A stretch of DNA of 40,149 bases from a virus. Both the position numbers and the translations under genes were made by a program. Below are positions 1-40,149 of this stretch, in pieces. The stretch is taken from positions 1 to 40,149 of the IMG/VR virus record IMGVR_UViG_3300009320_000394. One strand, given 5' to 3'. The notes under the pieces are model-generated. The model saw only the letters and a program-made list of their open reading frames with translations. It made no database searches and was not told the origin of the DNA. How positions within the stretch are numbered: position 1 is the first letter of the stretch; each line of letters begins with the position of its first letter.

Positions 1-3000
1 TTGATGAGCAGAGATATGAAAATCGCAAGAGGCAGTGCCGGTCCACCCAGAAGAAAACCACCAGCCACGAGCGCAGCCCTGAGAAGAGACATATACTTTG
101 TTCCCTCTTCGTCTTCAATCGTCAGGGCCAATGACAGGGGTTCAAGAATTCCTTTCTTCAGGATTTGCCCCAGATAATACAAGGGACCACCGACATCAAA
201 CAGTGCTCCTATCTTATCCCACTCCTCCTTACTGAGTCTGACAGAGTTGTAAATCCAGTCCATAGCGCTGCCTATGGCAGGCAGCAGCTCATTGGCGATG
301 GTTTCAAAGGACTGCCGAAGTTGGTAACCTGCCGACCACTCCTCTGAGAGTTCGTATCCAGGTTCTGTCAACCCTGACGGTGGACCCTCTGCCCCAACGC
401 CCAAGACGCCTCGCGCAAAGTCGCCTAGCTTTTTCCACTGCTCCCCCAATTTCTTGAACGGCTTCAAGAGGTCGTCAAGGATCTCGTTCCACTTCTCCTT
501 CAGTTCATCAAGGCTCTCAAAGAGACTGGGCATGTCAATGGGCAACTCGGGCATCGGCCCTCTCAAGGACTCCTTCAGATCCTTCGCTGCCTTCGCCACC
601 TTGCTGACACTGCGCTCCAGCCGCTCCATGAGGCTGAGCTGCCGCTCGATGAGGCCGATCTGATCCATCTGGGCATCTATCAACGCCCGCTGCCAATCGT
701 ACTGGTCCTCTAATTCGTTTATGACATCCCTCTGCGCATCAATCTCCTCCTCGATGTCCCCGATGGTCGTCTTCCTGTACCACTCCCGCCATGCCTGGAT
801 AGCCTCTTCCGTGTAGCCCTCCTTGCGCATCCGGAGGACCGTGGTGCGCATCACGTCCTCGGCCTCTGCCCGTTTCCGCTCCAGGGCCTCCAGCCGTTCC
901 TGAGCGCCCACCAGTTTCACATGGAGTCGGAGGAGCGTCTCCATCTCATCACCCCACTCACCATAGTGATCGACGATCCTGGCCAGCAGGTCCTCGTCGA
1001 TGATGCCCGTCTCTCTGTAGCCGCTGATGAGCTCTGCCAGCTCCGCGCGGGCCTTCATCAGCATGGGGATCACCTGCTTCTCCTCGATGTCGCCGACCGC
1101 GACCATGCCCTCCAGGATGCTACGGAGGATGGAGGTAGCCTCATCCAGGATGCTGAAGTCTGCCCGGGCGAAACCGCGTAGGAACTCCTCGAAAAGCTTG
1201 CCCCCCCACTGACCGATGAAGCGCAGGAGTCCTCGCTGAGGTGGGGATCCTGGAGCCAAGAAGGCAGCTATGACCTGGGTGATCTGCACGATAGCGGGGA
1301 TGAGGTACTGGTTGATGCCTGTCAGGATGCCGTCGGCTATGGACGCTACCAGTTGCACACCCCACTCGGCCATGTCGCGGAGATCCATCTCCATGCCTCT
1401 GACGGTGTCGCTCACCCACTTGCCGAGTTCAACGAAGGCGCCGGCGAGACGTTCGCCGACGACGGAGGCCAGGGCCATGAGGCTGTTGGCCAGGGGGGTG
1501 ACCTTGCTCTCCATGTCCACGAAGAGACCCATCAGCCTTCGGAGCGCTTCTGTCAGCACACCCACGACATCCTTGCCACCGATGAGGGGAATCCAGACTT
1601 GTCGGAGCAAGAGTTGGCCAAATTCACCTAGGTTCTGGATAAGATAGCGGAACTCCTGCCCAAGATCGGCAGCTAGGCCACCGTATTGTTCCCTCAGACC
1701 ATAGAACATCTTCTCCATGGCTGTCGTCGTGCTCTCTGCCAATCGCCCCATCGTGTCGGTCTTGATATTGAGCCTTTCAACATCTACTCCAGCGATTCTC
1801 AGATAGTGGAGACCACGGGCTGTGCCCTGTGCTAGTAGGCCGATTGCGTAGGCCAGCCTGTCTACTCTCTGCCCTGTTCCAGCAGCGATATCGGCCAAGA
1901 GTGCCATCCAAGAGCGATAGTCTATCCCGAATGCAACCAGCTTCCGCATTGCAGACATCATCTGATCCAGGGGTGCAGGGGTGCGAATCATCAAGTCAAG
2001 CAGATAGTCCAGCGCTTGGCCGGCGGTTCCCATCGCCTCGGGGAGCATGACTTCTAACTGAACTTGGAGAATGGCTAGTTCAGAAGTCAGGTCGAAGATG
2101 GCCTGCTCGAGGTCCTGCAAAGCACCAATCGGGTCAGTGAAGAAGCGAACCAGCATTCGGCCAGCCGCAACGCCGAAGCCGATGCGGAGGATTTTCCACA
2201 GTTCGGAGAAGCCAAGACGGAGATAGGTCAGGGGATTGAGCACACGAGTAACGGCACGCACGATGCTGTCAAGGCCCTGTCTCAGATGAGTCTGAAGAGC
2301 TGTTCCGGCAGAACGGGCTGCATTGACCAGCCTTGCTATGACATTATCAGCCAGATCGCGCAGCACTTCGCGCACTCTCCTTGCTGATGGAACCAGCTCG
2401 GGCATAGCGCGAGCGAGTTCCCGCACCGTCTGAATCGTCATCCCGCCTTGGGTGACAATCTCCGTCATAGCCTTGCTCATAACCGACTCAAGCGTCTGCG
2501 CCTTGGCCGCTTGATCTAGCTCACCCAGCGTCTGGATGATGCTCTTCAGTGTGTCATCGGCCATCCTACCTGATTGAGCAAGTTCCTCTGCCGCTTGATT
2601 CAGAACACCGACAAATGCTGGACTCACATCAAGAAGGGCTGGTAGGCCAGCGGTGCGCCGCTGCATCTCTCTGAGCAGGGCCGCCTGCGCCTCAGTGACC
2701 TGACCGATGGCTCTGGCTGCCACCTGTGCGGACGGTTCTAACCCCTCCATGACTCGGGCGAACTGCTGGAAGGTGTGAACGGTCATACCACCCTGTGTGA
2801 CAATCTCCGTCATAGCGCTGCTGATGACGGCCTCAAACGCTTGGGATTGCACAGCTTGGTCAAGTTCTTGCAGCGTCTGGTTGATCGTCTGAAGTGTCTC
2901 GTCAGCCATCCTGCCTGATTGAGTAATTTCCTCCCATGCTTGACTTAGCACACCCGCAAAGCCGGGTGGAATATCTAAGAGAGCAGGTAGACCAGCTGTT

Positions 3001-3518
3001 CGTCTCTGAGCCTCCTGAAGCAATTTCGCCTGAGCTGCGGAGAGTTGCCCGATAGCTTGTGCTGCGACTGTACTCGCAGGAGCAAGCTGTTCAATTGTAC
3101 TGGTAAGTTGACGCAACATACTGTGTGTCAATTCGCCAGTATCATCAATCTGCTTGAGGGCTCTTTGGATAGTTGTGCCTATATCTTGGCCGCGAGCGAC
3201 ATCACCCATTCGCTTCAACTCGGCACTCACTGCTCGGAACAGGTTCAGCGTTGAAGGACCCTGGCGAAGGAAGTCAGCAAGCATCTGTTGAAGAAGTGCA
3301 GCAAACTCTTGGGTTGCAGGCACACCCTTGCTCTTGAGTATCTGGGCAATACCAGCAAGATCGCCCCCCAAATCCCGCAACGCTTGACTAGCAGCGCGTG
3401 CCGATTCAGCCACTGCCTTCTGCTCTGTTGATACGCCGCGCAGCTGTTCTATTGCCTCCCGAGCGCCCTCTTTGGCAGCTTTGAGGATGATCTGAATCAG
3501 TATCTCACGATCCGCCAT
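1..3518 (-). CDS. Tape measure protein, 3' end beyond the window
   Basis: At least 1172 residues read without a stop from the ATG at 3518 to the left edge, so the C-terminus is missing. The protein begins MADREILIQII and is mostly predicted helix with long Ala/Gln/Leu/Glu-rich stretches. A tandem repeat occupies roughly residues 150-380, hydrophobic patches follow in the middle, and a strongly charged coiled-coil-like region containing KRAEAEDVMRTTVLRMRKEG lies in the C-terminal third. Length, helical repeats, and position directly after the frameshifted chaperone are the hallmarks of a tape measure protein, which sets tail length and is ejected into the host. A GAGAGAG sequence precedes the start. 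The family call rests on architecture and context, not on a specific motif. Confidence 0.9.
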   Translation of the reverse strand, partial: MADREILIQIILKAAKEGAREAIEQLRGVSTEQKAVAESARAASQALRDLGGDLAGIAQILKSKGVPATQEFAALLQQMLADFLRQGPSTLNLFRAVSAELKRMGDVARGQDIGTTIQRALKQIDDTGELTHSMLRQLTSTIEQLAPASTVAAQAIGQLSAAQAKLLQEAQRRTAGLPALLDIPPGFAGVLSQAWEEITQSGRMADETLQTINQTLQELDQAVQSQAFEAVISSAMTEIVTQGGMTVHTFQQFARVMEGLEPSAQVAARAIGQVTEAQAALLREMQRRTAGLPALLDVSPAFVGVLNQAAEELAQSGRMADDTLKSIIQTLGELDQAAKAQTLESVMSKAMTEIVTQGGMTIQTVRELARAMPELVPSARRVREVLRDLADNVIARLVNAARSAGTALQTHLRQGLDSIVRAVTRVLNPLTYLRLGFSELWKILRIGFGVAAGRMLVRFFTDPIGALQDLEQAIFDLTSELAILQVQLEVMLPEAMGTAGQALDYLLDLMIRTPAPLDQMMSAMRKLVAFGIDYRSWMALLADIAAGTGQRVDRLAYAIGLLAQGTARGLHYLRIAGVDVERLNIKTDTMGRLAESTTTAMEKMFYGLREQYGGLAADLGQEFRYLIQNLGEFGQLLLRQVWIPLIGGKDVVGVLTEALRRLMGLFVDMESKVTPLANSLMALASVVGERLAGAFVELGKWVSDTVRGMEMDLRDMAEWGVQLVASIADGILTGINQYLIPAIVQITQVIAAFLAPGSPPQRGLLRFIGQWGGKLFEEFLRGFARADFSILDEATSILRSILEGMVAVGDIEEKQVIPMLMKARAELAELISGYRETGIIDEDLLARIVDHYGEWGDEMETLLRLHVKLVGAQERLEALERKRAEAEDVMRTTVLRMRKEGYTEEAIQAWREWYRKTTIGDIEEEIDAQRDVINELEDQYDWQRALIDAQMDQIGLIERQLSLMERLERSVSKVAKAAKDLKESLRGPMPELPIDMPSLFESLDELKEKWNEILDDLLKPFKKLGEQWKKLGDFARGVLGVGAEGPPSGLTEPGYELSEEWSAGYQLRQSFETIANELLPAIGSAMDWIYNSVRLSKEEWDKIGALFDVGGPLYYLGQILKKGILEPLSLALTIEDEEGTKYMSLLRAALVAGGFLLGGPALPLAIFISLLI
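2375..3064 (-). repeat. Tandem 115-codon repeat inside the tape measure gene
   Basis: Two diverged copies with a period of 345 bases. The anchor RRTAGLPALLD occurs in both (its coding DNA begins near 2986 and 2641), followed by SGRMAD, a QTL-ELDQA segment and AMTEIVTQGGMT. The boundaries given are approximate. A weaker partial third copy is suggested by the sequence before the first unit, where LAPASTVAAQAIGQL matches LEPSAQVAARAIGQV. In-register duplication is a known way for tape measure genes to change tail length. Confidence 0.8.
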
Positions 3519-3553
3519 GCCACTCTCTCAAACAAAACAAGGGGGAGACAGAG

Positions 3554-4386
3554 TCACTCTTCTGGTGCCCCATCTCCCCCACCCATACGGCTCTTGCCAA
3601 GAAGGAACAACTTGTGGCCTTCTGATAGCTTGGTAAGATCAACGCCGATGTCCATATCCTCCCCTGCCAAGCCCGACATCAGTGAGGAGAAGGCGTGCTT
3701 GGAGTCCTTGCCCCCGAACGCGCTGGCAATAGCCATACGGAGAAGCACCAACTGCATCTGCCTATCACGCCCGATGGACTCCCGTCCCATGACCCACATA
3801 TAGATGGCTTGAGGTAGGGTCATACGATGGAGCACATAGGGTGGCTTAAAGTGGAAGGGTGGGCCTGCCAAGTCTGCTAGGATTCTGTCGTAGGTGTTTC
3901 CCCAGCGGACTCCACTGTCGTCTGCAAGAAGTCGGCCAAAACCGCTCGGACTCCCCTGCTCATCGCCCCCGAGAGGGGTTCCAGCAAGTTTTTTGCTAAA
4001 CTCCTCAGCAGCGTCAGGCCGTTGACCTCCAACACGAGGTTGAACACCCACTCCAGCTGTAGCAGAGGTGCAGCCCTGAAGTCGTCTTCGGTCAGCTCAG
4101 GGATGGCAATCTTGAGAGGAGCAAAACCCGCTTGAACGATACGATGCTTGATGTTGGCGAAGTCAAGCATGGGTTGCTGCTCTGTGGGTTCTGTCTCTTC
4201 TGTCTCGGTTTCCCCTCCAGCCGTCAGCCAATCGCCGCCAACCAAGTCTCGGATGTACTCCTCAAGCGCCATGATCTCGGCCACAGAACGCGCTTCAACG
4301 AGATAGGTGCCGTTCCCGACCTCCACCTCGTAGACGTTCCCGGCCCACACCTTCCTGATGGGCTTTTTGGTGGGCTTTCGAGCCAT
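3554..4386 (-). CDS. Tail assembly chaperone, -1 frameshift fusion (gpGT-like)
   Basis: Extended product made when ribosomes slip at 3994-3988. The first 133 codons are shared with the short chaperone. Reading then continues in the -1 frame for 144 more residues to the stop at 3554, giving about 277 residues. The extension has no good start of its own: its open frame merely overlaps the upstream gene by 175 bases. In lambda, G and GT chaperones bind the tape measure protein and recruit tail tube subunits, and the fusion is made in a small fraction of translations. Order here (tube, chaperone, fusion, tape measure) is the conserved one. The C-terminal part contains a Trp/Tyr-rich patch, PFHFKPPYVLHRMTLPQAIYM. 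Confidence 0.85.
3877..4386 (-). CDS. Tail assembly chaperone, unshifted product (gpG-like)
   Basis: A 169-residue protein starting at an ATG preceded by a strong AAAGGAGG site. The N-terminus is basic (MARKPTKKPIRKVW), the middle is acidic (GGETETEETEPTEQQ) and the C-terminal half is helical with LLQLEWVFNLVLEVNGL. It ends at a TAG. The gene lies 38 bases after the tail tube gene and just before the tape measure gene. Identification relies on this position and on the perfect slippery site near its end, since these chaperones diverge too fast for motif recognition. Confidence 0.85.
   Translation of the reverse strand: MARKPTKKPIRKVWAGNVYEVEVGNGTYLVEARSVAEIMALEEYIRDLVGGDWLTAGGETETEETEPTEQQPMLDFANIKHRIVQAGFAPLKIAIPELTEDDFRAAPLLQLEWVFNLVLEVNGLTLLRSLAKNLLEPLSGAMSRGVRAVLADFLQTTVESAGETPTTES
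3988..3994 (-). promoter_or_regulatory. A_AAA_AAC ribosomal slippery site
   Basis: On the minus strand the zero frame of the chaperone reads GCA AAA AAC, so the heptamer A AAA AAC sits in the exact register for a -1 slip. Slipped reading continues KKLAGTPLGG into the overlapping frame. A few bases downstream is a CCCC-TCTC-GGGG hairpin that could stimulate slippage. The overlap between the two frames extends from 3877 to 4051. Confidence 0.88.
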
Positions 4387-4423
4387 CGTTTCCTCCTTTG
4401 AGTTGCCTATGTCAGCCTACGAA

Positions 4424-5008
4424 TCACGGATCCCAGATGTAGTGGTACACGGCGTTGTCTGGAGCGTCCTCGTCCGGGAAGCAGCTCCACTCCACGGGGC
4501 GCACCTTGAGCGTGCCACGGCCCCAGGCGGTGGTGGCATCAGCCCCCGACCACTTGGCCTTGTGAATGAGGTCACCCTCTATCTTGCCGGTTTCCTCGTC
4601 AAGGCGCAGCGCAGCGATGCGGTACTCGGTCACGAAATCTTGATTGATCATCGCCTGCAACCGCTCGCCAGCTGCATTCTCCGTGGCGGTTCCGAAACCC
4701 ATCACCTCTCGGATGGTCTCCGATTCCTCCATGAAGCTCGTTCGCAGGGTGTGCGTCCAAGTGCCCACGCCCAGGTCAATGATGCCTGCCTGCTGGCTCT
4801 CGGCGTCAATGGTCGCAAAGCCGGTGCTCAACTCAAGGTCAGCATTCGTATGACCCACATCAAACCAGGGGGAGACAGGATCGTAGGTCGTCTTGCTGAT
4901 GATGTCCCCGATTGCGTCAGCATAGGTCGTCGCACTGCGTTCGGCCATCAAGATACGGACTGGTGCTTGCCGGATAAAGTCATCATCCGTGTGATGCCAT
5001 TCTGCCAT
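4424..5008 (-). CDS. Probable major tail (tube) protein
   Basis: A 194-residue protein with a strong GGAGG site before ATG 5008. Its composition is beta-rich, with alternating polar/hydrophobic segments such as YRIAALRLDEETGKIEGDLIHKA read in parts, acidic overall, and no membrane segment or enzyme motif. The size fits tube proteins of long-tailed phages. It lies between the neck/tail completion genes and the chaperone pair, the standard place for the tube gene. I assign it by context and do not recognise a diagnostic motif. Confidence 0.65.
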   Translation of the reverse strand: MAEWHHTDDDFIRQAPVRILMAERSATTYADAIGDIISKTTYDPVSPWFDVGHTNADLELSTGFATIDAESQQAGIIDLGVGTWTHTLRTSFMEESETIREVMGFGTATENAAGERLQAMINQDFVTEYRIAALRLDEETGKIEGDLIHKAKWSGADATTAWGRGTLKVRPVEWSCFPDEDAPDNAVYHYIWDP

Positions 5009-5017
5009 TTCAACCTC

Positions 5018-5548
5018 CTACCCTTCGGTGATTGTTCTCACGAAGTCGTCTGTCACTGTTTCAAGTCGTCCCTCAAAAATGGTCTCCAGCCTATCCCAAG
5101 TCTCCGTGTGAACCGGCTGGCCTGGGGTTCCTGGATGCCATGACTCCCATTGGGTGTGCATTCCACCAAGGTGATCAAACCACCGCAGCGGATAGCCCCT
5201 AGCCTTCATCTCTGCTGCGCCCCCCAGAGGTATGCGGTGGGCTGCTGTCGGAAAGAGGATGGCTCCTACATTGGGATGCTCGTTCCAGATATTGAGCGCA
5301 GCGCCATCCTCTATGGGTTCAATCTCGCTCTTCCAAAAATCCCTGAGCCGGGGTTGCCCTTCTCTGCGACGGTCAATCCGCCGCATCTGCTCATCTTTGT
5401 AGAATACCCTGCCCCGAGCCGTTGCGAGGAATACATCGCTCCAGTGGCTCAGTTCATCCTCCAGCCTCTGAGAGATCGTCTGCTCCAGCTGCTCTAGGCC
5501 CCGTATCGCCTGATCCAAGCCCTGAATGGTGTACTCTATGGTGATCAT
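5018..5548 (-). CDS. HK97 gp10-like neck/tail completion protein
   Basis: A 176-residue protein. The start at 5548 (MITIEYTIQGLDQAIRGL) is chosen because it forms an ATGA overlap with the stop of the preceding gene; the open frame extends 15 codons further upstream without support. The N-terminal strand plus helix, the SHWSDVFLATARGRV helix and a following basic stretch are typical of the HK97 gp10 family, which helps join head and tail. It is followed after 9 bases by the tail tube gene. The assignment is moderate, based on fold-like pattern and position. Confidence 0.6.
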   Translation of the reverse strand: MITIEYTIQGLDQAIRGLEQLEQTISQRLEDELSHWSDVFLATARGRVFYKDEQMRRIDRRREGQPRLRDFWKSEIEPIEDGAALNIWNEHPNVGAILFPTAAHRIPLGGAAEMKARGYPLRWFDHLGGMHTQWESWHPGTPGQPVHTETWDRLETIFEGRLETVTDDFVRTITEG

Positions 5549-6036
5549 CCGCTCACCCCGATGTAGCGTGCGGTGAATTGAACCTGAAGGCACTTGATGA
5601 AGTTGGGTTCCTCGCCCCTAAGCGTCGTGGTCATGATCTGGAACCCTCCCAATCCGCGAGTGGCGAGACTGTCCAAGCTGGGGTAAGCCTGCAAGAGCAA
5701 CATGCTGGCCTCGGCATACCTGTCCACCTTCTTGGCAAGTGTCTGCGGAGTTGCATCCGACAAGATGAAGCGCAAGGCAACGATGACCTCCCATTTGCCC
5801 TGATAGCTGCCGAGGGGTTCTGTCTCCCTAGCCCTACCCGAGAGCACACCCATCGCCGGCAGCAGCTTCGGCATCTCATGGGACAGAATGTCGCCGTAGA
5901 TGAACTTCTGGATGTCGCCAAGCGTGATGGCCTCTGTCGCTGCCCAGCTTGCCTCTACCGTGTCAAGGTATGTGGCGAAGTTATCCTCAAAGAGATCCAA
6001 GCACTTTCGCTTTATTGCCTCAACAGTGGTTGGCAT
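5545..6036 (-). CDS. Probable tail terminator/completion protein
   Basis: A 163-residue protein starting at ATG 6036 after a CGGAGT site. An N-terminal helical part (AIKRKCLDLFEDNFATYLDTV) is followed by a strand-rich region with YQGKWEVIVALRFIL and a final VQFTARYIGV. Such mixed alpha/beta proteins of about 160 residues just before the gp10-like gene commonly are tail terminators that cap the tube. It overlaps the next gene by ATGA. The assignment is by position and secondary-structure pattern only. Confidence 0.5.
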   Translation of the reverse strand: MPTTVEAIKRKCLDLFEDNFATYLDTVEASWAATEAITLGDIQKFIYGDILSHEMPKLLPAMGVLSGRARETEPLGSYQGKWEVIVALRFILSDATPQTLAKKVDRYAEASMLLLQAYPSLDSLATRGLGGFQIMTTTLRGEEPNFIKCLQVQFTARYIGVSG

Positions 6037-6047
6037 TCAGTACTCCG

Positions 6048-6713
6048 CTAGTGCAGGGGAGACCAGAAGTGCGAATAGATGGGCATCAACAGCACCTCAT
6101 AGGGTCTAGCGTAGCATTCGCCCAATCGCGTGAGCCCTTCTTGGTCCACCAGCGCCGACTCGCAGCATGGGCACCAGGTTCCACAGCCGTCAACTATCTC
6201 CCCGCTTTCCTCGTCCTCAATCCAGTCTGTGGTCAATGTCCCGAACCACGCATAGCCCTCAATCATCGGCTCTCGGTCAAAGTAGGGCACCACCCCCCGA
6301 ATCAGCATCTCCCGGTAGTCACACTCCAGCCCCACCTTGCACTCTGCGCAACTAAAGCCTTGGCATAGATTGCGCAGTTGCCCCCACTCGGTGAAGTAAA
6401 TGGGCAGCCCGCCCCCTGTCTCCCTGCTCCACTCAACTGCTCTATCCACCGCCGCTGTGTATCGTTGGTGCACCTCTTGTTCACTGACACACTCACCATC
6501 GGGCGGACAGGCTGCCCACCACTGCCAACCATCCACTACCATCTCCGCGTAGAGGTGCACCCCCCAGCCGTCAATCTGACTCCGCAGGTTCGGCTCCAGA
6601 GCCATACACTCGTCAAGCCACCAATCGCCTGAATAGCCGAGGTAAGATTCCCAGATGACGTTACCGAAGATCCAACAAGCTGTGGGATCTACCTCCATAA
6701 CAGCTTGATGCAC
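6048..6713 (-). CDS. Glycosidase-like protein, C-terminal portion after an in-frame TAG
   Basis: Continues the same reading frame as the 6720-7103 gene, separated only by a TAG and two codons. It carries the second half of a TIM-barrel glycoside hydrolase-like domain: DPTACWIFGNVIWE, a GWGVHLYAEM strand with a central His, PIYFTEWG with the Glu expected to be the nucleophile, and EGYAWFGT. A Cys-rich insert holds CAECKVGLEC and CGTWCPCC. If translated alone it would need GTG 6713 or ATG 6698, with no clear ribosome site, and would lack the acid/base Glu. It ends with TAG at 6048. It is therefore best read as half of one broken or read-through gene. Confidence 0.6.
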   Translation of the reverse strand: MHQAVMEVDPTACWIFGNVIWESYLGYSGDWWLDECMALEPNLRSQIDGWGVHLYAEMVVDGWQWWAACPPDGECVSEQEVHQRYTAAVDRAVEWSRETGGGLPIYFTEWGQLRNLCQGFSCAECKVGLECDYREMLIRGVVPYFDREPMIEGYAWFGTLTTDWIEDEESGEIVDGCGTWCPCCESALVDQEGLTRLGECYARPYEVLLMPIYSHFWSPLH

Positions 6714-6719
6714 TTGCGG

Positions 6720-7103
6720 CTAGGCTATCATGGCATCTTCTGGCTCCCACGGGTCACTTCCAGGATCTGACCCGTCGGGTTCATTTCCGTAAATCCAACA
6801 GGTGCCCGGATTGCGTCTTGCCTCGGTCCTCAATGTCTCCAGATACCATTCTGGCACAACATCATTAACTAATGGGGCACACTCTATCGTGGGAAAAAAG
6901 CGCACGTCGTACCCTTCCCACTCAACACCGCTCACCACCCAGGTGCGCACCCAGGAGGCACCCATCTCCAGCACGAGCCCCTGATCACCCCCGGTATAGC
7001 CCACGCCCTTCTTGGCATTGGCTCCGCCTGCCGAGTCAGCGGCTAAAAGAACAAGAGCCAAGATAGCGATGCAGAGCAGTAGGCCCCTAGTCTTCGGGTG
7101 CAT
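6720..7103 (-). CDS. Secreted glycosidase-like protein, N-terminal portion ending at TAG
   Basis: A 127-codon frame from ATG 7103, with AGAGG close upstream. Residues 1-28 form a signal peptide or anchor (basic start, LLLCIAILALVLLAA, then small residues). The mature part begins a TIM barrel: GVGYTGGDQG, WVRTW, and WIYGNEPDG, whose Asn107-Glu108 pair matches the acid/base motif of clan A glycoside hydrolases. The frame stops at TAG 6722-6720 in the middle of the barrel and resumes in frame in the 6048-6713 segment. The restored protein would be about 351 residues, the same size as the glycosidase-like protein at 38438-39490. It lies among tail genes, where a secreted or tail-bound glycan hydrolase would fit. 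Confidence 0.65.
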   Translation of the reverse strand: MHPKTRGLLLCIAILALVLLAADSAGGANAKKGVGYTGGDQGLVLEMGASWVRTWVVSGVEWEGYDVRFFPTIECAPLVNDVVPEWYLETLRTEARRNPGTCWIYGNEPDGSDPGSDPWEPEDAMIA

Positions 7104-7257
7104 CCTCTGACTCCTCCAGTTCTGCCTGGAGTTGCGCTATCTGCTGCTGCAATCGAGCAAGCTCTGCACTCAGAGCTTGCGCCTGCTGCTGGCCCATCCA
7201 TGCCTCAAAAGCCGTCTGACCGAGACACTGAAAGACCTGCTCAAGGCTAGCATTCAT
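7087..7257 (-). CDS. Small coiled-coil protein (56 residues)
   Basis: A short gene starting at ATG 7257, which overlaps the preceding stop as ATGA, and ending at TAG 7087 within the start of the glycosidase-like gene. After MNASLEQVFQCLGQ and AWMGQQQA, the sequence is a clear heptad coiled coil (LSAELARLQQQIAQLQAEL) with an acidic tail, ESEDAPED. The tight overlaps on both sides support it as real. Small coiled-coil proteins among virion genes may be structural accessories or chaperones. The function is unknown. Confidence 0.7.
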   Translation of the reverse strand: MNASLEQVFQCLGQTAFEAWMGQQQAQALSAELARLQQQIAQLQAELEESEDAPED

Positions 7258-7523
7258 GGCTCTATGCCAGCGAAGTCTGGGTGATCAGTCTCCAAGCTGA
7301 CCGCAAGGGCTGACATCAGATTCGCTATCTGCCCCAAGCCGGCACGCTCCCCAGCCGTATAGAATGCGTCAACAGCAGCATTGAACTCCGAGTCTGTCCC
7401 AGCTTGGTAGAGAACCAGGTGTGCCTTGACCATGAGTAGTGCTTGGTAGCAATTGAAGGCGTCGCTGTAGACCCGGGAGGCCCTGGCGTTTGCGGCTGCT
7501 TTTCGCTCTAGGTCCTCGAACAT
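7254..7523 (-). CDS. Small helical protein of unknown function (89 residues)
   Basis: Starts at ATG 7523 after an AAGGGGG site and stops three bases inside the next gene. It looks all-helical, Ala-rich and neutral, with YSDAFNCYQALLMVKAHLVLY in the first half and no signal peptide or enzyme motif. It sits between the fiber-like gene and the coiled-coil gene and is probably a minor virion or assembly factor. I do not recognise the family. Confidence 0.7.
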   Translation of the reverse strand: MFEDLERKAAANARASRVYSDAFNCYQALLMVKAHLVLYQAGTDSEFNAAVDAFYTAGERAGLGQIANLMSALAVSLETDHPDFAGIEP

Positions 7524-7525
7524 CC

Positions 7526-8731
7526 TTACCCCCTTCGCCGCTTGTTAGCGCACCTCGCGTGGACGTAGTGGCCGTGTCGCGCTCCGTCGTCCAGGATCCT
7601 ATCCAGCACCCCCATCACCGCCTCCCCCGGCTGCATCGGCTCGCCACAGTTGGGGCAGTTCTCTTCCCCTGCTGCTATCTCAAAGCCCGCGTCCTGAGCT
7701 GCGTAGTGCCACCCATTCCCAGCACGCCAGTAGAGCCTTGAGTTAGCCACGTCTAGCGCCAGCCAGCCGTCGGCGTCTATCTCGAAGTCCCCATCACCCG
7801 GTGCCCCGTCAAAGGTTCGCAGCTTCACGCCTTCGGCCCCGATCCACGCCGTGGAATCATACACCACGTAAGCCACGTTGGCTTGACCGTTAGCGCCGGT
7901 CACGAAAGCGCGATCAAGATCCACGTTGGAGTTGTCGGTCTTCGTGGTGATCCAATACCAGCCCGTGGTGACGTTGGTGCCAGCTGTGATCCGCACTATG
8001 TCGCCCACCGCTGCGTCGGTGAAGGCGTTGGTCTCCGTCAGCTCATCGCCATCTACGCCATCGTGAGTCCCACTGGTTGAGGATTTGATCACCCCCGCCT
8101 TGTCGAAGAAGGCTATTAGGGGCTGAGTCTGACCGTCAAAGAGACCAATGTCCACATTCCTGAAGTTATGGTCAGCCATCGCTAATACGGGGACATTGCT
8201 AGCATCTTGGTCAGTCTCCGGCAACCGCCAACACATGTGGAGGGCATCTGCATCCGCTGTCTCGTAGGTAAAGAGAGTGTCAGCACTCCCACCCATGATC
8301 AATGATTTGTCATCTTCGATATAAATGTTGTGGCCAAAGTAGGTTTGCCCATCAAATTCGCTTATGCCCTCAACAGCTATTCCCACAGGACTGTGGTCCC
8401 AGGAGGGGATAGTGCCCCCCGAAATGAACTGCCAGAGCCCGGCACTATCGACACGCCCGACCTCCGTCGGGCTAGTCCCATCGTCGCCGTCATTCACCTT
8501 GAAGATCAGGTCACCCTTCTGGTCATCAGCTGCACCGTCATGGCTGGCCTGGATCTGAGCAAGCGTAGACTCTTCGCCACCGGACTGCGTGCCCGTCCAC
8601 ACGATCTGGGATTCGCGCCCACCATCCGTATCCTCAGCCGTGTTGTTCTTGAGCGTGAACGTGGGGGAAGCTGCTACTATGTCGATCTGAGCATATAGAC
8701 CAATCTTCACACCGTCTCTGTAGTAGCCCAT
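7526..8731 (-). CDS. Tail fiber/appendage-like protein with C-terminal zinc-binding segment
   Basis: A 401-residue protein; its start ATG overlaps the upstream stop (TGATG). The first 350 residues are Gly/Asp/Thr-rich and beta-repetitive, with DGDDGTSPTEVGRVDSAGLW followed by FDGQTYFGHNIYIEDDKSLIM, as in fiber and surface appendage proteins. LYWRAGNGWHYAA marks the end of that part. The last 50 residues hold CPNCGEP and HYVHARC, a probable treble-clef zinc site, and a basic tail KRRRG. A zinc module at the tip of a fiber-like protein is unusual. A role in host recognition is inferred from composition and location. Confidence 0.6.
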   Translation of the reverse strand: MGYYRDGVKIGLYAQIDIVAASPTFTLKNNTAEDTDGGRESQIVWTGTQSGGEESTLAQIQASHDGAADDQKGDLIFKVNDGDDGTSPTEVGRVDSAGLWQFISGGTIPSWDHSPVGIAVEGISEFDGQTYFGHNIYIEDDKSLIMGGSADTLFTYETADADALHMCWRLPETDQDASNVPVLAMADHNFRNVDIGLFDGQTQPLIAFFDKAGVIKSSTSGTHDGVDGDELTETNAFTDAAVGDIVRITAGTNVTTGWYWITTKTDNSNVDLDRAFVTGANGQANVAYVVYDSTAWIGAEGVKLRTFDGAPGDGDFEIDADGWLALDVANSRLYWRAGNGWHYAAQDAGFEIAAGEENCPNCGEPMQPGEAVMGVLDRILDDGARHGHYVHARCANKRRRG

Positions 8732-9141
8732 CAGGCCGCCTCCGTCACGATCCGCAGGCCGAAGGTGATGCTGCCTGGGTTGGTCGCTGTCACCACGATC
8801 TCGTCACCGCTCTCTACCAACAGCCCACCCTCCGGCCACCACGCCATGTCAGTGCATCCCGCTCCAGCGTCCAAGCTCTTTAGTACCGTGTCATAGGCTG
8901 CACCATCGTTCGCATTGAGCGTGACGGTCACATCCTCGTCCCACGAGGCCCCGAAGTGCAAAGTGACAGACCGAAGAATGAAGTCGGCTGCTATCGCCGT
9001 AGTCGTTGAGATGTTGCCTGTGCCCGTGGCGGCGGTCACGGTGGGCGTGCGCCCCAAGTCACTGATGATCACCTGAATCGCATCCAACGTGGAACTGAAT
9101 ATCCGATTGAAAATGTACTGAATTGATTTCTGTACGGCCAT
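8731..9141 (-). CDS. Probable beta-sandwich virion protein
   Basis: A 136-residue protein after a GGAGG site. The N-terminus (MAVQKSIQYIFNRIF) is helical. The rest is Thr/Ala-rich beta sequence with DVTVTLNANDGAAYDTVL and SGDEIVVTATNPGSITFGL, which resembles a jelly-roll or Ig-like sandwich. It lies between the connector-like gene and the fiber-like gene, so it may be a fiber base, head fiber or decoration component. No specific family is recognised. Confidence 0.65.
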   Translation of the reverse strand: MAVQKSIQYIFNRIFSSTLDAIQVIISDLGRTPTVTAATGTGNISTTTAIAADFILRSVTLHFGASWDEDVTVTLNANDGAAYDTVLKSLDAGAGCTDMAWWPEGGLLVESGDEIVVTATNPGSITFGLRIVTEAA

Positions 9142-9142
9142 A

Positions 9143-9658
9143 CTACACCCTCCTCATTCTCCCTTTCCATGCAGCGCTGGTAGCCGCGAGCCCCCGCTCA
9201 TCGTCGTATTGCTGCACGGCCGCCCGCTCACGGAAGAGGAGATGGCGCCGCTTGTCGCTGTAGCCCACCAAGACAGGGGTGTACTGCGGCTCGGCACTGG
9301 TGTCTCGGTCAGCCGCATCCAAGAAGTCACCACCTGACCTCTTCAGGTGATCCAAGCGCTTCTCGCACTGACCCCACCAACGCTCGGCCCGCGCACTCTC
9401 CGCCTCCCGCAGGGCGTAGATGGCATCTAGCGTCACAGCCCCCGCACCCAAGAGCTTCGTGAACTGCGCCCAGGTGATGTTCCTGGCGACAGCCAAGTCC
9501 AGCGCAAAGCCAGACGCCTGCAATTGGCTGTTCACATCGTTGTTGACGAAATCGCAGAAGGCATCCACCTCAGTCTCGGTTGGATTGCTCGTCGCACTGA
9601 AGGTGATGTCTTGGATGAGGCCCTCTACGTCAGCATGGGTCACATCGCCATTGGCCAC
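9143..9658 (-). CDS. Possible head-tail connector (adaptor) protein
   Basis: A 171-residue helical protein. The start is GTG 9658, chosen because AGGAGGTCTGG lies just upstream. The first part (VTHADVEGLIQDI, then TEVDAFCDFVNNDVNSQL) resembles the helical start of gp6/gp15-type adaptors that sit below the portal. The C-terminus is very basic (WKGRMRRV). It follows the capsid gene after 96 bases, the usual place for an adaptor. The assignment is tentative. Confidence 0.5.
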   Translation of the reverse strand: MANGDVTHADVEGLIQDITFSATSNPTETEVDAFCDFVNNDVNSQLQASGFALDLAVARNITWAQFTKLLGAGAVTLDAIYALREAESARAERWWGQCEKRLDHLKRSGGDFLDAADRDTSAEPQYTPVLVGYSDKRRHLLFRERAAVQQYDDERGLAATSAAWKGRMRRV

Positions 9659-9754
9659 CCAGACCTCCTGATAGGGAAGTAAGACAGGGGGAACTAGGAG
9701 GAGTCCGAAGCTCCCCCCATCTATCTCTGCTTCGTTGTATCCTCACCTAGCTGA

Positions 9755-10819
9755 CTACGCAGCGAGAACCGTCGCTTCCAGGATCTTGTGTTGATTATTT
9801 TGCATATCCGGGAAGGCATACAGTCCTGCTCCGACCTCGGTGACCCAAGGGTCCTGTCGCCGCTCGGTCCATGCGAACTTGCCTGTGTTCCAGTCGTTCG
9901 GTTCAGCGGGCGCAGTCCACATATTGCCCAGCGGTTCCGCTGGCAGCAGGAGAATCCTGCGGTCATTCAGGAACCTATTGAGCGTCCGCGTGGTCGTCCC
10001 AGCAGCCTCAGTGCGTGTGGAGTACTCAGCCCCATAGACGATGACCTCATTGATGCCGATCATTGATAGGGCACCGCTCGCCATCGGATAGCCGACGGCT
10101 GGGGGCGTGACCCCCGTGGGCGTCTGTGCAGCCCAGAGCTGACGCATCTCTTCTGCCGTGGACAGATAGCGCATCACCTTGCTTGACGTGATCATCACGC
10201 TGGGTCGGGTGTTGGACTGGTCCTCTACCTCCTGGAGCCAGCCGACCAAATCCTGCACGGGCGTCGGGCTGGACTCATCCCAGTGGGTTGACAGCGTCTT
10301 GCGGTTGTCTCCGATGAAAGTGCCAGGATACGTCACGCTGATCTGTACGTTCCCAGCGGTCCCCACGGAGCTGTAGGTGATGCTGCCCAGCATGGCGTTG
10401 ATGCACATCCACTCAACACGGGCGTCAATGGACTGCGAAAGCTGCTCCACCTTCTGCATGATGCGAGCCTGTGCCTCGTCTGCCATCTGGCTCATCAAAC
10501 TGCCACCAGTGGAGTACAGGCGTGCCTCCGTGAAGATGCGTAGATCACGCTCCGTAAAGCGTGCCTTGTAGCGCATATAGGCGATTGCGCCCTTGAGTAT
10601 CCCCCAGATGTCGGCGGGGATCAGGGGCGTCTCGCTGTCGATGCTCACGAAGGGAGCGAGCGGGTTCTCATCCAAGCGGATATAGGTCAGAAACTCATCA
10701 GAGGCACTGTCCCGCCAAGGGAACCAGCGCAAACCGATGTAGCTCGTGTCAATATCGGCGCTTCGGATGATGCCGGTGAGGACGGCGTCCTGCATAAAAG
10801 CTGGAAGTTGTTGACTCAT
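9755..10819 (-). CDS. Major capsid protein (lambda gpE family)
   Basis: A 354-residue protein with a strong GGAGGTGAGGAG site. It follows the lambda gpE-like layout: an N-terminal arm, a region around TPLIPADIWGILKGAIAYMRYKA read in parts, the spine-helix segment MADEAQARIMQKVEQLSQSIDA, then the E-family signature region ARVEWMCINAMLGSITY. The C-terminal axial domain holds RTLNRFLNDRRILLLP and ends near VGAGLYAFPDMQN. It assembles the capsid shell. It is preceded by the decoration-like gene and the protease/scaffold gene, as in lambda (C/Nu3-D-E). The gap after it contains a weak GC-rich hairpin (9687-9717) without a U tract. Confidence 0.9.
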   Translation of the reverse strand: MSQQLPAFMQDAVLTGIIRSADIDTSYIGLRWFPWRDSASDEFLTYIRLDENPLAPFVSIDSETPLIPADIWGILKGAIAYMRYKARFTERDLRIFTEARLYSTGGSLMSQMADEAQARIMQKVEQLSQSIDARVEWMCINAMLGSITYSSVGTAGNVQISVTYPGTFIGDNRKTLSTHWDESSPTPVQDLVGWLQEVEDQSNTRPSVMITSSKVMRYLSTAEEMRQLWAAQTPTGVTPPAVGYPMASGALSMIGINEVIVYGAEYSTRTEAAGTTTRTLNRFLNDRRILLLPAEPLGNMWTAPAEPNDWNTGKFAWTERRQDPWVTEVGAGLYAFPDMQNNQHKILEATVLAA

Positions 10820-10833
10820 TATCTCCTCACCTC

Positions 10834-11241
10834 CTACAGAGTGTCCCGGGCGACAAAGTGAACCGTGGACAACACAGTCTTCGTGGCTGCCAGCACCGTT
10901 CCGAACACTCCGTTATCGGTGCAGTAGTTCTCGTTCACCCAACCCTCCAGCACGATGGTGCTCACAGGATCTTCGTCGTCGGCGCACACCCAGTGCAGGA
11001 GCACACCGATGGTCCCAAAGCCGTAGCTGGTGTAGTTGGGGACAGCCTGTCCGTTGGCCGGGTTCATCGCCAGGACCTGCCCCTCCTGCAAGATTTTGTG
11101 GTCGTACCCATCAAGCAGCGTAGTTTCGGTTATGTAGTCACCGTCAACGGTGTACGAACCGAGAACTGCACCCTCGATGCGGGACAGCAAAATATCGCGG
11201 TGGGTCTCGTAGGTTGAGGACGCAGGTGTGTAAAACGGCAT
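10834..11241 (-). CDS. Head decoration protein (lambda gpD-like)
   Basis: A 135-residue protein with a GTAGGAGGTAAAC site before ATG 11241. It is beta-rich with a Pro/Thr-rich N-terminal arm (MPFYTPASSTYETHRDILL), a QEGQVLAMNPANGQ loop typical of gpD-like decoration proteins, and LHWVCADDEDPVSTIVLEG. Position between the protease/scaffold gene and the gpE-like capsid gene matches lambda gpD, which trimerises on the expanded shell and stabilises it. The call combines context with motif pattern. Confidence 0.75.
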   Translation of the reverse strand: MPFYTPASSTYETHRDILLSRIEGAVLGSYTVDGDYITETTLLDGYDHKILQEGQVLAMNPANGQAVPNYTSYGFGTIGVLLHWVCADDEDPVSTIVLEGWVNENYCTDNGVFGTVLAATKTVLSTVHFVARDTL

Positions 11242-11266
11242 GTTTACCTCCTACCTCAACAGTTGA

Positions 11267-12682
11267 TTACAATTCGGCGGTGTCGTTGGAACGACCCATA
11301 TATGAAGCGAGACGCTTTAGCTCACTCTTGGCGAACTTCTCCGCTTCGTCGGTTGTCATCTCCTTCTCCTCCCCAGCACCCATCGGCTCGCCAGCAGATA
11401 TGAAGGTGCGCTCGCCCAGTGTGCTTGGAATCGCGTCCAGCAATCGGGCCAGCGCGGAGAAGTAGTTGAACTTGCGATCCTCATCACCGACGCTCAGGGT
11501 GATGGTCGGCTCAGCTTCCTCGGAGCAGGCCAGAAGGATGGGTTTGGCCACCCGAAGAGTTGCTGGCGGAACACCGCGACGCTGCGCCTTGGTGATGATC
11601 TCGTCCACTCGTGTCTCATGCCTCTCCTCGCGCAGCTTTCTGTTCGTGGCCATCACCTGCAGTATGTCCTCTGCCCTGAAGGTGATCAGTTGTCCATCCT
11701 GCGCCTGAAGCTGAATCTCGCTTGGAGGAGCGGGTGGGACTGGCTCGGCCTCTGGTTCTGGCGTGGCCTGCTCCACCACCTCTTCCTCCAGGGTCGTTTC
11801 CAAAGTCTTCTCTTGATCTTTCTCCATGTGTTCTTGCCCTCCTGATACCATGTGAATGACTGTCTGCGGGGAGGATAGAAGCACCACCGTCGCCTCCCCC
11901 TCTGCCATCTCAGCCTCTACCTCCTCTGTCACCTCGTCGGACAGAATCGTGATGGCACCCTGTCGTGTGATGAAAGGACGATTCGTGGCCGCAGCACCCA
12001 AGAGCGTGGGGCCATACTCGTGCCCCGTCTCCGCATCCTCGTAGTCAGGGTCATACTCTGCCGAGGCGTAGCGGAGGCTGTTGGGCACTACCTCAAGGCC
12101 CTTCTCAGTCGGGTTGGCGTAGACGATGAGATTCTCATCCTCCACAACCACATCCGTGAACCAGCCCAATGCACCCCAGTCGGGTTGGTGACGGGCATCG
12201 AGTGCCAAGTCATGGCCCACCGCATTCTGGTCAAAGTTGGTGATGAGCGAGGCGAAGAAGCCATCGTCAAACTCCATCTTGCCATACCAAGGATGCTTCC
12301 AGGTGCCCTTCCTCATAAGCGGGATGCGGAAGATGGGATCTCCATCGCGTTCCTCCAGATGGATGTGCCCCACAAGGTAGCTCTGCTTCTTCGTCTCGTG
12401 CCTCTCGGGAGCCTTGACTTCCGATTTCTCTAGGCCCCAGAGCGGAGGCTGTATTCCAGTCGTGGTAGTGTTCTCAACTAGGCCATTTGACACAGTCATC
12501 TCTCCCATATTCACCTCCTGCTTCTTCGGCTTCTTGATGCCCTTGGCATCGCGCCACTCGTCATAGCACATCGCCGCAGCCTGCTTGTTGTCATCGGTCG
12601 TGCCCTCATCCATGACGAACTTGATGCAGCGGGAGATGTAATCCTGTTCCTTTTCGCGCTTCTTCGGCTTTGGCAGTGGCAT
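11267..12682 (-). CDS. Prohead protease/scaffold protein (Mu I-like)
   Basis: A 471-residue protein. Residues 1-45 (MPLPKPKKREKEQDYISRC to CYDEWRDAKG) are a small helical module also seen alone or fused in other phage head proteins. Residues about 100-250 match the phage Mu I-protein type: GTWKHPWYGKMEFDDGFF, LALDARHQPDWGALGW, then TLLGAAATNRPFI. The remainder is acidic, Glu-rich and coiled (TLEEEVVEQATPEPEAEPV), as expected of a scaffold removed during maturation. A second, very strong ribosome site (AGGAGGTGAAT) precedes Met59 at 12508, so a shorter product lacking the N-terminal module is likely. The gene starts 26 bases after a strong intrinsic terminator. Confidence 0.8.
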   Translation of the reverse strand: MPLPKPKKREKEQDYISRCIKFVMDEGTTDDNKQAAAMCYDEWRDAKGIKKPKKQEVNMGEMTVSNGLVENTTTTGIQPPLWGLEKSEVKAPERHETKKQSYLVGHIHLEERDGDPIFRIPLMRKGTWKHPWYGKMEFDDGFFASLITNFDQNAVGHDLALDARHQPDWGALGWFTDVVVEDENLIVYANPTEKGLEVVPNSLRYASAEYDPDYEDAETGHEYGPTLLGAAATNRPFITRQGAITILSDEVTEEVEAEMAEGEATVVLLSSPQTVIHMVSGGQEHMEKDQEKTLETTLEEEVVEQATPEPEAEPVPPAPPSEIQLQAQDGQLITFRAEDILQVMATNRKLREERHETRVDEIITKAQRRGVPPATLRVAKPILLACSEEAEPTITLSVGDEDRKFNYFSALARLLDAIPSTLGERTFISAGEPMGAGEEKEMTTDEAEKFAKSELKRLASYMGRSNDTAEL

Positions 12683-12707
12683 GTGCGCCTCTCATTCCCC
12701 GGAAACG

Positions 12708-12746
12708 AAAAAACGCCACACAGACTCGCTTGAGTCCATGTGGCGT
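12708..12746 (-). terminator. Intrinsic terminator T2, just upstream of the protease gene
   Basis: Minus-strand hairpin with an 8-bp perfect outer stem (ACGCCACA/TGTGGCGT), an inner GACTC/GAGTC helix closed by a four-base loop, and six U immediately after the stem. It ends 26 bases before the ATG of the protease/scaffold gene, so transcripts from upstream must pass it to express the head and tail genes. Confidence 0.87.
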
Positions 12747-12801
12747 GGGTCACACGTAATGTGGGGTCATGTCACCTGTCATCGTATGGTGGCGATGAGT
12801 G

Positions 12802-12978
12802 CTATTGAGTTTTGCGGCTCAGGTTCTCTTCCTTCGCACTGCCCTGGACTGTCAGAAAGAGCTTCCCGTGCCCCTTCCGCAGAAGCAGCGTATGTACCCC
12901 CCTGCTAAGGTTGCGGATTCTGAGCAAGAGTTTCTTCTCGGCCTGCGATACGGGAAACTCGTTCCTTGCAGCGTTCAT
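12802..12978 (-). CDS. Small basic ORF between two terminators (58 residues)
   Basis: Starts at ATG 12978 (MNAARNEFPVSQAEKKLLLRI) and continues with RNLSRGVHTLLLRKGHGKLFL to a basic end. The pattern of a short helix followed by two strands resembles small DUF2292/YezD-like proteins, as far as memory allows. No convincing ribosome site is seen. The frame is open further upstream into the terminator, which is less likely to be translated. Its location between T1 and T2 means it would be expressed only by read-through or from a local promoter. It could be a regulator of that read-through, but this is speculation. Confidence 0.45.
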   Translation of the reverse strand: MNAARNEFPVSQAEKKLLLRIRNLSRGVHTLLLRKGHGKLFLTVQGSAKEENLSRKTQ

Positions 12979-13015
12979 AGTGGCTAGATGGCAAATGATT
13001 CTAAGCGAACAGATG

Positions 13016-13063
13016 AGCAAAAAAGAAAAGCCCAGAGATGTGCCGTCAAGCGGCTCTCTGGGC
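13016..13063 (-). terminator. Intrinsic terminator T1
   Basis: Minus-strand hairpin with a 9-bp perfect lower stem (GCCCAGAGA/TCTCTGGGC), a 4-bp upper stem (GCCG/CGGC) with a CTTGA loop and a three-base bulge, followed by TTTTCTTTTTT. It is one of the strongest intrinsic terminators readable in the window. It lies about 166 bases beyond the predicted start of the transcript from the perfect promoter at 13236-13264. Confidence 0.92.
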
Positions 13064-13229
13064 GTCACGCGCCTCTTCCTCGGCCCGACCCCTTCAGGGG
13101 TTCTGTGGTTAGGGGCGTTGGTTTGGATATTCAGTTACCGACAGGAGAACAGGAAGTCGCGGGTTCCAATCCCCCTCCCGCTCTCCCTCAGCGTTGAGAG
13201 TAGTACTAGCGTGGACGGTATGATAAGCC
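13016..13229 (-). ncRNA. Candidate 0.21-kb leader/small RNA between perfect promoter and T1
   Basis: Predicted RNA from about 13229 to the U tract of T1, roughly 214 nt. No plausible coding frame with a ribosome site is seen on this strand. It can form a GCGGG/CCCGC helix near 13159-13181, an ACCCC-TGAA-GGGGT tetraloop hairpin at about 13088-13101, and then the T1 hairpin. A TATCAT hexamer lies at about +4 to +9, where a -10-like element can cause early sigma-dependent pausing. Size and layout recall lambda 6S RNA made from pR'. Existence of the RNA is inferred from promoter and terminator only. Confidence 0.5.
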
Positions 13230-13235
13230 AACTAC

Positions 13236-13264
13236 ATTATAGCACAGCGCGGATGTTATGTCAA
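13236..13264 (-). promoter_or_regulatory. Perfect sigma70 consensus promoter
   Basis: Minus strand: TTGACA at 13264-13259, a spacer of exactly 17 bases, then TATAAT at 13241-13236. Both hexamers match the consensus at every position. The -35 box overlaps the stop codon of the 13261-13485 gene. Predicted transcription starts near 13229 and runs toward T1 and the head genes. Confidence 0.85.
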
Positions 13265-13485
13265 CTATCAATTTTGGGGGCAGTCTCCCATGTCTCAGCC
13301 AGGGCCAATATCTCCTCGGGTGATGCGCCCTCTGGAATCTCCTTGAAGAAATCCTCAAACCTCTCTCCAAAACGGGTTCGTAGGAAGCCCATAGACAGCC
13401 TCACAGGCTGTAAGGATACACGACGGCGGAAATCAGGATCAGTCTCCATCAGATTGAGTATCTCTTGTCTGTCGTCAGCAGACAT
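13261..13485 (-). CDS. Small charged protein of unknown function (74 residues)
   Basis: Begins MSADDRQEILNLMETDPDFR after an AGGGGGTGATG region and ends at a TGA embedded in the perfect promoter's -35 box. It is highly charged and helical, with FLRTRFGERFEDFFKEIPEG and SPEEILALAETWE, and has no membrane segment or metal site. It is the last gene before the regulatory cassette and may have its own extended -10 promoter. A small regulator is possible, but nothing in the sequence proves it. Confidence 0.7.
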   Translation of the reverse strand: MSADDRQEILNLMETDPDFRRRVSLQPVRLSMGFLRTRFGERFEDFFKEIPEGASPEEILALAETWETAPKIDS

Positions 13486-13595
13486 CTTCTAGCATCACCC
13501 CCTTTTCATGAAGGCAGGTCCCCTCCCCGTTATGGCTCCTGCGTTCGGCCTCACCCACCTAGTTCCCACACCCGCAGGACTCCAACCCATTCCTA

Positions 13596-13784
13596 CTATG
13601 AGTCATTATACCACCAATCCCAGAAGTCGCAAATCTTGTTGTCCAGCCACCACCGCGCCCGCTTCCACAGGCTTGGCCGCGGCTCCTCCCCCATCTCCTG
13701 CAGCTCCCGAATCGCATCCTTCGCCCCGACATTCGCAGCGTGAAGGATGATGCGGATGAGAGTGTCACGGGTTGGTTCGGTCAT
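13596..13784 (-). CDS. Small Trp-rich basic/helical protein (62 residues)
   Basis: Start chosen at ATG 13784, which overlaps the stop of the zinc-ribbon gene as ATGA; the longer open frame has no support. The sequence opens MTEPTRDTLIRIILHAANVG, which resembles the start of the tape measure protein (MADREILIQIILKAAKEG), and ends with a Trp-rich amphipathic segment, LWKRARWWLDNKICDFWDWW. Such an end could bind membrane or protein partners. The function is unknown. Confidence 0.65.
   Translation of the reverse strand: MTEPTRDTLIRIILHAANVGAKDAIRELQEMGEEPRPSLWKRARWWLDNKICDFWDWWYNDS
13605..13632 (-). promoter_or_regulatory. Extended -10 promoter candidate
   Basis: Minus strand: TATAAT at 13610-13605 directly preceded by TGG (TGn extended -10), with TTGCGA, four of six matches to the -35 consensus, 16 bases upstream at 13632-13627. 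It sits in the end of the 13596-13784 gene and would transcribe the 13261-13485 gene. Confidence 0.4.
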
Positions 13785-14029
13785 GGTTGTACTCCACTCG
13801 GCATCTCCACACTCACCTTGCCGTTCGTCTGCGTGTTCCACGCTTTCACCCAGCCGCACTTCGGGCAGATGACCGTCACACGACCCTCATTCATCTCCAC
13901 TATGACACGGAGCGCACTGTACTTGATGCGTAATACGTTCTCCTCATCAAATCCCCCGAGCTTGTGGCCACAATGGCACTTCCATTCGCGCGGCTCGGGT
14001 GTCGTCTTCTTAGCTTTCTTCTTGCTCAT
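13781..14029 (-). CDS. Zinc-ribbon protein (82 residues)
   Basis: Start at ATG 14029, an ATGA overlap with the double glycosyltransferase gene. A lysine-rich N-terminus (MSKKKAKKTTPEP) precedes two zinc knuckles, CHCGHKL and CPKCGW, separated by about 37 residues including an NEGRVTVIC strand. This is a two-knuckle zinc ribbon of the general kind found in phage Com-like or nucleic-acid-binding proteins. It could act on RNA or DNA. The target is unknown. Confidence 0.75.
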   Translation of the reverse strand: MSKKKAKKTTPEPREWKCHCGHKLGGFDEENVLRIKYSALRVIVEMNEGRVTVICPKCGWVKAWNTQTNGKVSVEMPSGVQP

Positions 14030-16344
14030 CGGTTCACCAACCTTTGACAAAGATCAACAATCCGCTTTTGCAGCACTGTCCACGACCACATCTGCACCCG
14101 GTCATAGCAGCGCCTCGCAACATCTTGGCGCAACTCCACATCCTGCTTCAGCTTCAGAATCGCCTGTGCCACCGTCGCCGGGGCTACTTGACATAATAGC
14201 CCTGCGGTGTGCCAAGTGTCCCAGTGGGCCACCGGAAGGTAGATTGGTGCATCGCCCCAAATCTCCTCGCGCACGCCGTTGTCCTTGGGGCAGATGAGCG
14301 GAACCCCACAAGCACTTGATTCCATAGCTGGGAGTCCGAATCCCTCTGCCTGACTCACATCGCAGAACACATCCATCAGATTGTATCTCTGCACCATATT
14401 CAGGCTCACCATATTGTACGCCCTGGCTTCCTCAATGCTCTGCGTCTCGGGCACATCAATCTCAATCGGCTTGTCGTAGGGAATCCCCCGCACTTGCTGC
14501 GCTAGGTCTGGTGGGAAGAATACCTTGCTGCCCAGACCTCGATAGTCCACCATCTGTCTCAGGGGATAGGCCCCAAGCTGATTCTGTTCATCGGGATTGG
14601 TGTGTAAGTACAAGACAATGTCCTCATGCCCCTCTCGCACCAGTATCTCCAGCGCATCCAAGAGCGTAGGCAACGACTTCACGCGCTTATTACGAGCTAC
14701 AAAACCTGCGACAAACTTATCCCCCCACCCAACCGCATACCTCATCTTGGCCCTCGTCTCGTTGTCCAAGGGCTTGAAATCGGCGTGCTCAATGCCGTGC
14801 GGGGCGACCTCAACCTTGCACTTGAACTGACTCATGATGGCCTTGGCTCCCCACTGGGTGTAGGTGATGGGCACTCCTCCCTTGAGCCAAGTTGCCTTCG
14901 CCATCTCCCCGTATGCGTTCATCAGGGGAAGCGATTCCACCGGGAAGTAGACGATCAGCGGCGATTCCCACTGCAATTCCTCCAGCGTGCGCAGGAACTC
15001 GTAGCAGTTGCCCGGGTCATAGTTCATGTAGAGCACATCAGGCTTCTCAACCCGCAGGAACTCCCCTAGCAGGTTCAGCCCCGACTGGTTGCACCATGAG
15101 CACCCCCTCCAGATGGTCACAGGGTCGTTCCTGTAGCGGCGGGGATTGGGGTCGTAGTCGTACATGCCGAGGCAGGCCACCTGAAAACCCTCTTGGCACA
15201 GGCCGTCCACGACCATTCTGGTCACCACCCCGAAGCCTGTTGTGATCCGTGGACTGTCGGATAGCACACCAACCTTGATCTCCTCAATCGGCTTCTTTCG
15301 CGGGAATATCTTCGCCTTGCCCACATTCGGCGGGATGAGCACTGGCGCTTCCGTGACTTCCAAGAGGGGCCGCGTCATGGCCTCCAGGCTGAAATCCAAC
15401 GCCCTTTCCTGCATCATGGTGCGCAGGATCTTCGCCTTTTCGGGATTCTCAATCAGTTCCAGCGTGTTCTGAACCAAGTCGTCAGGCTCATCCCAAGTCA
15501 GGCAACCGATTTCAGTGATCCCGCCCGAGTTATGGACAATAGGGATCGCTCCCGCAGCCATAGCCTCCACGGCGACTATTCCGAAATGCTCTTTTCCACT
15601 TGGTGCGGTGCTTTTGTAGCCTGCCCCATGCCAATAGTAACTCGCATGGCCCAGAAGCTCCCTCAGTTCCTGCCTGTCAATGTCATGGTGGAAATGCACC
15701 CGCCAGTCAGCCTCAGCCTTGACCTTGTCCAAGTACTTCGTGTGCTGGATGGAGCCCACTAGGTGCAGCTCCCACTCATCCGGATCAGGCAGATAGTCAG
15801 TGAGGCGCTTGAAGGCCCGAATGAGCCACAGGTGGTTCTTGTTGTTCCCCCCGGGCACATCAAAGAAGCGGCCAATGCTGACGATGCTCTTCGTCTTCTC
15901 CAGCGGCTTGAGATCCTCAGTGTGGACTGCTGGATATACGACTTCCGCGTCCCTGCCCCAGTAGCGCTTGATCCACTTGGCGCAGAAGTCGCTGATGGTG
16001 ACGATGCTATCGTACCCCGACACATCCCAGTCGGGGTGCTGGGGGAAGAGCACGAAGAGGATATTGCGTCGGGCGTGGGGCGGCAGGATCGTGGAGTGCG
16101 AGATATTCAGCTGCATATCGTACTGCTGCCAGTTGAAGTTGTCAGGGATCGCTCGCCAGTTCAGGTCTGAGATGTCAAGGCCATACTCGTCTGCGCCGTA
16201 GAAAGCAGGGAAGTCCGCCGTGGTGAAGACCTCAAGATCGTAGTACTTGTCCAGAATGTGTAGCAGGGCGAAGGTGTACGCCTCTCCGCCGCCGTAGCCA
16301 CCTTGTGCGCCTGTATGACTTGCAAAAGCCGCGATGGTGCTCAT
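14026..16344 (-). CDS. Double GT4 glycosyltransferase fusion
   Basis: A 772-residue protein containing two complete GT-B folds. Domain one spans residues 1-330, with its donor-binding E-x7-E motif at Glu252/Glu260 (EHFGIVAVE) and an N-terminal GGYGGGEAY loop. A short linker is followed by domain two, about 353-772, with KVGVLSDSPRITTGFG at its start and E-x7-E at Glu667/Glu675 (EGFGLPAME). Family GT4 enzymes are retaining and use nucleotide-sugar donors. Two linked domains could add two sugars in sequence. The gene overlaps both neighbours by four bases. Confidence 0.9.
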   Translation of the reverse strand: MSTIAAFASHTGAQGGYGGGEAYTFALLHILDKYYDLEVFTTADFPAFYGADEYGLDISDLNWRAIPDNFNWQQYDMQLNISHSTILPPHARRNILFVLFPQHPDWDVSGYDSIVTISDFCAKWIKRYWGRDAEVVYPAVHTEDLKPLEKTKSIVSIGRFFDVPGGNNKNHLWLIRAFKRLTDYLPDPDEWELHLVGSIQHTKYLDKVKAEADWRVHFHHDIDRQELRELLGHASYYWHGAGYKSTAPSGKEHFGIVAVEAMAAGAIPIVHNSGGITEIGCLTWDEPDDLVQNTLELIENPEKAKILRTMMQERALDFSLEAMTRPLLEVTEAPVLIPPNVGKAKIFPRKKPIEEIKVGVLSDSPRITTGFGVVTRMVVDGLCQEGFQVACLGMYDYDPNPRRYRNDPVTIWRGCSWCNQSGLNLLGEFLRVEKPDVLYMNYDPGNCYEFLRTLEELQWESPLIVYFPVESLPLMNAYGEMAKATWLKGGVPITYTQWGAKAIMSQFKCKVEVAPHGIEHADFKPLDNETRAKMRYAVGWGDKFVAGFVARNKRVKSLPTLLDALEILVREGHEDIVLYLHTNPDEQNQLGAYPLRQMVDYRGLGSKVFFPPDLAQQVRGIPYDKPIEIDVPETQSIEEARAYNMVSLNMVQRYNLMDVFCDVSQAEGFGLPAMESSACGVPLICPKDNGVREEIWGDAPIYLPVAHWDTWHTAGLLCQVAPATVAQAILKLKQDVELRQDVARRCYDRVQMWSWTVLQKRIVDLCQRLVNR

Positions 16345-17027
16345 ACTACCTCCGGCACATCCTTGATGACATACTTCCGCTCCGTCAGATCGCCCTTCTT
16401 GTCAAAGCCACTTCCGGGGATGGTCATGTAGAGCGCCTCCCTCTCCTCCCGCCTTGATCTGTGCAACCATCCGAAATGCTTCATGTTCACGTGCCAGTTC
16501 CAGATATTCTGTTCTGGGATGTCGGCCAACTCGCCATCCTTCCTCAGCGTCACATGCTCGTGAACCTGACCCACCCATTGTAGGCCGTCAATGTTCCGAA
16601 AGATGCGCGGCCACGTCTCCCACCCACCGCAGTCAGCAGCGTAGTGCTCTGTATCGGGATACAGGTTCATCTGCCTGACCCTGACAGCCAGACAGGTCTC
16701 AGGCAGGGAGGCCAACACCCTGCGGATGCCCCGACGCACATCTCGGCTTGCCATCTCGTCACAGTCCACCCTCATGATCCAGTCCCCGGTGGCGTGCTCA
16801 AAGGAGATTTGGCGCTGGTTGCCGAAATGGTCTTGCCATTCAACTATTCCGTACTTGACCCGATTCTGGGCATGGCTCTTAGCCCACTCCTCAATGATGC
16901 TTCCTGTGTTATCAAGTGAGCCACCGTCAATTATCACCACCTCGTCGGCGTAGGGCCGAATTGAGTCAAGAGCTTGTTCAATATAGCGCTCCTCGTCCAA
17001 AGCGATGAGGCAAACACTAATTCTCAA
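16341..17027 (-). CDS. Family 2 glycosyltransferase (GT-A)
   Basis: A 228-residue protein with the GT2 start MRISVCLIALDEERYIEQAL, the nucleotide-binding segment VVIIDGGSLDNT, and the metal-binding DCD in IMRVDCDE at about residues 86-93. FGNQRQISFEHATGDW is typical of the KdtX/WaaE-like branch that acts on lipid-linked or lipopolysaccharide-type glycans. QWVGQVHEHV supplies the conserved acceptor-side motif. No membrane anchor is seen, so it is probably cytoplasmic. Its end overlaps the double GT4 gene as ATGA. Confidence 0.9.
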   Translation of the reverse strand: MRISVCLIALDEERYIEQALDSIRPYADEVVIIDGGSLDNTGSIIEEWAKSHAQNRVKYGIVEWQDHFGNQRQISFEHATGDWIMRVDCDEMASRDVRRGIRRVLASLPETCLAVRVRQMNLYPDTEHYAADCGGWETWPRIFRNIDGLQWVGQVHEHVTLRKDGELADIPEQNIWNWHVNMKHFGWLHRSRREEREALYMTIPGSGFDKKGDLTERKYVIKDVPEVV

Positions 17028-17040
17028 AGTAGACCCCCCT

Positions 17041-17259
17041 TTATCCTAACCAGTCTATCTCGGGACCCTCAAGAAGCAGTGCCTTGCCGTCAAAGTCAGG
17101 GACTCTCGCTTCAACCAATCGCCCTGTTCTCTGAGATGGATATCCATCAGGTCCACCATAGTAAGAAACTCGGACATAAATTGCCAAGTCGCCGTATTTC
17201 TCAACGTGGCTCCGAAGTATGGGAAGCAAGTCGTTTATGGTAATTGCGTCAAGGCTCAT
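17041..17259 (-). CDS. Small conserved-looking phage protein (72 residues)
   Basis: Starts within the end of the preceding GT4 gene and ends 13 bases before the next. The sequence SLDAITINDLLPILRSHVEKYGDLAIYVRV has the look of a small alpha/beta phage family in which a helix (DLLPLLR) is followed by a GDLPVYV strand and a KALLLEGPE strand near the end. The function is unknown. Its conserved type and tight packing support it as real. Confidence 0.7.
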   Translation of the reverse strand: MSLDAITINDLLPILRSHVEKYGDLAIYVRVSYYGGPDGYPSQRTGRLVEARVPDFDGKALLLEGPEIDWLG

Positions 17260-18259
17260 TGAAATAGATCTCCCTCAGCCGTTCTCCCACGGACCTAGCT
17301 GAAAACCGCTTCAGCGCATCCTTCCGCGCCTTCTCGCTGTACGCCCTCCAGACACTAGGATTGAGCAGCAACCCCCCTATCCCCTGATGCAGCAGATTCC
17401 ACATCCTAGCCGGAACGAGCCACCCCGTCTGGCCATGAATCACAATCTCTCCCGGCCCGCCGCAGGAGGTGCTCACCACTGGTGTCCCGCTGGCCAGCGC
17501 CTCGATGAACACCTGCCCGAACTGCTCCAGCCACTCCCCGAAGGGGTCACGACTGCCCAGCGGATACGAGGGACATGAGAATATCTTGGCCCTTCTCATT
17601 CTCTCCGCCATCTCCGTGCGCGTCAGAAACCCCAGCCACTCAATGTTCACCCCTGACCTGAAGGCCCACATATTGTAGAAATCGCGGTCATCCTCAGAAA
17701 CCTCTCCAGCGACCCAGAGAGCGGCTGAGATGCCCTTCATGGCCCATATCAGGTCTTTCAGCCCCTTCTCTGGCACAACGCGGCCACAGAAGAACACGGC
17801 ATCCTCTCGTCGCTCCAGGGGCAGCGGCTGGAACTCCTCGGTGTCCACTGCGGCCGGAACCACCGCTATCTTCTCCTCGGGCACGCCATCCCAGACCAGT
17901 GCATCGTGGATCATGCGTGTCCGGGCGACGAACTTCCAAGCGTGTTTCATTACACCCTTGCTGTATGTGTCGTGGTTCTTGCCCAGCAAGTTGTCCCAAG
18001 CAGAGATGACCACATAGGCGTGCCGCTTGACAAAGTACTGCGCCCACTCGTAATGCGGATCAGCCACATCAATCACATCAGGGTTGATCTCTTCCAGCAC
18101 CTGCCAAGGCTGGCTGTAGACGAAGGGGATGACGTTCGGAACATTGACAGGCTTTGTGCCACAGGCGTAGACCTCAATGTCGTCGTTGGCGATGCTGGAG
18201 AATGTGGTTATGTCCCATTCGTTTATCCTGTCGTGCCGCACAATCGCTAAACGCAGCAT
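17249..18259 (-). CDS. GT4 glycosyltransferase
   Basis: A 336-residue GT-B enzyme with GGGAGGTGGT before the ATG. The N-terminal acceptor domain starts MLRLAIVRHDRINEWD. The C-terminal donor domain carries AVFFCGRVVPEKGLKDLI (residues about 154-171) and the E-x7-E motif at Glu245/Glu253 (EQFGQVFIEALASGTPVV), followed by GGPGEIV and GWLVP. It transfers a sugar from a nucleotide donor. There is no signal or membrane segment. It lies directly after the orotate phosphoribosyltransferase gene. Confidence 0.92.
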   Translation of the reverse strand: MLRLAIVRHDRINEWDITTFSSIANDDIEVYACGTKPVNVPNVIPFVYSQPWQVLEEINPDVIDVADPHYEWAQYFVKRHAYVVISAWDNLLGKNHDTYSKGVMKHAWKFVARTRMIHDALVWDGVPEEKIAVVPAAVDTEEFQPLPLERREDAVFFCGRVVPEKGLKDLIWAMKGISAALWVAGEVSEDDRDFYNMWAFRSGVNIEWLGFLTRTEMAERMRRAKIFSCPSYPLGSRDPFGEWLEQFGQVFIEALASGTPVVSTSCGGPGEIVIHGQTGWLVPARMWNLLHQGIGGLLLNPSVWRAYSEKARKDALKRFSARSVGERLREIYFNEP

Positions 18260-18299
18260 ACCACCTCCCTCATTGAGTCACGGCCCAGTGATGGCGAGT

Positions 18300-18878
18300 T
18301 CAGCCCGCAACGCTCTGTTCGTCATTATCCACCCCCAGATCGTGCTTGGTAAAGACGGCAGCATAGTCATAACCGGCTTCTGTGATAGCCTCCAACCCGC
18401 CTTCAAGCCTATCCACCAGCGCCACTACCATCACTACTTGACATCCCTGATCTTCGGCAGCTCTCACAGCTTTGAGAAGCGAACTGCCCGTTGTGACAAC
18501 ATCATCCACAATCGCCACTCGCAGCCCGTCTTCATTGGGCAGTGGCCCTTCGATCAGCTGGCCGTCACCGTGACGCTTTGGTCCTTCTTTTCTCACAAGG
18601 AAAGCCGGTATGGGCCTTCCCTCATCGTAGCTCTGTCGCGCCACGGCAGTCACTATAGGATCGGCTCCCATAGTGGGTCCACCAATGGTTTGTACTTCTG
18701 CACCCTCCAGCAAGTCAAGAACTACCTTGCCTACGAGTTTTATGCCTTCAGGATCTAGGGTTACCATCTTGGCATTGATGTAGTAGCTGCTCTGAGTGCC
18801 AGAAGCTAGCTCATAAGTCCCATGCTTCAGTGCTCTTGTTCTCAACAGATCAAGAAGCCTACTTCTGGCAGTGCTCAT
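18300..18878 (-). CDS. pyrE: Orotate phosphoribosyltransferase
   Basis: A 192-residue protein of full family length. It converts orotate and PRPP to orotidine 5'-phosphate in UMP synthesis. Visible signatures are ASGTQSSYYINAK (residues 25-37), the catalytic-loop segment FLVRKEGPKRHG (93-104), and the PRPP-binding loop VAIVDDVVTTGSS (121-133). All key residues of the family appear present. The ATG overlaps the upstream gene as ATGA. Within a sugar-building island its likely benefit is to raise UMP and hence UTP, the precursor of UDP-sugars; that link is inference. A pyrimidine enzyme is uncommon in phages. Confidence 0.93.
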   Translation of the reverse strand: MSTARSRLLDLLRTRALKHGTYELASGTQSSYYINAKMVTLDPEGIKLVGKVVLDLLEGAEVQTIGGPTMGADPIVTAVARQSYDEGRPIPAFLVRKEGPKRHGDGQLIEGPLPNEDGLRVAIVDDVVTTGSSLLKAVRAAEDQGCQVVMVVALVDRLEGGLEAITEAGYDYAAVFTKHDLGVDNDEQSVAG

Positions 18879-19129
18879 GTGTTCTTCTCCTCTGGTTCAT
18901 ATGGCAGGGTGCCGCGCCGTTCCCTGATTCCGTAGATTATTCCGCAGGCTTCCTCCCGTGTAAGAACAGCGTCACATGCTGGACATTGGAAACTGTCACA
19001 GGGCATCCGTGTGGCTTCAATGCGTAGGCCATTCTCTCGGCAGACATGAGCTGCAGTAAGAAGAAGCGAACCAAGCCAACTCAACCACCATCCTGGGTAG
19101 TCCAGCGCTCCTGACTCACCGTAAATCAT
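18875..19129 (-). CDS. Small Cys-containing protein of unknown function (84 residues)
   Basis: Begins inside the last codons of the GT2 gene at ATG 19129 and ends as an ATGA junction with the orotate phosphoribosyltransferase gene. A hydrophobic N-terminal part (WWLSWLGSLLLTAAHVC) is followed by CDSFQCPACDAVLTREEAC, which could hold a zinc ion. The acidic tail is PEEKNT. No family is recognised. Confidence 0.7.
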   Translation of the reverse strand: MIYGESGALDYPGWWLSWLGSLLLTAAHVCRENGLRIEATRMPCDSFQCPACDAVLTREEACGIIYGIRERRGTLPYEPEEKNT

Positions 19130-19799
19130 GTTCCTCCCTCATCGCCATTGCCGCCTCTGTCAAATGATAAACGACCGCGGGGCTGAAAGCGCACATAAAG
19201 CCGAGCTTCCAAGCTCGGAAGACATATTGTCTATCGCTCTTGTCGTACTGCTCACCTGGTGGCCCGGGGGGAAAATCGCCCAAGGCGAAGTAGCAGTCCT
19301 TCCGTAGCATCATCAGTGCGCCCGTGACCCAAGGTACTAACCGCTCACCCCAGTAAATGCAATTCGGCTCATGGTCCCCATAGTGATAGCCACCACCGTA
19401 GGCCCCAGCGTGAGCGATGAGACCGCTCCCCAACAGCAGCTTGCATCCCACAATCGCTGCCCCTGTCCTCGTCGCTGTTGACAGCATCGTCTCCAGCCAG
19501 TGAGGGGTCACTATCGTGTCCGAGTTCAGCAGCAGATACCACTCTGGGTTGACATGCTCCCTCAGCCACCTCAGTCCTTCGTTCACTGCCCTCGTGAACC
19601 TGATGTTCGGCGTGAAGACCAAGTTCAACCAGCCTTCTTGGGCAAGTGATAGCAGCCACTCGGCTGTGCCATCCTTGCTCCCATCGTCCACGACGCACAG
19701 GGAGAAAAGGTGATGCGGTGTGTGCATAAACAGGGAGTCAAGGCAGCGTTCTAGGAAAAACCGATCTTGAAATGAGGGAACCACTAGGCCCACATGCAC
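19116..19799 (-). CDS. Family 2 glycosyltransferase
   Basis: A 227-residue GT-A enzyme starting at GTG 19799, which overlaps the previous TAG (TAGTG). The GT2 features are MHVGLVVPSFQDRFFLERCL, LCVVDDGSKDGTAEWL for the nucleotide, LLLNSDTIVTPHWLE with a modified DXD (NSD), and WVTGALMMLRKD on the acceptor side. It resembles rhamnosyl- or glycosyltransferases of O-antigen and S-layer glycan clusters. It follows directly after the small transmembrane gene of the lysis cassette. Confidence 0.92.
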   Translation of the reverse strand: MHVGLVVPSFQDRFFLERCLDSLFMHTPHHLFSLCVVDDGSKDGTAEWLLSLAQEGWLNLVFTPNIRFTRAVNEGLRWLREHVNPEWYLLLNSDTIVTPHWLETMLSTATRTGAAIVGCKLLLGSGLIAHAGAYGGGYHYGDHEPNCIYWGERLVPWVTGALMMLRKDCYFALGDFPPGPPGEQYDKSDRQYVFRAWKLGFMCAFSPAVVYHLTEAAMAMREEHDLR

Positions 19800-19906
19800 T
19801 ACCGTTTCCTCCTCACAGCGAATGCCAAAGCGATCATCAGACTAGCCCCAAGCACCAGTCCCAGCAAGATGCCTGTCCAGTTAGGAATTGGGCAGTAGAT
19901 TGTCAT
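19799..19906 (-). CDS. Very small single-pass membrane protein (35 residues)
   Basis: Starts at ATG 19906 (MTIYCPIPNWTGILLGLVLG) after AGGGGGTGAAGAAG. One strong transmembrane helix (ILLGLVLGASLMIALAFAV) is followed by RRKR and TAG. The longer open frame upstream lacks a good start. It is placed after the 46-residue two-helix protein and the cell-wall hydrolase, so a holin-accessory or spanin-like role is possible. That role is inferred from position and topology only. Confidence 0.6.
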   Translation of the reverse strand: MTIYCPIPNWTGILLGLVLGASLMIALAFAVRRKR

Positions 19907-19931
19907 CTTCTTCACCCCCTCTTCAGCGGTA

Positions 19932-20072
19932 TCAGCCCACCTTATCTGCCAACCAGATGAGCAAGATGATAGCAATGACGATAGGCAGCACAGCTGCGCT
20001 TCTCGCCCCTCGTCGGCCAGCGACCAGATAGGCAAACAGAACGAATAGGACAAAGCCTATGAGACACGTCAC
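19932..20072 (-). CDS. Two-helix small membrane protein, holin candidate (46 residues)
   Basis: A gene shorter than usual gene-finding limits. It starts at GTG 20072, with AAAAGGAGGATGAGAAT giving an ideal ribosome site. It reads MTCLIGFVLFVLFAYLVAG, a basic turn (RRGARS), then AAVLPIVIAIILLIWLADKV. Two hydrophobic helices with a short charged loop and a start just after the cell-wall hydrolase fit a small holin that lets the lysin cross the membrane. No sequence family is recognised, so the holin role is a positional inference. Confidence 0.65.
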   Translation of the reverse strand: MTCLIGFVLFVLFAYLVAGRRGARSAAVLPIVIAIILLIWLADKVG

Positions 20073-20102
20073 ATTCTCATCCTCCTTTTCAACTGCCTCA
20101 TC

Positions 20103-20555
20103 TTATTCCAGTACCACAGCCTCAGAAGGAGTGACAAGATCCAAAGTACAGAGAACGATAGTGCCACCGCCGCTGGGGGAATCAGCCATTCGTTCACCAG
20201 GAAACTCCTTGTAGAGATGCAGCCGAAATATCGGGCCAGAGCCATAGATCATGTCCCCTTCGGGGAATCCAAGCCATTCCCTATCCTGCTCCGAGAAGGC
20301 GTATAGCATACCACCTGTAGGGTCTCTCTGGCGCCTGAGTATGAGCCTAGCCAAGACTCTGTGATGGTCTGTTGGCTCGCCCCACCCGTTCCACTGTCTA
20401 GGCTGAAACAAGACCTCCATGACGGTGTCAGGGGAATAGGGACTGCTTACCCGATTCATAATCGCGTGACCGATGGCTAACATTGCATCGTCGCCCAAGA
20501 CGCCCGCCTCGCCAACCAAGACAGCAGCCAAGAGGGTAATTATGTCAGGAGACAA
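20103..20555 (-). CDS. SleB-type cell-wall hydrolase (endolysin candidate)
   Basis: A 150-residue protein of the Hydrolase_2/SleB type. The core is LLAAVLVGEAGVLGDDAMLAI read in parts, with catalytic Glu16 in VGEAG, then HAIMNRV (residues 29-35) and VMEVLFQPRQWNGWG, the family's conserved tail. The enzyme cleaves the glycan strands of peptidoglycan. The start appears to be TTG 20555, since a stop lies just upstream in frame; the weak start may limit expression. There is no signal peptide, so it would depend on a holin, and two tiny membrane genes follow. Active site and fold match the family, although the C-terminal 60 residues are not recognisable. Confidence 0.8.
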   Translation of the reverse strand: MSPDIITLLAAVLVGEAGVLGDDAMLAIGHAIMNRVSSPYSPDTVMEVLFQPRQWNGWGEPTDHHRVLARLILRRQRDPTGGMLYAFSEQDREWLGFPEGDMIYGSGPIFRLHLYKEFPGERMADSPSGGGTIVLCTLDLVTPSEAVVLE

Positions 20556-20591
20556 TGCTAATCACGACCCTATGCGTAGTCCTGGTTGTTG

Positions 20592-20993
20592 CTAGCATAC
20601 AATCTCCTTGATCCAAGCGATGAGTGTGCATTCACTCGCACGCCATAGCCAAGACTCCTCAAATCCTCTGTCGCCATTCACATATCGCTTGCGAGCAAAA
20701 GTGCCACTTAGCTTGACAAGCCCAAGCCGTTGTGCGACATAATAGCCGACATACTTCGCATAACCGAGATCACTGTAAGCTGTGTAGAAACCGTTGCCCC
20801 AAAGGTTTCTTATTTCGCCCTCAATCCAGGATGGACCTGAGCCATGCCTTCCCAGCCCATCAAAGAACATTATTGCAAAGACATGAGCTGGTGGCGGCGA
20901 CTCTGAATTGAGCCACTCTTCTTCGTCCTCATCTGTCTCAATCAGAACTTGGCGACCATACACACCTATCTCTGGCGGCAACTCCTTGAGCAT
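20592..20993 (-). CDS. Protein of unknown function (133 residues)
   Basis: Starts at ATG 20993, seven bases after the GT4 stop. It has an acidic stretch (ETDEDEEEWLNSESPPP), an aromatic Gly-rich centre (GNGFYTAYSDLGYAKYVGYY) and Trp-rich C-terminal helices (SWLWRASECTLIAWI). No signal peptide, zinc site or enzyme motif is recognised. It sits between a glycosyltransferase gene and the cell-wall hydrolase gene. Confidence 0.7.
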   Translation of the reverse strand: MLKELPPEIGVYGRQVLIETDEDEEEWLNSESPPPAHVFAIMFFDGLGRHGSGPSWIEGEIRNLWGNGFYTAYSDLGYAKYVGYYVAQRLGLVKLSGTFARKRYVNGDRGFEESWLWRASECTLIAWIKEIVC

Positions 20994-20999
20994 CAGTCC

Positions 21000-22022
21000 C
21001 TATGCCTCCCACACCTCGCCCGTTGAAACGCGCCAGTAGAGTGCTAAGTAGTCTTCGGCCATGTACTTGGAGTGAAACGCATGTGCTCTGACCCTGCACC
21101 CCTCACGGCTGATGTCGCCAACCTGCTCCACATAACTCGCCAAGTCAGCTATCGCCGCCGGGCTGCTCTTCGGAACCAAGAACCCATGCTTGCCATCTTC
21201 CACTAACTCACAGAGAACACCGCTCTCCGTACCCAGAAGCGGAACACCACAGGCCAGCGCCTCGGTCACCACAATGCCTCCCGGCTCCAGCCATCTCAGC
21301 GGATAGAGGAAGGCATAGGCATTCCTGAGCAAATCCATCTTCTCCTGCCCTCCGACCTCCCCCACGAACTCAATGCCCAACTTTTGGCATATCGGCTCGG
21401 CCAGCATGGGCTTTACGACCTGATCCCAGTACTCACTATCCCAGGGCACCCCCGCGATCTTCAGGGGCCGCTTGGACAGCTTGGCGATGTTGATCGCATG
21501 ATCCACTCCCTTGACACGGGTGCAGGCTCCCATGAAAAGCAGATAGTCGTCTGGGTCAGCTTGGAACTCGTAGTCCTCCGTGGGCACACCATTGTAGACA
21601 AAGGGCACATAGTCCCGTAGTTTCATGTGCTCCCTCTGGGCTGCAGAGATGCAGACTTCGTTGACAGTGATGCCCATGCGCGAGTGCACTTGGTGCGTGG
21701 CGATGCAGGGCACATCGTCCCTCAGATGAGCGCGGGCGAACCACTTGTCGTGGGTGATGTCGTGGAAGCAGTCCACCTGGCCTATGAGTTCGTCGGCCAT
21801 GACTGCCTGCAACTGGTCAGACTCATGTAGGTTGTCAAAGTTGGGGTCAAGGGTGAGGACGGTGGCTCCCTTGACATAGCTGTCGGTTTGGGCAATGAGG
21901 GTGACTTGGTGGCCGAGCTTCAGAAGTTCCTGGGAAAGCCACCCAACCATGCGTTCAATTCCTCCATATCGTTGGGGAAAAACCGTAATGCCATTTACAG
22001 GTGCTAGGATGCAGATGTGCAT
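21000..22022 (-). CDS. GT4 glycosyltransferase
   Basis: A 340-residue GT-B enzyme. The N-terminus MHICILAPVNGITVFPQRYG followed by GGIERMVGWLSQEL is the classical GT4 start for UDP- or GDP-sugar enzymes. The donor half has YLLFMGACTRVKGVDHAI (160-177) and E-x7-E at Glu246/Glu254 (EPGGIVVTEALACGVPLL). The start overlaps the preceding stop (TAATG) with GGAGGAA upstream. It probably builds an oligosaccharide with its GT neighbours. Confidence 0.93.
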   Translation of the reverse strand: MHICILAPVNGITVFPQRYGGIERMVGWLSQELLKLGHQVTLIAQTDSYVKGATVLTLDPNFDNLHESDQLQAVMADELIGQVDCFHDITHDKWFARAHLRDDVPCIATHQVHSRMGITVNEVCISAAQREHMKLRDYVPFVYNGVPTEDYEFQADPDDYLLFMGACTRVKGVDHAINIAKLSKRPLKIAGVPWDSEYWDQVVKPMLAEPICQKLGIEFVGEVGGQEKMDLLRNAYAFLYPLRWLEPGGIVVTEALACGVPLLGTESGVLCELVEDGKHGFLVPKSSPAAIADLASYVEQVGDISREGCRVRAHAFHSKYMAEDYLALYWRVSTGEVWEA

Positions 22023-22258
22023 TATTCCTCCTTTGGATCGGTAAACCTAACAAGTGATGGCGAACCTCCTGTGTCAAGGAACTGCTTGAACAGGTCTGGG
22101 GCTATCAGAATGGGCAATGTCACCTCGTAGGATGTCGGAGCTTCCTTGGCGACTCTTTTCCCACAGTAGGTGCATTTCCAAAAATCGGCTCCGAGTCTCT
22201 CATCTTCGTAGAGTTTGTAGTGCGTCATCTTGGCTAGGCAAATCGGGCAAAACATCAC
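22022..22258 (-). CDS. Zinc-ribbon protein (78 residues)
   Basis: Starts ATG ATG at 22258 after a strong AAAAGGAGGAGTG site. Two knuckles, CPICL and CTYCGKR, about 25 residues apart form a probable zinc ribbon. The C-terminal half (EVTLPILIAPDLFKQFLDTGG) is a separate alpha/beta segment. It overlaps the sulfotransferase reading frame by 59 bases, unusually long for this operon. The function is unknown. Confidence 0.7.
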   Translation of the reverse strand: MMFCPICLAKMTHYKLYEDERLGADFWKCTYCGKRVAKEAPTSYEVTLPILIAPDLFKQFLDTGGSPSLVRFTDPKEE

Positions 22259-22772
22259 TCCTCCTTTTATCCAACATCGTCTGATTCCACCTGAACTGCC
22301 TCCGCTGCTCCTTCGGTATCCAGAGCGGGTGCGATGATAGCCCCTCGTAGTTCACCATGAAAGCGTGCTTGATGCGTTCCCTTTGATGCTTGACCCAGTA
22401 TTGGTACTTGAGAACCGAAATCGGCACATTGACACCGTGTGCTTGGTATTTGTCCCGTTCTGTGACATCGCTCCAGCTAATGCGTTGCTCCGAGGCTATG
22501 ATGTCCTCTACCGCTCGGATCATCATAACGATGGCTGTCTCTTCAGAGGAAAACTGTTGAATACAGTGACACATGCCTGGGCATTGAATGACTAGCCGCT
22601 GGTTTGTCCCCAAGAACATGAAGAACCGCTTTTCATACTCAACGCCGAAGTCCTCCTCGTCAATGTACCGGTGGCCCACATCATGGGAAATGATCTTGGC
22701 ACAGATGCGGGTGCCAGAACGCTGAGGTCCGCTGACCAGAATCTTTGAGAACGGCGCCAGAAACTCAAACAT
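22200..22772 (-). CDS. Sulfotransferase-like P-loop protein
   Basis: A 190-residue protein starting at ATG 22772, an eight-base overlap with the preceding gene. The PAPS-binding P-loop is KILVSGPQRSGTRICAKII (residues 10-28). AIVMMIRAVEDIIASEQR matches the 3'-phosphate-binding segment where Arg and Ser follow a strand. FMVNYEGLSSHPLW is the later conserved strand. Sulfotransferases move sulfate from PAPS to hydroxyls or amines of sugars and proteins. Full enzymes are often longer, so this is a minimal form. The last 30 codons run through the next gene's ribosome site and start, which may mean the true end is earlier. Confidence 0.75.
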   Translation of the reverse strand: MFEFLAPFSKILVSGPQRSGTRICAKIISHDVGHRYIDEEDFGVEYEKRFFMFLGTNQRLVIQCPGMCHCIQQFSSEETAIVMMIRAVEDIIASEQRISWSDVTERDKYQAHGVNVPISVLKYQYWVKHQRERIKHAFMVNYEGLSSHPLWIPKEQRRQFRWNQTMLDKRRSDVLPDLPSQDDALQTLRR

Positions 22773-23004
22773 TCGGATGAAACACCAAACCATTGTAAGC
22801 CAAGACATTCAGCCATGCAGATCGTCCCACCTGCTGCCCGTCCCACACTTCGTGAAGAGTCTCATCGGCAATCATTATGCCACAGCCACAACAACGGTTC
22901 TGGCTGGGCACATCGCCAAGTGTAGCTGGAACACAGCGATGCACATACAAGAGAGGATCATACTCCCATCGGTGGAGAATCGTGTCCGTGTACTCCTCAC
23001 CCAT
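22765..23004 (-). CDS. Small Cys-containing protein of unknown function (79 residues)
   Basis: Starts at ATG 23004 (MGEEYTDTILHRWEYDPLLY) with an eight-base overlap and ends within the start of the sulfotransferase gene. The centre holds NRCCGCGIMIADETLHEVWDG, in which the Cys cluster might bind metal with His residues nearby. The tight overlap on both sides suggests a genuine coupled gene. No recognised family. Confidence 0.6.
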   Translation of the reverse strand: MGEEYTDTILHRWEYDPLLYVHRCVPATLGDVPSQNRCCGCGIMIADETLHEVWDGQQVGRSAWLNVLAYNGLVFHPNV

Positions 23005-23647
23005 GCGAATGCACCCTGAACAACTGATTGTCCCACAGATGCCCTGGAATCGTTGCGCACTCTATGCCGAGCTTCCACAGGGCATAGTTGAGGCTCAGTT
23101 GGTCGCGGCAACTGTGCTGCTGTAATTCTTGCCACCACAGTTCAGACAGTTCCCTGATCTGAGGCGTGTCGCGCCGCACCAGCACCCCACCGACGAACAG
23201 CCCCCTGCTCTCGGGATAGCCCTCTGACCTGTACTTGTCCACCTGTGTCTGAATCACGCTCGGCTCATCGGCAAGGCATTCAATGCACTTCGCTGCCTCA
23301 TCGTACACACACTCTCTCTGAGGATGACGAAAGGCAGCGATGTCGCAGTCGCCCAAGAAGTCCAAGAATTGCTCGGGTGGAACGAGGAGTTCCACATTGC
23401 CGTCGTGGTAGAGAGTGAACTCTGGCAGGGTGAGCTTGACCTCAGCAAAGTACCGCAGTGGCAGTATTTTGCCAAGGCGACTACGCCTATGAGGACCGAT
23501 CATAAAGGTCGTAAGTAATTGGAGATCCCATATCAGTGTCCAGCCCTCTACCACTTCAATGCCATCGCTGATGCAGAAGCCGGACCACTTCGTTGGACGC
23601 AGAGTGTCATACCCCCCAAAGATGACCGTGTAGCGGACAAAGTTCAT
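22997..23647 (-). CDS. DUF616/TOD1-MUCI70-like glycosyltransferase
   Basis: A 216-residue protein starting at ATG 23647, an ATGA overlap with the small membrane gene. It contains YTVIFGGYDTLRPT, a PH-R motif in IGPHRRSRLGKILP, the FRHPQRECVYDEAAKC block and HSCRDQLSLNYALWKLG. That order (HP-R-YDEA, then YRSEGYP, then RDQLS) is the signature of the DUF616 family, whose plant members TOD1 and MUCI70 are glycosyltransferases. The enzyme is presumed GT-A-like and cytoplasmic here. Confidence 0.8.
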   Translation of the reverse strand: MNFVRYTVIFGGYDTLRPTKWSGFCISDGIEVVEGWTLIWDLQLLTTFMIGPHRRSRLGKILPLRYFAEVKLTLPEFTLYHDGNVELLVPPEQFLDFLGDCDIAAFRHPQRECVYDEAAKCIECLADEPSVIQTQVDKYRSEGYPESRGLFVGGVLVRRDTPQIRELSELWWQELQQHSCRDQLSLNYALWKLGIECATIPGHLWDNQLFRVHSHG

Positions 23648-23874
23648 CTCACCTCCTCGGGTAGAGTAATGACCCACAGGCAGAGGAGCCAGATGACAAT
23701 CCACGCAACGCCAGCTGTAATGGTCCACGCAATAACTGCAGACCGAGGCTTTCTATAAGCAACCGCAACCCCCGCGCCCGTCAGGAATCCAATTGCCATT
23801 GGGCCGTAGATGACCCTAGCTGCTGTCCTGTCAATTGGATGCACTATGATGTGCCAGAAACGGCCCCTCCTCAT
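23644..23874 (-). CDS. Small two-helix membrane protein (76 residues)
   Basis: The start at ATG 23874 is favoured by the GAAAGGAGG site just upstream; the open frame extends further without support. A basic N-terminus (MRRGRFWHIIVHPIDRT) is followed by two transmembrane segments, VIYGPMAIGFLTGAGVAVAY and AVIAWTITAGVAWIVIWLLC, and the tail PEEVR. It might anchor glycan enzymes at the membrane. No family is recognised. Confidence 0.7.
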   Translation of the reverse strand: MRRGRFWHIIVHPIDRTAARVIYGPMAIGFLTGAGVAVAYRKPRSAVIAWTITAGVAWIVIWLLCLWVITLPEEVR

Positions 23875-23891
23875 CAAATCCTCCTTTCGGC

Positions 23892-24485
23892 CTATAGTTG
23901 CCACTTCCCTATCCACCATACCGTGTCAGGCATGAATCCCATCTTGCCCATCGGGAAGCTCTCATTCACTGCCCTGACGATGCCAGGCCAATGCTGGTAG
24001 TAGTCATGACCCACAATCAGTCCATCCTCCCTCACCTTCGGAACCCACATCCTGATGTCCGTCAATGTCGCCTGATATGAGTGATCCCCATCAATGAACA
24101 CCAGATCAAGCGATGCACGGGCAAACTCCCTGGCAGCGCGTGATGACGACATGCGCATGAACTTCACCTTGTTCGCCCACGGCTCCAGGTGCTCTTGGGC
24201 TATCTCGTAGACCTGCTGCCATTCCCCTAGCGTGGCACTCTCTGGAGATCCCGAATCAAGCTCCCCAGTGCCACCAGGGACACCGTAGGGCTCCCAGGGG
24301 TCAATGAGGTAGTAGCGCCTGATGATGTCCTCGCAGCCGTGCTGAAACAGCCACAGAGCGGTGAGGCCGTGCATGACACCTATCTCTGCAATGTGATGCG
24401 GCTCAAATCGCTCAACGAGTGTGTTGAGTGACGCTCGGTGTTCCCCCGGATGCTGTTCCCGTTGGACTGCTTCTTCAGGTGTCAC
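23892..24485 (-). CDS. Class I SAM methyltransferase (Methyltransf_24 type)
   Basis: A 197-residue protein starting at GTG 24485 inside the end of the upstream methyltransferase. Motif I is HIAEIGVMHGLTALWLF (residues 31-47). The acidic motif II region is YYLIDPW, and motif IV-V is LDLVFIDGDHSYQATLTDI with VREDGLIVGHDYYQHWPG. FIDGDHSY is typical of the family-24 and cephalosporin-hydroxylase-like group. The acceptor is unknown, probably a sugar hydroxyl or carboxyl in this context. Confidence 0.85.
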   Translation of the reverse strand: MTPEEAVQREQHPGEHRASLNTLVERFEPHHIAEIGVMHGLTALWLFQHGCEDIIRRYYLIDPWEPYGVPGGTGELDSGSPESATLGEWQQVYEIAQEHLEPWANKVKFMRMSSSRAAREFARASLDLVFIDGDHSYQATLTDIRMWVPKVREDGLIVGHDYYQHWPGIVRAVNESFPMGKMGFMPDTVWWIGKWQL

Positions 24486-25053
24486 TGTTCTTATACCCCA
24501 CCAAGTGAATCCTCTCCTCCCGTGTCATCACCACCGAATCCTCAAGATATGTCCTTCCGACGAACTGAACATCCTGAATCGTGAAGCGTCGCTGATGTCG
24601 CTCTTCATGGTAGGCATCACCCTCGGGCACTATGATGAGCACCTTACCCCTTGGTCTCAGCACCCGCAAGAGTTCTTGGAAGAAGAAGTGGAAACTGAAC
24701 CTTGGCTCAAGATGCTCCAGTACGTCCGAGCAGAAGACAGACGCGAAGCTGTCTCTCTCTAGGGGCCAGTGATCCCCAATATCAGCTTGAAGATAGTGCA
24801 GCCTGTCCCTCACCTCCTGCGGCTCATCGTGCCAGTGCTGAGAGCAGATGCGGACACAGAAATCGGAGATGTCAAAGCCCCAACTGTCAATGCCGTCGCG
24901 GGCAAAGATGACGCATTTTTCTCCAGTTCCGCAGCCCACATCGAGGAGAGGACTGCCAAGACCGAAGCACTGGTGGACATCAGCATCCATATGATGCTCC
25001 CAGTGCTCAACGGTGAGGTTGTGGGCGTAGATTTCGTGGCGGGGTTCTACCAC
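24475..25053 (-). CDS. Class I SAM methyltransferase (UbiE/Methyltransf_11 type)
   Basis: A 192-residue protein with an excellent CTGGAGGAGGCC site before GTG 25053. Motif I is LLDVGCGTGEKCVIFA (residues 36-51). Motif II is GFDISDFCV, motif III is LHYLQADIG, and ASVFCSDVLEHLEP with LRVLRPRGKVLIIVPEG completes the core. It transfers a methyl group from SAM to a small molecule or sugar. It is packed between a GT2 gene and another methyltransferase gene. Confidence 0.9.
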   Translation of the reverse strand: MVEPRHEIYAHNLTVEHWEHHMDADVHQCFGLGSPLLDVGCGTGEKCVIFARDGIDSWGFDISDFCVRICSQHWHDEPQEVRDRLHYLQADIGDHWPLERDSFASVFCSDVLEHLEPRFSFHFFFQELLRVLRPRGKVLIIVPEGDAYHEERHQRRFTIQDVQFVGRTYLEDSVVMTREERIHLVGYKNSDT

Positions 25054-25799
25054 GGCCTCCTCCAGTTCACATTCCGATCCCCGCCATCCATGAACCAGGG
25101 TAGTTCGCCATCCACGCTTTCTGCCAACAGCTTCAGCCTCTCCGTGCTGTAGGTAGACAGTTCATACATAGTAGGAATGCGCTCGCACTGGGGAGCCTGA
25201 CAATTGTAGGCTTGCTTGCTATGCCACGCCTCACGGCCCACCTTGCTCCACTTGAAGGCCAGAAGTATGCGATTTACTGCGGCGTAGGCATGATAGAACG
25301 CCGACTTGCCTTTCCAGTCCGCAAAGCCGTGGTTGACGCTCACCCGACGATCACGGACAACTCTGTAGCCGCAACGCTTGGCCTCTTCTCCCAAATCCAC
25401 ATCCCACCACTGAGAAAAAAAGTAGTCTTGGTCAGCCCTGATCTGGTGCGTGTTACGGAAGATGGGTGCAATGCCATCATACCACCAATTCACCACCTGC
25501 CCCCGAGGGTTGGGCGACTCCCCCTCCCTGTTGGGCGTGATGATCCCCACATCGTCGTGCGAGGCGATGTAGTCATACATGACGCGCACGAAGTCAGGCG
25601 ACACAATCTCAATGTCTGAGTCCATGATCAGCACGAAGGGCGCTTCGGACCATTCCAAGGCACAGTTCCACACTCGGCACTCGTGGTCGTAGCGACGGAG
25701 TGCTGTCACTCGCGGCACTCCACACCTCTGACGCAATGCGGCTACCATTCGTCCATTGGCCTCATCGTCCCAGGAGATGACCCACGCCTCCAAATCCAT
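25047..25799 (-). CDS. Family 2-like glycosyltransferase
   Basis: A 250-residue GT-A protein. The start at ATG 25799 (MDLEAWVISWDDEANGRMV) follows GGGAGGAGG and lies five bases past the stop of the previous gene; the longer frame overlaps that gene and lacks support. APFVLIMDSDIEIVSPDFVRV holds the metal-binding DSD motif. Later, DYFFSQWWDVDLGEEAKRCGY matches the acceptor-side ED-like region of GT2 enzymes. The donor sugar is not predictable. Confidence 0.85.
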   Translation of the reverse strand: MDLEAWVISWDDEANGRMVAALRQRCGVPRVTALRRYDHECRVWNCALEWSEAPFVLIMDSDIEIVSPDFVRVMYDYIASHDDVGIITPNREGESPNPRGQVVNWWYDGIAPIFRNTHQIRADQDYFFSQWWDVDLGEEAKRCGYRVVRDRRVSVNHGFADWKGKSAFYHAYAAVNRILLAFKWSKVGREAWHSKQAYNCQAPQCERIPTMYELSTYSTERLKLLAESVDGELPWFMDGGDRNVNWRRPW

Positions 25800-25803
25800 C
25801 GCC

Positions 25804-26370
25804 TCATCCTCCTCCCAAGTGCAACATCCTTGGGTCGCTGTGCTGCTTATGGATGACCGCCAGGCCGCAGGAGTAGGGCAGTTCACACATCTCAATGCCC
25901 AGCGCAGCAATCTGTCTAGCGACCACGTCGGGACCGCCAGCGAAAGTCCGCGTGTCGTGTAGCACTAGCAGCCCATCATCCCTGAGCAGGGGCCAGGCCA
26001 ACTCCACCTCACTAGCGACACTGCTGTAAGAGTGCGTACCATCAATGTGAACCAAATCTGCCACCCGCGTCATCTGGGCCAAGAACTTATGCACCTCCAT
26101 GCGATGCCAAGTCCAGGGCAAGCCTGCCTGCGCCATTGCCTCTATCAGGAGTCCCCAACTATGCTCCTCGTTCCAATCGCAGGAAACCACTTCGCCGCCT
26201 GTTCGCTGCACCGCCCGCAGGAACACCATCGTGCTAACCCCGACACCCCACTCGTAGATGAGTTGAGCTTGGAGGCCCAGAGCCAGGGAGTAGAGTAGGC
26301 AGACCCTGGCGTCCTCCTCCCAATCAGGCCGATTAAGCAAGGAAAGTTCTTCCGTGATCAGTGCCACCAT
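25804..26370 (-). CDS. Methyltransf_24-like protein, paralogue of the next gene
   Basis: A 188-residue protein with the strong site GGGGAGGG directly before ATG 26370. Motif I is QLIYEWGVGVSTMVFLRAV. VADLVHIDGTHSYSSVASEV and LLRDDGLLVLHDTRTFAGGP form the core acidic and HDTR motifs. It is clearly homologous to the 26378-26908 product, so the two arose by tandem duplication. Motif I lacks the usual GxGxG form, so catalytic methyl transfer is likely but not certain. The acceptor is unknown. Confidence 0.8.
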   Translation of the reverse strand: MVALITEELSLLNRPDWEEDARVCLLYSLALGLQAQLIYEWGVGVSTMVFLRAVQRTGGEVVSCDWNEEHSWGLLIEAMAQAGLPWTWHRMEVHKFLAQMTRVADLVHIDGTHSYSSVASEVELAWPLLRDDGLLVLHDTRTFAGGPDVVARQIAALGIEMCELPYSCGLAVIHKQHSDPRMLHLGGG

Positions 26371-26377
26371 CCCTCCC

Positions 26378-26908
26378 CTACGCTGCCTTGTGTAGCACAG
26401 CCAAGCCATGTAACGTCGGTATCTCTACCATCTGGACACGCTTCCAGCCCCACTCTTCCGCTACCCTCCCAGGACCGCTAGGCATGGAGCGTGTGTCGTG
26501 CAGCACCATCAGGCCATCGGGCTTCACTAGCGGCCAGAACTGTTCCACATCAGCGGACACCGACTCGTAGCTGTGACAACCATTGACGTAAACCAAATCC
26601 GGCAAGTGCCAGACCCGCTGGGCCATCTCAATGCTGCTCATGTGCAGGAACTGCCAGTGCGCCAGCAGTCCTGGATCAGTGACCCTCCCGCTGCAGTCCT
26701 CCACATCACAGGAAACGAGCCTACCCCCAGTCTGCTGCATAGCAGATAGAAAGGCATGGGTACTCCTCGCTCCATCCACGCCGATTTCAAACACAAGTTG
26801 GCAATTCAGGCCCAGGGCCAGACCGTGGAGCAAGTATATGTACCCAGCGAGGACGGTGTTGTCAGTATCACTGTCGCTGTAGAGCGCCACGACCTCATCT
26901 GCCGTCAC
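26378..26908 (-). CDS. Methyltransf_24-like protein, tandem paralogue
   Basis: A 176-residue protein. The GTG at 26908 is chosen because it overlaps the stop of the membrane gene (GTGA) and has GGGGGGC upstream. The longer open frame adds 53 codons that do not look like protein. QLVFEIGVDGARSTHAFL is motif I, and PDLVYVNGCHSYESVSADV with VKPDGLMVLHDTRSMPSGP is the core. The paralogue at 25804-26370 keeps IDGTHSY where this copy has VNGCHSY, so the acidic residue is lost here and its activity may differ. Confidence 0.75.
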   Translation of the reverse strand: MTADEVVALYSDSDTDNTVLAGYIYLLHGLALGLNCQLVFEIGVDGARSTHAFLSAMQQTGGRLVSCDVEDCSGRVTDPGLLAHWQFLHMSSIEMAQRVWHLPDLVYVNGCHSYESVSADVEQFWPLVKPDGLMVLHDTRSMPSGPGRVAEEWGWKRVQMVEIPTLHGLAVLHKAA

Positions 26909-27084
26909 TTCACAGCCCCCCATATTGGTTGGGCGAACAGACCCAAGACCACACCGGCCAACCAAAAACAGCCTCGTGGGATGGGAAGGCAGAGTGAATA
27001 CTTGGCGAAGATCAAACCTCCCACAACCACAACCCACAGGACTACAAACAGCACCACTCCTCTCCAATTGAAAGTCCGTTTCAT
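26905..27084 (-). CDS. Small membrane protein (59 residues)
   Basis: Starts at ATG 27084, an ATGA overlap with the methyltransferase gene; the ORF upstream of it is not needed. MKRTFNWRG is followed by VVLFVVLWVVVVGGLIFA, one strong helix, and a second hydrophobic segment, GCFWLAGVVLGLFAQPIWG. It has two predicted transmembrane helices and short termini. No family is recognised. Confidence 0.7.
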   Translation of the reverse strand: MKRTFNWRGVVLFVVLWVVVVGGLIFAKYSLCLPIPRGCFWLAGVVLGLFAQPIWGAVK

Positions 27085-27551
27085 TTCACTGCCCTCCATA
27101 GCTCATATCGAAGTTCCCCATCCTCCCGATATTCCTCCACGCGCTCAAAGTGACCCACAAACCCCACGTAGTGTGCGTCCCACCCCCCAGGCAGGAAGTG
27201 CTCCAGCGTGTCCGACGACCAGAAGTGCTTCATGCTGGGGTCTCGGAACGCCGCCTTAAGATTCAGGTCTACCAGTGGCGTGTGGATCTCCAGGAGGCCA
27301 TTGGGCTTCAGCACACGCCAGCACTCAGATAGGATGAAGATAGGATCCTCCAAGTGCATCAGGATGTTGCGGGCCAGTATTTCACCCACGCTGGAGTCGG
27401 GGTAGGGAATCCCGTTGTTCAGGTCGTGCAGTAGCATCGGGTGTGCATGTTGCTGCCAGTCAATGTGAACCCAGTCCACACCAGCTGGTTTTTGGCTCCC
27501 ACAACCCAGATTGAGTCGCACGACACCTCCCGTCTCGCCAAGACCAGCTTT
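27081..27551 (-). CDS. Class I SAM methyltransferase-like protein
   Basis: A 156-residue protein. The start is GTG 27551, a GTGA junction with the epimerase stop and preceded by AGGAAGG. VVRLNLGCGSQKPAGVDWVHID is motif I plus the acidic residue. Then NGIPYPDSSVGEILARNILMHLED and ECWRVLKPNGLLEIHTPL follow, as in the O-antigen-associated Methyltransf_11 group. The longer upstream frame (26 codons) reads like non-coding sequence. The acceptor is unknown. Confidence 0.85.
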   Translation of the reverse strand, partial: KAGLGETGGVVRLNLGCGSQKPAGVDWVHIDWQQHAHPMLLHDLNNGIPYPDSSVGEILARNILMHLEDPIFILSECWRVLKPNGLLEIHTPLVDLNLKAAFRDPSMKHFWSSDTLEHFLPGGWDAHYVGFVGHFERVEEYREDGELRYELWRAVK

Positions 27552-28612
27552 CACGGTCCTTCCTGCGGCCAATCGCTTGACTGAAGGTGATCCATGCTGT
27601 CCTCGTGCCGCTGCATGAACTCCCTCCACTGGCCGTACAGCGCCTCATCCCGCTCAACCCGCTGGCGGTAGACCAAGTCGTTGATATAGATGGGGTCATC
27701 CCAGTCATATAGCTCATGGGTGATGGTATGCGCAAGGATACCACTCACACCCTTGACGACATCTCCAAAGTTGTGAATATCCAATATCCTCGTTGCCTTG
27801 TACCCGCTGGCGCGGTAGTTGCGCACATCTTCCCGATCCAAGACCTCCAAGCGGGCAGGACAGCCTGATCTCTCACAGGCGTATCGCACTCTCTCCGCAA
27901 CCTGGAGAATCGTGTAGTTATCCTGCACCACATTGAAGATGCCCGTGACACCAAGCGGAGCCAAGAGTCCTTGGTAGTACGCTCGGCACACATCGTTCAT
28001 GTGTATAAGAGGTCGCCAGAGCTTGGGATTGTGGACAGTGATCACACCCCGCGTCACGGCGTGCTTCGTCATGGTATTCACCACGAGGTCATAGCGCATA
28101 CGGGGCGACCAACCGAAGATGGTGCCCTTGCGCAGAATGATGGGCCGGAAGCTCTCATCCTCAGCCATGAGCAGTGCTCGCTCAGCCAGCACTTTGGAGA
28201 TGCCATAGGGAAACGACGGCGATACCTCTGCCTCCTCGTCCATATCCCTCTCAGCACTGTAGCCGTACACTGAACACGTTGAGGCGAAGACGAACCGCCT
28301 CACACCCTTCTGCTTGCACAGAAAAGCCAACAGCGCCGTCCCGGCCGTGTTCACAGCGAAGTTGGCACCTGGCCGGAAGGCCGCCATAGGGTCATTGGAG
28401 ATGGCGGCCAGATGCACCACAGCATCCACTCCGTTCAGCCAGTCCGGGTTGAACTCCATGATGTCGGCCTTGATGATGCGGCAGCCATCCTGCGGTAGAT
28501 GATTGCCGAAGTAGAAAAGATCCACCACCGTCACATCGCAACCCCGGTCAAGGAGATAGGGAACCAGCCGACTGCCGACGTAGCCACCGCCGCCCGTGAC
28601 GAGTACCCTCAT
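27551..28612 (-). CDS. NAD-dependent sugar epimerase/dehydratase
   Basis: A 353-residue extended short-chain dehydrogenase. The Rossmann motif GGGGYVGS lies at residues 7-14, AVVHLAAISNDP at 64-75, the active Ser-x-x-Ser region ASTCSVYG at 110-117 and the catalytic Tyr136-Lys140 in YGISK. It probably remodels a nucleotide sugar at C4 or dehydrates it at C4/C6, as GalE/RmlB-like enzymes do. The next enzyme upstream is the DegT aminotransferase, a common pairing in amino-sugar synthesis. Confidence 0.93.
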   Translation of the reverse strand: MRVLVTGGGGYVGSRLVPYLLDRGCDVTVVDLFYFGNHLPQDGCRIIKADIMEFNPDWLNGVDAVVHLAAISNDPMAAFRPGANFAVNTAGTALLAFLCKQKGVRRFVFASTCSVYGYSAERDMDEEAEVSPSFPYGISKVLAERALLMAEDESFRPIILRKGTIFGWSPRMRYDLVVNTMTKHAVTRGVITVHNPKLWRPLIHMNDVCRAYYQGLLAPLGVTGIFNVVQDNYTILQVAERVRYACERSGCPARLEVLDREDVRNYRASGYKATRILDIHNFGDVVKGVSGILAHTITHELYDWDDPIYINDLVYRQRVERDEALYGQWREFMQRHEDSMDHLQSSDWPQEGP

Positions 28613-28616
28613 CGCC

Positions 28617-29714
28617 CTACCACCCTCCCTTCACTGCCTGGATCACCCTCTCCACGTCCTCGTCCGTCATCCACTGCCCACAGGGGATGGACACCATACG
28701 CGGAGCTACGTATTCAACGCCCTCCAAGTCGTCGCTGGCGAAAGTGTGCCTCTTGAAAGCTGTATACTGATCGTTGCGCGGGTGCACGGGCGAGGCGTCA
28801 ATACCCTTGGAGTCCATCATGCGGACGAAGTCCTCGCGCCCCTCCACGAACAGCGTGAAGAACCAGTAGGCCGGTTCGCATTCGTACTCTGCCCGCTGGA
28901 ACTCAAAGTCGGCCAGCTCCCGCTCGTAGCGCCTCCCGATTTCCCTGCGCCTAGCGAGAATCCCCGGAAGGAAGGGGAGCTGGGCCAAGCCGATGCTGGC
29001 TGCCACATCGTTCATGTGGAACTTGTAACCCACCTCGTCAAAGTCGGTATCCCAAGCACGGTCAGGATTGGAGCGGTCAATTCCGAACCAGCGTAGGCGC
29101 TTGGCGCGTCGTGCCCAACCAGAATGCCATGTGGTCAAGAGTCCCGCATCCCCCGCCGTGATGTGTTTGATGGCCTGAAGGCTGAAACAGCTAATGTCGG
29201 CGATGGAACCGAGGGCGTAGTGCTTATAGGTAGCGCCCAGCGCATGAGCTGCGTCCTCAATAAGATAGATACAACGAGTCGCCCAGAGCATTTCGTCCCA
29301 ATCGCAGGGGAAGCCGCCCCAATCAACGCCGATGACAGCGCCAATGCCAGGACCCCAAGGCCCAGAAAGTCCTCGTTCAACGCTCTCTGCTGAAATGTTC
29401 CCCGTCTTCCTATCCACATCGGCCCAGATGATCTCTGCCCCCAGGTTGACGATAGACACATTGGTCGCGGGAGAGGTGATAGGGGTTGTGATGACCTTGT
29501 CCCCCGGTTGTAGGTCTGTCAGCCGAAATGCAAGGTGGAGAGCCGATGTGCCAGAGTTGACGGCCACCGTGTGCGCATTGCCCACGAACGGCGCAATGGC
29601 CTTCTCAAACTGCTTCACCTTCGGCCCCTCAGCGACGTACCCACTACGCAGCGTCTCCACGACACCACTCAGGTCTTCCGGCATGTGCACCTGAAAGAGG
29701 CGTATCCGTTCCAT
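28617..29714 (-). CDS. DegT/DnrJ/EryC1/StrS aminotransferase
   Basis: A 365-residue PLP enzyme of normal family length with AAAGGAGATGTT before the ATG. NSGTSALHLAF lies at residues 53-63 and TPITSPATNVSI at 77-88. The PLP-stacking segment is YLIEDAAHALGA (150-161) and the PLP lysine is Lys183 in SLQAIKHITAGDAG. It converts a keto sugar nucleotide to an amino sugar. With the epimerase gene next to it, the pair could make a C4- or C3-amino sugar. Confidence 0.95.
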   Translation of the reverse strand: MERIRLFQVHMPEDLSGVVETLRSGYVAEGPKVKQFEKAIAPFVGNAHTVAVNSGTSALHLAFRLTDLQPGDKVITTPITSPATNVSIVNLGAEIIWADVDRKTGNISAESVERGLSGPWGPGIGAVIGVDWGGFPCDWDEMLWATRCIYLIEDAAHALGATYKHYALGSIADISCFSLQAIKHITAGDAGLLTTWHSGWARRAKRLRWFGIDRSNPDRAWDTDFDEVGYKFHMNDVAASIGLAQLPFLPGILARRREIGRRYERELADFEFQRAEYECEPAYWFFTLFVEGREDFVRMMDSKGIDASPVHPRNDQYTAFKRHTFASDDLEGVEYVAPRMVSIPCGQWMTDEDVERVIQAVKGGW

Positions 29715-29726
29715 AACATCTCCTTT

Positions 29727-30314
29727 CTACAGCGGGTTGCAGTATCCATAGGGCGCCTCCCACTTCCAGAAGATCCGCCTCTGCTCTAGGGTTGCGATCA
29801 GCTCCTCCATCTGCGAGGGCACAGGCCCCTTGAAACCGATACCAGCGACGGTGTGGGGCAATCCAGGATCGCCGGCCCAGTCCACCCATTGGCTCTCAAA
29901 GCAACTCAGCAGCTCCTCAAATCCCTGCGGCGTGAAGCGATAGTAGTCTGGCTTGGAGTGAATAGCAAAGCCCATGACAGAACTCACGAGCAGGGCCCCG
30001 CCCGGGCCGAGGACCCGATGGCACTCCTGCATCGCAGTCCAGGGGTCCCTGACATGCTCCAGCGTCTCCAAGCAGAGCACCGTCCCGACGATCTCATCTG
30101 GCCTGTCAATGGCGCACATATCAAGCAGCAGGTCAACCCCAGGCCCCTCCACGATGTCTGCACCGACGTAGTCATAGCCGGGGAAGAAGCTGCGCAAGTC
30201 CACGCGCTCAGGGGGCGCACCATGAACCACGCGAGAGCCAAACTCGTACACTGGGCCGGAGAGCGGGAGGTGCTCAGCGGCATATTGCACGAAGTCGCGG
30301 ATATGCTGCCTCAA
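29727..30314 (-). CDS. Class I SAM methyltransferase
   Basis: A 195-residue protein. The start is probably TTG 30314 (MRQHIRDFVQYAAEHL), overlapping the cupin stop as TTGA, because the homologous group as I recall it opens MRQxIRDFV; GTG 30332 is the alternative. PVYEFGSR and YVGADIVEGPGVDLLLD are motifs I and II, and TVLCLETLEHVRDP and CHRVLGPGGALLVSSVM are later ones. The C-terminal YYRFTPQGFEELL is common in the O-antigen-associated set. Confidence 0.85.
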   Translation of the reverse strand: MRQHIRDFVQYAAEHLPLSGPVYEFGSRVVHGAPPERVDLRSFFPGYDYVGADIVEGPGVDLLLDMCAIDRPDEIVGTVLCLETLEHVRDPWTAMQECHRVLGPGGALLVSSVMGFAIHSKPDYYRFTPQGFEELLSCFESQWVDWAGDPGLPHTVAGIGFKGPVPSQMEELIATLEQRRIFWKWEAPYGYCNPL

Positions 30315-30835
30315 CGAAACTGCACCCCCCACAGCTTCTCACCCAGGAAGTCCCACGGTAGGCGCTCCTCGTCGGGTTGCTCCCGATTGTAGGGCACATT
30401 CGTCACAGTGAGCAGCATCGTATTCGGCTCTAGGCTCATCCAGCCATGCCACACTGTGCGCGGGCAGACCAGCACTTGGGGCTTGCGGGCGGTGAGCACA
30501 ACCGTCTTGGTGTGATAGTTCCCTGCTAGGCTCGGAGCCCGCAAATCATTCAGCATATTCGTGTTTCTGTAGACATAGTTATGGCCTCCTGGCCCCAATA
30601 TGTCCTCTCGGTGGAACAGCACGAACTTGGCACTGCCCCGAATGATGGAGTACCAGTCCACCATCTCCTGGTGGCGATGGAAGGCGCGCACCGTCCCAGC
30701 CTGGGGATTTTCCACGATGTATACCTGTCCCCATGTCTCGCCCTGCTCCAGGAAGTGGGGACTGTCACAACGCAGGATTTCGTACAGTGCCCCTCGATCA
30801 TCAATGTGAACTGCTAGGTCGTACACGCCTTGCAT
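30311..30835 (-). CDS. RmlC-like sugar-nucleotide cupin
   Basis: A 174-residue cupin of the dTDP-4-dehydrorhamnose 3,5-epimerase type with an AGGAGGAAAAC site. It shows DDRGALYEILRC near the start, GQVYIVENPQAGTVRAFHRH with the catalytic His region, WYSIIRGSAKFVLFHRE, and VWHGWMSLEPNTMLL near the end. The enzyme probably epimerises a 4-keto sugar nucleotide made by a dehydratase. A matching 4,6-dehydratase is not obvious, unless the 27551-28612 protein serves that role. Confidence 0.85.
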   Translation of the reverse strand: MQGVYDLAVHIDDRGALYEILRCDSPHFLEQGETWGQVYIVENPQAGTVRAFHRHQEMVDWYSIIRGSAKFVLFHREDILGPGGHNYVYRNTNMLNDLRAPSLAGNYHTKTVVLTARKPQVLVCPRTVWHGWMSLEPNTMLLTVTNVPYNREQPDEERLPWDFLGEKLWGVQFR

Positions 30836-30844
30836 GTTTTCCTC

Positions 30845-31042
30845 CTAGTACATTTGCCCATGAACTGGGCACCACCAACCATAACTGACGCCACCACCTG
30901 TCCCCTTGTGTTCGGCGCGATTACAGCCCTGGGGAGGGACGGTGGGCGTGACAGGTGCCTCATCAGTAGGAGGCAAGCGATCCCTGATGTCCTCCAAGAC
31001 ATCCAGGATTCTTTGGAGCAGTGCTGCCTCTGTGCCCGCCAT
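30845..31042 (-). CDS. Small helix-plus-Cys protein (65 residues)
   Basis: Starts at ATG 31042 with AGGAGG upstream. A coiled helix (TEAALLQRILDVLEDIRDRL) is followed by a Pro/Thr linker (PVTPTVPPQ) and CNRAEHKGTG with WWCPVHGQMY, in which two Cys and two His could hold a zinc ion. It lies between a GT2 gene and the cupin gene. It may be an adaptor or oligomerisation subunit, but nothing proves that. Confidence 0.75.
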   Translation of the reverse strand: MAGTEAALLQRILDVLEDIRDRLPPTDEAPVTPTVPPQGCNRAEHKGTGGGVSYGWWCPVHGQMY

Positions 31043-31065
31043 CTAGTCCTCCTATTCTGTGTGTC

Positions 31066-31812
31066 TCACCACTCCCTAGTAAACGGCCACTTCTCCCACA
31101 GCTTCACTGCGTTGGGATCATCCTCACCAAGGTGCGCCGCCCTCCAGGGGGTAAGCACCCTGTCCCGCCAGCTACCACCCGTTTCGCTGTCGTCCATGAA
31201 CACACAGATGCCCCGCACCATAGTGATGTCGTACCCTGCCTTGAACACGCGGATGGAAAACTCACAATCGGCCCAGCCCATTGAGCCGTCAAAGTCCTCA
31301 TCCGCACCGCCCACCTCTTCCCAGATGTGCCTCGGTAGCGACATCCCCACCCAGGGCACCTTGCACTGGTTGACATCCACTAGGCTCTGGGTAGAGCCGG
31401 GGTGCTGATACCAGTGGGGTTCAGCCGTATCAGCGAGGTGGGGCCAGAGCATGGTGTCAGGGCAGGCTCTATGCAGCAGTTGCAGGATGAGCAAGCTGTG
31501 GTCGTCCACGTAGGAGTCATCCTGGAGCGACCAAAGCATTTCCTTTGAGGATTCCCGCACCGCCCAGTTGAGGTTTGAGTACAGGTGTGGACTGCCATCA
31601 TCCCGTTCCCGATAGAGGTAGTGAATCAAGAAGGGCGTTTCGGGCAGCTCTGGCCGAGGGTCACTGCCGTCGTCTACGACGACTACCTCATGCTCCTTCC
31701 AGATGATGTGCTTCTGGTCGGCGAGGCTCTGCAACAGCCGCGCCAGCGACTGTGGGCGATTGTAGGTTGTGATGAGGATGCTGATTGGAGGCAAACTCAA
31801 ATTGGCCACCAT
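31066..31812 (-). CDS. Family 2 glycosyltransferase
   Basis: A 248-residue GT-A enzyme with AGAAGGAGGAAC before the ATG. ISILITTYNRPQSLARLLQSL is the GT2 start, VVVVDDGSDP binds the nucleotide, and LWSLQDDSYVDDHSLL carries the DD metal motif. GWADCEFSIRVFKAGYDITM holds the catalytic acidic region. It would be cytoplasmic. It is the first convincing glycan gene of the island after the membrane-anchored Thr/Pro-rich protein. Confidence 0.92.
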   Translation of the reverse strand: MVANLSLPPISILITTYNRPQSLARLLQSLADQKHIIWKEHEVVVVDDGSDPRPELPETPFLIHYLYRERDDGSPHLYSNLNWAVRESSKEMLWSLQDDSYVDDHSLLILQLLHRACPDTMLWPHLADTAEPHWYQHPGSTQSLVDVNQCKVPWVGMSLPRHIWEEVGGADEDFDGSMGWADCEFSIRVFKAGYDITMVRGICVFMDDSETGGSWRDRVLTPWRAAHLGEDDPNAVKLWEKWPFTREW

Positions 31813-31870
31813 GTTCCTCCTTCTATTGTGCTATCTAGGATTGCAACCACGATTCCGTCCCACCACCATA

Positions 31871-32320
31871 CTAGGGCGTAGTGGGCATTGTCGGTGTGAT
31901 GGTAGCAATCGCCGTTATGGTCGGCGTCATGGTAAGCGTGGGCGTAGGCGTGAAGATAAAGGGCGGGTCCTGCGTCGGCATACCAGGCGTGAGAGTGGCA
32001 GTCGGCGTATGAGTCATAAACACACCAGTGGGGACAGCCCATGTGGGTGTCGGCTCAGGAGTCGTCACGGCGAGAGTAGCTTGCCCCAAGTTTGTCTGCC
32101 AAATTGGAAGCGCAGCCATCCCTAGTCCCAGCTCCATGTCACACCCATGCCTTGGATCACACACCTCATATTCAATTTGAGCCAACCATAACACAGCGCC
32201 GGCCTCCTCGTCTATTACCCGCCTGATCTCGGCAAAGGCCAGCGGCGACTGCCCAACCACGACAATCTGAACAGCTATCACCACCAGCAGTGCGATTATG
32301 ATCCAATCACGCACTTTCAT
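31871..32320 (-). CDS. Membrane-anchored protein with Thr/Pro-rich tail (149 residues)
   Basis: Start at ATG 32320, an ATGA overlap with the previous gene. The N-terminus MKVRDWIIIALLVVIAVQIVVV is a single anchor or signal. A globular part with CDPRHGC follows. The last 70 residues are rich in Thr and Pro (TPTPTLTMTPTITAIATITP), a low-complexity stalk of the kind often O-glycosylated or spanning a cell wall. It sits just upstream of the glycan island, so it could be its substrate. TPTPT linkers are frequent in Chloroflexota secreted proteins, a weak host hint. Confidence 0.75.
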   Translation of the reverse strand: MKVRDWIIIALLVVIAVQIVVVGQSPLAFAEIRRVIDEEAGAVLWLAQIEYEVCDPRHGCDMELGLGMAALPIWQTNLGQATLAVTTPEPTPTWAVPTGVFMTHTPTATLTPGMPTQDPPFIFTPTPTLTMTPTITAIATITPTMPTTP

Positions 32321-32523
32321 GCCATTCCCTCCTGTTCCCATGCTTCCTTCGCCTCTATCCAATCGTCCAGCAGTAGCCTGATCTCCCTCAGCCTCTCTGC
32401 CGTAACATCGCGCCAAGCGCCTCTACGCTCCAGTGGCTTGAGCGCGTCAAAGAAGGCGATGCAGGCAGAGAGTGCTTTGGACGATGGCCTTTCAAGCTCT
32501 GCATAGTTGATGCCGTCAGGCAT
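32317..32523 (-). CDS. Small helical protein of unknown function (68 residues)
   Basis: Start chosen at ATG 32523 (MPDGINYAELERPSSKALS), an eight-base overlap with the preceding stop and preceded by GGAG. It is all-helical, with ACIAFFDALKPLERRGAWRDV and LREIRLLLDDWIEAKEAW. No enzyme or metal motif. The longer open frame upstream reads through the previous gene and looks spurious. Confidence 0.7.
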   Translation of the reverse strand: MPDGINYAELERPSSKALSACIAFFDALKPLERRGAWRDVTAERLREIRLLLDDWIEAKEAWEQEGMA

Positions 32524-32914
32524 CACCAGTCTCCACGCCATCCTGAAGATGCCCCTGTAGGCACTGACCATTGCGGAAGAGCAGGAGTTCTGTCCCATGC
32601 CTCCAAGGGATCTGGTAGCGCTTCACAAAACCCACAGCGCAGATCCTCCACACATTCCCCTTCCCCTTTGTCGCCCCATACCGCGCCACCTTGAGACCCG
32701 AACCCTCTGATGGTATCAAGCGAAACGATCCTCCTTTGCGGTAGGCTAGCTGCACCCTGTCGGCTTGGAGCAAGTCTTTGGCAGCCCTGTTGATGAGCAG
32801 TGTGGCTCCTATGTTCCACACCACGAGTTTCGCCATCGGTGCGAAATCGCAGGACCATCCTGGACAGTACCTGCTGTCGTACTGATACCATTGATCTTCC
32901 AGCCACTCATCCAT
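32516..32914 (-). CDS. Conserved-type phage protein of unknown function (132 residues)
   Basis: Starts at ATG 32914 (MDEWLEDQWYQY); a TTG 32932 is possible because GAGGAG abuts it. The core, MAKLVVWNIGATLLINRAAK with VQLAYRKGGSFRLIPSEG and VGFVKRYQI, resembles a small family found in bacteria and phages with the pattern 'I-I-N-A-LL-VLLY-IRP-F--Y'. That family has no known function and this identification is from memory. A competing frame in the same DNA (32523-32906) is Arg/Gln-rich and reads as non-coding. Confidence 0.65.
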   Translation of the reverse strand: MDEWLEDQWYQYDSRYCPGWSCDFAPMAKLVVWNIGATLLINRAAKDLLQADRVQLAYRKGGSFRLIPSEGSGLKVARYGATKGKGNVWRICAVGFVKRYQIPWRHGTELLLFRNGQCLQGHLQDGVETGDA

Positions 32915-32938
32915 TGCGGCCCACCAGTACAAACTCCT

Positions 32939-34444
32939 CTACGCTGCTGCGTCCTCCACTCCTGCTGCCTTCATCTCCTTATACACCTTCTCTGTCTCTG
33001 CCTGCTCGGTCAGCGATGCCACAGGGATGCCGAGCCATTCTAGCAGGCTGCTGATGGCAATCTTGCGCACTATCGCTGCGTCGGGTCGATCATTCTGCAC
33101 CAGAGCGATGAGTAGGTTATAGTACTTCATCTTCAACTGCTCGCTGAAGATCCGAGCATCCAGATAACCTCTCGGCAACCGTGAGGGAAAGCGGTCAAGG
33201 AAGTTCCATTCAACAAGCTGGGGGAGATTGTAGTCGTCCACATGCCTGACCACATCCTCAACCACCATCTTTGACGCCTCAAAGAAGGCGTCTAAGTGAG
33301 CCATCGCTTCGTTATAGCCACCCGTCGTGGTGGCCTGCGTCACCGTCCTCTCAGGCACGACCAAGCTCCGCAGGATCATCACGCCCAGGTTGTCAATCGC
33401 CCGTTGGTATATCTCCCCTGCGTCAGAGGACAAGCGAAGCTCACCGTAGTCCCAGAAATAGTCGCCACTCACCTCGTCTCTAGTATTGGGCAACATAGCG
33501 ACCATGCCATCCCACACCCCGCGAAGTATCGTGCCTCCCCAAGTTGCGTTGTCCACCTCGTTACCATCTTGGTTGACACTCTTCCCGATGGGATAGCGAC
33601 CGACGAGTGGGTTGATGGCCCGCGTCCTGAGCCAGTCGGCCTGAAGCGCCCTGAAAAGCTCCATGTAGTACCAGTAGGGATAGGTAGCCCACAGGCTCGG
33701 CTCACCCCACAGCCCCCCGTACTCCGTATTCAGAGCAAAGACGAAGGATTTCCAAGCCTCTACCTCAATGTCCTTCTGCCCAGGGGCACCCCTCTGAATA
33801 TAGCCGTCAAAGTCCTGGGTGCCCTTCTGGACTGCGATGTCCTTGATGGTGCGAACATCGTTCATCTTGTACTTCTTGGGCACCAAAGCGTAGCCGTCGT
33901 AGGCCACATGCAGTTCGCCCTCTTCCCCCTCCCACGTCACGTAGACATTGCGGCTCTCAAAGACCTTCTCGTGGAAGGCCACACCGAATACGAAGGCAGT
34001 GAGACAGGTCCTCACCAGTCGCATGAGGAGGGGCTTCTGAAAGACCTGAACGAGGAAAGCCTGCACATCTTTGTCTTCACACTTGATCTCGGCCTCGCGC
34101 AGCGCGGCGAAGATGGGACTGCCCTTGATGGCCAAGCCCAAGGCCACCTGCCCATTGCGCCGCATTCTGTCCAGTGTGTCGTAGTCCAGGTTATTGGGTT
34201 TGTACTCCTTGTTCTGTTGGAGAAAGTTGCCGAAGGAGGAATACCTACCGCGATACGTCTGCTCGCTCAGTCTCGGCTTCGGCCCCGGCTTGGTGAACGT
34301 CCTTCCTGCCAGTCTCTCACGCCAGGACAGCCTACGGCGGCGCTCTTGCAGTCTCATCGTCTGCTCTATCTGCTCCGTTGCCAGTTGCATGGCGTCGCCG
34401 CTCACAGCTTGGCCCACACTACTTGGAATGTTAAGAAAACTCAT
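32939..34444 (-). CDS. Portal protein (DUF935/Mu gp29-like)
   Basis: A 501-residue protein with GGAGGTGGCAT before the ATG. A charged N-terminal arm (RLQERRRRLSWRERLAGR) is followed by a typical DUF935 core: LDRMRRNGQVALGLAIKG (residues about 90-107), VFGVAFHEKVFES, VEAWKSFVFALNTEYGGLWGEP read in parts, and RTRAINPLVGRYPIG. Portals form the dodecameric ring at the capsid vertex through which DNA passes. Order with the terminase gene upstream is standard, but the protease and capsid genes are displaced 18 kb downstream by the glycan island. Confidence 0.9.
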   Translation of the reverse strand: MSFLNIPSSVGQAVSGDAMQLATEQIEQTMRLQERRRRLSWRERLAGRTFTKPGPKPRLSEQTYRGRYSSFGNFLQQNKEYKPNNLDYDTLDRMRRNGQVALGLAIKGSPIFAALREAEIKCEDKDVQAFLVQVFQKPLLMRLVRTCLTAFVFGVAFHEKVFESRNVYVTWEGEEGELHVAYDGYALVPKKYKMNDVRTIKDIAVQKGTQDFDGYIQRGAPGQKDIEVEAWKSFVFALNTEYGGLWGEPSLWATYPYWYYMELFRALQADWLRTRAINPLVGRYPIGKSVNQDGNEVDNATWGGTILRGVWDGMVAMLPNTRDEVSGDYFWDYGELRLSSDAGEIYQRAIDNLGVMILRSLVVPERTVTQATTTGGYNEAMAHLDAFFEASKMVVEDVVRHVDDYNLPQLVEWNFLDRFPSRLPRGYLDARIFSEQLKMKYYNLLIALVQNDRPDAAIVRKIAISSLLEWLGIPVASLTEQAETEKVYKEMKAAGVEDAAA

Positions 34445-34682
34445 ATGCCACCTCCGAGTCTGCTATTTCATGGTTAGTATCCTCCTCTTTTGCGTTCAGC
34501 TTGGTGTCAATTAGATTCCTGATCTTGTCTAGCAAAGACACATAACGATAGATAGTTGCATCATACAAACTGGAGGGGTAAACTCTTCTCCCAGTCGGAC
34601 CAATTTTTGCGGCACTTTGCAAAACAGCCACCGTGTTTGTGATGGTAGTGAGCATTGAGTCAAGTTCAGCGAATGTCAACAC
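34431..34682 (-). CDS. Small protein of unknown function (83 residues)
   Basis: Starts at GTG 34682 with an AGAGGAGG site and overlaps the portal start by 14 bases. Two helices (FAELDSMLTTITNTVAVLQS and ATIYRYVSLLDKIRNLIDTK) are followed by an acidic tail. No enzyme or metal motif. The overlaps on both sides suggest translational coupling with the portal gene. Confidence 0.7.
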   Translation of the reverse strand: MLTFAELDSMLTTITNTVAVLQSAAKIGPTGRRVYPSSLYDATIYRYVSLLDKIRNLIDTKLNAKEEDTNHEIADSEVAYEFS

Positions 34683-35196
34683 TGGAATCCTCCTCTGTTT
34701 CTACGGCCTTGAGAGCAGCGCGGCAGATCAGTGGGCACAGATCGGCATAAAACAGCAAAGCCCACAGACGATCCATCTGATAGCAGCTAGCCCTCATTTC
34801 TTCTGGCATCACTGTCGGCAGCAGTTCCTCGATAGCCTCGATGAATCTATACCTTACCGAAAATCGCTGTCGTCCTATGTGATGAGCGACCTCCCACGCT
34901 GCTGCGATGTCGGTGGAGTAATGAGCCACCACATCAAGGCAACCCGCATAATGTCCCCAATAGTCAATGTCTCCAGGCTGTCGCAATTCCTCACAACAAC
35001 AATCGCTAACATATATTGGCCGAACAGGGTAATGATCAGGGAGGTCACGATCAAACACGACTCCATAGCCACCGCCATCATAATCCGGTTGGACTTTGCT
35101 CATACCAAGAACTTCCAACTGCATCACTTTCTCCCCCACTAGCGCATCCATCTGCCTGCCAGCGGGCATGTTCTCAATGTCCGTCAGTTCAGTCAC
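34666..35196 (-). CDS. Phage ABA-sandwich domain protein
   Basis: A 176-residue protein. GTG 35196 is preferred because GAGGTAGG lies just upstream and it starts after the previous stop; the track-length frame begins earlier without support. TELTDIENMPAGRQMDALVGEKVM followed later by HYSTDIAAAWEVAHHIG matches the phage ABA sandwich domain (PF18066 type), with LICRAALKAVE at the end. Its function is unknown; it is common in phages and often sits among small accessory genes. Confidence 0.85.
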   Translation of the reverse strand: MTELTDIENMPAGRQMDALVGEKVMQLEVLGMSKVQPDYDGGGYGVVFDRDLPDHYPVRPIYVSDCCCEELRQPGDIDYWGHYAGCLDVVAHYSTDIAAAWEVAHHIGRQRFSVRYRFIEAIEELLPTVMPEEMRASCYQMDRLWALLFYADLCPLICRAALKAVETEEDSSVDIR

Positions 35197-35204
35197 CTCG
35201 GCAC

Positions 35205-35423
35205 CTACCTCAATTCCCACAGAGGCTTCACGATCTCGTACTCGTTCTCCTCGCGGACGCAGTAGCAACCAAGGTCAGGATACGTCATCTTGGAATCGCG
35301 CCAGCCAAAACGCAGACAAGCATTGCTGCACTTGACCTCGGCTGTACACGACACAACAACGATCAAGAAAAACGCGACAATCACCAAGACCGTAAGCCAG
35401 AAGCTTGCATCACCGTTCCTCAT
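35205..35423 (-). CDS. Small Cys-rich lipoprotein-like protein (72 residues)
   Basis: Its ATG overlaps the terminase stop as ATGA. A single hydrophobic segment (FWLTVLVIVAFFLIVVVSC) ends with VVSC, which resembles a lipobox, and is followed by CSNACLRFGW and CYC near the end. It could be an inner-membrane lipoprotein with disulfides, for instance one active in superinfection exclusion. That role is a guess. Confidence 0.7.
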   Translation of the reverse strand: MRNGDASFWLTVLVIVAFFLIVVVSCTAEVKCSNACLRFGWRDSKMTYPDLGCYCVREENEYEIVKPLWELR

Positions 35424-37231
35424 CTCGGCACCCTCCTCCTTCCCCTCTCCAGCGGTGGTATCCTACCCGTTGAGATCAGCGGCATCTCCCTCACCGGAGC
35501 CACGGGTGCGTTCTGCACCATCTCCCTGATCCTGGCCAATGTCCTCCCCGGCACCACCACCCCGCTCGTTGTTTCCCTCCCCCTGTCCAACCCCCGCTGC
35601 GTATCCCCAAAGATCAAGTCCGCAGGGTTCGGTAGCTCGGCCAGCATGGGTGCATACTTGAGAAGCCTCATTAGGCCAAAGTAGAATGCCATGAGGACAT
35701 CACTCGTCGCTGCCCTATCCCAGAGATTCAACTCTTCCACCAAAACGTCAGCCATCTCCCTCGATTTGGCATCCCCGTAGGGTATCCTGATCCTGCCCGT
35801 CTCAAAGTACACATCCATTGAGGGGATGTGGATGGTATCATGCTGTGTGGTCGTCTTCTTCACCAACGGCAGTGAGGGTTCCTCCTCCTGCAAGCCCTGC
35901 CTCAGCGCATCTTGGTACGCCTTGCCCTCCACGACGATGGCCCTGACCTGCCATCTACGGTAGAGTGCCAGCACCAGCCGCTTTTGGTCTACGAAACCTA
36001 TCTTCTCCCTGCGGATGTCCAAGATGGGGACATCCCCGTTAGCATCGGTGCCCAGAACCACGTAGGCCGAGTAGCTATCCCTCTTGGTCTTTGCAATCGC
36101 AGGGTCCACGCCCATAACCCTGTTCCTGGTCCTCAGCGCGTATCCCCTGACTCCCTGAAGCGTCATCCCCAGCGTGAGCGATTTGTCAAGGCATCCCCTG
36201 TAGTACGTTCCATCCTCGCCCTTGCCGCCCGTGAACCAGATCATCGGGAAGTTGGAGTCTTCATCGCCCATAATCTGGCAGCGATAATTGCGATTGAACC
36301 TCACCGACCCCATCTTGGCTCTCTGGGCCATGAGAGCCTCGTAGCTCCACTTCTCTGGCCACAGCGTCTGCCGCCTCTTGGCATTCACTATGGCGTCACC
36401 GATGAACATCTTGTAGATAGAGTGCTTCGCCTCCCCCGTCGCCTCCTTCGTGAGCTGCATCTTGTAGGCATAGAGATCGCGGTTGTTGTACTGCGTCCCC
36501 ACGATGATCTCCTGCCCGCCCTCCTCTCGGGGGACGAGAACGGGCAAGAGGTCACCGTCGTACCACCTGAGCAGCCTCTCGCACTGGACCTTACTCTCCG
36601 CGATCATAGAATCCACAATATCATCGGCAATGAGCCTCTCGGCCCTGATGGACAGGACACTGGAGAGGGCACCCACAGCCACGACGCTCGGCCCTCTCAG
36701 TGGTTGTCCTCTCTCGTCCCGGTTCACAGTGATAGTATTCAGGGACCAGTCCGTGGCCTCGGTAAGTCGTTGCTCTGGGGGCAGTTTGCTGGGGTTGAGT
36801 TGCCCAAAGCCGGCGACGATGCGTTCAAGCCCGAAGTAACTCTTGATAGTTGAGAGCGAATCCTCTGCGATGGCCTGCTTCTTGCCAGCGATCACGAAAC
36901 GCAGCATCTGGTCACAGCACAGTTCCCAGACGGGGCGGTAAATGGAGTGACAGGCGGTTTTTGCGTGCAATCGAGACGAGAGATTGATATACGAAGGCTC
37001 ACTGACCATCCAGCGATACCAGTCCCTGTGAAAGTCGGGCATTGGCAACTCGGGCTGAATGAACTCCTTCACGAAGAACAACAGTGAGCGATGCCAGTAC
37101 TCAGCGCGTTCCTCTGACCAAACAGGATACTCCTGGCCTCGGCCATAGAGATAGCGGACGTAGGCACCGGCCTGTTGGTAATACGCCCTCAATTTAGCTG
37201 AGAGGAAAGTCTCATTCATCCTCGTCCACAT
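35420..37231 (-). CDS. Terminase large subunit
   Basis: A 603-residue packaging motor with ATPase and nuclease domains. The P-loop region LSSRLHAKTA (residues 84-93) is a deviant Walker A. Walker B is RLIADDIVDS (199-208). A coupling motif, VGTQYNNRD, lies at 244-252. The nuclease carries Asp376 in MGVDPAIA, Glu435 in IVVEGKAY, and an Asp-rich RAATSDVLMA near the C-terminus. It may instead start at the internal ATG 37219 (MNETFLSAK), since GAGG sits directly before that codon. It pairs with the portal and cuts and pumps DNA. Confidence 0.93.
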   Translation of the reverse strand: MWTRMNETFLSAKLRAYYQQAGAYVRYLYGRGQEYPVWSEERAEYWHRSLLFFVKEFIQPELPMPDFHRDWYRWMVSEPSYINLSSRLHAKTACHSIYRPVWELCCDQMLRFVIAGKKQAIAEDSLSTIKSYFGLERIVAGFGQLNPSKLPPEQRLTEATDWSLNTITVNRDERGQPLRGPSVVAVGALSSVLSIRAERLIADDIVDSMIAESKVQCERLLRWYDGDLLPVLVPREEGGQEIIVGTQYNNRDLYAYKMQLTKEATGEAKHSIYKMFIGDAIVNAKRRQTLWPEKWSYEALMAQRAKMGSVRFNRNYRCQIMGDEDSNFPMIWFTGGKGEDGTYYRGCLDKSLTLGMTLQGVRGYALRTRNRVMGVDPAIAKTKRDSYSAYVVLGTDANGDVPILDIRREKIGFVDQKRLVLALYRRWQVRAIVVEGKAYQDALRQGLQEEEPSLPLVKKTTTQHDTIHIPSMDVYFETGRIRIPYGDAKSREMADVLVEELNLWDRAATSDVLMAFYFGLMRLLKYAPMLAELPNPADLIFGDTQRGLDRGRETTSGVVVPGRTLARIREMVQNAPVAPVREMPLISTGRIPPLERGRRRVPR

Positions 37232-37628
37232 CGTAACCGGCCAGCTTCATAGCCTCTACTTCGCCTATGCCAGCTTCCCCAAGAGTCCTGAACAATTCTT
37301 TGATGCTATCCCAGCGATCCTGTCCGCAAGAGGTGGCTAGGTGGTGGCCTTTGGCTATCGCAGCGGCACGAGCGATAGCGCATCGTTGGATGGCACGGGG
37401 ACAGTGAGTATAAACAGAGTCCTCTGCATCTGGCTTGTCAGAATATTCAGGCGCTACATCCGCTTGCCATTTCACACAGGCTTCCACAGCTTCAAGAAAT
37501 GTATCGCGCTCACAAATTGGGACACCACCAGCTGCTCGGACCAGCACTCGCGGTTCAAGATATACAGAGTAGAACTGCACAGTAGCTAGATATTCTTGGC
37601 ACCATTTTAGTGCCTCTTCATACGTCAT
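37212..37628 (-). CDS. Protein of unknown function (138 residues)
   Basis: Its ATG overlaps the previous stop as ATGA and its end overlaps the large terminase start. Six Cys are spread through the sequence, with YEEALKWCQEYLATVQFYS, HCPRAIQRCAIARAAAIAKG and the acidic end DVDEDE. No signal, membrane segment or family is recognised. It could be a packaging accessory factor by position. Confidence 0.7.
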   Translation of the reverse strand: MTYEEALKWCQEYLATVQFYSVYLEPRVLVRAAGGVPICERDTFLEAVEACVKWQADVAPEYSDKPDAEDSVYTHCPRAIQRCAIARAAAIAKGHHLATSCGQDRWDSIKELFRTLGEAGIGEVEAMKLAGYDVDEDE

Positions 37629-38131
37629 ACTTCCCCCCTTCTGGTATTCGGCTTCTCAGCGACGACGGCCTCTTCTCTCCAAGCCCCATCAACAGCCTCC
37701 TTCTTCATCCTCTCCAGTCCGGCTTCCACCTCGTCAAAGTCCCCGTCGGCCTGCTGGAGATATTTGCCAAAATCAACAGGGGCAGTCAGATCCACCTTCC
37801 CCACCAGCGCCCTGATGTCTGTCCTGGAGGACCTGGGGAACCCTGAGCGATCCAGGATGTTCTCTATAGCCCACCTCGCACCTTCACCAACGGCCTTTTC
37901 CAGTTGCTTGAGCGCCTCGGGCGACAGCAAGAGTAACTTGTCGGCTAGGAGGCTCACCAGTTCCCTTCTGAGTCCCTCTATGACCTCTCTAGGCCCCTCC
38001 TGGGCGATGAAGCGTTCCAGTTCCCATCGTTTCATCTCAACCCGCTGTGCAAGTTCTTCAGAGGGGCCTGTAGCCGCTATCGCAGGGGCAATTTCAACGA
38101 ATTTCTCTTCATCCAGTTCTATCTCAGCCAT
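37625..38131 (-). CDS. Probable terminase small subunit or packaging protein
   Basis: A 168-residue protein. MAEIELDEEKFVEIAPAIAA opens the sequence. A long helical core (ELVSLLADKLLLLSPEALKQ) is followed by RWAIENILDRSGFPRSSRTD, which resembles the helical AIDRSG-P region of phage small terminases and their relatives. A weak GAGCGAG site precedes the ATG, and it stands two genes before the large terminase gene. The small terminase role is inferred from this and is not certain. Confidence 0.5.
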   Translation of the reverse strand: MAEIELDEEKFVEIAPAIAATGPSEELAQRVEMKRWELERFIAQEGPREVIEGLRRELVSLLADKLLLLSPEALKQLEKAVGEGARWAIENILDRSGFPRSSRTDIRALVGKVDLTAPVDFGKYLQQADGDFDEVEAGLERMKKEAVDGAWREEAVVAEKPNTRRGEV

Positions 38132-38437
38132 ATCTCGCTCAAAAAGTGTGAAAATGTTGACAATTCCGAGTTATCTCGGAGATTTGGGGCAGAATTAGTG
38201 TCAATTGCCAATGATCTCATGACTGTGGACATGACGGGTAATGCTCCCGTGTCCGGCACGATACTGCTATGCCGTCGAATACTTTCATGCCCATTTCTTG
38301 CCCCCACAGTGCCCCGTCCCGGTCGAGGGCCTCGAGTGGATAGGTTCCCCTTCCCAGCAGTATGACGATTCTCTACTGTGGCCAGTGACCCTGTGTTTTG
38401 TTTGGGCACATCGGGCAAGATGGCCGAGTCAGCCAAC
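38132..38437. other. 306-base gap before the small terminase-like gene
   Basis: No convincing full gene. On the minus strand a perfect 6-bp hairpin with a 4-base loop (TCCGAG/CTCGGA) lies at 38165-38180. A TTGACA hexamer lies at 38204-38199, but no good -10 box follows at 16-18 bases. The frame from about 38355 to 38238 reads VILLGRGTYPLEALDRDG and on to PSCPQS, which looks protein-like but has no start codon before an internal ATG. It may be a gene remnant. A longer frame (38119-38436, TTG start) covers the same DNA and looks non-coding. Confidence 0.5.
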
Positions 38438-39490
38438 TCACTTCAACAGCGCCACGCCTTCAGTGATGGTATCCTGGCCCTGCTCTATCAGTGCCACGGC
38501 TTCAGGAACTGGTGGCACTGGTGGCGGATTCATAAACAGATTCAAGAGTTCTTGGCCTAACCGCAGATTCTGCTCAAGCAGCTTTCGCATTTCATAGGCC
38601 CAATCCCCGCCATTGCCACCATCCTGCTGCGAGATGATGTAGGCTGCGAATGCCTCACGCGCCTCGGGTGGCTCCCACAAACTGAAGGTCTCAAAGGTCG
38701 GATCATGGACTGACCAACAAAACGGAGTCGCCCCAGCAACCTCATCATCCTCTTGGAGGAAACCGTCGTACCAAGCCAGCTGTGCCATGTATCCCTTAAC
38801 ATCCGTAAAAGATTGCCACCCGCCCTGGCTGCCGGGCTTCCAATGTGCAGCACCGGAGTCAATGCCGCACTCTGTGATGAGGATCGGCTTTTGACAATCC
38901 GGTGGGAGTGTGGGATACCACTTGCGATACCTGAGCGTGAAGTAGCCTCCGACTTCGGGCTGGATGTCGGGGTCGTTGGCATGGATGATAAATTCGGCAT
39001 CCATACTGGGAGCGCAGTACTCATGAACGGCGATGTAGGCCGCTCTGCGAATAGGTTCCAGCATCCACTCGCTCTGCCAGTCCGAAATCTCTGGGCAGCC
39101 TACGCTCCAGTTGCCGTAGGCGTAGTCTTTTCCAGCAGCAGCTAGGAGGTCGGCCAGCCTCACGCAGAACCTATAGTGATCGGCGGTGGGATGGGGGCCA
39201 ATTTCGTTGAGTCCTTCCCAGATCTTGATGAGGTTCCATGTCCCCCTCGCCTCCAGTTCTCGGAAGAACTGCTCTGCTCCGCTTTCTTTGGCGGCTATGA
39301 GATCGTTCTGCTCGCTTGGGGTCTTGTGCATCCGACCAATGAACTGACTTTCAGGGCTACCATCCAAGCAAGCCCGTACTGAGTCGCCCTGGTGATCCAG
39401 AACCTTGATCCAAGCCGGTTGATACTGAATCACCCACTCAATCACGCCTAGCATCCAATCATTGATGTGGATTCCTAGTTTACTTGACAT
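38438..39490 (-). CDS. Glycoside hydrolase-like TIM-barrel protein
   Basis: A 350-residue protein without a signal peptide. LGIHINDWMLGVIEWVIQY starts the first barrel strand and helix. NLIKIWEGLNEIG gives Asn95-Glu96, the acid/base pair of clan A glycosidases. HEYCAPSMD and KPILITECGID, with Glu207 the likely nucleophile, continue the barrel. PFCWSVHDP follows. A Pro linker (PPPVPPVPE) leads to a short C-terminal helix. It acts on a glycan, which one is unknown. It is related in type to the interrupted gene at 6048-7103. It lies outside the glycan island but could process host-surface polymer or virion glycans. Confidence 0.8.
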   Translation of the reverse strand: MSSKLGIHINDWMLGVIEWVIQYQPAWIKVLDHQGDSVRACLDGSPESQFIGRMHKTPSEQNDLIAAKESGAEQFFRELEARGTWNLIKIWEGLNEIGPHPTADHYRFCVRLADLLAAAGKDYAYGNWSVGCPEISDWQSEWMLEPIRRAAYIAVHEYCAPSMDAEFIIHANDPDIQPEVGGYFTLRYRKWYPTLPPDCQKPILITECGIDSGAAHWKPGSQGGWQSFTDVKGYMAQLAWYDGFLQEDDEVAGATPFCWSVHDPTFETFSLWEPPEAREAFAAYIISQQDGGNGGDWAYEMRKLLEQNLRLGQELLNLFMNPPPVPPVPEAVALIEQGQDTITEGVALLK

Positions 39491-39518
39491 AACTGCTATA
39501 TCTCCCTTGTTGGCAGCC

Positions 39519-40149
39519 TCACAGCAATCTGGGCTGCACTTCGCTGATGCGCTTTTCGCTCATGCTGATGTAATCTGCATTCAAGTCAATGCCAAAGAAG
39601 TTGCGGCGGAGTTCAAGGGCTACCTTGGCAGTCGTGCCAGCACCAGAGAAGGGATCTAGGACAATACAGGGTATCGTGGACAACTCTTTCCAGCCATTGA
39701 GGAGAAATTCAACGTTCCACTTCACGCACTGGTATCTCTTATCAAAATCGGCTTGTGTTTCATCCTCTAGGCGTTTGGGCCATTTGGGAAACGGTGGCGT
39801 GCCGTAGCACTCACACGTTGGGCACCAGCCGAGGGTGCGGGATTCACCATCGCCAAATCCACCACCACGAGAAGGCCCGCCCTTGCTGATTTGCTCAGAA
39901 GTCCCTGACCATTCTGCGCCTCCTGTGACTCCTGGTACTGAGGGCTTGCTCTCCACTACCCTCTCCCAAGGCCCCCGGCACTCAGGGCAGCAGCCACGGG
40001 CGCTCGTTCCAGCTTTGATGCAAGGCTCCACAAGTGCCTCGGAAAACACCGCAAAATGACTCAGCCAATCTTCCCACGATCCGCACTCACGGCATATGCG
40101 ATGCTTCCGTTCGCCCTCAATGTGTACCCTCAGCCTGCGGTACTCCTTG
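39519..40149 (-). CDS. DNA methyltransferase, C-terminal part (5' end outside window)
   Basis: The frame is open to the right edge, so at least 209 residues are visible of a longer protein. HFAVFSEALVEPCIKAG and CIVLDPFSGAGTTAKVALEL show the arrangement of N4-cytosine/N6-adenine methyltransferases in which the SAM-binding DPFSGAGTT follows the catalytic part. A Cys pair (CCPEC) plus CPTCEC lies in between, a known feature of some phage enzymes. FFGIDLNADYISMSEKRI completes the SAM site. The DPPY/NPPY catalytic motif lies in the missing part. It would protect phage DNA or mark it for packaging. Confidence 0.88.
   Translation of the reverse strand, partial: KEYRRLRVHIEGERKHRICRECGSWEDWLSHFAVFSEALVEPCIKAGTSARGCCPECRGPWERVVESKPSVPGVTGGAEWSGTSEQISKGGPSRGGGFGDGESRTLGWCPTCECYGTPPFPKWPKRLEDETQADFDKRYQCVKWNVEFLLNGWKELSTIPCIVLDPFSGAGTTAKVALELRRNFFGIDLNADYISMSEKRISEVQPRLL

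Follow-up and report, generated by a model that had tools for sequence, protein, structure and literature searches.

A promoter and terminator ahead of the virion-head genes in a phage and six relatives, and their possible role as a termination gate

In a 40,149-base virus record from IMG/VR, which was analysed over its whole length and is here called the window, a consensus sigma70-type promoter and a strong terminator precede the virion-head genes on the minus strand. The same order recurs in six out of six relatives, each with a near-consensus promoter and a strong terminator lying 10–36 nt before the equivalent head gene. The conservation of this layout is our principal new finding. The original prediction had described a switch like that of lambda pR', 6S RNA and tR'; its layout is real and conserved, and to that extent the analogy is a good one, but as a statement of mechanism it is unproven. 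We propose that the element acts as a termination gate at the start of the head operon, a reading to which, judging from sequence, we give about an even chance.

The element and its surroundings

On the minus strand, to which all window coordinates refer unless stated otherwise, the order is terminase (37231–35420), portal (34444–32939), about 18 kb with glycosyltransferase and sugar-nucleotide genes (13700–32500), small ORFs, the promoter, a first terminator (T1), a possible 58-aa ORF, a second terminator (T2), a 471-aa gene, the gene of a 135-aa head protein, the major capsid protein gene (10819–9755) and, at the end of the window, the tape measure protein gene. The 471-aa gene (11267–12682) is the first head gene. 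Proteins similar to its product are encoded at the equivalent spot in relatives, and from its location and the protease-like look of some of these relatives we infer a maturation protease or scaffold; in the relative L025, the protein in this place is similar in its C-terminal part and dissimilar in its N-terminal part. Glycosyltransferase genes likewise come after portal in the phage L002. A small protein with zinc-ribbon-like cysteines is encoded at 13784–14050, after a 772-aa glycosyltransferase; similar proteins precede the promoter in L004, L025, L035 and L039, with a weak match to Mu Com in L035 only.

The promoter, TTGACA-17-TATAAT (13236–13264), consists of a -35 element at 13264–13259, a 17-nt spacer and a -10 element at 13241–13236 preceded by an extended TGn. 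As originally predicted, it matches the consensus at 12/12 positions, and it is the sole such match in the window, where 0.0027 are expected under a dinucleotide model. Its -35 element overlaps the stop codon of a 74-aa ORF with coding-like codon use (13261–13485), upstream of which lies a second, weaker promoter with an extended -10 (TTGCGA-16-TATAAT, 13632–13605). Transcription is predicted to start at 13229 or 13228. A -10-like hexamer, TATCAT, is present at 13225–13220 (about +5 to +10), where a pause had been suggested; chance alone would place a hexamer so close to TATAAT in about 1.2% of the 10-start ranges of this genome. This 5/6 match is not kept in the relatives, the best of nine other start regions tested reaching 4/6. 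Among the promoter spacers compared by eye, there is likewise no common element of the kind bound by Q between -35 and -10. Within single phages, some strong promoters do have spacer motifs in common (L026:5304 and L027:3047; L025:9751, L033:9333 and L033:16067), namely TGTAAAGGTTT in G003 and, in G004, AAATTTTCTAT or a sequence close to it, which are possible operators for a phage regulator.

The predicted leader RNA (13019–13229) would be about 200–210 nt long from the promoter's start site to the end of the U-tract. It ends in T1, whose hairpin (13063–13030, U-tract 13029–13019) has the 9-bp and 4-bp stem parts that had been reported, with a folding energy of -21.9 kcal/mol; the sequence directly after the stem is TTTTCTTTTTT. 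T1 is absent from a simple terminator scan and was detected by a fold-based script. The stronger T2, which the original prediction did not include, lies at 12746–12713 (-25.4 kcal/mol, tail TTTTTTCG) and is followed after 30 nt by the ATG of the 471-aa gene. The possible 58-aa ORF between the two (12802–12978) has borderline codon use and no clear ribosome site; its resemblance to a small ORF in L054 is suggestive only, with 46 of 2000 shuffles scoring equally well. Downstream of the capsid gene and upstream of the tape measure gene there are further terminator-like hairpins (9718–9686 and 3580–3541), and neither has a promoter of at least 10/12 nearby.

Several other identities for the leader were considered and rejected. 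An 88-aa GTG ORF translated through T1 has non-coding codon use in its 5' part. For an attenuator, alternative pairing with the 5' arm of the terminator is no better than in shuffled sequences in the window, L035 and L025 leaders. Structured RNAs of Rfam, including bacterial 6S RNA, gave only chance-level covariance-model matches. A T-arm-like GTCGCGGGTTCCAATCCC on the plus strand (about 13157–13174, in the complement of the leader) was negative for tRNA by ARAGORN, RF00005 and Rfam.

Recurrence in relatives and chance expectation

Relatives were gathered with alignments of the terminase, glycosyltransferase, capsid and 135-aa proteins; alignments were needed, as neither the 471-aa protein nor the capsid protein retrieved any viral relative when used as a single query, and a capsid search of plasmids gave no match. 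The comparison set consists of the six phages that cover the site, L002 and L003 being left out because their records end before it. Their capsid proteins are about 41–47% identical to that of the window. Two distant cultured relatives, with capsids about 24% identical, have no such promoter.

In some relatives the promoter-leader-terminator cassette is present two or three times in tandem. In L004 there are three, with promoters at 11999, 12099 (12/12) and 12207, terminators at 12057–12093, 12165–12196 and 12316–12350, and the head gene ATG at 12370. L039 has two (promoters 3861 and 3984, terminators 3934–3959 and about 4041–4073, ATG 4109). In L025, a promoter at 9751 and a hairpin at 9890–9918 are followed by an insert and then by TTGACT-15-TATAAT at 11889, a terminator at 11927–11956 and the ATG at 11985. 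Between the two promoters of L025, with similar hairpins on both flanks, sit a CRISPR-like mini-array (9985–10141; three copies of CGGACCACCCCCACACCTGTGGGGAAAT, 62-nt spacing) and, adjoining it, a 461-aa ORF on the minus strand that matches HTH_OrfB_IS605 (10337–11722). The arrangement is simpler in L035 (promoter 3438, 12/12; terminator 3680–3707; ATG about 3730). In L036, promoters at 296 and 329 (11/12 each) are followed by two small ORFs, a terminator at 919–940 and an ATG at about 956, and in L054 a promoter at 347 (10/12) is followed by a hairpin, a small ORF, a terminator at 648–675 and an ATG at 685. The leader of the window does not align with those of the relatives, including L035, beyond chance. 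Another promoter-terminator pair, TTGACA-17-TATTAT with an immediate hairpin and TATTTTTTT, lies ahead of a small ORF at L029:10356–10416. A 7-kb contig with capsid genes of this phage group, L024, is binned with a Candidatus Altiarchaeales genome, and is probably misbinned.

These phages have 304 genes of at least 100 aa, and in 24 of these a strong terminator ends close to the first start codon. The head gene accounts for four of the 24, which leaves a background of about 7% for the other genes. By comparison, the head gene is preceded by a strong terminator in all seven phages, the window included; the script did not count L025 and L035, where the first in-frame start codon lies farther upstream, and L054 joined the set afterwards. 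Promoters matching at 11/12 or better number 35 in 607 kb of strand, or 0.035 per 600 nt. Since the window was chosen for its promoter-terminator feature, the fair count is that of the six relatives, which by capsid identity form about three lineages: L004/L025/L039 (61–85%), L035/L036 (59%) and L054, whose capsid was compared only with that of the window. By estimate rather than formal test, the joint occurrence of promoter and terminator in three lineages is far more than these rates would yield by chance. Genome-wide, the association of promoters with terminators is modest (9/29 against a 14% background, p 0.013; 5/29 against 3% in a stricter earlier version), and the claim therefore depends on where the element lies, ahead of the head gene.

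A possible gate and its alternatives

If the element is a gate, the host's RNA polymerase, carrying its main sigma factor, would start at the near-consensus or tandem promoters and stop by default at the terminator or terminators, freeing short RNAs of about 200 nt here and about 35–240 nt in most relatives. The same terminators would also end transcripts coming from the upstream glycosyltransferase operon. No strong promoter lies within the 10–36 nt that separate the last terminator from the head gene, and head-gene transcripts must therefore pass a terminator. The head genes would then be expressed only by polymerase that passes the terminators, either because these leak to a limited extent or with the aid of an antitermination factor from phage or host, and a factor would lift the block late in infection. 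The activity of promoter and terminators, the stopping of most transcripts and their late release are predictions; the default short RNA and termination checkpoint of the original prediction are supported to this degree by the layout conserved in six relatives. Counting against a gate are the two small ORFs on the L036 RNA before its terminator, the possible 58-aa ORF between T1 and T2, the two distant cultured relatives that lack such a promoter, and the negative results for a Q-like protein and for a common spacer element; a promoter far away might also supply the head operon instead.

A less likely explanation is that each cassette is a small-RNA gene between two operons. Its RNA would then act in trans, in the case of the shorter RNAs through base-pairing to ribosome-binding sites, and the head operon would be transcribed from elsewhere. 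An anti-Shine-Dalgarno 6-mer occurs in four of nine short leaders against 0.31 expected, in three of them with CAT upstream against 0.12 expected, and the L039 P1 RNA, with an unpaired 5' part and then a hairpin, has a layout typical of small RNAs. A 19-nt stretch of this kind, CTCATTTTAT(T/C)CTCCTTTG, is common to L025 and L039 (capsids 85% identical), whose leaders otherwise differ. However, the motif had already been noticed when it was put to the test, the window and L035 leaders lack it, and small-RNA genes give no account of a terminator that always lies directly before the head gene. A combined form, in which one to three tandem cassettes make up a previously undescribed gate that answers to a non-Q antitermination factor and whose default RNAs are also anti-Shine-Dalgarno regulators in trans, seems to us quite improbable.

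Doubtful, too, is an ordinary operon boundary without a regulated switch, where the terminators end upstream transcripts but let through enough polymerase to serve the head genes, and the only contribution of the promoter is additional transcription. Phages are known to have leaky terminators between genes, and the hairpins at 9718–9686 and 3580–3541 place terminators inside the late operons as well. At a plain boundary, however, the promoter would be expected after the terminator, and it stands before it in 7/7 phages; tandem repeats of the promoter-terminator unit are also hard to explain.

Similarly doubtful is a true Q-type switch, in which a phage Q-like protein would load at the promoter in an early pause and the polymerase then pass the terminators: the layout is that of lambda pR'/tR' and TATCAT lies near +1, but the hexamer is unconserved, the spacers have no common element, and the three Q families (PF06530, PF03589, PF06323; PMC7171158) have no match in the records searched, which are possibly fragments, with the PF06323 control matching nowhere. 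The original prediction had likewise identified no Q-like gene in the window. A T7-type RNA polymerase was rejected on the lack of any PF00940 match, its control too having matched nowhere.

Should the termination gate prove real, this phage group, for which the collection searched contains no close cultured relative, would control capsid production by transcription termination, and an antitermination factor would await discovery. The tandem cassettes at a fixed genomic place offer a clean assay for such a factor, and might lead to a novel family of antiterminators or phage small RNAs.

Comparison with known systems

Phage and prophage small RNAs resemble the relatives' short cassettes in having their own promoter, an unpaired seed and a terminator hairpin, but an unpaired seed is not seen in the leader of the window, and the cassettes lie directly ahead of the head operon. 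The likeness to lambda pR'-6S RNA-tR' with Q, and to phages 21 and 82, consists of a strong sigma70 promoter, a leader of about 0.2 kb, an intrinsic terminator and late genes. Unlike in lambda, no Q homologue, conserved pause hexamer or spacer element common to the promoters was found here; there are two terminators in the window and tandem cassettes in relatives, and the element of the window stands at an internal boundary ahead of the head genes.

In Pseudomonas aeruginosa, AlpA antiterminates alpB and PA0807, and the terminators of its targets begin 26, 54 and 247 bp after the start sites, before the first gene (PMC7969949). The placing of terminators between start site and first gene is the same here, but the putative binding element of AlpA lies between -35 and -10 (PMC7969949), where we see no common element. 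A further likeness is to p7 of phage Xp10, a phage protein which is reported to let host RNA polymerase pass intrinsic terminators (PMC6624301, PMC4513864), as the factor proposed for the termination gate would do.

Follow-up and report, generated by a model that had tools for sequence, protein, structure and literature searches.

A glycan-gene island between the portal and protease-position genes in an undescribed lineage of uncultivated tailed phages

Glycosyltransferase genes near phage head genes

Few phages are known to carry virion glycosylation. The closest described arrangement is that of the Corndog-group mycobacteriophages (cluster O), in which an O-methyltransferase and three glycosyltransferase (GT) genes lie between portal and protease, and for which the authors suggested capsid modification (PMC4351075). 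Capsid and tail-tube glycans were reported for Mycobacterium phages, according to the account of Freeman 2023 given in PMC12619734. GT genes are also found near capsid or terminase genes in Pontimonas phage phiPsal1, Microcystis phage Mae-JY09 and Tetrasphaera phage TJE1, two of the three also having methyltransferase or epimerase genes; these sets are small and placed elsewhere, behind the capsid gene or ahead of the terminase, and show similarity at 22-26% identity to the C-terminal half of the tandem GT4 protein described below.

We analysed a window of 40,149 nt (IMG/VR record IMGVR_UViG_3300009320_000394, positions 1 to 40,149), in which the region 13,596 to 32,320 forms a glycan-gene island bordered by head genes:
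9755..10819, minus strand, major capsid protein (PF03864 E 4.7e-16; 41-46% identical in relatives)
10834..11241, minus strand, head decoration-type protein (phrog_909; 41-52% identical in relatives)
11267..12682, minus strand, protease/scaffold-position protein, downstream island border (labelled by position and by homologues adjoining capsid genes in relatives; phrog_32941, no assigned function)
32939..34444, minus strand, portal protein, upstream island border (PF06074 E 1e-9; phrog_113; 33-40% identical in relatives)
35420..37231, minus strand, terminase large subunit (phrog_38 E 8.5e-54; 37-48% identical in relatives)

Relatives were reached with terminase and alignment queries and the presence of island genes in them was scored by tblastn; scans for close relatives with a single portal or a single capsid protein gave no match. 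Independent contigs with head genes 33-48% identical to those of the window have the same portal-island-protease arrangement, with genes for sugar handling spanning 10 to 20 kb between the portal and the protease-position gene. This island marks out an undescribed lineage of uncultivated tailed phages present in several metagenomes. An assembly chimera at the borders is ruled out by the identical arrangement in independent contigs and by the GC level, which is unchanged across both borders in the window. The initial annotation had named portal and protease as flanks, of which the portal was confirmed by profile and the protease label is positional. Furthermore, the site is conserved: no relative within the lineage was found with portal and protease adjacent, an arrangement seen only in remote cultured phages. 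Gordonia phages GMA3, Jumbo and Katyusha (portal-protease gap 0.3-2.7 kb) and Bacillus phage vB_BboS-125 share the head gene order and a portal and/or Phage_cap_E capsid at 23-25% identity, and their portal-protease interval is without a GT island.

As in this lineage, the Corndog group has GTs and an O-methyltransferase at the portal-protease site. This O-methyltransferase is homologous to the TylF proteins of relatives G003 and G002; a search with the G003 TylF found 39 phage records, every one a mycobacteriophage, and in those listed an O-methyltransferase lies at the matching position. In contrast, the Corndog site holds four genes and the lineage's island at least 20, no DegT, epimerase, cupin or sulfotransferase is annotated there, and the Corndog portal, terminase and capsid have no detectable homology to those of the window. 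The core GTs gave no profile match to the Corndog-group GTs (Firecracker gp34-36). The placement of the island has a precedent in the four-gene version at this spot in a few mycobacterial phages. The portal-protease interval is a recurrent glycan-gene site in unrelated phages, which offers a handle for searching metagenomes for glycosylated virions.

A conserved core and a variable cassette

The island is composite: five core GTs are conserved, a cassette varies between relatives, and a few of the genes are unrelated to glycan synthesis. Pfam and NCBIfam profile searches bore out the eight GT genes read directly from the sequence (nine GT domains in total). Five of them form the core, whose order GT4c-GT2b-GT4b-GT2a-GT4x2 is constant in the relatives that cover it (tblastn):
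14026..16344, minus strand, GT4x2, tandem GT4 domains (PF00534 E 1.5e-28, two stretches; 39-44% identical in relatives)
16341..17027, minus strand, GT2a, GmaR/SunS-like (PF00535 E 5e-17)
17249..18259, minus strand, GT4b (PF00534 E 1.3e-27)
19116..19799, minus strand, GT2b (PF00535 E 9e-17)
21000..22022, minus strand, GT4c (PF00534 E 2.4e-22)

Between window and relatives the core GTs are 31-45% identical, compared with 33-48% for capsid, portal and terminase. In one pair of close relatives dN/dS was 0.05-0.11 for four core GTs and 0.10 for the portal, while the comparison of G002 with L146 was saturated and yielded no usable value. In addition, core-GT and head-gene trees are concordant on well-supported groupings. 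The core GTs are under purifying selection, and their level of conservation is close to that of the head genes. The lineage spends about 10-20 kb on glycan genes, in which the core is preserved as strictly as the head genes are and the remainder varies.

GmaR is a glycosyltransferase acting on flagellin (PMC9638930). Among solved structures, GT2a matched best this flagellin O-GlcNAc transferase (4.7e-20) and the S-glycosyltransferase SunS (3.9e-15) in a PDB profile search; it is without the C-terminal antirepressor part of GmaR. The match may be biased, since lipopolysaccharide GTs are under-represented in the PDB. GT2a probably acts directly on protein. By hydropathy, membrane segments are absent from the window's GTs.

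The cassette between portal and core differs in content among relatives (tblastn). In the window it comprises:
22200..22808, minus strand, putative P-loop protein with sulfotransferase-like motifs (GPQRSGT loop, R98/S106)
22997..23728, minus strand, TOD1/MUCI70-type GT (PF04765 E 1.2e-12; homologues in G034 and G002)
23892..24485, minus strand, methyltransferase MT24a, Methyltransf_24 (PF13578 E 2.6e-20)
24475..25053, minus strand, methyltransferase MT11a, Methyltransf_11 (PF08241 E 3.5e-16)
25047..25910, minus strand, GT2c, GT-like (PF00535 E 0.0018, below cut-off; homologous genes in the G034, G002 and G003 islands)
25804..26409, minus strand, methyltransferase MT24b, Methyltransf_24 (PF13578 E 1.2e-18)
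26378..27067, minus strand, methyltransferase MT24c, Methyltransf_24 (PF13578 E 2.9e-15; homologue in G034)
27081..27629, minus strand, methyltransferase MT11b, Methyltransf_11 (PF08241 E 6e-9)
27551..28612, minus strand, GalE-like NAD-dependent epimerase (PF01370 E 1e-35)
28617..29714, minus strand, DegT/DnrJ/EryC1/StrS sugar aminotransferase (PF01041 E 4e-78, 263.6 bits, above cut-off, full length)
29727..30332, minus strand, methyltransferase MT11c, Methyltransf_11 (PF08241 E 8e-9)
30311..30835, minus strand, RmlC/WbuC-like cupin, marginal (PF00908 dTDP_sugar_isom, 26.6 bits against a cut-off of 27)
31066..31812, minus strand, GT2d (PF00535 E 5.7e-13; also in G034, G002 and G003)

The profiles uphold the six methyltransferase-like genes, the epimerase, the DegT aminotransferase and the orotate phosphoribosyltransferase of the initial annotation, and the cupin marginally; the structure model of the latter (pLDDT 33) is of no use for its fold. 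The best solved relatives of the DegT protein are 4zwv/4xau and CalS13. The proposed sulfotransferase-like gene has no Pfam or NCBIfam match, and its low-confidence structure model shows a P-loop fold nearer to kinases than to sulfotransferases; nevertheless, its loop motif and R98/S106 are conserved in the 35%-identical G034 homologue. Thus a phage-encoded pathway to a methylated and aminated glycan is well supported, but sulfation is unproven for the window, Sulfotransfer_2/_3 domains being present in the islands of relatives. TylF genes occur in the G003 and G002 islands; the window has other methyltransferases instead.

Most but not all of the region consists of glycan genes, as small membrane proteins and the following genes also lie within it:
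18300..18878, minus strand, orotate phosphoribosyltransferase pyrE (TIGR00336, 131.3 bits against a cut-off of 106.8)
20103..20555, minus strand, cell-wall hydrolase, SleB type (PF07486 E 4e-9)
31871..32320, minus strand, small protein with N-terminal membrane segment and Pro/Thr-rich tail (direct reading, composition and hydropathy; ATGA overlap with the upstream ORF)

The hydrolase is probably lysis-related. Neither pyrE (tblastn) nor the Pro/Thr-rich protein was seen in relatives, and pyrE and some small genes have a GC3 of 0.48-0.58, lower than the head genes. The ATGA/GTGA packing is mixed: two overlaps span 4 bases and fall at clear starts, other overlaps are longer, and gaps reach ~58 bases.

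Promoter-like sites and host

Two sites resembling sigma-70 promoters were located at the downstream border of the island:
13236..13264, minus strand, extended -10 sigma-70 promoter-like site in the island/protease gap (12/12 with TG; near-perfect sites at the matching border in relatives)
13605..13632, minus strand, second promoter-like site (10/12 with TG; promoter scan)

Set at its usual threshold, the scan yields as many sites as expected by chance, and only 11-12/12 sites are rare (0.0 sites at 12/12 and 0.1 at 11 or better in simulated 40 kb). Near-perfect extended sites lie upstream of the protease in six contigs and downstream of the portal in four. In most members predicted strong sigma-70 promoters flank the island, which would permit its expression independently of the head genes. 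In these members the island lies in the head module by its site without being simply part of the head operon, and separate promoters would weaken its tie to head-gene expression.

The near-perfect promoter-like sites indicate bacterial hosts. Pieces of one relative were placed in a MAG bin named Altiarchaeales. An archaeal host is unlikely because the capsid was missing from the 28 other genomes of this phylum that were searched, the promoter-like sites follow the bacterial pattern and a bacterial beta clamp is encoded in G003; a binning error is the likelier explanation. No RNA family and no tRNA was found in the window.

Candidate functions of the island

Of the three acceptors initially offered (virion, host envelope, secreted product), we favour a virion protein, with modest confidence. 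The reasons are the shared site with the Corndog group, GTs that lack membrane segments, the likeness of GT2a to protein glycosylators, and the lack of export genes: neither a flippase (PF01943) nor a priming transferase (PF02397) was found in six contigs, with controls positive. As all contigs may be incomplete, export genes could sit outside them. Against a virion acceptor count the C-termini of the lineage's capsid and tail-tube proteins, which are not Ser/Thr-rich, the lack of detectable homology to the Corndog-group GTs, the hydrolase within the island, the separate promoters and the possible PDB bias in the GT2a match.

The same hydrolase would fit a change to glycans on the infected cell's surface, for instance one that prevents superinfection or keeps progeny from adsorbing again to debris, as would the GT4 and GT2 profiles resembling exopolysaccharide enzymes, the methyltransferases, aminotransferase and sulfotransferases typical of surface polysaccharides, and promoters that would permit early expression. 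We regard this as unlikely, given the missing flippase and priming transferase, the soluble GTs of the window, and the head-gene site with its Corndog-group precedent, which point to virion proteins. That the locus is loosely selected cargo, a hotspot that accumulates unconnected glycan genes not serving one common product, agrees with the varying cassette and the lower GC3 of some small genes and pyrE, but is quite improbable for a five-GT core constant in order and sequence at such low dN/dS. Glycosylation of modified bases of the phage genome against restriction is a common role of phage GTs (PMC12619734), and a DUF6884-TGT protein in G002 is a lead to deazaguanine DNA modification. However, its gene is not within the island, the thymidylate synthase/hydroxymethylase family (PF00303) was not found in the six possibly incomplete contigs (controls positive), and sets of several GTs, DegT and TylF fit a larger glycan, so we consider it highly improbable. 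Least probable of all is a secreted or low-molecular product, such as a decorated small molecule or a glycosylated peptide like SunS-modified sublancin. DegT lies close to aminotransferases of natural-product pathways, CalS13 among them, TylF is named after macrolide sugar methylation and a small Pro/Thr-rich membrane protein stands at the island start, but the island is without aglycone-forming enzymes, that protein was not seen in relatives, and purifying selection acts jointly with the head genes.

For virion glycosylation we infer the acceptor, the order of action, the sugar identities and the benefit as follows. In the cytoplasm, the core GTs would add sugars one after another to a capsid, decoration or tail-tube protein, drawing on the host's nucleotide sugars and yielding a short glycan. 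The exchangeable cassette may add phage-specific residues, including an amino sugar (DegT, epimerase, cupin) and those transferred by extra GTs, with O-methylation by the six methyltransferases in the window or TylF in relatives, and sulfation in some relatives. The sigma-70 flanks would allow expression separately from the head genes, and the glycan could shield against adsorption loss, antibodies or proteases. More tentatively, and with some doubt, virions might be coated with long lineage-specific glycans, the tailoring cassette being swapped between core and portal as in O-antigen loci ('serotypes' in the head module). A glycan on the virion would bear on phage stability, adsorption, antibody clearance and structural work on capsids, and the island would be a source of new methyl-, amino- and sulfo-sugar enzymes. 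Speculatively, the small Pro/Thr-rich protein at 31871..32320 could itself be a glycan acceptor.

Gene content of the window

The main genes of the window (an IMG/VR virus record, 40,149 bases) lie on the minus strand and follow, in the direction of transcription, the order terminase, portal, glycan-biosynthesis island, protease-position protein, decoration-type protein, capsid, connectors and tail. Pfam and NCBIfam profiles bore out the gene list of the initial annotation, apart from the cupin and the sulfotransferase, its weak points in this check. The eight glycosyltransferase (GT) genes encode nine GT domains, as the gene at 14026-16344 has two GT4 domains in tandem. Direct inspection of the sequences shows the E-x7-E motif of the GT4 domains, D-x-D or variants of it in the GT2 proteins, the glycine motifs of the methyltransferases (MT) and the PLP lysine of DegT, all of these catalytic motifs intact. 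Besides glycan genes, the island holds pyrE, a SleB-type cell-wall hydrolase and small membrane proteins, thus it is not a pure glycan operon. Two other genes of the window were noted:

6048-7103, minus: secreted glycosyl-hydrolase-like gene broken by a single in-frame TAG (6720-6722); general recoding is unlikely, since other window genes end at TAG
39519-40148, minus: partial N6/N4 DNA methylase at the contig end

The island in related phages

The island is a trait of a lineage, not of one contig alone. Relatives were recovered by scanning viral contigs and genomes for homologous head genes.

Relatives with homologous head genes
G034: contig, 37 kb
G002: contig, 83 kb
G003: contig, 58 kb (near-duplicate, G004)
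G001: contig, 32 kb (close relative, L007)
L146, G035: further contigs
G005: pieces from a MAG bin

Identity to the window is 37-48% for terminase, 41-46% for capsid and 33-40% for portal. The portal-to-protease interval is complete in G034, G002 and G003, with the full island inside, and the matching part of the arrangement is present in G001, L007, L146 and G005, which are truncated by contig ends. No member with an empty portal-protease site was found among the relatives (G035, without the portal side, is uninformative), and every GT2 match in the 83-kb and 58-kb contigs falls inside the island. Profiles and relatives' contigs together confirm the glycan-gene island originally read within the head module.

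Upstream of the protease, the order GT4c-GT2b-GT4b-GT2a-GT4x2 was observed in every contig covering the region. Identity of these core GTs to the window (31-45%) is about that of the head genes, and the 36% of L146 GT2a falls inside this range. For one pair, G001 and L007, NG86 dN/dS was 0.079 (GT4c), 0.110 (GT2b), 0.053 (GT4b) and 0.073 (GT2a); the portal value was 0.100 and the terminase value 0.025. Head-gene and core-GT trees both group G003 with G005 and the window with G034; their one disagreement is where G001 and G002 fall, for which the head-gene tree gives weak support.

The gap between island and protease holds a perfect TTGACA-N17-TATAAT promoter-like site with a TG extension (13264-13236, coding strand), and 11-12/12 sites mark this border in G034, G003, L146, G002 and G035. 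Further 12/12 sites stand immediately past the portal in G034, G003, G001 and L007; the window has no 11-12/12 site past its own portal. Per 40 kb, simulation yielded 0.0 sites scoring 12/12 and 0.1 scoring at least 11. The spacers of the border sites differ among relatives, except in the close pair G001/L007. These sites, which the initial annotation did not mention, suggest that most members transcribe the island and the capsid genes as separate units and rely on a bacterial host polymerase.

The variable part is the stretch between portal and GT4c.

Cassette genes (window and relatives' contigs)
GT2d, GT2c: window, G034, G002, G003
TOD1: window, G034, G002
DegT: window, G003
22200-22808 protein, epimerase, MT24c: window, G034
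TylF, Sulfotransfer_2: G002, G003
Sulfotransfer_3: G003
Radical SAM protein: G034

At E 1e-5, the cupin, MT11a-c, pyrE and the hydrolase were without convincing counterpart in the relatives. A TOD1-like GT gene also lies shortly ahead of a DegT gene in many other viral contigs (L047, L052, L060, L061, L063, L064, L070, L074-L079). Within the island of G034, two proteins with NUMOD-like-looking repeats resemble homing endonucleases (flipped coordinates 10065-10916 and 27093-28028), each directly behind a perfect promoter-like site of its own.

A MAG labelled Candidatus Altiarchaeales holds fragments of a lineage phage (L108, WJJK01000131.1; L131; L132), probably through misbinning. G001, G002, G003 and G005 have an extra copy of the decoration-type protein upstream of terminase, not found there in the window. 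G002 (L120) encodes DUF6884 fused to a TGT-like domain (2084-3400), a lead towards deazaguanine DNA modification in a relative, and G035 shows weak GT4-like matches beyond the head module (about 28480-29700, flipped coordinates).

Precedent and putative acceptor

Cluster O mycobacteriophages carry four genes in the interval from portal to capsid maturation protease: an O-methyltransferase, two GTs and a putative N-acetylglucosaminyltransferase, for which a role in modifying the capsid was suggested (PMC4351075). Freeman et al. 2023, as cited in PMC12619734, described Mycobacterium phages whose capsid and tail-tube subunits bear glycans at their C-termini. The map of Firecracker, of cluster O, places O-methyltransferase and GT genes between portal and protease. 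Corndog itself is reportedly among the glycosylated phages. The cluster O O-methyltransferase is homologous to TylF of G003 (phmmer 6e-13) and G002 (2e-7). Homology of the cluster O GTs and head proteins to those of the lineage was not detectable. All 39 phage records found with G003 TylF (39/39) were mycobacteriophages, with an O-methyltransferase under the match in the records listed.

The window's GTs have no membrane segments, and no flippase or priming transferase family was found in six, possibly incomplete, contigs, while control genomes gave matches; a pattern more in keeping with stepwise protein glycosylation in the cytoplasm than with a lipid-linked polysaccharide being exported. 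The closest solved structures to GT2a are the flagellin transferase GmaR (PMC9638930) and the peptide S-glycosyltransferase SunS, only a lead to a protein-directed enzyme because solved structures cover other GT2 clades poorly. DegT and the epimerase, perhaps joined by the cupin, would produce an amino sugar; as the window showed neither a 4,6-dehydratase nor a sugar nucleotidyltransferase, nucleotide-sugar precursors would come from the host. The initial interpretation, a glycan on virion, host envelope or secreted product, is supported in part and narrowed to virion glycosylation, which we favour at slightly better than even chance. Ser/Thr-rich ends were not seen on the lineage's capsid and tail-tube proteins; all contigs may be incomplete, and absences hold for the sequenced DNA. 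One small protein lies at the island's upstream end and is conceivable as an acceptor, in the window phage only:

31871-32320, minus: membrane segment and Pro/Thr-rich tail
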